A stretch of DNA of 64,000 nucleotides from Cyclina sinensis (lineage: Eukaryota > Mollusca > Bivalvia > Venerida > Veneridae): contig JAAONU010000001.1 of the NCBI GenBank assembly GCA_012932295.1, positions 28,806,550 to 28,870,549 on the forward strand. The letters run 5' to 3'. The notes beneath the pieces are model-generated. The model had not been told where the DNA came from. It saw only the letters and a list, made by a program, of their open reading frames with translations, and searched no databases. Made by a program: the position numbers and the translations under genes. This document shows positions 1-64,000 of the stretch, in pieces. Each line of letters opens with the position of its first letter. The stretch's first letter is position 1.

Positions 1-1630
1 AAAATTCCATGGACGGTTATGATTTATGAACGAAAACGACATTCCAAAGCTCACTACTGTCCTTGGTGTCCTTGACCTTGGACCAGTGTGCCCGGAACAT
101 GGAGCATGTCGTTTAAGTAAATAGTGAGAGATACTGAAACACGACAACGCACGTGCCAATTTACCCTATCCACTTTATGATTAGGGAAAGATGTCAAAGC
201 AAATTATGAAGTACATGTATATCAATGGGGCTTCAAATAAGCTTAAATTCAATTTATCCTTTTACTCGTCTGAACATATAAGAAAAAAAATCAAAACATT
301 TGTACTTTATATTTTTTTAAATGTAATTACAGAAATCACTGCTACTCAATTGTTTATCTTTTTACATTGTTTAAAGGTTTAAACATTCGAATTATATTCA
401 AAACGAATAACATTCAGTCTCATTCCAATAAAATTTTTAAAAATACACCAAATAAAAAAATACAAAAAAACTGAAGGGAGAGAGAGAGAGAGAGAGAGAG
501 GAAAAATGTGGACCAAACTTGGATCTAACCCACTGCTTTCTGCGAAAATGTCCTATACTAATTCTAATTGATGGAATTGATTACTCTGTGTGAGGAGGTA
601 CAGCATAACACCCCACTACCTGACACAAAAAAATGAATGTTTTCATTGTGATTGTAAGCGAGGTTAGTTTTAAAACCTTGGGCGTAATTTGAAAACTCTT
701 GATAGATGGTAATTGGGCAATGCTGCATATTAAATATCTAAGCTTTAGTCGTAGTGGTTTCAGAGACTGATGTTTTAAAGTTATTTTTTGTATGTGGCCA
801 TAGCAACTTAGCAGTTTAGGGTGAAATGGAATTCTTTGAACAAGTTTGGTAGAGCTCTATGCAATGAACATCATTGCCAAGTTTACGAACATTGATCAGG
901 ATTAGTTTAGAAATGACGTTGCTTGAGTGTAAACATAGTTCAATATTGCAAGTTTTGTTAAATCAGGGCCCATAACTCTAACATCCAATTATTCCACTCT
1001 TACACAGTCTCTGAAAATATGGTTAGAATTAGTACAGAAACAAATGAAGGTGCTTGAGTGTAGTTAAATGTAGTGTAGTTAAAAGGATCAAAGCATTTGT
1101 TTTTTCTAGAACTGTTGACCGAAAACTAAGTTGCACCTTTGTAAAAATGCATCATTCATTGAAATCACGCCGGTTTTTAGTGCTATGAATAGACAGTATT
1201 TACTTTTATTGAACATCCATTATGGAATAGGCCTATGAAGGGTTGAAATGTGGACGTAACATATTATTTTTACCAAATATTGCGGAATTCTAAAATACTT
1301 CCTTGTCTATTTTATAGTAAACTGTATGTTATAAAGAAGAAAATTCGAAGAAATTGTTTGGTGAAAAAAAACCAGACAGATTAAATGTTTTCCATGTACC
1401 GGTGGAATGAAGGAATAGCTGAGAAATAAAGCTTAATTTCATGACACAATATCTGTGTTAAGGGTTTCATTTAACTGCTAATAGACAAAATGATAAAACG
1501 TGTACACATAAAATAAATCAAATGACACGATCATACAATGTATGTAACATTGGAAGCTGATAGCATTACATCTTATAAATCAAGACATCCAGATTGTTAT
1601 GTGTAGCGGGAAATACAAAACTCTACAGGT
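1..1630. other. 3' flank of the protease gene, no gene seen
   Basis: No convincing coding exon is visible. The stretch holds an (AG)n microsatellite near 478-500 and, at about 780-1150, an old dispersed repeat whose wording recurs near 9960-10080 and 19915-20100. A TTTATT at 1205-1210 reads AATAAA on the minus strand, about 420 nt past the protease stop codon, and could be its poly(A) signal. That is only a motif match. Confidence 0.5.
478..500. repeat. (AG)n microsatellite
   Basis: About 11 uninterrupted AG units, with no associated feature. Confidence 0.9.
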
Positions 1631-4600
1631 TTAACTGTATCGTGCTAGTTTTTCTTTGATCCAGGGCATGAAAGCGGACACCCTTGCGTACACACCCGCA
1701 CATCCCTCGCCGAACGAAACAACTCCGAGAGCAGTGTATTTACCTGCAATGAAAACAACAGATGCCTTGTTAACTTGAACAGAATTAGAGACAGCACATA
1801 TCCTTCAGAAATTCACCCTGTACAAATGTATTGCAATATGAATTCTTCTATCACGATTCCAGATAATGAAAACAGATAAAAGTTCACCGTGCCATTCTTC
1901 GATGCGTGAACTCCTTAACTAGAATAACATGCAGCTAAATTAATTCTATTTGGATTAAATGGTCTTTTAGCTTCAACGTTTCAAAACCTCCTTACAGATA
2001 CAGTAAAACTTCGATGTATCGAACTTCGATGGATCGAGATTTTCGGTGTTTCGAAGTTTCTCTAAAGTCCCGATATATTTGCCTTACACAGATGAAATAT
2101 TTGCTGCTCGTGAAATGTACACGCTTTCCTGTGAGTGATCTCCGAACATGAATCGAAGTCTCAATGTATCGAATTTATTTCGATGGTCCCAAGAACTTCG
2201 ATACATCGGGTCTTCGATACATCTAAGTTCTACTATATATAATATATATTTTTCCTATTCAGTAAGTTTGTTATGATTGGTACAACCATTAGTTTTGATG
2301 TTTTAGTGGCAATTTTAGATACACATCAATCAAACCCTGGAACGTAAAACGTATTCCTGGTGTAGTCTTGTCAGTAACAAATGGTTAACATTGTTATTAA
2401 CGTTCTTCATTTAAATATGTGCATTTAGACTGGAAATCAGACTCCAGCTCACTAGTTTGCTTGCTGAATAATGTGCATTCTGGTATCAACAAGGAAATTG
2501 TGAAGAATACGACCAGAGCTCAGCCTATTTCTCCCAAGACATCTCACTGAAGTTACTGTTGTCCGAAACAGATACATACAACATTTTTGTTCTAGACACA
2601 AATTTAAAAATTTTAGAATTTATTTTAAAACCTGTTTAGCTGGGCACATACCATTTATCTTGCACACAAGCGGTCCGCCGGAGTCTCCTGCGCACGTGTC
2701 TACGCCTCCGGCTAGGTAGCCAGCACACGCCATTTTTGGTGTAATCGTGTGCTTATACAACCTGTTACATGTCCTCTGATCTACCAATGGTACACGCGCA
2801 GCTTTCATGTAATCGCTCTGAGCATCTTCAATAGATTTACAAAATTAACGAACTTAAGAGCTGCACATTTGATATAAGCTAACTTCCTTAAGTTTCATTT
2901 GGAGACTTGCTTTATTTCAGTAACTCAACATCAAAGCTTTGCGTAAGTCAGAAGCTTTATAATCAGGTCCCCAGAATATACAGATTTCTCATTCTCAAAC
3001 TGATAACTCGTTTTTGTGCAACAACGATAGTAATCAAGCCGTTTCAAATGACACATTTCAAATCTATTATATACATGTAAAATAATTTGACAAGAAGAAT
3101 TTAAAGGGTCAGTTTCGTTTACAAATAACGACATATATTTTTAGATATTCGTACCAATACCTTTTTGTACATTTAAAACCTGTCTACCTTTGATCTTTGT
3201 GATCTTGTAATGAAAGTTCATGATTCATACTTAATAAATAAAATAGAATAAATAAAATAATAAACGCAGATTGATATTGTTATGTTCTTTCTTTTCTGTC
3301 AACTTCATTCAAGGCTAAAATTTATAGACGCATATTGTTTACACTTAAAATTGTGCCACTGTCATCATCGTCATCATAATCAAGAACATCAGACGTTTAC
3401 AAGAATATGTTGTTTAAACTGACTGCGTCTTTCGTAGACGGCAGTACAGAAAAATCGTCAAGAACTTCAAATCAACCACATTTGCTGTTTGGCTAGGGTT
3501 TCAGTTTAACCTGCAGTGCTAAAATATGAAATTGCGAACTTTCCTGTTTATTCACAGAAGAACCTGTTCTGTATACTTCCAGATTAGATTACATGGATAA
3601 AGAAATTAACTACCCCAAAACCTATTTTACTCAGAACTTGTTAGATTTTTCTTTTCTTTCAACATTTGATCTTTAAGTGAGAATTAACTGCATGTAATGT
3701 TTCTAAAGTTCATAGGTTTATAGTTTATTGTGTATAATGACGAGATCCAACAACTAAGTACTTTTCACATATTTATACCAACAATTTTTGTTCACTTTAA
3801 GCAGTTTTATCCTTGACCTTTGTGATCGAGTAATTAAAGTTCATCATTCATATAAACGCAGATTAATGTTATCTTTTCTTCTATTCTGAGATCTTTATTA
3901 GCTAAAATTGAGCTAAAATTAATTTATATGGTTTTCTTTCAAGATCATCATCATCAGTCCAATCATCATCATTGTAATCATAATAAATATTCGTATTAGA
4001 GAATAAATTAGTTAAAGACACTTAATCTTTTGTCGATGGCGGTATATAATAAGGTTTAATTAGACATCTATCTTTAACATATGAGCCTGAACTAAAATTA
4101 ACAAGATACCATGTGATTATGTTAGGAAGACTGTATAAGTCTTTAGTTAAAAACAACCAAATCAAAGTCAAATTATATTTTGAATTGTAGGAATAATTAG
4201 AGAGATATGTATTTGTTCAAACAATACGTTTGTTAATTAATTAGGGTTTCTTTAAAAACACAAACTTCCTTAAGTGTTTTGAACTGTACATGTCTATTTT
4301 GTTTTTAATTTAAACTACCTTCAATGATTGTTGTGGTTATCTGGGATGCTAATACGATGTTCCGCAAAATTTGTGAATGTAAGAGGTCAATATAATCGCT
4401 AAATACTCTTTTGGTTAATAGTGACTATTGCGAATTTTTCGACGGAGCTGTATTAAAATTGATTTTGACATGCATTTGTAACGAATGAAATTGTTTGATA
4501 CAAAATCTTCAGCTGGAGAAAGAAGTTTGCCATTGGTTAAAAGCTGTCATTATATTTTAGGGCAGAATTAGTTATTGTTAGTATGTGTCTCAAAAATAAT

Positions 4601-6582
4601 ACAATAATAACATTAATACAGCTGTTAAAACATTATAATCGTAATAAAATTATATTAAAAGGAATGAATATGTAACAAATTTATCTAAACATATAAAATA
4701 TTTCATTGAAAATGGTATTGACACTTTTAGCATGAAACTCAACATTTTTTTAGCCGAATCTGTTATGGAAATAAAGATTCGATTACTATACGCGTTCAAT
4801 ATTTGCCGATGTCCGAAAAACTACACACTTGTGGGACATTTATTTTGTACTGTATCTACGCCGAACATCTTTTTTGAAGATATTTCTTGTTATAATCGTT
4901 TTTCTATCACAGACCATGTATGTTTCCATGCTAAAAGTAAAAAAAAACATTAATTAGATTTTCATATATACACTACAGTTGCCCTTTTAGATGTTTAAGG
5001 TGTCTGAATCGGTCTAATTAATAATTAGCACTTTTGAACGATTAAACCACGCCAACAAATTGCTAGAATTTTAAGTTTTGGTAACTAGCATATACCAGAA
5101 GACCAGACAGTACTAACCGTCTTCATGTTCTCCCCAGCCTGACACAAGACATTCAAGGCCAGGTGGGTATTCTGTAGTTTCATCTGGAAGGCAGGCCGGT
5201 TGTACATAGTCGTTGAAAACTATACCTCTTCCATGTATTGGTCTCAGCTTTAGCAACGCTATATCGTTGTCGTAGTCAACAGCTGGAAAGAGTTTTAAAG
5301 AAGCACTGTTTCAGCCAATAACCTTAAAATACATACAGAGCACAACAACGAAGATCAAAGGATGGACATCCCAAGGAAAAGACACCCAGACTGACGGCCC
5401 TAGAATAATGTAGAGATACACACCATCTATGTCGCTAAAGCTCGTTATATATTGTCCGTTTATAATGAAATATTATCATTATAATACCATACTAATTGAA
5501 GCAAGTGTATGTGCATTTTATAGTGCATATTCTTTTACTTCGTAGTTTATGAACCAAATTGTGATTTAGGAGTTTTAAAGGATTATTCTCACGTCAACGT
5601 CGACACCTAAAAATTGATCCACTTACTTCAAGGAAATTAATCAGTATCACACATCATGTCTAGGCGATGACTGGTTGCAGAGCAACCGATTATCGAAAGT
5701 CAGGGTTATGGTTGTACTTAAAACACTAAATGATAGATTTAAAAGCCGTACTTACAATTATAATTTTCATGTGGGATGATAGTCTCCACGTCAAATTCTT
5801 GCTCATACTTATCTCTATGCCTAGCATTGTTGTCCCCAGTTCGAACTATGATCTGGCCTTTACTAGCGTCTCTGAAAGGCAAGGTTTAGGAAAGAATAAG
5901 ATGTTCTGCTTTCAGATTCTTTTGTATGGCGTTGATACGAAGTTGACATCATCGTCAAATTCAATAACAATATTTCTGACAATGAAAATTAACGACTTTT
6001 GGATAAGCTTATAATACGGTCTATAAAACTTCAAACATAAAATAGTGAAAAAATGCGGTGAAAAAAATACAAAGCCTTAAATTAATATTTTTGGCTGACC
6101 TTCATTGATCATGCACAAATTCTTACTGCATACTAGGTAGAACGGTTTTTTTATGCTACATTCATTCCCAGAGTATGTAATTTACCTCCCTTAAAAATTC
6201 AAATCGGTCCATTCAACATATTTAGGTAGTAGTAAAACGGAAGAAAAATCTTGCTACTGTAATAGTCACGTGAGGTATAAATAAAAGTGAAGGAAATGAT
6301 CGAACCTAAAACAGTGTGCAGCACTTAGAATCCAGAATTCTCCAATAATAGTACCGCCGCAGTGATGTATGTGATAGCCAATCAATCCTCCAAGCCGTCT
6401 CCTGATCCGCGCTTGCCAGGGATACATGCCGTACGAGGCTTCAGATCCACCATAAATCCGGCCCATTTTCCGGTATGGCAGAAAGTCCATACCGTAACTG
6501 TCATCTTCTTCGCCTATGTCTCTGCGTGCCCGGTGGTTTTCAAGCGGTCGTACACCACACGATGAATTGAAATTAAAACCAC
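1631..6582 (-). CDS. exons 24-28: trypsin-like serine protease domain
   Basis: Exons 6582-6306, 5871-5756, 5282-5118, 2825-2652 and 1743-1631 code about residues 1125-1405. The propeptide contains SSCGVRP, whose cysteine should pair with PACLP of the catalytic chain. Activation is predicted at KMGR|IYGG (about Arg1166). Catalytic residues are His in LSAAHC (about 1214), Asp in DNDIALL (about 1262) and Ser in TCAGDSGGP (about 1359). The Asp of VDTC six residues before that Ser is the S1-pocket residue (chymotrypsin 189), predicting cleavage after Arg or Lys. All S1-family disulfide cysteines expected for a two-chain trypsin are present. SWG of the substrate strand is SFG. The chain ends IKEKLARYS and TAA. 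Nothing catalytic is missing, so it should be active after activation. Confidence 0.96.
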
Positions 6583-9500
6583 CTGCTCACAAAACAAAGG
6601 TAAAAATTAGAGTGCTATAAAACATAACATTGAGCTAGTTCAACGCCTGAAATACTTCAAAGACACCAGACAACTCGGATTCTGAACGTGATGTTATCTT
6701 CAGAAGCAGAATGAGATAAAACTCACCTTGCTGCAATTATCACAAAGACTTTGTATTATGTTTCTCATAATAAAAAGAGCCAGATTTTACACTTACCGAA
6801 AAATGGAGGACATTTCCATATTCACAATGATAACTAACAGTAACCAGATTGTTAGAAGCTCTTTACCGAATCAGTCGACTTTTAAAAAGTCGTAAAAAGG
6901 TATGAAAAACAATATATGTGTGTGAAGTTAGCTATGAACTGGAAATTAGGTACTGGATTTTCATTACCCAGCTCAGTTTGAATTCCAAGCCAGCTGGGAA
7001 TAAGGATTTCGTCCCGAAAGAGCCAAACACCCAACTGATATCGAATTCCTAGCTAGCTAGGTGTTGGATATTCAACCAAAATGATTCCCTAACCCGGTTC
7101 GAATTCCTAGCTAGCTGGGAGTTGGGTATTCGACCCGAAAGAGCCGAAAACCCAGCTGAGATCGAAGTTTTTGCTGGCTAGGAGTTGGGTATTCAACCAA
7201 ACGAATATCCAGCTCGGTATGAATTCCCGGCCAGCTGGAAGTTGGAAATTCGTCCCGAAAGAGCCGAGCTGAAAGAACTGAGATGTTCCGGCAAGGTGTC
7301 AGTATATCAAATATTTAAATATCAATCAATAAATAAAGGCTATATGGCAAAAAGTAGAAAAAAAACTATTTATATCATTACTGACCTTGACCTAGTGACC
7401 TCAGACTCCACCTTAGAGTAGAGGCCCATGCAAGAAACCTACATACCTAACATTAAAGATATTGGTCTATAAATGAAGGCTATATGAGGTAAAGTAGATA
7501 AATCCATTTTAAGCCTCAATGACCTTAACCCCAATTTAATGGAAGAGATTCGTGCAAGGCTCTATGACGAAAATTTGAAAAGTCTGCTTTTAGCTCTGGT
7601 GACACAGGAGCAGAGTCAATTTGACCTCAGGGCCAAGATTTGAACAAACTTGGTAGAGGTCTACTAGGTCAGGTTACACAAATATATTAACACTATTATG
7701 CTGGCATAATATTCAAATTTTTGTTGTTTCGAATGTCGAAAATCGAATGACGTGCTAGCACAACATTCAAATTTCATGACTTACGAATTTCGTATTCAAA
7801 TGTTGTGCTGTCTCAACATTCAAATTACAAGTGTTTCGAATGACGAATACCAAATGTCGTGTTACGAATGTTGTATGTCGAATGTCGTGCTAGCATAACA
7901 TTCAAACCAAATCATTCAAATTTTTGTTGTTTCGAATGTCAAATGTGGTGCTAGAACAAAATTCAAATTTCATGAGTTACGCATGTTGTATGTTGAATGT
8001 CGTGCTAGCACACCATTCAAACCAAATCATTTAAAATTTTGGTTGTTTCGAATGTCGAATGTCGTACTAGCTCAACATTCAAATTTCATGAGTTACGAAT
8101 GTCGTATATCAAATGTTGTGCTGGCACAACATTCAAACTACAAGTGTTTCGAATGACGAATACCAAATGTCGTGTTAGCACAACATTCAAACCAAATCAT
8201 TAAAAATTTGAATGTCGTATGTCGAATGTCGTGCTAGCACAACATTGGCTTTTGCCAAAGTCAAATGTCGAATGTTGAGCTAATACGACATTCGTTTCGG
8301 CCAATGTCGAATGTCGTATGTTAAGCTAACTTCACACACACCAGAAAGTGACAATTTGTTGCCTTTGATTAATACTTAAGTTTACATGTTGGCTTTGAAA
8401 GAAACCTAATTTTTCTGTAAACTTGGATGTTATATCTTAACAACCGTACCGGCGCATCTTGAGACATTGCAGTATTCCCATCGAACATTAGGAGTAGTTG
8501 TGTAACACCATAATGTAACATCATCATCAGGTGCCCTGCAGTGATTAGCCGCGGCAATAACACTCCCATCCGGGAAGGAACCATCACTGTGGTATTTATG
8601 GCTATGAGGTAAATCTGAGGCCCAGCTTTGACATACGTGACCCGACGTTGTACGTGACGTTGGTCCAGTGTACTCGGATGCAATAGTGAAACAATTAACT
8701 AAAATATAGAAGTTTTCTTGATACGGGAAGTCGTTAAAGTTAGGCTAAATTTGTGTTCAAAACGACCAAACTATAATTTCCAAGATACAAAAACGGAATC
8801 ATATAAAAAAGAAGCAGGATAGTAATTAAGTAATAGAACAGTAAATAAATCGTTACCCTACATTCATTTTGTATATTTGCTTGCTACCATGGATTACACT
8901 AACAAATCATAAGTTTTTTTTCAAAACAATCGTAAAATATTTAATAAAATAAAATATATAATACAATTCAAATAAATAATGCAACTATGACTCAAGAAGG
9001 ATTTCTCCGACAGGGTTACATACTAGTAACTTTGTTCAGTGTTAGCTATAGTTTTGAGTCGCGGATATTTGTTGTTTTATATTTAACAAGCCGATGTTGA
9101 CCGACTTACTGCAAGAGGTGTCGTCTTAAGAAACGATTTTCAGTTGTGTTGGCTGTACTTGTGACCGTAAATAAAAAGTGTTTTATCAATTACTGTCGAA
9201 AAGTAATACGCTTAGGCCAAAAACACTCTGTTATCAAGGACAAAGATGTGTACACATTGAGTCTGAAATATGCAGAAATGCAAAATGAAAGATGTCTTAA
9301 ATAGTGCCGAGTAGATAATTAAAAGAGGGACGTGATGGTCCTATATCGCTGATCTAAGTTCCAAAGCTCTGAACAGTAACGCCAATAAAGTACGTTTAGT
9401 TAAAGTGCAGCATAATCCGACATCTGAATTATGTTCACTTAATGGCAAGTTTGTTACCAAGACTATGGTCTCTATGACCTGACCAGATACTAAGTGAATA

Positions 9501-12500
9501 TCATTTGGATTAGTAACTAGAGCCAATGAAAAGTTACTTTTTTGCACCTATTACAAGGACGGTAGTCAGAATGGCAAGGTCAGCAACATTAAAGTTGGGA
9601 TTTACACGCAAAAGTGTACATGTGGTTTCTGACAATAAGATTTTTTAATAGTTCATATGTAAATCTATTTACAAACAAGTGTTTTCTTTGACGGGGCCAA
9701 GTTTGACCCTAGGATAATCGTTTTAACAGTCTTGGTAGACGTCTATTAACCAATTCTACAGGCCAAATATCTAGTCTTCTTGCCCTTCGGTTTCAGAGAG
9801 GAAATTGTTCTAACTCTTTTCATTACATGTTTATATATATAAATATAAAAGCGACCCTTGGTGCGGGGCGAATAACAGTGCCTCAAGGTATATCTTTTGA
9901 ACGATCCAAGCTTGGTATTGGCTCACTAGATAAAGCCTTGTGGTTCCTCGACAAAAAGGCTTTTAAAGGTTATCATTTAAGTAGCCATTGCAACCAGGTC
10001 GATGTAGAATGGAATTCTTAGAATTGTTTTGGTGTAGCTTAATGCACGAAATGTACTTCCTAAGTTTCTTCAACTTTGCCTTATGGTAAAATGTAATTTA
10101 TTACTTTTGCATTTTGTCACTTTACAGTAGCCCCATCTTTCATCTGGGTGTGTCGTGTAACACCAAGGAAGAGGATCCCCGTCGGGACTCCTGCAATAAT
10201 TATTTGCAGCCGCCACTGAACCATCCGGGAAAGCGGAATCATTGTGATGTTTGTGTTTGTGTGGAGAGTCAAGCACCCAAGCTTGGCATTCAAATCCATT
10301 CTCTGTTACAGCTACATGCCCAGCGTAAGGAATGTCAGGATTGTGACAGTCTAAAAAAGAAAGTAATTAAGATATGAAATCCTTTACTGAAACTATGGCA
10401 TTGTGTTGTTGTCAGTTCATTTAATGACCAGCTTTTTTCTATTCCCTTTACTGAAACATCGCCGAAAATTATTTCAATGTGTACCAATTTCAACTACAGT
10501 TTTGGCATAAATATGCCATAGAAATAGGAAAGCAATAGATTCATGTTAATGAAAAAGGAACAAAACAAAAACAAAACCACGAGGTTCAGATAATAAACAT
10601 GTCTACTTATTTGTGACCTGGTTCAGTAAATTTCGTTGGTTCTGTTGTAACTGTTCTTATAGCAGAAGTAGTAACACTTTCACTATCTATGTCTGTTTGA
10701 CAATTTACTCCAGCGTCTTCTGTGTGTTCACAGTTGTGAACAAGCCAATCAGAGTGCGCGCAATGTTCGATAGATGTCTCACTTCCGGTACACTGTACGT
10801 CGTCGAGAAAGATTTGAAACCTGTCGTCTCCTGGACCATAGAATTCACCGGTCAAAGCTTTACCTTTTCTGTTGAAGAGAACAAAATATATATAAGTAAG
10901 TAAACCATTTTCTATACATTGATTTAACATTCCTACCGTTTTGAATATTCTGTGGAAATTTCTCAGGTATGTCTCTCTATTAAAACAGAACAAGCACGCT
11001 TTTAAGGTAAGGATGCCTTATGAATTTAAGTTAGAATCAAATCCAAGCTTTATAGATTTGAGTACAAACAACAGTTTTTGTTACGGTCAAAGATTGTCAA
11101 ATTTTGACTTAGTTTGATAAAATAGATGTTTTGGAAATTACATTATCCAGAATACACTGTACTTTGTTCATTTGTTTCAAAGATGCAAATTATATGAAGA
11201 AACGACAAACAACTGCATTTTTAAAAATTCTCACATGGCAGGCGCTGATACAGCTGTGGTAAGATTTAACATTTTAAAGTGTAAGACTTACCTGTAGCCA
11301 AGCATTCTGCAGATGACTGTAGCATCGTTGTCATCCCAACTGTCGTCACATATTGTTCCTTTCTCGTCATTCATTGTCAGTATCACGCGCCCGCTGTGTT
11401 CGGAACCATCCTCCAACTCAACAGTGATCACTTAAAGTAGTCAGATTAAATAAATTTTGGTAAAATTCTAGTTGTTTAATTTGTTAAACAATTACTTCTG
11501 GTTCTTTACTTGTAGTTCAACGTTCATCTACAAGTAAATTTAGTTATTTATACCTGAGACACAGTAGACAAACTATTTTTAACCATTTTCAACTGACATT
11601 TCCACAATGTCAGGGAAGCGGACATTTCTCTAGGTGTTGTTTCAGTGACAACTAGATTTGAAGCTTAATTTGACTCAATATAGGATACATCAACCAATTG
11701 ATGAATACATTCTGACATTATTTCGTCTCAGAATTAGCCAAACTTTGTTTAACTTTGTGATTAGTAACCCTTGCCTCATGAGTTAATTCAGTGATAATTT
11801 TATTTTCAAACATGTATCTATAAATCTAGCGAAGACCAATCAAAATGACAACTTTCAACAAAGTCCTTCAGCAGCCAATTTGAAACTCAAGTAAGCAACA
11901 GAGCTTAAGAATCCGTCCATCAAAATCTACTTTGCTTTGTCCACAAAACTACCCAAACTTCTGCAAATCAATCTAGATTGCTCTGGAAAAATGTATTGCC
12001 AATTTTATTCAATAAAGTTTATTCCTAAACGTGATGAGATGATGTAAATAACTGTTTTTTTTTGGTTGAATCATTTTTCACAAGGTAGGCGTCTATGTTT
12101 AGTGTTAAATTGTTTTAAAGCGAGAATAATTATTTTTCTGGCACCTCGACCGGCAAATACAGTACAGTCTTGGTGGAGGTCTACTGGTAAATTTTTCATG
12201 CGCAATTTCAGAACTCTTGTCTTATTTTTTTCAGAGAAGAAGATTTTTGAAAGATTTTCCTATATATTTCTATGTGAAAAATCTGGCCCCAAGAGTAGGA
12301 GCCAGTAATGACTAAAGGGACATGATCTGAACAATCTTGGTACAGTAAAACTGCCTAATTCCAAACACCAAATTTCAAAAGTCTAAGACTGTCATTTCCT
12401 GACAAGATGTTTCAAAGTGTTGCCTTTATAAGTCAATGTTAAACATCTCCCCCGCCCCGGGTGGTGACAAACCCACGGACAAAGTTCCAACAATCTTGGT

Positions 12501-15500
12501 AGAGGTTTACTGGACAATGTCTTGTGCAAAGTTTTAGCCATCTAGGCCTTTAGGTTTCATACAATTGCGGCTATCACTCGTTGATAGCCGAGGTTATTAG
12601 AGTGCAGGACTAAATTATGCCCTTTTAACCTAATGGTAAAAATTACAGTTAGCTGCTGTACGGTTACACCGTCTTGCTACTTCCTTTTTCTTGCGGGATC
12701 CACGGAGGCTGGTCGCTGGGAATTAGTGGAACAATTTATTTTAATATTCATTTGAAGTATCCACATTTAAATTTGGTGAAGGGTTTGAATGAAGTTTAAA
12801 TAACATTTATTTCCATATCAGTGCTTTTAATTACACGGATGTTTGATTATTTTGACGGATTTAATAGATTTCTCGGATTAAGTCAGTGGCGGTTTAGAAT
12901 TAATTTTTATTTTTCTTTTGCGCAGATTTTCCATTTGGAAATCTATATTATCATGCCAATGCACTTAAGTATATTTTAAGTATTAGATCTACTTGAGAAA
13001 TATTAGGTTGTTTCATTAAATGACGTCACTTACACGGGCATGCAGGCAGTGACGTCATCCTATAAGGATGTATTGTAGACTGATGGATGTCTGAACCGGC
13101 TAAAATATATAATAAAGTGTCATTCTTTTCTAAATGGATTCCACATAAGATTGATTGATTTATGTAGCTGTATTTATTTATTTATTTTTTATTAATGTTG
13201 TCTTTGTCTATAAAGAATTTTTTGTTTTATAGATATTTGCAGCCAGTATAGGTCTGATATGGGAAAATCCAGGAAGCAAAAGGCGGCCAGTGCATCTGCC
13301 CAGCACCAGAACTTGGCTGAAGTTGTGGGTATGAAGCGTAGGCGGTTGTCTGCATCTGTCACGGCAGAAAGTGGAACTCAAACGGAGGAAAGGTCTGAAC
13401 CTGAAAGTGTTCCTATCCAGGTTGCGGAAGGAAATGAGGCTGCAGTAAGGGGAAGCACCGACAGCAGTCTCGGTAACAATTTAAATTTTCAATTTCATCA
13501 ATCTGATCTTCACCTTTGTGACACCCCAGCAGTCATTTCAAGTGTTCATTCTGAAATGGGGGCACATGTTTCTAATGCACTTAAGAGCAAGATTGTGTTG
13601 GGTCGCTACATAGATCTGGCACTTTTGCTTGATACACATTCTGAAATGGAGGATCAGAAACATATTGCTGTTGACCAGTCTGGTCAGTTGGTTTTGAAAT
13701 CTGTTCAGCCTTCGAGGTCTATTCAGACTATTGAGGCTTGGACGGATGCATTTTTAATTTATGCCTCAATTTTTGTTTCTGCCCATCCGCACAGAATTCA
13801 AGAGGTCATGAAATACATGTCAGTTATAAGAACAGCGGCCAAGCGGCATTCAAATTTAGGCTGGAAGCAATATGATCAACAGTTCCGCCTTCGATTAGAG
13901 GCTGATCCTTCTGGCATGTCTTTAATAAGATTGACTATGAGCTTTGGTTATTGTATGTAGGGAGACAAAGTAGTGAGACTGAAACTAATGCCAGAGCAAG
14001 TAAAAAATGTTTTGATTTCAATTATAGGCAATGTTTTAAGCCTTTTTGTTTGTATAGGCATGCATGCTTGATTTGTAATAATCTGCATCCATCTAGGTTG
14101 TGTACTCTTAACAAGTCTTCAGTTTTCAGGAGTTCACGCCCTGTCCGTACCACTGGTTCACAGGGTCAACGGCACGCCTTGCCACAGTCCTTGCCAGGGG
14201 CCAGACCAAGATTCCCTAGCCCGATCACTCCAAAATACTGATTTAGGTTTAGGAAGGTCACCGATTAATGTTGATGCGCTTTGTTTTTATTTAGATAAGT
14301 ATCCTAATAGAGAAGATGCGGACATTCTTAGGTTTGGGTTTTTAAATGGTTTTTCCTTGGGTTACAAAGGTGATAGGGTTGCTGTAGATGCTCGTAATTT
14401 GAAAACTGCACGATTAAATTCAAAAATTTTAAGTGAAAAAATCAATAAAGAGGTTGAATTGGGTCGATTTGCGGGGCTATTTCATACAGCCACATAAAAT
14501 AATTTATTAATTGCTCCCCTGGGCTTAGTGCCAAAATCTGATGGAGGCTGGAGGCTCATCACACATTTATCCTATCCTGAGGGTTACAGTGTTAATGATG
14601 GAATTGATAGCGAATCAAGTTCTGTTAACTACACATCCTTTGACTCAGTAGTGGATATGATTTTCAAGTTAGGTAATCATGCTCAGCTTGCCAAGCGGGA
14701 CATAAAGTCAGCATTTCGGTTATTGCCTATTTCTCCGGATGACTTCTGCTTGTTAGGAGTGAAGGACAATGATGGTAACATATATGTAGATAAGTTCTTA
14801 CCCATGGGTTGCAAAATAGCTTGTTCTTTATTTGAGAAATTTTCTACGTTTCTTCAATGGCTAGTAGAATTTTTGGCAGATAAGAACACACTTGACCACT
14901 ATTTGGATGATTTCATTTTTGCGGGGGCTCAAAATACTAATGATTGTGATATACTTCTATCCGCATTTTCATACGCATGCAATCTGCTTAATGCTCCCAT
15001 TGCTGATGAAAAGTCTGTTGGGCCTTGTAAAATACTTATTTTCCTCGGACTTGAGATTGTTTCGATTCACATGGTAATCAGAATTCCTTTACATAAATTG
15101 GTGGAACTACAAGTTGCCATAAAAAATGTTCTTTTGAAACGGAAGAGCACTTTGCGGGAATTTCAGTCACTTGTTGGCAAACTATCCTTTTTCACCAAAG
15201 CTGTGCGTTCAAGTCGTGCATTTTTACGTCGATGTTACGACATAATGGCCTATATAAGAAAACCTCATCATAAAGTGCGCATAACCTCAGAGATCAGGTT
15301 GGATTTAACGACCTGGTTAACATTTCTGGATAGTTTTAATGGAGTTGCATATATTCCGGATGAAGCCTGGTTTAGCAGTGATACATTACAGCTATACACC
15401 GATAGCGCTGGTTCTCCAGATTTAGGGTGTGGGTGTTACTTTGATAAAGAATGGGCATTTTTGCAGTGGCCCGAGTTATGGCGGGGTAAACAGTTAATGA

Positions 15501-18500
15501 AAGATATGACATTCTTGGAGATGATTCCAGTTCTTTTAGCCTTGTTTTTGTGGGGTGCCCGGTTACATCGGCGTAAGGTTTTATTACATATTGACAACGA
15601 AGCTCTTGTTTCGGTTATTAACACTCAAACTTCAAAATCTAAGCGGCTTATGCAACTTGTACGCAGATTTGTTTTGTTAGCAATGCAGCTCAGCATAGTT
15701 TTTAAGGCTGTACATATTCCCACTTTAATGAATTCAATAGCAGATTCAATTTCTCGCAAACAGTGGCTACGGTTCCGGAAACTAGCTCCAGAAGCGATGA
15801 CCAGTGCCAAAGAAATACCGGGCGAATTTCGATCAATGCTTTACAATCTGAAGCTTCACGACTTTTAAGTGCCTCTATGGCAGAGAATACTGCATATGCC
15901 TATAGTACTGGGGTGAACAGTTTTGAAAAGTTTCGAGTCAAGGATGCTTTACCATTAGTATGGCCTCCAACAGTTGAACAGATGGTTATGTACATATCTT
16001 GGCTATCATTACAGGGTTTATCTCATAGCACTGCCCGTTTGTATGTTACTGCTATTGGTTACCAATGCAAAGTGTACAATGCCCAGGATGTTACAAGAAA
16101 TTTCATTATTCAGAAGGTTTTAGAAGGTTTAAAACGTTCTATTAACATGAGAGAGCCAAGGTTACCAATCACACGAAATGTTCTTGAATCAATAGTGACA
16201 ACTCTACCGGCCATTTGCTCTGATGTATATGAGAGTTACTTATTTTGTGCAGCTTACTGCCTTGCCTTTGCTGCTTTTTTAAGAGTGAGCGAATTAGCTG
16301 TTAAAAGTAAGATGGCGCTTGGTAACGTTTTGTCAGCATCTGACGTTGTTTTCAGTTCTGAGGGTGACACGGTTACCATTTTGTTACGTTATTCGAAAAA
16401 TGACCAATATGGTAAAGGAGTTTCCTTGCAGATTAAAAAAACTGGTGCTCGTATTTGTGCCTATACCAATCTTTCTAATTTTTTGCACAGACGTCCACGT
16501 GTTGGCGGTCCACTCTTCTGTCATTTAAATGGGGATCCTTTAACTCGTTATCAATTCTCATCAGTTTTGAAAAAATGCTTGGCAGTAAGACAGCTTGATT
16601 ATGGTAAATTCACTGCGCATTCTTTTAGAATAGGGGCGGCAACTACTGCCGCTATGGCTGGTTACCCGGTGGATATCATAAAGAGCGCTGGCAGATGGCG
16701 CTCTGGTGCATATAAGGTATATCTTAAGCCGGAATATGTGGTTTCACTTCCTGTTTTAACATTATAGGGCGTTTAGGTGTAACGTTTCAGTCGACGAGCA
16801 TAGAAGTGCATTTATATGCTTATGCATTTGAATAACTTGAACAAAGATTTTTAAGGTCCAGTTAAAGTTTGGTTGGTTGCGTCATCCATTATCAAGCATG
16901 CCTTTGCTGTCGCCAGAAGTCGACAGAGTGAGCTCCAATTTGGACTGGAAGATTTTGACATCTGGTGGCAAGGCTACAGCGGCATGAACTTGAGAGATGT
17001 TGTGCCTAAATTGAGAACTTTGAAGGAAATTGGTGACAAACCTGACATTATTTTGTTACATTGTGGAGGAAACAGTTTGGGGCGTACTCCTCTTAAAATT
17101 ATTCGTGAATTAATAGATGATATTGTTAGATTTATAAATGAAAATTTCCGTTGTACTATTATTTGGTCTGAAATTCTGCCACGTTCGTCGTGGCGATATT
17201 CTTCTAACATTCAGGCAATGGAAACTGCCAGAAAACGCATTAATAGTTATGCTGCCACCAGAGTAATAGCAAATAAAGGCTGTTACATTAAACATAAGGA
17301 TTTAAGGGAAGTAACTCCTTTGTATTACATGGCGGATGGAGTGCATTTAACTCGTCAGGGAAACTGTTTGTTTTTAGATAGACTTTCAGTTGCACTACAT
17401 GCTTATATAAATAGGAGTGTACAGTACCTTTCTTAAGTTTGAAGTAATTGAAGCATGTCCAATTGTCCATGGTCTGGGTGGTACAGCTCCAGCTGAATGG
17501 TTCTCGTGCTTATCCAGCAATCCGTACATGTTCGGATAGTTTCGCTGTGTCAAAAGTTTCGTTCTCTTCTCACTTTTGGCGTTGGCTATGTCGCCTATCT
17601 CAATGAGTTTGCGATTGGTGACATTGCCATTTGGCAGACAGCGATATCCGAACATAACGTAATTTCATTACTTCGGTTCAAATTCACGGTAGAATTCATG
17701 TTTCGTAGTGGGAGTTGTGTCTTGGTCTCTGATTCCCAGGGCCATTCACGATTCAATGCGCTGCGAAATTTGAATTCTATTGGGGCACATTTGTAAAGTT
17801 GTTTAGCCTTTTGGGGCAAATTTAGAAAGTTGTTTAGCCTTTTGGGGCATATTTGTGAAGTTGTTTAGCCTTTTGGGGCTTGTAGTCTGACTAAGCCTTT
17901 TGGGGCTTTATATGAATTTGTGTTGTTGTTTTTAGCCTTGTGGGGCTTGCCTTTTGGGGCTTAAACGGATTGCTGTTCAAGGTCGCCCTTTTACAACAAG
18001 TTGTCAGGTGTCCTGTTAACCTATTGGGGTTAGCAAGATAGGCGCGGGAACCATTGCCCAGAATCTCCAAACCAAGGAAAGAACTATGCCATTCTTTGTA
18101 CATTTAATTGAATAAAAAATGATTTGAATCTTATCAAAATTTGCTGTTTTTCTTAGGTCGATTGGATGTGGAGCATTTGACGTTCATGGATGAAAGCAGG
18201 TTTTTTTTATCTTACATTTAAATGTTTGCGCGTATGATAAAATTAAATTAAATGATAAGCATCAGTTTGTTGGACTTTCATCCATGTGTCTTTTGTTTGA
18301 CAACGGATCGTCCTGGTATCTCCTAATAATTGCGGCTATCACTCGTTGATAGCCGAGGTTATTAGAGTGCAGGACTAAATTATGCCCTTTTAACCTAATG
18401 GTAAAAATTACAGTTAGCTGCTGTACGGTTACACCGTCTTGCTACTTCCTTTTTCTTGCGGGATCCACGGAGGCTGGTCGCTGGGAATTAGTGGAACAAT

Positions 18501-21500
18501 TTATTTTAATATTCATTTGAACTCCCTCCCGCCACACCCCTTTTAAATATGTTTGATAAAGTTTTGATCATTATTTACATGCTGTATTTGATTTAGTTTG
18601 TTTAATTTTGCATTTCTTTTGTGCTGCTGCTGTTTTGTTTCTCTTGCAGTGCTGTTGTATAATAAACAGTGAACAGATTGTTACTGTAATGGAGGGCGGT
18701 GGAAAACCGGCATGGTTCCTGACGGATAATGATGAAGGCATTTGTATCTATGAATCCTTATGACTGGCAGACAGCGATATCCGAACATAACGTAATTTCA
18801 TTACTTCGGTTCAAATTCACGGTAGAATTCATGTTTCGTAGTGGGAGTTGTGTCTTGGTCTCTGATTCCCAGGGCCATTCACGATTCAATGCGCTGCGAA
18901 ATTTGAATTCTATTGGGGCACATTTGTAAAGTTGTTTAGCCTTTTGGGGCAAATTTAGAAAGTTGTTTAGCCTTTTGGGGCATATTTGTGAAGTTGTTTA
19001 GCCTTTTGGGGCTTGTAGTCTGACTAAGCCTTTTGGGGCTTTATATGAATTTGTGTTGTTGTTTTTAGCCTTGTGGGGCTTGCCTTTTGGGGCTTAAACG
19101 GATTGCTGTTCAAGGTCGCCCTTTTACAACAAGTTGTCAGGTGTCCTGTTAACCTATTGGGGTTAGCAAGATAGGCGCGGGAACCATTGCCCAGAATCTC
19201 CAAACCAAGGAAAGAACTATGCCATTCTTTGTACATTTAATTGAATAAAAAATGATTTGAATCTTATCAAAATTTGCTGTTTTTCTTAGGTCGATTGGAT
19301 GTGGAGCATTTGACGTTCATGGATGAAAGCAGGTTTTTTTTATCTTACATTTAAATGTTTGCGCGTATGATAAAATTAAATTAAATGATAAGCATCAGTT
19401 TGTTGGACTTTCATCCATGTGTCTTTTGTTTGACAACGGATCGTCCTGGTATCTCCTAATAACAAGAGAATTAAAAGATTTTTCTGTGTATTTCTATATA
19501 AAAACTGTGCCCCCTCGGAACATCAGGGAATTATTTAAACAGACTGATAGAGGTCTGCTAGAAAATGCTTTTTATCAAATTTCAGAAGTAAGAGCCTTGC
19601 GGTTTCTGACAAGACGATTTTTTAAGAGTTTACAATAATAAATCAATTTGAAACATCGGCTCCCGGGAAGAGCCATTAATGACCCCATGGACAAAGCTTA
19701 AAGTATCTTGGTAGACGTCTAAGACACGATGCTTCGTGGCAACTTTCAGAATTCTGTGTTTTGTGGTTTCACACATGAAGAATTATAAAGGTCTTCCTAT
19801 TCATTTCTCTGTAAAACACGGATCCCTGAGTGAGGCCATTAGTGACCCATGGGACATAATTTGAACAAAATTGGTAGTGGTCCTAGAAAATTTTAATTTT
19901 TTATTCTTGTTGCAAAAGTAAGCAGAGCTTTGCATTGAACTGGATTCTTTGAACAACTTCGGTAGAACTTTATAGACGGAACATCTGTGCAAATTTATAT
20001 CAACTTTGAGTGGTTAAGGAGATGTTATTTATAGTAAAAAGTTGACAACGGACACAGGGTGATCACAAAAGTTCATCCTAAGCACAATGTGCTTAAGTGA
20101 GCTAAAATGTTAAATGTGTGACTTTTTTCTCCTCTTTACTGTAATGAAGATAAGACTTTTTGAAATAAAGAAAAAAAAATAAACGAAAATATTTGCCATC
20201 ATTCTTGGTCTGACATGTGACGCCCACATCCTCATCATGGCCACAGTTATGGTCACGAGGTCCGAAATGTGGACACGTGATTATGTCAGTTTCATTTCCG
20301 ACACATTTAACATCATCCATCCAAATTGTGCCGCTTCCCGGTCCATACGACATGCCCTTCACTGGGGTTCCAAAGCTACAAACAAACACCACCCAGTGAC
20401 AGTCTCTCTCCAAATTTATAACAATTCAAGGATTTCTATGAAAGAAATGGTTATTTCTCTCATTTATACTAATGCTAAATGTGCATTGCTATTTTAATAC
20501 CTGTTGCGAGTCGTGTCCACGGCAACGTCGATAATGTTTTTCACCTTCATATACAAAAAACAAAGTGAGTTAATTTCATAACTTATCCCTTAGTTTTAAC
20601 GAAAATGATTGCGGGAATTCTCCAATGCATCGTGTTTATAAATGTTCAATGTTGCTTAAAATTATGTTGTATTGTTTCAAATTTGTATATACATTACTGT
20701 GTTGCTAATAGGTAGTTCGACAATGAACAGTTAAGAGAATATAAAACCGATTAAAAGGTGTGGCTGATTTCTTTTCTAATGCGTAACAATGTAACAGTCA
20801 CAGACTTTGTTTGGCGTCAATGTCGCATGTTCAGAAAAATCATTAACCCAGGGTAGGACTCGTCCAGCGACCGCTGACTTGCAACTCAGATGCCTTACCA
20901 ACTTAGCTACACGGACTGGTGACAGTAATCTGGTAACTATATCACCCATATTGGTCCTGTGACATACACCTACCTGTATCCAAGCATTTTGCAGACAACA
21001 GTAGCGTCTTCCTCTCCAAAATGATCATCACAAACTGTACCTCTAACACCGTTCAGAATGATTTCAACACGACCTTCTGATTTTTTCTCACCGTCCACTA
21101 ATTCTACTTTTGAATCTGTTGAAAAAATACAGAACTTTTATATTTTTCCTGCACAAAACGTGTTTAAAAAGTTCAGTCCTATCTTATATGACTTTAAAGA
21201 ATAGCAAATGAATTTAATTTAAAGCGTGAACAAACGCTGTAATTAACTACACAAACCTGCACATTTACTCAGAGCACTGGATTCCTAGTATTTGTATAGG
21301 ATGATCTTGGTGTTCAAATCAGACTAGTGTTCTAAGCTAAACCTCTTTTTTTTTTTAACTGAGAATGGATTTTGTGTACATCTACAAAAATAATGTGTGC
21401 ACCCGTCCATAAAATCACGCATGAAGCTAAAAATTGCCTCAGCATTTACAAGGTGTACGTGAAAATTACGTGTTTGGGATGCTTAAAAATGTACATAACT

Positions 21501-24500
21501 GTTATCCAGAACCCGAAGTGAGACTTAAACTTCAAGCCAAGACTTTCCAACCTACCGCAAGTTTCTTCATCTGTGCAGGCTTGACACTGACACGTGCCGT
21601 CACACACCTTATTTAGAGAGATACATCTGGAGTCGTCCACACAAAAGAACTCCTCTGTTGCCTTACATTCTTCATCTGTCGAATACATGACAAAATCTTG
21701 GTCGAAATGAAAGAGGTATTCAGTTTTTAATAAAAACTATTATGTTTTAATTTAATCTGTCTGAATAAACAAAAACTCACATGAATATGATAGCATTATC
21801 CGTAGAAAATAAAAAAAGCAATAGCAGCATTTATGAGTACTTCATTATGATTTAAAAAAGAAACAACTTTATATACAAATAATTAACCTTCTGCATGTTA
21901 TTGTATTGCTGCTCTCGAATAAAGTTATAATGAAGTCACACCAGTAGTACTGCTTTAAGCACTATCATCATAAAAAAATCACGACAAAAATCTTCCAATC
22001 TTAATCAACTTAATGCTTATTAATTTATTTTGTTTTTCTCCGTTTTTACAGTAACCATATTATATGTTAAAGGTGAGAACGTTTTTAGTTTGAAAAATTA
22101 AAAGTAAGATATACAACAACAACAACAACAACAACAATAATAATAATACATGTATGGTTCATTCTCAATCAAAATAAGATATGCATGCAGTGATTATTGA
22201 TACGATGTGGTAGGGGAGGTAACTTTCGTTGAGTTTGTTTAAATGAGTCGCGGATATGATCTGAGAGATTATTATTTTATTTTATGCCTACCAATGAAAT
22301 ATAGGGAAATATCAGTGAGATAAAAGTGATAATACACTGTTTTGAATCAGTTAATTACCATTTTGATAATACACTGTTTGTGCCGGAACTACTGCTTGAT
22401 GAAACTTCAGGAATTTCCCCAACACAAGAGAATCCGCTGTATTTCAGACTGTGACAGCGAGTGAAATTTATTTACCTTGTTAAATCCAATTATAATATTG
22501 AATTCCTGAGCCTAACTAGTTGTGAACAATGATGAAATTCGCCATAAATTATTTAAAATGTCTGATTTGTTTACATAACTCACATGGACAATATCCAATA
22601 TGGCCGACTTTCAATTCAATTGATTGAATATTACTCGGTATTAATCCGCTTTTATAATTAAAGTATGTATGGCAAAAATTCAATAAATATTGATAAACTG
22701 TGTAGACAAAAATAAATGTTATTTGATGAAAGTGTATTCAGTTTATTTCAGCAGAAGTAAAGTTATCATATGTATTGGAGATTGTCTGCACTTTTTTTGT
22801 GCGGAGTAACCAAAGTACGCATTAACTGATTTGGGGCTAACCATGGGGAATTTATTGAAGGCCCTGATTAAAAATATCATAAAAAATCCATTTTTGACGT
22901 GTTGGCATAAAATAAAAAGAAAATTTGTTTGTTTTTTAGTGGAAGATGGGAATTTATTTCATCTCGTGAACACCATATGATGATATTTTCACTCGTGGCT
23001 GCGCCACTCGTGAAAATATCACATATGGTGTTCACTCGATGAAATAAATTCTCATCTTCCACAAAAACAAACAAATATCCTCTATATCATTAAGGTCTTC
23101 CTTCAGATATATCAACGTCTATAAACATGTATGTAACAACACTTTTCAGTGTAACCTATACATGTCAAGGTAAAAAACAAGAGCAGTATTGACATAAAGG
23201 GCGCCGTTTTGGTAGGAAGAAATACCATTTTTTTTGCTCATGATGCTAATCATTAGTCGAGTGCATGTCATGCATCTGGTCAAATTTAAAATGATGCACT
23301 TCTTGGGAACAATACGCTTAAAAACGCAATTCAATTGAATACTTAAACAATAACGTGCATTAGAAACAGAGAAAAATGACAAGTTATGTGAACCAACGTC
23401 AGTAAAATGTAAAATAGTGCACCTGTTTCAGTAACCATACATTAATATCAGGACTGCAAACTATACCTACATAAACCTCCGTTACTTCGAAGAAAGTCGG
23501 CATTATTCAAGATATTTGAAATAGAAAAATAACTTCTTCGACAAAAAGTTAAGAAAAAGTCTCTGCAATAATACCGAAATAATCCTTTAAATGTGAAGGT
23601 ACATAGAAGGTACAGTAAGATGCCTTTTCGTGTTTTTAGGGACAAGCATTGCTAATGGAAGTTTAATTAATCCCATTTCAAAGAGCCCAAGGAAATTAAA
23701 GTAAAATGCAAAAGCATTATGTAAATACATTTGTACATCATAAGATTTGTCCTGTTCATTTTGATGTCCCTGTATAAAGCTTTGAAAAAAACGCTCTAAA
23801 AGTTTTATGTAACAGTCCCTTCCTCGGATCTTTAAAAAAAATAAAAGAACTTAAAGCGAAGAAGGACTATCGGCTTGATAGGAGGCGAAGGTTTATGCAA
23901 AGACTATTTTGCTTTGGTCAATTTTTCATCCGTTTTTTTTTTCTTAAATCATGAAAGACTTCAGAATAGAGTTCAGTTGAAGTCTGCAGAATGTAACATG
24001 AACATGTCGTGGTATAAAATCCATTCATTTATTCATTCATCTATTAATTCATTTATTCGTTCGTTCGTTTTTTTGTTTGCTCGTTCATTAGTGCGTGCAA
24101 GCGTGCGTTCGTTCGTTTGTTCGTTCGTTTTGCCGTTCGTTCGTTCTTCCGTCCGTGTGTTTGTTCATAAAACAACAAGTTATGCAAGATATTTTCATCT
24201 TTCATAAAAGCTTTTTATAGAGACAATTAGTTTACAAGTCAATTAAGTATGAATTTAAAGACAATATATCCACAAATTTATCTTAACTTTATCTTTTTCA
24301 AGCAATTGGCTTTTGCATATTTCCCATTTAATGTCACTGAGTGCAATACTCATCCTGAAAACATGGCTTTCCAACAAACACGTGCTAGAATAGTAAACCA
24401 AGTTATCTGGGTCTTTACATATCAGAAGTCAGTATGATTATGACCAACAAATACCATTTATTTTTCCCATGAAAAAAGAATCAAGATTTATAAAACAGTA

Positions 24501-27500
24501 CCAGTAATAATTGTCACACCTTGTTTATTGGAGCATTTGACCGCTGCGATCTCCCATGAGTAGCAATCGTGTTTCTTCCAGTCATTGTGCTCACACTGGT
24601 TAATGGAAGTCTCCGTACCAATACATTCAACCTCGTCCAGTAAAACGTTACCATCCCCGCTACCGTAATAAGATCTCAGAAGAGCTTTTGACGACCTGTC
24701 AACATTTCAAGGATTTCCAAGCATTAATTCCCCCGATACATAGTTAACGTTAATTGTTAACGTTGAAGCTATTCTGTTGAAGTGGTTCTGTTATATCAGA
24801 CTGTCGGTATATCAGTCTGTCGGTATATCAGACTGTCGGTATATCAGACTGTCGGTATATCAGACTGTCGGTATATCAGTCTGTCGGTATATCAGACTGT
24901 CGGTATATCAGACTGTCGGATAGTGAGTTTGATGGGCTTGATATATGTTAATTACGAAAAGAACAAACTAAAATTCAGTTCAGACAAAGTGGTTAAAGGG
25001 ATTTGACTTTTATTAATGAAGATTTCACGGGATTGTAGACATTAGGTACTCTCTATGACGGAGAAAATGCAAACTGTCTCTTCTACTTTCAGTTCAATGT
25101 TGTGTCAGATAATGTACCTACCCGTGGTAACCTAACATCAAGCAGACGACAGCGGCGTCCTTGTCGTCCCAGTTGTCGTCACATATCGTACCCCATTCCC
25201 CCTTGTAATACACCTCCACTCTTCCGGTCATGTTTGTATCGCCACCCACTAGTCGAACGCTGACAGCATCGTTTGCACCTGACAAAGATACAAGTGTATA
25301 CAATATCCTGCCCTAAGTAAGAAGTATATACCCCATTTTAACTTGATGTGTTAAGATACGTTGCTGTAGCTGCCTTGTTGGGCAATACTCGATACTAGTA
25401 GTTAATGAGAGAAAAATAAATGAATAAGCACCGTTTCAAAGAGCAATCTTTCAACTCATAATATAAACCTGTGTACCGTGCAACATACCACAGTCTGTTT
25501 CGTCCGAGAAATCGTGACACTGGTCTACACCGTCACACACCATGGTCCGAGGCAGACATCGGCTATTGTTGCAACGAAACATTCCCTCACAGTTATCTAC
25601 AAGATGAGAATATGAGAGCACTGATTTGCACACCAATTCAATGCTACTTAGCTAGAAAAGCACTTTAAATGATAACTGGATAACTTACATTTGCATCAAT
25701 TACCAAACTCGTGCTGGTAAAATGGCAGGGGCAAACACTAATCATCCTTACAATAAGACACAATCTGAGATTATATCCTTGCCAATTTAAATTCATTGTG
25801 AGCTCAACTGCAAAAGGCTGTTTTGAAAAGCACGTTGAATTCTTACTTAACTGAGAGCGAAGCTCAAACAGATGCTCCCTGCGTGACACTTTCATGTTTC
25901 CTGTCTCTGAATTGTGATGCGACAGCAGGCACTCGCGAGTTCTGGTAGTAAACGAGAACGATTGACAGACAAATCGACTCGATTCTAGACAGTATTTCGC
26001 ACACTGAAAATATATATGAAACGTCAGTTGTTAATCTGAACAATGCTGAAGGCGTAAATATAATAGACACTTCTCTTTTCACATTATTAGAATTTAAGAG
26101 TGACTGAATGACAGACAAAGATAATTTCAATTGTTATCTTCTTTCAGTCGTCAACATCCTGTTTAAATAAACACAAGAAACGCGCGAGTCTCTTCATTAC
26201 TCGTGCGATATTTGATTTGTCTTCTGCAGGACACGGACTGAAGTCGAACCAAGTTAAGAAATATTCAATAGCACTGCTGTTTTTCCAGGATTAGATAAAA
26301 GGCGATTTTGTACAGTACTAATTGACAGGACTCTTACCGTTTCTTTCTTAATCATGCATAAACGTGCACGCATTTGGTCTGGATATCTGGATACCTTGGT
26401 CATTTTTGTGTACAAACTGTAATAATTATTATGATAGTCCCTAGAAGCATTTTTGAAATGCATTTTTTTCTAGACACGCGTGATACCAACATATCAGAAG
26501 ATATTGGTGACCTACCGTCTCATTTGTAGCTCCCACATACGTCTCGAACTGGAAGCCTCGCACTGTCATCCCTTCCGTCTTTTTGAACAATGGTAACTTG
26601 TAGTCTGAAAATTATATTTTGCTCTCTGTATTCTTACAAGCGTCCACCCACATTCTGACACTAAACTGCAGTTTCTTGTAAAGAGTTTGAAACACTCTTG
26701 GGAGATATCAATTGTCAACTAAAAATGCTATATCATGTCGAGTGCCTCATGTTATAAGTTCTTTCCTAATTTTGAGATCATATATAAGTCAGCAGAAAAA
26801 GTTAAGCTCTTCGAAACATTACCATTTATAGGTGTTTACTTTAATGACATCAAGAGTGTGAAGAACCTACCACATGACGTAGGCTCGTCCTCGCCAGCAG
26901 CACAGTCAGTCTCCATATCACAGCGCCAACTCATAGAGATACAGCTGTAAAAACGTAAGCATAAACAATCTGGAGCTTTTTTAAGAATCTGCTAAATAAA
27001 GTTTAGTTTTAATTTTTTGAAGTATACGGAATATGCGACTGGATAATGCAGTATTTAAAATCTGACACTGATACACCCTTACAGACATGAACGCTCGTAA
27101 CAGAATGAAGTACTGCATCTTGAAAAAGACCACCTAGTACAGGATTCGAACTCAAGTCGTCCCGGGCCTAGACCACTGAGCCAAATGATCAATTACCTGA
27201 CAAGTTGTATTTATACAAGAACAGGCCGGTGTGCACTGGATCATCACAACATGTCTTAGATATTTAAATAACATGATCTCATTTGCCACGAATCTCTCTT
27301 TTCAATAACACGATCTCATTTGCCACGAATCTCTCTTTTCAATAACAAGATCTCATTTGCCACGAATCTCTCTTTTCAATAACACGATCTCATTTGCCAC
27401 GAATCTCTCTTTTCAATAACACGATCTCATTTGTCACGAATCTCTCTTTTCCATTACACTGTGCTACTGTCAACTAATCAAGTTACGGACAAAAAGAGAA

Positions 27501-30500
27501 AAAAATCTTTTAGAACACTTCTCTATTTTTGATTGGTGTTATTTTTAGTAATAACAGTTTTATTACTGTATTTCTAATTTGGGAGAAGGTGACTGTGTAC
27601 ACTATCTCACTATTACTTGTATAGTTTGGATGAGAAATACTGATGTGTCATAGTCATGTTCGCATGTATTGTGTAGGCTACTTGAAACGATCAACAAAAT
27701 ATTTATCTGTTTTGAGATTGCAAATGTACTTGATTCACTTTCCTCTTATTTTGAAAGGTTTTATCTCTAATATAACTAGAAATACATCATCATCATTGCA
27801 GCAGTTGAAATCAACCATACATAAAGAAAGCTAGAATATAGTGAAATGCTTTATTATCTATACCTACCGACCATCGTTACATCTGAATTCGTCAATGGAA
27901 CATACCGTTTCTAGAATAAAGAAAAAAAACAAAAAAGAAAAATCAAATGTAGACGAGACGGAGTTTGGTAATTCGCGACATCGGAAAATTCGCCAGAATC
28001 AAAATTTTCGATGCATCAATGAGTAAAATACTGATTTAATATCCACGACATATACATTTAAATCAAAAAGTGGAATAAAATATACACATGCCTTCTTCAC
28101 TGCTTTGTTCTGTACTGTGGCTTTCGTCTTCTGTCGAACATTTTGGGATGTCACAGAACTCGAAATTTCCCGGGGAAATCCAGCACCAGGGCGCCTCGTC
28201 TCTGTCCGGGTTCCGACAGAAGTTATGATCCCCTAGTCCCTGAAATTACAGGGTTAACCAATGTTGACGAAATTACTTTTGTTTTATTGCAAATGGTTGC
28301 AATTAGATAGGTCAAAAACATTAAATCTACCATTAAGAAATGTGTCGACCTATACACGTTTACATGCAAACGCTGCAATTAGAAATACTGTTTTGAAGCA
28401 TAAAAACCGAAAGAAATGGTTGACTGTACCGTTTCTGGGTACGTGTCTGGATTAATGTCCGTAGCTTCTGTCCATTTCATACATGCCGTACCTGTTCTTG
28501 TGTAAGATACCGTGCCCCGATACTCAGTGCCTATTCCCTTGTAACAACCTGAAAGTGATACCTGATACGATTTGTTAGGAGCTTTGAAGTACTTTTATCA
28601 CGAATAAGCCTATGCAGGATACAAACGTCATTGAATCCTGTTCTAGTTGGCATGATTTTTTATCAATTTCCTTAATGTCTATTGTTTTTTTCCGGTGATA
28701 GTTGCAACTGTTTTTTTTTTTTTTGTTCTTGTTTTTTTGTTTTGTTTTTTTTTAAACTTTTTTTTCAGCTTTTTTTAATTGGTATTTCTAAGTGTTTGCT
28801 TCTTTGACTTTTGCACCGAACAACAGTTCATTATAACTGAATAACATGAATGAACAACCGCATAAAAGATATATTTGGCAGATAATAGCGAGAGCGTGAC
28901 TCATTATAAAAACAGTTAGCAGCATAGTACATTCTTTACACCAAAAAGTCCATGCGTTCCATAGAAGGTACTTTATCTGATGTTTTATGAAAAACTCGGT
29001 AGTTTTATATTGTAGCATTATATTGAAGAAGAAATGGTGCTTAATTCTGATGAAAGACTTTGCATCGATTTCTACACGGAGAAAGTGCGCGTGGGATACA
29101 TAGCTGTATTCAGGTACGTACAGAATATGCCGAAACAGTGTCAGCGATATTGAATAATGTATGAACTGTAATTTTGTCATGTCGGTCCCGGCCTGATATT
29201 CTACATAAAAACATTAAACTTCTTTCTAAACCTCATCAATTCGCATATAAAATTTAATCATTAGGGTAGTGTCAACTAAATTATCAAAGCACTGAATGTA
29301 CTGAAATCAAGCGCGCACTGCTAGAGCTATGATGCACCTGCTGTTTTTATACACTTCAGATTTTTTGTAACATTACAGATAGAATTTCTTTTCTGAGAAC
29401 ATTGCTTAATACTGTAAAGCTACTTTAAACATCTACCAAACGTATCTTACCACCGTCTGTCCTTTCTGGAAGCTTTTCACACATGTACCGAAATTCGGAT
29501 TTTGAGCGCTTTCTTGTGCCTGAACACAGCTCATTTAACCAGAAGTGGTAACCAACGTTTACGTCACTTCCGTTTGGATGATGAAAGACATTGGACATAT
29601 ACAGGCATCGCTCTTTCTTGTTGTCTGTTGGTTCGGCCAGAACATTACCTGGTTGCCAACCTAGAAAGCATAACTGACTTCTCATCTCGCGTGAATAGCA
29701 AAAAAGAAAAAATGAACTAGATAAATTTTTAAGAGAAAACATTTGTCTCCCTCCATTTGACTCCACCCTATATGTTGATAATGTTGCAAAACTAGTTTTA
29801 GCATTGATAGACTCCTGTGAAGTTTGGCTGATATCCGATGAACAATATAGGAGAAATAGCGCAGAAACTTCAATATTAAATCAACAAAGAGCAATATATA
29901 CCTCTCCCTGAAAATCAATGAACCAGACCTACACAGTATACACAACTAGGTGTGGCATTGCACAAATGTGTAAAGTTTGATTGACCTCCATCATCTGGTG
30001 ACAGAGGAGTTGTCCGAACAAAGCTATTGTATAACGACATAAATATAGGACAATAACTCTGTTGAAAATCAATGAACCGGAAAACGCAGAAGATATGCAC
30101 AGCTAAGCTAAACATATATATCATGTATAGTCTGGGTGAATTCTGCCTTGTGGTGTAAGTGGAGGATTTCCCCGGAAAAAACACTGAAAATTGAATGCAT
30201 GAAGGGCAACAACTCCTATTTGATTGACAGGTAGAGCTATGGTAATACCTTTGGTGTCGCTTAAAGTGAAGCGACTAGCTTTAATATTGCAAGGAGTAAT
30301 ACAATGTATCCAGCTTTCACGCAATTTTAAAGCGTACTTCTCGGTATTTCGGTTCAATTTCGGACATTTACGTGAATACAAACCTGTATATACCTAATTT
30401 TCTAACTGGCAGAAATAAAGCAAATATCATAGTTCAACAAAATTTGTCAAACGACTTTTCCCGAAATGAAATGTTTAAACTACGGCACAACTTATTTGGA

Positions 30501-33500
30501 CTAAGCCACTATCTCCAAAAGATGACCTTTGTACAAATGATTATTCTGGTTACCAGGAAACCACTTGAAGTTCTCTATAGATGATTGGATGGTTGTTTCT
30601 ACGTCTTTGCCGTTTGTTTCTACGGAGACTTTCTCCCACATCCAATTTTGTCCGACTTTCACCCCACCGGTAAGGAAAGCACCTACAATTTATGCTGATA
30701 ATGTATTGCATTTATTGATAATTAAAACATAATTGAATAATACATCGAAATGAAGTTAAACCTCAAGATTTTAAGCTAATATCCTTAGAGCCAGACTCTA
30801 ATAATCTTTGTACGCATGCTGCGCTTGAAAATACAAATTCAGGAAAACTAAAAGTTATTGTTACATGTTACCCATATTTTCCTCTAAATGACCCATCACC
30901 TGTTTAACCTTTGCAATCTATATACCAAAGTAGCTAGAGTAAGCCATACGAAATATTTGGCAGGCATGACACGACTTCGAATTATTGACGTGTTTTCATT
31001 CGTGAGAGGAACAGTTGATTTCATGATAGATGATATACTTAATAAGATAGACATAATTTTTCAGAGCTCGCTATAAACCTTTCTTATGCTTTTTTATAAA
31101 GAAGCCTACTTGTTTAATATTCATAGAGTTTTACAGCATTAGTGCCTAATGAAAACCCACTAGGCTGGTGGTCCCTGACGGGCAGAACCATTTTTGGAAT
31201 ATAGAAACTGTAATGCGCATGCGTTACGGAATTCCGCACGGAGACTTACGAAAATAAGTGTAGAAGTCGCCATCTTGAATTTCAAGCGGTGTGGAACAGC
31301 ATGATTTTGACCAAGAGGCCTCTGACCATAAACTGGTTCCGTTAAGGTCAACACGACAGAATATATCGTTTAAAAACAAATAATAACTTCGAACTTTGTT
31401 AATTTATACACACCGGATTCGTTCGAGAAAACCTGTGACAGAAAATGGTTTTCTTCTTCTGTTTCAATGGTAACGAGATGTCCACCACGTGCTGTGCACT
31501 TGTTAATCGCGAAGTCTCGTCTGGTGACCACATCACGCGAAATCTGGTAACAGCCAGCAGGACCAGCGATCCAGTCTTCAGGGCAACCTGTATAGGAATA
31601 TAACTACAGAACTACTAGACTGAAGGTAGCTAATTGCTTTGTACATTTGTATGAGTATGTACATGAGTGAATCTGGCAAGATTAAGGATGTAAACTGTAT
31701 CCATTCAACGGTAGTAATACAGATGCTGCGGTATAATATTTTGTGGCTTAGTTTTGGCAAAACATTTAGTATTATAACGTGAATATAATATGAACAAAAT
31801 TGACCGACACGCTGTTAAAATGTACAAATCAGGCGCGTAGCTGCCTATACGCGAGTACGCAGCTGAATCCACATTATTTTGACAAAAAAAATTTTTTTTA
31901 GTAAAAAAAATGTGGTTTGAAATTCAGCCGCGTTCATGGATTTTCGTTGGTCAAGAAAGCTCTCCGGAGGCCCCAAAACGCACCAAATTGCACCATTTAT
32001 TTCAAAATTTTCAGGAGGGGCATGCCCCCTGACCCCCCTAGATTATTTTGAATCCACATTCTTTATAGGCTAGCTACGCGCCTGCAAATGACTATTTATC
32101 TATTCGCTACGGGAAAAAATGGTCATATTGCGAACGACCTCATCCTTTATTTTTACCAGTGTTGTGCCGACACTCGACACCTGCTGCCTTTCCAGGACCA
32201 CAGCTATCTGGTGCGTCCCACTCACAGTCAACTATTTTCTGCTCATGTCCTTCACACTCTACTCCACCAATGACGTAACGAATGCCGTTGCCAACACTTC
32301 CGCCTCTGCTGGGTGCCACTGCGCCTCTAAATAATACAGACTGTTTTGATAATTTACCCACAGCGATGAACATCACACGTATATCAAATTCTTTTCAGTA
32401 TTGTATTTGTACGTAATCTATTTGAAAATTGAACATAAAATTGAAAATACCATATCTTAGTCACTTGAAATAAGTTTTTGGATAATGCTATCGGTTTCAT
32501 TAAACATACTGATGTTGCTGCAGATAAGAACATCTCAATAGTCAATATTCAAAGTGTTTTGCAGTATTTTCCAGCAAAATTAAGTAGTGTTTGTGTACTT
32601 GAACATGTCTATAAATGTCAATTACACATACCCTAAGAAACCAATCTGCCTGCAGGCGGCATCGGCGTCTCTTTTGTTCCATTTGTTGTCACAGACAGCT
32701 CCGAACCTGCCATGTATAAAGACTTCAACACGTCCGCTAGCAATGTCTCCACCATCGACAGGGACAAGCCTGGAGTCACACACGTATAAAACGTTTATCG
32801 CTTATATCGCTTATATCGCGTTTAACAGGAGTGGTAAAAAATACCAGACTTTAAAGTGGAACGTAATACGAATAAGTTTATTTGCGATTTTGAAACAATT
32901 GATATCTGAAAAAAAAATATTTGAACTGATTCTGTAAACAGAAAAATGTTATAGACAGCTTAGAATACATTTAAGGTAAGGTTTGGTCTGACCTTGAAAT
33001 AATAGTCTCAGTTACAACAAAGGAACATGTCTTCTTCTGTTTTTCACAAGTTTGAATCTTATACAAAAGTCACTACACTTAGAGATAATGTTGCATTTAA
33101 CTTATATCCTATAAGAAAGGGTAGCCTTCGGTCGATTTAGGTAAATACGGGCGTACCTTGTGTAGCCTAGATGAAAAGGAGAATAAAAGAAAATTTTTGT
33201 TTCCTAGTGATAACTGATTTTCTATAAAACATGTAATTTATACAGCCACTGTAGCGCTCGAAAATATCTTTATAGAACACAAACTGGTTTTCTAAACAAT
33301 ATGTAATTTATACAGCCATGTAGCTCATCAGCAAAACTTTGTTTTAATAATTTTGTGTCAAATGACCGTGATATTTAGCCATAAAAAATAACCGTGATAT
33401 TAAGAAATACCAAATGCCCGTGATAAGCCATACAAAATGACCGTGATATTAAGCCATACAAAATGACCATGATATTAAGCCAGACAAAATGACCGTGATA

Positions 33501-36500
33501 TTAAGAAATACCAAATGACCATGATAAGCCATAAAAAATGGCCGTGATATTAAGCCATACAAAATGACAGTGATATTAAGCCATATTAAATGACAGTGAT
33601 ATTAAGCCATACCAAATGACCGTAATATTAAGAAATACCAAATGACCGTGATAGGCCATACAAAATGACCGTGATATTAAGCCATACAAAATGACAGTGA
33701 TATTAAGACCGTGATATTAAGCCAGACAAAATGACCGTGATACAAAGAAATAACAAATGACCGTGATAAGCCATACAAAATGACTGTGATAAGCCATACA
33801 AAATGACTGTGATAAGCCATACAAAATGACAGTGATATTAAGACCGTGGTATTAAGCCAGACAAAATGACCGTGATATAAAGAAATACCAAATGACCGTG
33901 ATAAGCCATACAAAATGACCGTGATATTAAGCCATACAAAATGACCGTGATATTAAGCCATACAAAATGACAGTGATATTAAGCCATACAAAATGTCCGT
34001 GATATTAAGCCATACAAAATGACCGTGATATTAAGCCATACAAAATGACAGTGATATTAAGTCATACAAAATGACCGTGATATTAAGCCATACAAAATGA
34101 CAGTGATATTAAGCCATATAAATTGACCGAGATATTAAGCCAGACAAAATGGCTATAATCCCCACATTGGTCCTGAGCTTACGACTCACCTTATTTGCTG
34201 ACCTGTTGATGGAGCTCCGACCTCTGACGTTTCCGACCTTAATTGATAACTTCCATAAAAATGGCCTCTTTTCTGAATCAGATAAAAAAAGTATTAATTT
34301 TTACTTTAGTCTGCATATAAAAAACTGGCCAGTGGATGTCTCGAATTTTTTTTGTCCTCATAAGTAGCTGTAAGAAAGCTTCAAATTTAAAGAATCTCTT
34401 TCGGTAGTGACGATAGCCGAGAGAAGCATCAGGAGTATTCTTTTTAGGATAGCTACCGGTAACTGTCAGCGCTAACTCACCTTCAGGTTTCACAGCAACA
34501 TGCCTTTGCATTAAACAGCCGAGAACATCGAATAAATATTCGACTGTTGTAAAAAATGGATTTATTAATTGAGCGCAACGCATATATTTTGTTTCTGAAA
34601 GCCATTGTTATTGTACAAGTAAATGCTTCGCTTACAAATAATTGTTTGTAGTTGGTCGTGTTTCGGTATTTGATTAAATATGATTTATTTATTTATTTAT
34701 TTATCTATTTATTTATTTATTTTTGCGTTTTTACTGACAATAATATCTCAAAAGAGCACAAAGTAATTGTTAATATTTAACGTTAATATTTGCAATATTT
34801 TTTAATATTACAATGGTTTAAAACTGCTTTTGAAAATAAAATCTCCATTACTCTCATCTATCAGACCTATTTAAAGATCCGGACCACTGAGCACGGAACT
34901 GTATTAGTTTTGTCTCCCATTACGAACAAATTGACAAATTGTCTTAAGCAAAAGGGCAAAAAAGACCAATTATTTATGAGACCTAAAATATCATGATACA
35001 TAGCAACCTCAACACATTCGAAGCGTGATTTATGCGTGCTTTACGTTGCTTTTTACCTCGAAGCGTACTTTATGCGTGCTATACGTTGCTTGTTACCTCG
35101 AAGAGTACTTTATGCGTGCTATACGTTGCTTGTTACCTCGAAGAGTACTTTATGCGTGTCTTACGTTGCTTGTTACCTCGAAGCGTACTTTATGCGTGCC
35201 TTACGATCCTTGTTACCTCGAAGAGTACATTACGCGTACTTTACGTTGGTTGTTATCCCTAAAGTGTATTTTACGCGTGCTTTACCTTGCTTTTTACTTT
35301 TAAGCGTACTTAACTCGTGCTTTACCTTGCTTTTTACCTTTAAGCGTACTTTATGCGTGCTTTACCTTGCTTGGTACCTCGAAGAATTCGATCGTCATCC
35401 GACATGCGGTTAAACAACTAACCATATGGGAGAGAAATACTTACAATGAAATGCATGGCTGGTTGCATGGTTGGTGACGATTTCTTTATATTTTCAAAGT
35501 AATACAAATACAGCTCTTTGCAGACCGCAGCAATAGCTCACACAGTACTGGAACTCAAACTTAATAGAAACTTAAAAGTAAAAATAACTAAAAGGTCATG
35601 TTTTTCAATAACTGTAAGGTTGTGGAAACGGTTGAAAACTTAAGCTGACACTGGTCCTAATGCATTACTGACAGTAGGAATATCATGAAAAGTTCTCATC
35701 CAACAATTAAGTTTATAGCTAAAGAACTCTACTAACAAATACTTTACAATAACACGAGGTGAGCGTATACATATTTCTCTTTCAACAGAACACTTCTCAA
35801 TCAAAGACTGAAACAAGTTCCAAATAACTTCTCAACAGTCATGCCGTCATTTGACAGCTATCTGTGATAAAATCAACAGTCATGCCGTCATTTGACAGTT
35901 ATCTGTGATAAAATCAACAGTCATGCCGTCATTTGACAGCTATCTAGGATACCTAGATTACCAGCACATAGGTTAGAGTACATCAGCTGTGAATCCTACC
36001 GTTTGTGAAAAAGATAAATAGTTCGTTTAAGGAAATGTAATATCTATCTCCCAAGACTCGAATGTAATTTTACATGTGAGCATATGTCTCTTAGTTACAC
36101 TAGAAAGAGTAGTGTACTTTGATATCTAATTATTCTACTTAGAAACTGTAGATATGTGAAACATGCTTGTAATTTCACTGAAACTTCCATTGGAAAAAAT
36201 ATTTTACTTTTTGTAATATGCCTAACGACGCACAGTTGTTTCAGATCTACCAAAATATTGTAAAAGTGTAAAAGAATATACAACGTTAACGTTACCTATG
36301 TATCAAAATTATATCATAAAATACTCAAGTAAATATGACATATACATTGTATTAAACATAATGTTGTAATACTTCTTAAAATTTCTTTCTATGCAGGTTT
36401 GCATGAATGTATGATTAAAGATACTAGGGAATTCTTGACTGTTACCTTTTTTATCTTACTGAGACCTGACCCTTTCATTGTCTAACATAAAAGTTGTCTT

Positions 36501-37188
36501 CCTATCAGTTTTAAGGCACCTTTAACCAACGAACGCTTCAAAGGTAAACACCGAGATTCAGTAATACAGAAATAGAAATCGCACAACCATACACAGTTTT
36601 TTTTATGAGTCTACGCAGTGGATCCGACGGATATTCGAGGATATCTCCTGGCAAATCTACTGAATAGATATCATATCTATCGCGCATTCAGGCGCTTGGA
36701 ATGTAATTGGGATCCAAAATAAACGTGTGAATGGAAGTAACAACTTTTAAGTATTTGTCATGAGTTACAATTGAATTTATTGTTATCACGTATGACAGTC
36801 AGTATGCTTGGAGTCCCAGTCATGTTCCTAGTACCTGATCCCGCAGGGTGTCAGAGAAACATCTCAATGAAAATAGAAAATTGAGTTAATGATTATTCTG
36901 ATCATGGTCTGCGTTTGGAAATAGTATACAGACATCCAATTTGTATTAAATTTACGGCTGAATGAGTGAATATCATATTTAATCAGCCAAATTAAGTATA
37001 AATGTACACGCATTATGACAACTTTTAAGTTACACGGTGTTTGATGAAAGAATATAACATTCTTATATAGACCAATAAGTTAAATTAGCCGTCAAAAAGA
37101 GAAAAGAATGTCTCACCGCATCAGCTACGAAACTACATCCGACGAGTATTAGGAACGACACACCCAGAAAAGTCTTTAAAAATCCCAT
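1631..37188 (-). CDS. secreted mosaic serine protease (SRCR/CTLD/kringle/LDLa/PAN/trypsin), 28 exons
   Basis: Whole-gene entry; the parts follow below. Exons (minus strand, 5' to 3'): 37188-37117, 34272-34190, 32769-32632, 32326-32157, 31587-31414, 30682-30554, 29660-29451, 28548-28430, 28239-28092, 27910-27868, 26944-26871, 26604-26516, 26003-25847, 25596-25489, 25278-25122, 24695-24520, 21675-21556, 21115-20974, 20375-20197, 11430-11292, 10868-10618, 10350-10105, 8698-8450, 6582-6306, 5871-5756, 5282-5118, 2825-2652, 1743-1631. They sum to 4218 nt, or 1405 residues plus TAA. Intron phases agree at every junction, and most module borders are phase 1, as is usual for shuffled extracellular domains. 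The product should be a secreted zymogen of trypsin specificity with a very large recognition region. Kringle, SRCR and trypsin together recall neurotrypsin (PRSS12), but the lectin, LDLa and PAN modules are not in that protein. Two donors appear to be GC. Symmetric phase-1 exons hidden in long introns would escape this reconstruction. Confidence 0.9.
2001..2235. mobile_element. MITE of Tc1/mariner or pogo type with TA target duplication
   Basis: About 235 bp bounded by inverted ends: CAGTAAAACTTCGATGTATC on the left and a matching AAGTTCTACTA on the right, with a TA on each side (1999-2000, 2236-2237). The interior repeats short TCGATGTATCGAA-like words in both orientations. There is no coding capacity. 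It lies in the intron between the last two protease exons. Confidence 0.75.
2826..5117. other. protease intron 26, no gene seen
   Basis: AT-rich intron between trypsin exons 26 and 27. Two stretches (about 3190-3420 and 3800-4000) resemble each other, both with TTTGTGATC, TTCATGATTCAT-like and CATCATCATC words, so an old duplication is likely. I see no conserved coding exon. Confidence 0.5.
6960..7275. repeat. tandem repeat of about 60-bp units
   Basis: About five diverged units sharing GAATTCC, AGCCAGCTGG, GTTGGGTATTC and CGACCCGAAAGAGCC. Alternate units differ in the last block (CCCGAAAGAGCC against AACCAAAATGATTCC), suggesting a higher-order repeat of about 120 bp. Confidence 0.8.
7690..8335. 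repeat. imperfect array of CATTCAAAT / TCGAATGTCG words
   Basis: More than a dozen alternating blocks of ACAACATTCAAAT and TCGAATGTCGTGCTAGCA, partly inverted relative to each other, so the region could fold extensively. No reading frame is maintained. Confidence 0.75.
8450..8698 (-). CDS. exon 23: kringle domain 3
   Basis: A single exon coding [54 protein letters not shown] and [10 protein letters not shown]. Its length (249 nt against 246) and layout, including the PDGSVxAAAN block, closely match kringle 2. The pair probably arose by tandem duplication. It sits directly before the protease domain, as the last kringle does in plasminogen-like proteases. Confidence 0.96.
8699..10104. other. 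protease intron 22, no gene seen
   Basis: Contains AT-rich unique sequence to about 9100 and, from about 9660 to 10080, a dispersed repeat containing CTTGGTAGACGTCTATTAA-type wording that recurs at 12150-12540 and 19480-20100. No coding exon is seen. Confidence 0.5.
10105..10350 (-). CDS. exon 22: kringle domain 2
   Basis: A single exon coding one whole kringle: [53 protein letters not shown] and [10 protein letters not shown]. Six cysteines and the CRxPD, PWCYTT and RWxYC blocks are intact. Kringle 1 is split over two exons, whereas kringles 2 and 3 are each one exon, so the two groups have different histories. Confidence 0.96.
10618..11430 (-). CDS. exons 20-21: SRCR domain 4 and Ser/Thr-rich linker
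   Basis: Exon 20 (11430-11292) codes [40 protein letters not shown]. Exon 21 (10868-10618) codes [17 protein letters not shown] and [13 protein letters not shown], then a 30-residue linker rich in Ser, Thr and Glu ([19 protein letters not shown]) that could carry O-glycans. Six cysteines and a phase-2 internal intron match the other SRCR copies. The donor CCAG|GTCACA is followed immediately by an in-frame stop in the intron. Confidence 0.92.
11431..12562. repeat. dispersed repeat remnants on the 5' side of the retrotransposon
   Basis: Part of the large protease intron 19. Short blocks such as CTTGGTAGAGGTTTACTGG and GACAAAGTTCCAACAATCTTGG occur here and again past the element at 19480-20100. 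The retrotransposon therefore appears to have landed inside an older repeat, whose two halves now flank it. Confidence 0.55.
12563..12748 (+). repeat. left terminal direct repeat A1 of the retrotransposon
   Basis: About 186 bp beginning AATTGCGGCTATCACTCGTT and repeated at 18328-18520. The first bases can form a hairpin: CGGCTATCA, loop CTCGT, TGATAGCCG. The repeat ends around TATTCATTTGAA, after which the two copies diverge completely. Confidence 0.9.
13259..14241 (+). pseudogene. gag-like frame with zinc-knuckle-like tail, frameshifted
   Basis: The first open stretch (13259-13960, 233 codons) begins [15 protein letters not shown] with a basic N-terminus and a middle region containing [18 protein letters not shown], in the position of the capsid protein of DIRS-type elements. 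Near 13925-13960 the frame shifts by one: the other frame is open through [10 protein letters not shown] and continues to 14241 with a cysteine/histidine cluster ([20 protein letters not shown] and [10 protein letters not shown]), a nucleic-acid binding motif. The break implies a decayed copy or, less likely, programmed frameshifting. I do not give a joined protein. Confidence 0.8.
14234..15868 (+). pseudogene. reverse transcriptase-RNase H frame with internal stop
   Basis: Open in one frame from 14234 except for a TAA at 14495-14497. Downstream the RT blocks are [50 protein letters not shown] and the catalytic YLDD in [10 protein letters not shown]. RNase H follows with [30 protein letters not shown] and NSIADSISR, giving the acidic residues of the active site. 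The frame is shifted relative to the zinc-cluster frame it overlaps at 14234-14241. The stop would prevent a full RT unless it is read through. Confidence 0.9.
15763..16767 (+). CDS. tyrosine recombinase (phage-integrase fold) of the retrotransposon
   Basis: Open from 15763 to the TAG at 16765, overlapping the RNase H frame by about 106 nt. The first ATG in frame is at 15877 ([16 protein letters not shown]). The N-terminal part resembles a SAM-like core-binding domain ([28 protein letters not shown]). Catalytic motifs are FLRVSELAV (Arg I), [11 protein letters not shown] (HxxR), [10 protein letters not shown] (Trp in the His/Trp position) and YKVYLKPEY (nucleophilic Tyr). It would insert a circular cDNA by strand exchange, which fits the lack of a target duplication. 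This is the best-preserved frame of the element. Confidence 0.92.
   Translation: MATVPETSSRSDDQCQRNTGRISINALQSEASRLLSASMAENTAYAYSTGVNSFEKFRVKDALPLVWPPTVEQMVMYISWLSLQGLSHSTARLYVTAIGYQCKVYNAQDVTRNFIIQKVLEGLKRSINMREPRLPITRNVLESIVTTLPAICSDVYESYLFCAAYCLAFAAFLRVSELAVKSKMALGNVLSASDVVFSSEGDTVTILLRYSKNDQYGKGVSLQIKKTGARICAYTNLSNFLHRRPRVGGPLFCHLNGDPLTRYQFSSVLKKCLAVRQLDYGKFTAHSFRIGAATTAAMAGYPVDIIKSAGRWRSGAYKVYLKPEYVVSLPVLTL
16855..17436 (+). CDS. SGNH/GDSL-type hydrolase frame of the retrotransposon
   Basis: Open from 16855 after a TAA at 16852, with no ATG near its start. Block I reads [12 protein letters not shown], where the nucleophile Ser would lie in ASS in place of the usual GDS or GSS. Block III is [10 protein letters not shown] (Gly and Asn of the oxyanion hole) and block V is [13 protein letters not shown] (Asp and His). 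SGNH frames are a known extra gene of Ngaro-type elements; their role is unknown. Translation may need splicing (a TTTTTAAG precedes the block) or reinitiation. Confidence 0.8.
   Translation, partial: GPVKVWLVASSIIKHAFAVARSRQSELQFGLEDFDIWWQGYSGMNLRDVVPKLRTLKEIGDKPDIILLHCGGNSLGRTPLKIIRELIDDIVRFINENFRCTIIWSEILPRSSWRYSSNIQAMETARKRINSYAATRVIANKGCYIKHKDLREVTPLYYMADGVHLTRQGNCLFLDRLSVALHAYINRSVQYLS
17632..18329 (+). repeat. right terminal direct repeat B1 of the retrotransposon
   Basis: About 698 bp starting GGCAGACAGCGATATCCGAA and ending CTCCTAATAA. By eye it is indistinguishable from 18765-19462. It contains a short internal tandem motif, GTTGTTTAGCCTTTTGGGGC, in several degenerate copies (about 17795-17960). 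Small open frames here on both strands are by-products. Confidence 0.92.
18328..19462 (+). mobile_element. A2-X-B2: adjacent non-autonomous relative, or split-repeat right end
   Basis: Begins with A2 (18328-18520), has a 245-bp middle X (18521-18764) not found elsewhere in the window, and ends with B2 (18765-19462). B1 and A2 share the AA at 18328-18329. Two readings fit: a short internally deleted element that inserted beside the full one, or the B1-A2-B2 right end of a Ngaro element with split direct repeats. In the standard split-repeat layout A2 and B2 are contiguous, so X argues for the first. The outer right border is TAATAA|CAAGAG. Confidence 0.75.
18521..18764 (+). other. unique middle segment X with acceptor-like site and short open frame
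   Basis: Contains a polypyrimidine stretch ending TTTCTCTTGCAG, then an ATG (18690) opening a 25-codon frame [20 protein letters not shown] and a stop. The gag gene of the neighbouring element is also preceded by a TTTGCAG acceptor-like site, so X may be the leader and first codons of a different, related autonomous element. Confidence 0.5.
19463..20196. repeat. dispersed repeat on the 3' side of the retrotransposon
   Basis: Repeats of GGTAGACGTCT / GGTAGAGGTCT and GACCCATGGGACA wording, ending near 20100 with GTTGACAACGGACACAGGG, which recurs near 40145 as GTTGATGACGGATGCCGGACA. This is an old dispersed family, not a gene. Confidence 0.6.
20197..21115 (-). CDS. exons 18-19: SRCR domain 3
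   Basis: Exon 18 (21115-20974) codes [40 protein letters not shown]. Exon 19 (20375-20197) codes [18 protein letters not shown] and [13 protein letters not shown]. It is a six-cysteine group A SRCR. The 3' end of exon 19 is uncertain: GATG|GCAAAT at 20197/20196 is a GC donor in the right phase, an alternative GTTTAT a few codons on is weak, and a GT at ACAT|GTCAGA would remove the last SRCR cysteine. The next intron is the 8.8-kb one holding the retrotransposon. Confidence 0.88.
20840..20930 (-). repeat. degenerate tRNA-like SINE head
   Basis: On the minus strand it reads CCGTGTAGCTAAGTTGGTAA (box A-like) followed by a degenerate box B (GGACGAGTCC). No complete cloverleaf and no intact box B, so a SINE remnant is more likely than a tRNA gene. 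It lies between exons 17 and 18. Confidence 0.5.
21556..21675 (-). CDS. exon 17: LDLa domain 3, atypical
   Basis: A single 120-nt phase-1 exon coding [20 protein letters not shown] and then [16 protein letters not shown]. The LDLa fold pattern is clear, but two acidic calcium ligands are replaced (D to Q and D to A) and two extra cysteines are present, giving eight. It may be stabilised by an added disulfide instead of calcium (inference). Confidence 0.9.
22111..22149. repeat. (CAA)n then (TAA)n microsatellite
   Basis: About eight CAA units followed by four AAT units. Confidence 0.9.
22922..23076. mobile_element. 155-bp long-hairpin element
   Basis: Two arms of about 75 bp are reverse complements with a few mismatches: left GTGGAAGATGGGAATTTATT, right AATAAATTCTCATCTTCCAC. 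They meet at a short centre around GTGGCTGCGCCAC. The whole unit could fold as one hairpin, as in foldback MITEs. No target duplication is obvious. Confidence 0.75.
24025..24160. repeat. (TTCA)n/(TTCG)n microsatellite
   Basis: Imperfect tetranucleotide run changing from ATTCATTC to GTTCGTTCG. It creates long frames without coding meaning. Confidence 0.85.
24520..25278 (-). CDS. exons 15-16: SRCR domain 2
   Basis: Exon 15 (25278-25122) codes [27 protein letters not shown] and [11 protein letters not shown]. Exon 16 (24695-24520) codes [29 protein letters not shown]. Six cysteines are present with a phase-2 internal intron. The usual HxEDAGVxC ending is replaced by SWEIAAVKC, so the C-terminal strand has diverged from SRCR3 and SRCR4. 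A 16-bp minisatellite (24792-24919) lies about 100 bp upstream of the exon 16 acceptor. Confidence 0.94.
24792..24919. repeat. 16-bp minisatellite, 8 copies
   Basis: Unit TATATCAGACTGTCGG, eight copies with A/T variation at one position. It lies in the intron just upstream of SRCR 2 exon 16. Confidence 0.95.
25489..25596 (-). CDS. exon 14: LDLa domain 2
   Basis: A single 108-nt exon with phase-1 borders. It codes [20 protein letters not shown] followed by [15 protein letters not shown]: six cysteines and a nearly canonical calcium cage ending in SDE. This is the best conserved of the three LDLa modules. Confidence 0.95.
25847..26604 (-). CDS. exons 12-13: PAN/apple-like domain
   Basis: Exon 12 (26604-26516) codes [20 protein letters not shown] and ends ATNET at phase 0. 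Exon 13 (26003-25847) codes [18 protein letters not shown], then [13 protein letters not shown]. The CxxxC helix, the VCxSFSF strand and the ECxLS strand are the signature of PAN/apple domains, found in plasminogen, HGF and coagulation factor XI, where they bind proteins or glycans. Assignment rests on this pattern alone. A profile search would confirm it. Confidence 0.78.
26871..27910 (-). CDS. exons 10-11: LDL-receptor class A domain 1
   Basis: Exon 10 is only 43 nt (27910-27868) and codes [13 protein letters not shown]. Exon 11 (26944-26871) codes the rest, [20 protein letters not shown] to TSC. Together they give six cysteines and an incomplete acidic calcium cage. The split arginine codon CG|C joins cleanly with GTAGGT and ACAG splice signals. 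LDLa modules bind calcium and usually mediate ligand binding. Confidence 0.88.
27115..27215 (-). repeat. tRNA-derived SINE head
   Basis: Minus strand shows box A-like TTTGGCTCAGTGGTCTAGG and a good box B GAGTTCGAATCC about 30 nt on. The spacing and boxes are tRNA-like, but no clean acceptor stem is seen. Probably a SINE fragment in intron 10. Confidence 0.6.
27267..27451. repeat. 37-bp tandem repeat, 5 copies
   Basis: Unit begins AATAACACGATCTCATTTGC and ends CTCTCTTTTC. Copies differ by single bases, which points to recent expansion. Confidence 0.95.
28092..28548 (-). CDS. exons 8-9: kringle domain 1
   Basis: Exon 8 (28548-28430) codes [19 protein letters not shown] and ACMKW; exon 9 (28239-28092) codes [16 protein letters not shown] and FEFCDIPKC, about residues 326-414. 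Six kringle cysteines are present. The internal intron is phase 0. Exon 9 ends with a Ser/Glu-rich tail ([15 protein letters not shown]). For the frame to continue into the next LDLa exon the donor must be GC (AAG|GCATGT at 28092/28091), since the nearby GTs give the wrong phase. Confidence 0.9.
28549..29450. other. protease intron 7, no gene seen
   Basis: Contains a T-rich tract (28705-28775) and otherwise unique AT-rich DNA. A 130-codon minus-strand frame at 28788-29180 lacks domain-like features and is probably chance. Confidence 0.45.
29451..31587 (-). CDS. exons 5-7: C-type lectin-like domain
   Basis: Exons 31587-31414, 30682-30554 and 29660-29451 code about residues 155-325. Seen in order: [16 protein letters not shown] (the extra cysteine pair of long-form CTLDs), [63 protein letters not shown] and FRYMCEK. 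All six expected cysteines are present. The sugar-binding position reads EPT instead of EPN or QPD, and the WND box is altered to W-L-N-E, so calcium-dependent sugar binding is uncertain. Both internal introns are phase 1. A lectin domain in the middle of a kringle/SRCR serine protease is unusual. Confidence 0.93.
29661..30553. other. protease intron 6, no gene seen
   Basis: Unique AT-rich sequence between the second and third lectin exons. No repeat or extra exon recognised. Confidence 0.45.
30683..31413. other. protease intron 5, no gene seen
   Basis: Between the first and second lectin exons. Unique sequence; no feature recognised. Confidence 0.45.
31830..32084. mobile_element. 255-bp TIR element with 5-bp target duplication
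   Basis: Left end CAGGCGCGTAGCTGCCTATA; the right end reads CAGGCGCGTAGCTAGCCTATA-like on the opposite strand. CAAAT flanks both sides (31825-31829 and 32085-32089). The ends resemble hAT-type termini and the length suggests a MITE. It lies only about 70 bp past the donor of SRCR 1 exon 4. Confidence 0.85.
32157..32769 (-). CDS. exons 3-4: SRCR domain 1
   Basis: Two exons (32769-32632 and 32326-32157) code about residues 52-154. Exon 3 carries the first half, with [19 protein letters not shown] and [11 protein letters not shown]. Exon 4 carries the second half, with [15 protein letters not shown] and [13 protein letters not shown]. Six cysteines and a two-exon structure are typical of group A SRCR domains, which act as extracellular protein or ligand binding modules. 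The intron between the halves is phase 2, the same place as in the other three SRCR copies of this gene. The acceptor of exon 3 follows a long 25-bp tandem array. Confidence 0.93.
32770..34189. other. protease intron 2, dominated by a 25-bp satellite
   Basis: The exon 3 acceptor side has unique sequence to about 33350; the rest is the tandem array described separately. Confidence 0.6.
33359..34150. repeat. 25-bp tandem array (about 30 units)
   Basis: Consensus AAATGACCGTGATATTAAGC plus CATAC, with shortened variant units lacking ATATT. It ends 40 bp before exon 2 of the protease gene. Minus-strand frames reading HGHFVWLN are produced by the repeat. Confidence 0.93.
34190..37188 (-). CDS. exons 1-2: signal peptide and short linker
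   Basis: Exon 1 (37188-37117) starts at the ATG and codes 24 residues: MGFLKT, a hydrophobic core [14 protein letters not shown], then VADA. That is a standard secretory signal with likely cleavage at or near its end. The donor is GTGAGA, phase 0. Exon 2 (34272-34190) follows a TTTTTTTATCTGATTCAG acceptor and codes a 27-residue polar linker beginning [10 protein letters not shown]. It ends in a strong AAG|GTGAGT donor at phase 2. Exon 3 opens in the matching phase and completes the arginine of an IRLV start, the normal opening of an SRCR domain. That phase match is the reason for accepting the two distant 5' exons. Confidence 0.8.
35019..35387. repeat. 40-bp tandem array, about 9 copies
   Basis: Unit contains GCGTGCTATACGTTGCTTGT and TACCTCGAAGAGTACTTTAT. 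Because 40 is not a multiple of three, each unit shifts frame, and all three plus-strand frames stay open across several units, giving repetitive frames of 76-125 codons. They look like by-products. Confidence 0.9.
35838..35950. repeat. 41-bp tandem repeat, 3 copies
   Basis: Unit begins CAACAGTCATGCCGTCATTT; the third copy is truncated at CTATCTAGG. Confidence 0.9.
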
Positions 37189-40100
37189 TTTAGTTAAAGA
37201 AACACATGCGTTCTTACTAACTAACAAACATCTTATGTATAAGCAGTTTTCTAAACAATATTACTGTTCTTCCACTTGATAATGTATAACGTATTTCCGG
37301 GTTCTAAGGACAAACATATTTGACTAATTGATGACGCTAGCATAATGAGAGCAACCACTGGACCCCAAAATGAACCAAGTGAGTCAAAATTTGCGTAAGC
37401 AGCCAAAGGACTGTATGGTGGCATATTTCTGCCGTATGATAACCAGTTGAGGTAGTTGAAACACATTTGTGTTTTGTTACTTAATTTTCTTCATACATAA
37501 CTGGTTAACTAATTAACATTTGCGAAACATTTTACTCTAAGATAAATTTCTTAACACTAATAATAGACCTGATAGTGCCTAGAAATGCCATCAGTTACTC
37601 AATGCGTTATATTTCTTTTGCTAATGGAATAACGAGAAATATTCGCGTTACCACCTGATAACTTACTGATTAACTAGATGAAATTCGTGTTTCTTGTTTT
37701 TAAACAAGCTAACTAGTAACCGTTCGTTTTACCAGTTATTCTGTTTCTTATACCGGTATATATAACTTATATATTTTTCATTAAAAATAAAGATATATAA
37801 ATTTACATGTTAATGATTTACATATATATGTTTTTATGTAAAGCAGATATTTCAATATCTGGGTGTCACAGTCGTCAGACTTAGTGGGTAGGTTTTCCAT
37901 GACCGTTAGATGACCCCTGTTGACTTTGAGGTCAGTAGGTCATGGTCACAGGGACGGACCTACACTACAAAAGCTGGTCTACAGTCTTCAGATTTGGCAG
38001 TGTGGTTGGCCATGATAAGTAGATGACCTATATTGATTTTGAGGTCAGTAGCTAAAGGTCAAGGTCACGTTTAGAAGTCCATGTAACATGACTTATTGCT
38101 TTCAATCGGGGGTGGGGGAATGGGGGCATACATGTTTCATTTGCTTTAAGTTTATGCTATTTTTATATTCTCTAAAGTCAGAGCATATACTTGCTGATTT
38201 ATTTGTCCTTCCACATTTCGGTTCAGATAATATCCTAACTACTGGCGCAGTTCATTTCAAACTTGGAATAATTATAGATGGCAATAAGAGCAAGTGCAGT
38301 GACCAATAACCATAATTCTAGCTTTCCATTTCACAAAGTCCCCCCCCCCCTTTAACACTTTTTTTCAAAATGAGTGCTTGTCTAGGCCATATCTTGGAAA
38401 CTGCTATAGCACTTCACCTCAATCTATGAATTATAAAGTGAAGTGCAGTGCTTAAGAACCATATATCTAGCTTATACTTTTACCAAGTTATCTCATCTTA
38501 AATAATTTTTCATAATGAGTGCGTGACCGAGCCATATCTCGGAAACTGCTGAATCAGTTCAACTCAAACCTGGAATAATCATAGATGGCAATGAAAGGAA
38601 ATGCAATGTGCAAGGACCATAACACATATCTAGGAAAACACACACCATGGTACGTTGGAGGGAATGGGAAACGAGCGGGGGGTGGAGCGGTGCATGTCAG
38701 TTAACAAGGTAAAAGGTATGTTCACACACTCAAATAACAAGGTGAGGAAAATAACGAGTCACAAAACAGTGTGAGTGAAATATCAATGCCTTGGTTGTTC
38801 CTTAAAGTTCTTGTCAGTGTGCTGTGTCCGATTGCACACATTGGTAGTCCGACTTGTGTTCAACCAATGTCATCAATATTTATGATTTTATCAGTAGGAA
38901 TGTCTCTGTCTTCAACGCTGGACAAGCATGTGCAGAGAGATACACATGTCCAACATAGCAAATTGAATATTTAAGCAACAAGTGAGGTAGGTTTAGGTCT
39001 TGTTATATTACTCGTTTCCGGTCAGGAACCGGTTACCCTCGGGTTTGGATATCCCGATCTTCAACCACCCCAATGATAGATTCTATTAGCATTATTTCAA
39101 AATGGAGAACTCAGATGTGTGTCGATTTAATGTAGGTAAAAATGAGGCTGCCTTACCTTTAGTCTTCATGATTTCATATATCTACCATATTTCTCGAGGG
39201 ATCTTCATAGAGATTTTAGTTTTCAGGCGGTGATTTTGGTCTCAGCCAGGGATGGTTGATATTTGATTTGTCCAAAACTTATAGTTTAACTATGATCTTT
39301 TCCAAGCAAACCAGTTACTGTGGATCATCTGTGATGCCTAAAAAGTCCTAAGCAGTCATTTTCGACACAAACCCCTTCTTCTTTTCAGCTATTTATGCCT
39401 TTGACATATCCAATGTATTGCACTGAATTTAGTGACAATGGACAGAATGTTATGCTCTACAAATACAGTATTAATACATACAGTCTCCTAGTAACATATG
39501 TCTTATGTTGGTTTCTTGGGTCATCAAAAATACTGGAGCCGTGATATATTAAACACGATATTTTTCAGACCTATGACATTCACACTGAGGAGAGCATGAA
39601 GGCATGGGAACAATGAACTTTTCAGTGGGCATAGAATTTATAAAAACAAATTATTTAATATTTAGTGAGTTAGTGCAAATTTGAAATATAAATATACTCC
39701 ATTTATCAAGAATGTTTTACTAGATTTAACTTTTCTGACTTAGATATGTGCTAAATTTGCATGTTTGCTCACGCCCACTATAAATATCTCTGGATCTCTG
39801 CTGACCATGCACAAAGAACACTGAAAAATAACAACAATATATAATTGAAGACTGTTGTATTTTTCTAAAAAGAAGCATAACTTAAATCGTGACGACAGCT
39901 TTTATTATCATATATTCTAGTGCCTTTAAAAAAAAAAATAAGACATGATATATCTTCGATAACTTTGCACTTCAGATGAAGATGTCGTTTTAACTTTTTT
40001 CCTATTTTTAGCTTTTGCAGCCCTTCTGTGCAATCGAGCAGAACGTTTACAGCAAATTTAGGAAAGGGCAATATCAGGAACATTTCTATCAAGTTTGGTT

Positions 40101-40229
40101 AGTCTTGTGGTTTAGAAGGAGATGTCATTTAAAGTAAAATGTTGATGACGGATGCCGGACACAGGGTATTACGATAGCTCATCTTGAGCATCTTGTCAAA
40201 AACTGCACTGCCTAGACTTCTGACATTTA

Positions 40230-41290
40230 ATGTGCAGCATTATCTAGCAGACCTCTATCAACCTTGTTAAAACAAGAGATATCTGTAAAACATACATGCC
40301 CCATCCAGAAGTGTCATGTTACTGGTGGTAGTTAACCAGTGATGGCTACATGTATATATGGTGTGAATGAAGAGCTGACTGTGACTCAGGAGGTGTGTTC
40401 ATGGTCAAAGTGTAATGTACAGGTCATGACCAACATTTAGGAGGCTAGGCCCATGTATTCTCTTAAATTATTGATCCTGAATCATTTTGGTATGCCAGGT
40501 CACTGTACCTTTGACCAAATGACCTGATAAACAATAAGGATCATCTACTGGTCATGATCAACCAGCCTATCAAGTTTCAGGAGCTTAAGCCCTAACATTC
40601 TCCAGATATTGACTGGACACAGTTTTGCTGTTTAATGTCATTGTTGCATTGTCATGATGATTGAGCTTTTAGCTAGTGACCCTCAAACCATAACAGATCA
40701 TCTACTGGACATGACAAACCGGCCTACTAAGTTTGAAGATCCATGGCCAAAGCATTCTCCAGATATTGATTGAAACAGTTTTGTTGTTCAAAGTCACTTT
40801 GGCCTTGACCTTTAAGCTAGTGACCAGAATATCACTAAGGGTCATCTTCTTGTCATGATTAGCCGGCCTTCCAAGTTTGAGGAGCCTGCACACAAGTATT
40901 CTGCAGATATTGATCAAAACTAGTTTTACTGTAGCCATGCCTTTGACCTGATAATCCATAAAAGAAAAGTGGACATCTACTGGTCATGACCAACAAGCCT
41001 ATCAAGTTTGAGAAGTCTAAGAATTCTCCAGATACTGATCTGAAACAGTTTTGCTGTGCAATATCATTGTGACATTGACCTTTGACCTGGTCACCCAAAA
41101 AACAATAGCAATCTTCTGCTGGTCATGAGCAAATTGACTTCTAAGTTTCATTAACATAGACCTAACAATTCTCAAGATATTGATAGCAAACAGTTTTGCT
41201 GTTCAATGTCACTGTGGCCTTGACCTTAACCTTGTAGTGACGCAAAAAAGTATAGGGGTCATCAGCTGGTCATGACTAACCATCCTGTGT
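40230..41290. repeat. diverged tandem repeat, period about 130 bp
   Basis: About eight degenerate units, each with CTACTGGTCATGACCAAC-like, AAGTTTGAGGAGCC-like and TTCTCCAGATATTGAT-like blocks and ending in ACCTTTGACC. This is the common style of dispersed array in this window. Confidence 0.75.
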
Positions 41291-41858
41291 AGATTTAACA
41301 TCTTCTGTTGTAGTTTTTTTAGTTACTGATTAGTAACAAACTTTAGAAAAAAGAAAACATAGAACAGTTACTAAGTTTGCCATCAAACAGCATTTACAAC
41401 TAGCTTGGTTTAATAATTTGATATTTGATAGTTCTTGTATTTACCACATAGCTAAGTGTTGTACAACCTGCCCAGAATAAAGTGATATTATTTATATTTG
41501 GCATAAATTAACATTTTATACATAACAGTTGTATGTTATTTTTATATCATCCAGTCTACCAACACTTTAACATTTTAAATTACCAAGATACCTGTTTATA
41601 AGATATTGTTTATAATATGATGTAACAAAAAAAAACAACAAATACAGCAAATTATGAGGACTGTTCTTTATTATTTGGGGTAGGCCTGGTGAATACAAAT
41701 AAGCTTTGAAATGGTTTTCAACAATTAGACAAATCATCAAAACACTGTACATTCAAATGTTTTTATGTTTATGTTAAGACTCATTTATTTTACATCGATT
41801 GCGATACAAGTTCTTACAACTTAGATTCAGCACGCTCGATGACTGCTTCCTGGGTTCC

Positions 41859-41965
41859 CTACCAGTATTCGCGCAGCGGTGAGGAATGTGAAGATCGTGA
41901 GCGAATCTCGCCTCTGACGGGATCATTCAAATCAAAGACCATATGAAAAGGAACTTGTGGTTTTA
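41859..41965 (-). other. GC-richer island, possible exon
   Basis: On the minus strand, open codons read VPFHMVFDLNDPVRGEIRSR and then SSHSSPLREYW before a TAG at 41861-41859. The plus strand is also open here (MTASWVPYQYSRSGEECED). Base composition stands out from its AT-rich surroundings. It could be a 3' exon of an unseen gene, a transposon piece or chance; no family is recognised. Confidence 0.25.
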
Positions 41966-42137
41966 ATTTACATTTTGTATCTAAAAACATGTAAAAATAA
42001 AAAGCAATAAAAATATTAATTGGAATTATTTTCCAAGCTTTTCAAAATATATACATGTATATCATTTTTTTTACATAATTTCTTAACATTTGATTGGAAC
42101 TATGAAATACAGTGTAATCTTAATTCATACAAAACAA

Positions 42138-45100
42138 CTAGCTGGTATGCTTCTGGTTCCTTGGGTCAAAATTGTCCCATAACTTTTCAAATTCTGCTAT
42201 GTACAGTGACACAATGCGTTCATTGTTCAGAGCCATCAGATTTTCCTGGTTCCCTGAGATTGCCTGCCGAGTCCAATTAAAAGAACCATTCAGAAGAAGA
42301 GAACCATCAATTATAATGAACTTGTGGTGCATCAGGTATGATGAACTGTCTGTGCGTACGTTGATACCTGCAATCATTATAAACAAAATGCGTACAAGAA
42401 AGTGTAATTTTTATTTTTTCATCACAGAAAATCTTTACTGCATGATAAAGCTTTCCAGAAGTATATATGTCAAAAACAAAAATATAAAATTCAATGTTTA
42501 CTACTTCATAAATCATGATCTCTGTTGGGAATATCATATTCCTATCTTAAATAGATGGATAAAGTTTGCTACTAATAGTGAGAGAAATTACTAGTAATCA
42601 GAACCTAAGTAGTAGCAAGTAGTAACTATATGTAGTAACCAAACATAATAGACCAAAATAACTTCTGGTAACCAGCCATACCTTTTGATGATGTTCAAAG
42701 TATTCCTGATCAAGAAATAATAGGCTTAACTATGTGTGAGTTTGTTTTCTTTCTTTTACTTTGACTTCTCTGACATAAAATTATGTTTGTTAAAAAAAAT
42801 TATGACTTTAAATCAATGATATTTATACTTCTTAAATCTATATGAGTATTGCATCTGCAATAGAATGCAAATTTATACTAGTTAAATATTAACTGTTCTT
42901 TAAATCTCTAAATTGTGGTCGAGTCCATTTCGGCTATGTTTCTAAATGTTATTTTCCTTACAACACTGCTATTAGTTGAAAGTTTAGGCAGTCTTTTTAG
43001 TCACAATTTTCTTGTGCTCAATTTATAGATAAAGCCAGTGTTTCAATAATTTCAAACTAGAGCTACCACTAAATGTGATTAATACCCCCGCAAGACTGCT
43101 TCGGAACTGAGGAAGTTATTAGTAACAGAATAATTTGTAAAACAATTGAAATAGAGTTATGGTTGTGGGCAATTAAAGGTAGTTCTGGTTCTTGTTCATT
43201 GCATTTCCTGTCATTGTACTTGACCATTGCATGAAGTTGCATTGAATTCCAACCAGTAGTTTTCAAGTTATGCTCTGGACAAGAAAATCCAACAAAGGGC
43301 AATAATTGTGCATAAAGTGAAGATGGAGTTATAACTCTTGTACACTGCACTTCCACTCACTGTGCTTGACCATTGTATGAAGTTGCACTGAATTCTATCC
43401 ATTAGTTTTCAAGTTATGCTGCGGACAAGAAAATCCAACAAAGGGCAATAATTGTGAATAAAGTGAAGATGGAGTTATAACTCTTGTACACTGCACTTCC
43501 TATTATTGTGCTTGACCATTGTATGAAGTTGCACTGAATTCTAACCATCAGTTTTCAAGTTATGCTCCATACAAAGGAAAACCAACAAAGGGCAATAATT
43601 GTGCATAAAGTGAAGATGGAGTTATAACTCTTCTACACTGCACTTCCTGTTATTGTGCTTGATCACTGTATGAAGTTGCATTGAATTCCAACTATTTGTT
43701 TTACAGTAATGATCTGGACAAGGAAAAGTAACAAAGGGCAATAAGTGCATATAGTGAAGATGGAGTTATAGCTCTTGTACACTGCACTTCCTGTCATTGT
43801 GCTTGATCACTGTATGAAGTTGCACTGAATTCCAACCAGTAGTTTTCAAGTTATGCTCTGGATATGGAAAACCAACAAAGGGCAATAACTCTGCAAATTG
43901 TGAAAAAGATTTATGATTCTTGAACACTGTACTTCCTCTCATTTTGCTTGACCATTGTATGAAGTTGCACTGAATTCCAACCCGTTTTCAAGTTATGCTC
44001 TGGACAAGGAAAACCAACAAAGGGCAATATCTTTGCAAATAGTGAAGATGGAGTTATGGCTTTTATACAGTGCACTTCCTGTCATTAAGTTTGACCATTG
44101 CATGAAGTTGCACTGAATTCCAACCAGAAGTTTTCAAGTTATGCTCTGGATAAGGAAAACAAAGGGCAATAACTCTGAAGGCAGAGTTATACCTCTTGTA
44201 CAGTGCACTTCCTCTCGTTGTGCTTGACCATTGTATGAAGTTGCACTGAATTCCAACCAGTAGTTTTCAAGTTATGCTCCAAAAAAAAAAAACAACATAA
44301 AAGGGCAATAACTGCAAATACTGAAGATGGAGTTATGATTTTTGAACAGTGCACTTCCTCTCATTGTGCTTGACCATTGCATTAAGTTGCACTGAATTCC
44401 AACAGGTAGTTTTCAAGTTATGCTGCGGACAAGGAAATCCAACAAAGGGCAATAACTATGCATATACTGAAGATGGAGTTATTATTATTAAACACTGCAC
44501 TTCCTCTCATTGTGCCTGACCATTGTATCAAGTTGCACTGAATTCCAATGGGTAATTTTCAAGTTATGCTCAGGACAGGGAAAACCAACAAAGGAAAATA
44601 ACTCTGCAGAGACAACACAGAGTTAAGATTCTTAAACAATGCACTTCCTCTCATTGTGCCTGACTATTGTATGAAGTTGCAATGAATTCCAACCAGGATT
44701 TTTCAAGTTATGCTCCACACAAGGAAAACCAATAAAGGGCAATAACCCTGCAATTACTGAAGATGGAGTTATGATTCTTAAACACTGCACTTTCTCTCAT
44801 TGTGCTTGACCATTGTAATAAGTTGCAATGAATTCAAACCATTAGTATAACTTGGACAAGGAAATTGCAACATTCCGACCAACCCCCCCCCCCACCACCC
44901 CCGACTGACCACTGGGTGACTCCTATATACCCTGCAAACTTTGTTTTGGGGGTATAATGACTTGGTGCTGGCTTTCTCAGGTCAGTACACCAAAGCCTCC
45001 AAGCCTTGATTTTAAACAAGATGTTAGTCTATAAAACAATTAACATGCTAGTGTTCTGTGTAAATTGGTTTCATGATTACAATTCTTTCTAATTAATTAA

Positions 45101-46092
45101 AATTTTCATCATTGAGTAAAATAAATGTACTGTCAGCAGTTAGAAAGTGAATAGGAATAATGAATTAACATTCATTAGGAAACTGTGTTAATATTTTCTG
45201 TACCTAGGGATGTCCTACTGACCCAAAGTCAAGGTCACTGAGAGGTCAACACTTCACTTGTGTGTTTTATAGGACCTTATTTTAACCTTAACACTCAGCC
45301 GATCTCTCTTATCTTCCTTCACAAGTTCTGGTTCTTGTGTTCAAACATAGTCCAGCCAAAACCTGGTACATTGTATATTAGCATTATTACACAGAGCTTA
45401 AGATAATCGGGCTAAAATGAAAAGGGTTGTAATGTGAATGACATCTGTATTTACCAAGTCTCCTTTATGAACTTTCCATCACCCATTTTCATTTTGTCTC
45501 TTATTATGTGTGATATATTTTCAGAAGTATATATCAAGAACCTGATCTGGACTAGTATTTGCATGAGGATATCATTATAATCTGATTCTGAAAATTTAGC
45601 TTGGTCAGCAACTTTAAACTTCTATATTGTAATAGTACCTTCTTTCCTGAGATTCCATATTTGTGATCCAGTAATATTTATCTGTTCATCATCACATATC
45701 ACCCTTACATCAACATTGAGTTTTTGAGCTTCTATAAGTAAGTCTGCAAGTTCTGAGCAACATATCATTAAAACGCACACATCGATAGTTTCTTTTGCAG
45801 AAGCAATAAACTCGTACAAGCGACTAAGAGAATTAGGAATGTGTGTAAATCTACATCTGTGATTATTACAACCATATTCGCCGACGAAAAAGTCTTTGCA
45901 AGCAACCTGGTCGTCAGGAAAGAAGAGCACTTCTTCGATCACTTGTCTACTTTCACTTTGCCTTTTGTACTGCCAATGTCGTTTTCTAAATTTCTTGTAC
46001 AGAAAGTAAACTATTTCTGAAACAACACCACACGCCAGAGCGACACCACCCACTTTTATCCATTTAGAGTTCATTTTAAGCAACCTCGACAA
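42138..46092 (-). CDS. PLD6: mitochondrial cardiolipin hydrolase / Zucchini endonuclease
   Basis: Two exons, 46092-45639 and 42367-42138, join at phase 1 (GAAG|GTACTA and TTGCAG|GTATC) for 227 residues; family members are about 250. A membrane helix near the N-terminus (VGGVALACGVVSEIVYFLYK) would anchor it in the outer mitochondrial membrane. CNNHRCRFTH with an upstream Cys matches the small CCCH zinc motif of Zucchini. IDVCVLMICCSELADLLIEA opens the PLD fold. Exon 2 carries the single HKD motif, HHKFIIIDG followed by LLLNGSFNWT. One HKD per chain implies a homodimer. The family hydrolyses cardiolipin or cuts piRNA precursors. A second ATG six codons in (MNSKW) may be the true start. Confidence 0.93.
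43079..44959. repeat. satellite-like element filling the PLD6 intron
   Basis: About 12 units of about 145 bp, each with GACCATTGTATGAAGTTGCA, TTTTCAAGTTATGCTC and CAACAAAGGGCAATAA blocks. The array is bounded by AATACCCCCGC at 43080 and GGGGGTATAAT at 44950, an inverted pair like the hairpin starts of the other long-period repeats. It accounts for over half of the 3.3-kb intron. Confidence 0.85.
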
Positions 46093-47519
46093 TAAGCGGT
46101 GTCAATGACAGTATATAACAATAATTTTATAAGGTCACCGTTTTCCTGTAAACATTCATAAAATGCATTTCCGCTTCCGTTTCCAACATGGCAGCTTCGT
46201 AATTTGACAGGGTGTCGGAGGTTTCGTCACAATACTGGTTCGTCACACTTATTTTTCTGCACTAGACAGGTTGAGGTTTCGTCACACTTAATTTATATAG
46301 TGTATATGTAATAGTTATTAGGTGTTGGCAAACAACCAATTATTTTGGGTGTAATTAAATAATCGATTTTTTTAATTTGTAAGTTTGCAACAATGATTGT
46401 TGTAAAGAATAAGATATTAGTATAATTATAATGTTTGTGACGTTTGCCTTGAAAATAAATTAATGAATTAAAATGAATGACGTATAATTATAATGTTTGT
46501 TATGTGTTTGCATTGAAAAAAGAAGAATATATTTACTCAATTTAAATACAAATCTTATTATTTTTAGGAGGAAGATGGGCATATATTAGTCAAACCGTCC
46601 GTCTGTCTGTCCGTCCGGATTTCATGTCCGCTCAATAACTTTGTCATTCCTTGATGGATTTTGATGATATTTGGCAAAAATATTCACTACCATCTGACTA
46701 TGTGTCACTTACATTCAACATTATGGGCTACAGACCTACTGAGACTTCCACACCATTTCTGTCTTAAATGTCTGCAGCTAATATCTTTCCAGACATGAAG
46801 TTTATTCATGTAGTGTCCAACCTCCCCTTCATTCTGCAATAAATGAAAACGTAAAAAGGGAGTTTAGTTATTTTTTTAATTAATACCTTCAACATATATA
46901 GAACATAAAACCATAGCATAGCACATTGTTATAAGACAAAAAAAATGAACGTGACAGTGACAGAAGAAATATAAAACATAGTACATCAAACGTTACATTT
47001 ACAGTAGTAGACCCAACAAGAAAATTTAAAACATAGTACATTAAACAAAACAGACCCAGATCAGACAACCAACACTTCTGTGAGATTTTTTTATCATAGC
47101 ACATTGCAATCATGTGAAACATAAAAAGAAACACATAAAACATAGAATATTAAACAAAGCAGACCCAGATCAGACAACACTTCTGTGAGATTTTTTATCA
47201 TAGCACATTGCAATAAAACATAAAAAGAAACACATAAAACATAGAACATTAAACATAGTGGACCCAGATCTGACAACACGCTGTACTTGGTGAGAATCCA
47301 AACGAATTTTGCTAAATCACCATTGCATTCAATATACAATAGGTGTGAATTATTCTATAATATCGGTGTGACGAAACCTCTTTTTTATTACTATATGAAT
47401 AACTGTGACGAACCGGTAGTGTGACGAAACCTCCGTAATTCATTTGACAGGTGTTCAGGTCGTGAAATAATCAACTTTAAAAGGACCCTCTTTGCAGAAA
47501 AAACAGTCACTTTCACAAG
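46093..47519. promoter_or_regulatory. shared upstream region of the PLD6 and TVP23 genes
   Basis: The two start codons are 1.43 kb apart and point away from each other, so the interval should hold both promoters. Most of it (46218-47440) is a TIR element. The non-repeat remainder is about 125 bp next to PLD6 and 80 bp next to TVP23. No TATA box is convincing. Confidence 0.5.
46218..47440. mobile_element. 1.2-kb TIR element between PLD6 and TVP23
   Basis: Left end GAGGTTTCGTCACAATACTG and right end, on the other strand, GAGGTTTCGTCACACTACCG. Each arm also has a GGTTCGTCACA and a second AGGTTTCGTCAC about 60 bp in. The interior has a GTCCGTCTGTCTGTCCGTCC block and two to three copies of a roughly 100-bp repeat (46880-47340). 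There is no transposase. CGTAATT..TTGACAGG..GTGT occurs just outside both ends. Confidence 0.78.
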
Positions 47520-56555
<9,036 letters not shown>

Positions 56556-57173
56556 GGATGGCAGTCATGCAATACAGAGATGTGATACACTGTATATACT
56601 TTGGGATACATGAACTGAGGGTTAATCACTTACGGAGATTCATTATTTATTTTGTTTGACAGCTTTTCAAAGAATGTGATTCTTTTAGTCAAAAAACTTT
56701 GTCAGGAAAAGTGTGGCAGAGAAGTTGAAATGAGGATTCCATGAGAAAAACAATTGCCTGGATTTATAATAGAACATTGCTGTGACCATTTCATAAAGGA
56801 TGCATTTTATTTTTATTTATGGATGTAAATATTGTACAAGTAAGGTGGTCCAATAACTGGACTAAATGCTGTTTAACAATGGTGAAACAGTGTGTGCATT
56901 TGTTTACATTCCAGAACAAGATGGTGTTTCACATGACATGTTCATGTAGTTTTAAAATTCAAAATATGATGTCAGAAACTGAATATCCTTTCTTCAACCA
57001 ACTGTGTTTTCTAGATGGACGACCAGAAAGGTACAGAATATGAACAAACTTTGAACTGGAAGAGGGGAGTGCTGAGGTTATAGTGCAAACCCATAATGGG
57101 CTAAAATTATTATTTATTGTGAAAAGTTTTGAAAGCTGGGAAAAAATCAAGTTTTAATTAATGAGTTATTTTT
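56556..57173 (+). other. TVP23 3' region
   Basis: Probably 3' UTR and downstream flank. Unique AT-rich DNA without a convincing AATAAA before the repeat that starts at 57174. Confidence 0.4.
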
Positions 57174-58912
57174 TAGCTCACCTGTCACGTAGTGACAGAG
57201 TGAGCTTTTCTGATCACCTTTTGTCCGTCGTCCGTCCGTCCGTCCGTCCGTCCGTCCGTCCACAATTAGTTCGTTAACACTCTAGTGGTCACATTTTTGC
57301 CTCAATTGTCATGAAACTTGCACGGGATGTTTGTCTCATTGATATCTCGGACGAGTTCGAACATGGGTTATCAGGGTTGGAAAACTAGGTCACAGAGCCC
57401 AAATATAGAAAAACCTTGTTAACACTCTATAGGCTACTTTTTCAGTCCAAATATCCTGGAAATTTGTCAGAAAGGTTCTATTGATGATTTCTAGCTCAAG
57501 TTCAAATATGGGTAATCTGGGTTCAAAAACTAGGTCACGGAGCCCAAAAATAGAAAAATCTTGTTAACACTCTAGAGGTTACATTTTCAGCCCAAATAAT
57601 CTGGAATTTTGTCAAAAAGGTTGTTTTGACAATTTCTAGGTCAAGTTCAAATATGGGTCATATGGGGTCAAAAACTAGGTCACAGAGCCCAAATATGAAA
57701 AAACCTTGTTAACACTCTAGAGGTTACATTTTCAGCCCAAATAATCTGGAAATTTGTCAGAAAGGTTGCTTTGACAATTTCTAGGTCAAGTTTAAATATG
57801 GGTCATCTGGGGTCAAAAACTAGGTCACGGAGCCCAAATATGGAAAAACCTTGTTAACACTCTAGAGGTTACATTTTCAGCCCAAATAATCTGGAAATTT
57901 GTCAGAAAAGTTGCCTTGAGGATTTCTAGATCAAGTTCGAATATGGGTCATCTGGAGTCACAAACTAGGTCACAGAGTCCAAATATGGAAAAACCTTGTT
58001 AACATTCTAAAGGTAGCAATTTCAGTCCAAATAACGTGGAAATTTGTCAGAAAGGTTCTATCGATGATTTCTAGCTTAGTTTTGAATATAGGTTTTCTGG
58101 GGTCAAAAACTAGGTCACAGAGCCCGAAAGTAGAAAAACCTTGTTAATCCTCTAGAGGTTACATTTTTAGTCTAAATGTCCTTGAAATTTGTCAGAAAGA
58201 TTGTTTCAAAGATTTCTAGCTCAGGTTTGGATATGGGTTATCTGGGATCAAAAACTAGGTCACATGGTTCAAATATGTAAAAAACTTTTTAACACTCCAG
58301 AGGTTACATTTTCAGTCCAAATATCCTGGAAATTTGTCAGACAGGTTTTCTTGATGATTTCTAGCTCAAGTTGGAGTATGGGTCATCTTGGGTCAAAAAC
58401 TAGGTCACAGAGCCCAAATATGGAAAAAACTTGTTAACACTCTAGAGGTAACATTTTAATTCCAAATAACCTGGAAATTTGTCAGAAAGCATAATTCTAT
58501 GGTTTCTAGGTCAAATTTGAATATGGGTCATCTGAAGTCAAAACATTTAGGTCACAGAGCCCAAATATTGAAAAACTTTGTACACACTCTAGAGGCTACA
58601 TTTTCAGTCCAAATGTCCTGGAAATTTGTCAGAAAGGTTGTTTTGATGATTTGTAGCTCAGGTTTGGATATGGGTAATCTGGGGTCAAAAACTAGGTCAT
58701 AGAGCCCAAATATGGAAAAAATCTTGTTAACACTCTAGAGATAACATTTTCAGTACAAATAACCTTGAAATTTGTCAAAGAGATTGTTTCAATAATTTCT
58801 AGGTCAAGTTTGAATATGGGCCATCTGGGGTCAAATAACCAGGTCCATAGCAACTTTGTTTAAAGCAGTCATACTCAGGTGAGCGATACAGGGCCATCAT
58901 GGCCCTCTTGTT
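57174..58912 (+). mobile_element. long-period repeat element with distinct ends
   Basis: Starts TTAGCTCACCTGTCACGTAG with a small hairpin, then GTCCGTCC repeats, then about 12 units of about 145 bp (TTAACACTCTAGAGG, AAATTTGTCAGAAAGG, AAAAACTAGGTCACAGAGCC), and ends AGGTGAGCGATACAGGGCCA followed by TCATGGCCCTCTTGTTT. The last block is a GGGCCATCATGGCCC hairpin. The same terminal block ends other repeats in the window. No protein is encoded. Confidence 0.8.
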
Positions 58913-60070
58913 TGCTCATCTGCTCAAGGTGAGCTTTTCTGATCGTTCTGTTTCTGTCGTGTGCCATGAAGTGGCGTCAAACTTTTTCTTTAAACAACAT
59001 CTCCTCCTTAACCACCACATCAAAGTTGATAAAACTTTGCTGGCATATTCCTTGCCTGAAGATTTACCAAAGTTGTTCAAAGAATTGAATTCCATCAAGA
59101 ACTCTGATTGCTGTGGCAACAGAAAGAAAGAATTTGAAGTCGTCTTTTCTAAAATCACAAGACCTAGAGCTTAGGTATTTTGTGATCACCTAGAATTCTT
59201 CTACCCAGTTTTTTTAAATTATGCCCCAGGGGTCATAATTGCCCATAAATGCCCCTGCCCCAGGAATCAATTTATTTTACATAAGCTTATATAGGGAAAA
59301 CTTGGAAAATCTTTTTGTCTGAAACCAGAAGCCCTAAAGCTAAGTGTTTTTGCATTGAGCATCAGCTGGAGGTCCTCTACTAAGTTTGTCCAAATTATGC
59401 ATCTTTGATCAATTTTTAGTCAGTCTTAGCACTACCCTGGGGGCCACTTAATTTTGTGTAGGGTTATATAGGGAAGAATTTTAAAAAAATCCTGTCTGAA
59501 ACCTTATGCCATTAAGCTTAAATATTTTGTATGTTGCATTGTTTAGAAGACTTCTTCTAAGTTTGTTCAAATTGTATCCCTGTGGGTTAGAATTTTCCCT
59601 GCACAGGGGGTCCTGTTTGTGTAAAATATTTAATCTGTGAAAATCTTCTTTAATATGAGAAACTGTAAGGCTTAGACATTAGGTATTTTGTATGAAGCAT
59701 TGTATAGTTGACCTCTACAAAGATAGTTAAAGTTATTTCCCTAGTCTCAACATTGACCCCCACCCAAGGGTCACTTGTTTTACATTGAGTTTGTGTAGGA
59801 AAAACTTGGAAAATCTTCTTGTCTGAAACTGTATGCCCTAGAGCTTAAATATTATTTATGTAGCATTGTTTAGTTCATACATACCTCTCTTTTTCAAGTT
59901 ATGTCCCTGGAGTCGATATCGGCCACACCACAGGGTTCTACTTGTACAAAATATAAGATCTTTTAAAATAAAATCAATTCATTTTGCTTCTGATGTTTTG
60001 CTCATCAACAGAACCACTGCCAAGATACTCAGGTGTGCGACCCAGGGCCATCATAACCATCTTGTTTTCA
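58913..60070 (+). mobile_element. second copy of the same repeat type, different interior
   Basis: Begins with GGTGAGCTTTTCTGATCG and ends ACTCAGGTGTGCGACCCAGG, GCCATCATAACCATCTTG. The interior is a degenerate unit of about 190 bp (TTGTCTGAAACC, AAGTTTGTCCAAATTATG) related to intron 5 of TVP23. A 91-codon frame at 58899-59174 has no recognisable domain. Confidence 0.6.
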
Positions 60071-60670
60071 AAGACGTAGAGAAAACTGCAGAGCCTAGAG
60101 AAGAGATATTTAGTTTGTAGCACTGCCTAACAACCAAGATTGTTCAAATTATGTCTGGGGTCAGTATTTATATTTGTACATACACATTTTATACTTATTA
60201 TCTTAAGTAATTCAGAACCAAATTTGCTCAGTGACCTAAACCTTGGAACAGTAATTTATCCTATATAGAATATTTAAGTCTTTTCTCAAACCACAATGCC
60301 AAGATCTTATATGGAAAAAACAAAAAAATGGCTTTATAAGTTCAGGAAGAACCTTCATGTTCACACCCTTTCCTTCTTGTGACCTACCTTGACCTACTTT
60401 CAGTTTTTTGATGATATGTGTATGAAATTTTAACCATTATGTGCAGCTTTGCTTCAATTTTACACTGACCTTCCTTCTTTCTGAACTTCAGCATTGGAGT
60501 TTAAACTGCATGCATAATTTTGCTTGCACAAGTGATGGAACTTGCCATTAAGTGAACGTAATTTTTTATGTCAGAGTATACTGTTCTTTAAATTAATGTG
60601 TTTCATTGGCCATGCTATAAAGAGCTATGTAACTCAAGTCAGTGATATAGGGTCATAGTTGCCCTCTTGT
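60071..60670 (+). repeat. third, degenerate copy of the repeat type
   Basis: Ends with CAAGTCAGTGATATAGGGTC and TTGCCCTCTTGTCA, a weakened version of the terminal block. Confidence 0.5.
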
Positions 60671-62290
60671 CATTAAACTAAGTTGTATGTAGATCTAAGG
60701 TCATTGGCTTTAATTCCACCAAGTGTGAGAGTCTACAGTGACTTTCCACAGTTCCAGCAGTTTGAAACCACAAGTGAGTCTTCAAGCTAGAATAACAGAA
60801 GTTTGGAGGACATGTTCTCAGTTGATAACTGTGTAAGTTTACAATTAAAAACATATACAGGTATGTAGAAGAGCAATGAACTGTTATCCCAATTAAATCC
60901 AGGGTAAAGAACACATGCTAGAAAAATTGAACTGTTCACCTTCTTACATGTCTGGAGACCCAGTTTTTGTCTCAGCAGTTTGTATTTCCCCTAATTTCAT
61001 ATTGGCCCAAGCCTGCAACACATTTAAAATATTTCTTTAACATTCTTTACATTTTGAAAGCATGTATTCAGTCAGTCATCACAAAATCATGTCGGGTTTA
61101 AATTTCCTGGTGTAGATATTTGGGAAGACTTCTTGCATAACATTCATTTTGTATGTAATATTTCATCTGTTTAATGCAATTTAGTGCCAGAACACTTTCT
61201 TTGTTTAATAGTGAAATTAATGGGTTATGAATTTTATTGATACTTCACTTTATTTTGAAAAAAATAAATAAATATTGAATTTATATGAAAAAGATATTGA
61301 TTCCACCAATCTATTTTTAGATAGTCACAACTTGCCTAGTTAGCTTAGTGTATTTGGTACCTAGCCAACAGCCTAGTACCTTGTCTGTTACTGAGTAAAT
61401 TATGAGTAAATTATCTTCACAAAAATGCTGAAATACTTATCACAAATCAGAATGGCAGATTTGGCAATAGGAGACAAAACTGGTCAAGCCAACAACCACC
61501 CTACAATTCACAAATTTCTTTACAAGAATGTAAGATACATGTACTTTTAAATGAATTCTCCGTATTGCTACATTTGGGGATTTCTTACCATATAATGAAG
61601 AAGGTGATAAAAATAATATAGAAGAAAAGTAAGAAAGCAAATGTTAATACACATGTATGTATGTTGTGTGTTTCAAACTACAATGCCTTGATTGTATATT
61701 GCAAAGTATTTTATTTCTTTTTACCGAAACTCGAGAAGACTGCTAATTGGAAAGAAAAACCTCTCTGAGTTCATGAAATTACAAGTTGTTCTTTTAAAAA
61801 TCTAAAGCGATATAAATTGTGACACGCAAAAGAATCATAATTATTTTGTTGATAAAATTATAAGATGATGATTTAATAAACGAACGTACCGTATTAAACT
61901 GCAAAAACTTGATGCTTACCAGTACTTTCATCGGACTGATGTGAGGGAGACATACATGTATCCGTGTATATATATGTGTGTGTGTGTGTGTTTCATTCAC
62001 ACCAGGTGTTATTTATTACCTATAGGCATTTTGGTCCCTCAAAGGCAAATTAGGTCATAAAGATGAAATGCCAAACAGTTTTGAGATGCTCAAAAGACAA
62101 TTAGCGGTGACTGATCCAAAGTAAGGCGATATGTCACACTCTGTAGTATGTCCTTCATATCATTAGACACCGCATTAGGCAAACAAAGTTTTACTGAGTC
62201 TTATCAAGGTCTCTCATCATTGAACTTAATATTGACACAATATAAAATGCCTTGCTAAATAGACTTTGAAACTAGAAAGTTATAAGATAG
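60671..62290. other. unique AT-rich intergenic DNA, no gene seen
   Basis: No coding signal recognised. A short (TG)n run lies at about 61975-61992. Confidence 0.45.
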
Positions 62291-63245
62291 GCAGTTATGC
62301 ACCCCTTGAAGAAGGGAGGTATATTGTTCTGCAGATGTAGGTAGGTAGATTGGTCGGTCGGTCAGTAGACCACATCGTTTCTGCTGAATAGCCAGTGTAC
62401 AAATTAATCTACACCCTTCAAATGTCATAGGATGTCTGCCCTTATTGAGTAGAAGACCCCTATTGTTTTAGGGGTCAGTATCACTGTTACCTTGAATTTG
62501 AAAACCATGTCTCCTCAATAACTTGAGTACCATTTGACCCGCAGCTTTCAAACTTTACTGAGTGATTGCTCTTATTGAATAGAAGATCCCTATTTTGGGA
62601 TCAGTAGTTCAAAGGTCAAGGTCACTTTCGTGCTGATCTTGAAAACCATGTCCACTCAGTAACTCGAGTACCATTTGACCTTCACCCTTCAAACTTCATA
62701 GGGTGGTTGCCTTTATTCAGTAGAAAACACCTATTGTTTTTAAGGTTAAAAGGTCAAGCTCGTGGTTACGTTCAATTTAAAAATCGTTTCCGCTGAATAA
62801 CTCTAGATCCATTTGACCTACACTCTTCAAACTTTGTAATATTGTTGATCTAACTGAGAAGCACTTCCCATTTTCCGCTGAATAACTCAAGTATCATTTG
62901 ACCCACTAACTTCAGACTTGATAGATCAGCTGCCCTTATTTAGTAGAAGACCGCTTTTGTTTTTGGCGTGAGTAGGTTAAAGGTCAAGGTCACCATAACC
63001 TTGAATTTGAAAACTGTTTCTACTCAATAACTCTAGTACCATTTGACCTTCACCGTTCGAACCTCATAGAGTGCTTGACGTTATTGAGTAAAAGAACCCC
63101 ACCGTTTTTTTGTCAGTGGGTCAAAGGTCAAGGTCACTGTCTCCTTTAATTTGAAAACTGTTCTGCTCAATAACTTGAGTAACATTTGACACACAGCCTG
63201 TCTTCAAACAGCCAGAGGGGCATACATGTCATTCTGACATTTCTT
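62291..63245 (+). repeat. tandem array, period about 145 bp, with hairpin-like start
   Basis: Starts CACCCCTTGAAGAAGGGAGG, then GGTCGGTCGGTCAGTAGACC and about six units with CAATAACTTGAGTACCATTT-like and AGTAGAAGACCCCTATTG-like blocks. It ends GGGGCATACATGTCATTCTG. Same architecture as 50440-51710 with diverged sequence. Confidence 0.8.
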
Positions 63246-63249
63246 GTTT

Positions 63250-63375
63250 TTAAAGAGGGGCCGATCAGTGGTCCAGTAGTAAGGCGCTTTGTAATCAAGG
63301 GTGGCGAGTTCGATCCCCCACTTCCCCACAAGCATCACTGTCAGTTGGGTGAGACGTTAAACAGAGGTCCCTTGT
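63250..63375 (+). repeat. tRNA-derived SINE
   Basis: Box A-like GTGGTCCAGTAGTAAGGCG and box B GCGAGTTCGATCCCC about 35 nt later, followed by GAGACGTTAAACAGAGGTCC, a tail I associate with molluscan SINEs. Not a functional tRNA, since the acceptor stem is absent. Confidence 0.65.
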
Positions 63376-63479
63376 ATCAGTACTATACACTGAATATGGA
63401 AAGCAGGAGTGTCTCAGATATAGTGCTATATGTCCCCGAAGAGTGGCATAAAGTAAGTCCCACTGTCTGTCCGTTTCAT

Positions 63480-64000
63480 CTTATTTGCGCAACTTCTCTT
63501 ACAATTTTCATTTGATTTTAACCAAACTTTCACGGAATGGCCATAATCAAGTGCCATAGTGCATATACTCAGGCTTCTACGATTCGAGTTTTTTTTTATG
63601 GGGTTATTGCCTTTTGTTAAATTTTACTTAATATTTATTGTGTTTGCAACTCTTTCCACATATCTCATGCAATTTTCACCAAATTTTCACAAAATGATCA
63701 TTTTCAAGTGCTGCAGCACATCAACTCCAGCTTTTATGATTCGTGTATTTTTGGCGGAGTTATTACCCTTTGTTAAATTTTACTTAATATTTCTTGTGTT
63801 GTAAATCCTCCTACATATCCAATGCAATTTTCACCAAACTTTCACAAAAATGATCATTACCAAGTGCTGCAGCACTTCTACTCCAGCTTTTGTGATTTGA
63901 GTATTTTTGGCGGAGTTATTGCCCTTTGTTAAGTTTACTTAATATTTCTTGTGTTGCAACTCTTCCTCCTACATTCCCCTTGTGATTTCACCAAACTTTC
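63480..64000 (+). repeat. tandem repeat of about 175-bp units, cut by the window end
   Basis: Three units with CAATTTTCACCAAACTTTCAC, AATGATCATT, AAGTGCTGCAGCAC and TTTTGGCGGAGTTATT, GCCCTTTGTTAAATTTTACT. It continues past 64000. Confidence 0.85.

Follow-up and report, generated by a model that had tools for sequence, protein, structure and literature searches.

Plasminogen and HGF join a PAN domain and a kringle array to a trypsin domain, without SRCR, LDLa or C-type-lectin-like (CTLD) modules, and HGF is not catalytic. Vertebrate neurotrypsin (PRSS12) is described as calcium-dependent in its activity and as having a kringle, three to four SRCRs, a furin-recognised activation site and a trypsin domain, with no lectin, LDLa or PAN module in the account cited (PMC9616769), and SVH-1, with a kringle and a protease domain, acts through the Met-like SVH-2 (PMC11305532). 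In a 2006 survey of honey bee proteases, SP23 is given as 4LC-4CBD-SR-Clect-KR-LDLA-PA-2LDLA-SP and is related to mosquito Sp22D and to Drosophila Tequila; the latter is described there with two SRCRs, two LDLa modules and a protease domain, and as such lacks kringle, PAN and lectin (PMC1761132). The locus studied here lies in a 64,000-nt stretch of DNA from the bivalve Cyclina sinensis (the window). Compared by description, its product shares with PRSS12 the kringle, the SRCRs, the furin-type activation site and the trypsin domain, and goes beyond the bare pattern of one kringle, SRCRs and trypsin by a CTLD, LDLa and PAN modules and two additional kringles; with its SRCR and LDLa modules it also departs from the plasminogen/HGF pattern. 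It has the trypsin domain with SRCR and LDLa modules that marks protostome neurotrypsin-like proteins, and it contains the SRCR-CTLD-kringle-LDLa-PAN block printed for SP23, so the combination of modules is not new, having been in print since 2006 (PMC1761132). As printed and compared by description, SP23 lacks the two later SRCRs, and chitin-binding domains are found in the insect members (PMC1761132). Since no chitin-binding Pfam family was listed for the clam model at E up to 1, we describe the protein as of that kind rather than as a member proper. The statement in the initial annotation that no named protein holds all of these modules does not stand, because all of them occur together in annotated molluscan proteins, in horseshoe-crab P0130 and in honey bee SP23. 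The single gene probably encodes a trypsin-type zymogen that is secreted, rich in disulphides and of the protostome neurotrypsin-like (Tequila/Sp22D/SP23) kind, its kinship to Tequila, SP23, SVH-1 and vertebrate neurotrypsin being read from module order and published descriptions.

Positions 37188-1631 of the window, on the minus strand, assemble by our own reconstruction into a single gene of 28 exons with 4218 nt of coding sequence (1405 codons plus stop; Table 1). The exons were rebuilt by hand without the exon list of the initial annotation, and this independent model has the identical exon number, codon count and ends; automatic chaining gave more than 50 exons, many of them spurious. All 27 junctions are phase-consistent and there are no internal stops; 25 of the 27 introns have GT-AG ends and two (following exons 9 and 19) have GC-AG ends. 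The order of the product is signal peptide, SRCR, C-type-lectin fold, kringle, LDLa, PAN, LDLa, SRCR, LDLa, SRCR, SRCR, kringle, kringle and trypsin. Every domain of what had been called a 14-module protein was found; the count comes to 13 modules plus a signal peptide. A Pfam check on the whole protein listed four SRCR, three kringle and three LDLa stretches, PAN_1 and trypsin; Lectin_C was not listed for the whole protein, but a 171-aa piece alone reached 29.0 bits against a cut-off of 22.6, and the LDLa3 piece alone stayed under its Pfam cut-off of 24.1 bits. The Kyte-Doolittle hydropathy peak at residues 1-25 marks an N-terminus resembling a signal peptide; strong hydrophobicity does not recur further along, the largest 19-residue mean past residue 30 being 1.06.

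Table 1. Features of the protease gene and of the retroelement in its intron 19 (positions in the window; bit scores from Pfam).
Feature	Position	Strand	Details
Exon 1: start codon, hydrophobic signal-peptide-like N-terminus	37117..37188	-	Aligned with P0002-P0004; hydropathy
Exon 2: linker into SRCR1	34190..34272	-	STGQQIRL vs PPTGQQIRL in P0002
SRCR1	32157..32769	-	Exons 3 (32769-32632), 4 (32326-32157); acidic motif CDN, not CDD
C-type-lectin-like domain	29451..31587	-	Exons 5 (31587-31414), 6 (30682-30554), 7 (29660-29451); P0001-P0004 colinear
Kringle 1	28092..28548	-	Exons 8 (28548-28430), 9 (28239-28092), then GC-AG intron; Kringle 72.1 bits; continuous in P0001
LDLa1	26871..27910	-	Exons 10 (27910-27868), 11 (26944-26871); 49.0 bits
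PAN/apple domain	25847..26604	-	Exons 12 (26604-26516), 13 (26003-25847); PAN_1 45.1 bits
LDLa2	25489..25596	-	Exon 14; 38.7 bits
SRCR2	24520..25278	-	Exons 15 (25278-25122), 16 (24695-24520); best SRCR stretch 582-679; six cysteines
LDLa3, degenerate	21556..21675	-	Exon 17; 19.6 bits alone
SRCR3	20197..21115	-	Exons 18 (21115-20974), 19 (20375-20197), then GC-AG intron; continuous in P0001
Retroelement in intron 19	12565..19460	+	Opposite to gene; absent from copy 2
SRCR4	10618..11430	-	Exons 20 (11430-11292), 21 (10868-10618)
Kringle 2	10105..10350	-	Exon 22; one-exon, plasminogen type; 77.3 bits; tree
Kringle 3	8450..8698	-	Exon 23; one-exon, plasminogen type; 73.1 bits; tree
Exon 24	6306..6582	-	CGVRPLE cysteine, furin-like RARR, activation site R/IYGG, catalytic His (SAAHC)
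Exon 25: trypsin domain	5756..5871	-	
Exon 26: trypsin domain	5118..5282	-	Catalytic Asp (DNDIALL)
Exon 27	2652..2825	-	Asp189 (VDTC), catalytic Ser195 (GDSGGP)
Exon 28: S1-pocket wall, stop codon	1631..1743	-	15 nt missing at ~1697-1699 (220-loop, five residues)

Protein searches returned P0001, a 1310-aa sequence on a 4213-nt contig (source tag 'lgn') that is 98% identical to the model. It begins inside exon 4 and is colinear across the 24 later junctions to the stop, both GC-AG introns included, so that it covers exons 4-28, with exons 1-3 outside its reach; the sole gap against the model is a five-residue loop. We take P0001 to be an assembled transcript, since a genomic contig of 4.2 kb could not contain 25 exons that span 30 kb. 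A second sequence, P0003 (1415 aa on a 4520-nt contig), is 63% identical in an alignment that spans the full length of the model. Model residues 101-151 (exon 4, SRCR1) hold 7 of the 26 differences from P0001, one of them at the first residue of P0001, and this part of SRCR1 is possibly a fast-changing surface.

The window corresponds to C1:28806550-28870549 in the 903-Mb assembly, and at a distance of 3.92 Mb contig C1 carries another, colinear copy of the locus (copy 2). Matching blocks fill the whole 104 kb compared, the end not being reached; the listed blocks are 78-99% identical, with the lowest identities in repeat arrays and 94-98% in the main blocks over the gene. Copy 2 keeps 28 exons and the reading frame, every exon being equal in length except exon 28 (128 vs 113 nt). 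Between the copies, 31 of 4218 aligned exon sites differ, with 1 indel, and 420 of 23454 aligned intron sites, with 89 indels; 14 of the 1405 residues differ and dN/dS is 0.25. A frameshifted pseudogene was considered and rejected, as there is no frameshift or stop and in view of this ratio. Copy 2 may represent the alternative haplotype or have arisen by recent duplication; if the copies are haplotypes of one locus, the loop loss described below would be an allele. Other SRCR matches on the same contig are also paired with similar scores (46396727/49496768 and 47774200/61910881), and these may be uncollapsed haplotypes or duplications in the assembly.

The retroelement in intron 19 has open reading frames at 14498-15865 (RVT_1), 15706-16764 (Phage_integrase, just under cut-off) and 16855-17433 (GDSL, under cut-off), and two pairs of direct repeats (12563-12756/18328-18521 and 17632-17931/18765-19064), each pair 100% identical. 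From its ORF content and repeat layout we take it to be a tyrosine-recombinase element of the Ngaro/DIRS-like class, and the identity of the repeat pairs together with its absence from copy 2 indicates that the insertion is probably recent. Upstream of the gene lie tandem arrays with periods of 145-156 nt (43190-44846, 50501-51695, 57354-58845 and 63515-63967). A PLD-like ORF (45625-46101, minus strand; PLDc_2, 32.5 bits) and an open stretch at 42141-42410 (minus strand) with HKFIIIDG..NGSFNWT presumably resemble a mitochondrial cardiolipin hydrolase gene, and a DUF846 match at 49316-49717 (plus strand; 67.1 bits) is presumably a TVP23-like exon.

The protease domain had been described as intact. 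In the window copy His57, Asp102 and Ser195, as well as Asp189, are all present, but a 15-nt in-frame deletion in exon 28 shortens the 220-loop of the S1 pocket by five residues, giving GCAGVY against GCALPNAPGVY in P0001, and the description is at best doubtful for this copy. Between Cys220 and Gly226 the window copy has a single residue and copy 2 has six, as does every relative whose sequence includes the loop (46 of 46), a count that leaves out P0008, P0079, P0097 and P0131, in which this place is not covered; plasminogen, HGF and prothrombin are likewise five residues longer there in the PDB matches. In the fold and numbering of trypsin-type proteases, this loop connects one wall of the S1 pocket with another. 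A hidden mini-exon restoring the loop was sought as LPNAP-like words in all six frames of the window, and none was found. Because the five residues lie beside the active pocket, the window copy may have a damaged or altered S1 pocket and cut poorly or not at all.

Two readings would make these features products of the data rather than of the genome. The large intron at 20196-11431, with its retroelement, lies between SRCR3 and SRCR4 and could be taken as the seam of a model that fuses two or more neighbouring genes; the initial annotation had itself singled out a gene break there, or before kringle 2, as an outcome that would refute the single gene. Both P0001 and P0003 cross the SRCR3-SRCR4 and the SRCR4-kringle 2 joins on transcript-sized contigs, which counts against a fusion unless the contigs are chimeric, and copy 2, without the retroelement, still has all 28 exons. 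As P0001 runs through exons 4-28, and so through both places, a break at either is excluded and these are not two genes; we regard a fusion as extremely improbable and reject it on the spanning contigs. An artefact of assembly or sequencing behind the absence of the 15 nt is likewise distinctly unlikely, if less so than a fusion: the loop is kept in copy 2, in P0001 and in the other relatives and the short form is seen in one assembly, but a clean 15-nt in-frame loss would be unusual as an error. Moreover, the 6.9-kb insertion and the many intron indels by which the window copy also differs from copy 2 mark it as a real separate sequence.

Relatives were collected by protein searches with two queries, the whole model and the CTLD-to-LDLa2 region of a chiton protein, and their modules (S, SRCR; C, C-type lectin; K, kringle; L, LDLa; P, PAN; T, trypsin) were typed with HMMs derived from the modules of the window protein itself and then broadened with the matches so obtained. 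They are mostly automatic gene predictions or contigs. All six module types occur in 34 of the 120 relatives listed (of 655 found), most of the others listed being SRCR arrays. As the initial annotation had proposed to check, the same order is present in other bivalves: Mercenaria mercenaria LOC123562463 (P0002; 73% identical in the best local alignment) reads S-C-K-L-P-L-S-L-S-S-K-K-T like the clam, and so, with the extra kringle pair, does Mactra antiquata 'Neurotrypsin' (P0004; 57%, best local alignment). Unlike the window copy, both have the full 220-loop, and in P0002 kringle 1 is followed by a long linker rich in Thr and Asp. The chiton 'serine protease svh-1-like' P0098 and the horseshoe-crab 'neurotrypsin-like' P0130 share the core S-C-K-L-P-L-S-L-S-T but have one SRCR fewer and no kringle pair before the trypsin domain. 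This core is exact in P0098, P0130 and contigs P0114 and P0123, P0114 grouping with octopus and Argonauta in the trypsin tree; compared with it, an SRCR is added in limpet P0124, four LDLa modules in Argonauta P0122 and a single LDLa in Macrostomum P0131 and its relatives P0132-P0133. A shorter order, K-L-P-L-S-L-(S/K)-T, is seen in two crinoids and in two species of amphioxus, and a brittle star has this order plus an LDLa; the module HMMs found no CTLD in these five deuterostome sequences. In the trypsin tree, molluscs, Tachypleus and flatworms form one protostome clade (32 rows, 100/99), and the five deuterostome rows form a clade of their own (89/87) that is not joined to it; the arthropod in this tree is the chelicerate Tachypleus, the tree having been built without the Tequila, Sp22D and SP23 sequences. 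A search with the chiton trypsin domain was dominated by multi-domain TMPRSS9-type proteins, and none of the 120 matches listed of 1655 was named neurotrypsin or plasminogen. The AlphaFold model of P0098 has a mean pLDDT of 71.5 and a pTM of 0.34; a Foldseek search with it returned enteropeptidase, CD163 and plasminogen among the first matches, which fits the SRCR and protease modules.

The clam gene differs from the shared core in its kringles. Kringles 2 and 3 are each encoded by a single exon. In a tree with few columns and with bootstrap not settled, they fall into a clade (12 rows, 100/99) separate from kringle 1, which takes up two exons, and this clade sits inside a plasminogen/amphioxus kringle group (22 rows, 97/95). 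The best PDB match of the kringle 2-kringle 3-trypsin part is plasminogen, with 410.7 bits over five stretches. The pair is present in P0001-P0004, P0007 and P0032, with at least one such kringle in the shorter P0079, and the six pair-bearing proteins with a trypsin domain form, with the window, a single trypsin clade (7 rows, 100/99). By this comparison of sequences, a plasminogen-type kringle pair is an addition within one bivalve gene clade, found only there among the relatives examined. Among the matches listed in openly licensed literature there was no report of the molluscan form or of its kringle pair.

The signal-like N-terminus, the lack of any other strongly hydrophobic stretch and the reach of P0001 bear out the earlier view of a mosaic secreted zymogen from one gene. 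The activation site R/IYGG is preceded by a furin-type RARR that ends 21 residues upstream, and these features suggest a secreted zymogen that would be activated in two cuts. A furin-like motif is present in 32 of the 44 readable sequences (window included), those with organism names all being molluscs, and absent in 12: three gastropods, the horseshoe crab, three flatworm-type sequences and all five deuterostome sequences. In the mechanism we envisage, the N-terminal modules would anchor the enzyme to a surface, to matrix or to a target, RARR would be cleaved by a proprotein convertase and R/IYGG by a trypsin-like enzyme, and the freed N-terminus would order the S1 pocket for cleavage after Arg or Lys, while the long chain would stay linked to the catalytic chain through the CGVRPLE cysteine. 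The plasminogen-type kringle pair beside the protease would probably be a further docking site.

The canonical motif of Ca-dependent sugar-binding C-type lectins is EPN or QPD, and the lectin-like module of the window has a variant, EPT, at this place. Read in 46 sequences, with the window and copy 2 among them, this place has EPS in 16, EPT in 10, QPS in 6 and EPN in 1 (P0042), with others or unclear in 13; carbohydrate binding by the EPT-variant module is possible. In another reading the protein would chiefly be a starter of humoral immunity or clotting, its SRCR and lectin-like modules binding microbes or damaged tissue and triggering a protease cascade. The acidic CDD motif is kept in SRCR2-4, though not in SRCR1, and EPT, like the EPS or EPT of most relatives (26 of the 46 sequences read), is compatible with sugar binding even though the canonical EPN/QPD is missing from the window. 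Infection and wounding are reported to induce fly Tequila, which is present in haemolymph, but the same report describes a Tequila null without phenotype and haemolymph gelatinases unchanged by LPS, and also links Tequila to memory (PMC11050137); SP22D is described as binding chitin, not bacteria (PMC1761132), and invertebrate SRCR-family genes are reported to be highly expressed in digestive-gland tissues (PMC10855680). We consider a chiefly immune role conceivable but rather unlikely. Other reports may concern proteins of this family: a scallop 'neurotrypsin' lower under Polydora infestation (PMC6281612), 'neurotrypsins' in octopus mucus (PMC11431876) and 'NETR (neurotrypsin)' as a conserved neighbour of an r-opsin gene (PMC5700196). 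Less likely still is a partly non-enzymatic ligand, like HGF or C. elegans SVH-1, with the loop-deleted copy tolerated since signalling needs no proteolysis. SVH-1 is reported to combine the roles of growth factor and protease (PMC11305532), the pocket loop of the window copy is shortened, and octopus P0092 and P0103 carry Asp for Ser195 (GDDGGP); against this, Ser195 is retained in 46 of 48 readable sequences (window included), and the other copy has the full loop. Asp189 is also kept in 46 of 48, with Asn in P0092 and P0103; in these two proteins catalysis has likely been lost inside the family, and Argonauta P0122 keeps GDSGGP. The role we favour is localised extracellular proteolysis in repair, defence or neural tissue.

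Taken together, these comparisons tie scattered annotations (neurotrypsin, svh-1-like, corin-like, DMBT1-like, 'PLAT' and 'zymogen binding') to one mosaic protease with a module order common to molluscs, a chelicerate and flatworms, and found in amphioxus and crinoids without the lectin; distinctive in the clam gene are the plasminogen-type kringle pair, shared within one bivalve gene clade, and the loop loss in exon 28 of this copy. We tentatively propose, as an idea somewhat short of an even chance, that the bilaterian ancestor had a large SRCR-(CTLD)-kringle-LDLa-PAN-LDLa-SRCR-LDLa-SRCR-trypsin zymogen, kept near-whole for more than half a billion years in several protostome lineages under misleading names (neurotrypsin, corin-like, DMBT1-like, svh-1-like) and as its K-L-P-L-S-L-(S or K)-T part in amphioxus and crinoids, that vertebrate neurotrypsin would be its trimmed remnant and the bivalve kringle pair a later addition, and that loop-deleted, perhaps non-cutting copies beside intact ones would point to a catalysis-free role. 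The origins of neurotrypsin and of the plasminogen/HGF-type kringle proteases thereby become testable by phylogeny, and a natural loop-deleted copy beside an intact one offers a ready test of the need for proteolysis.
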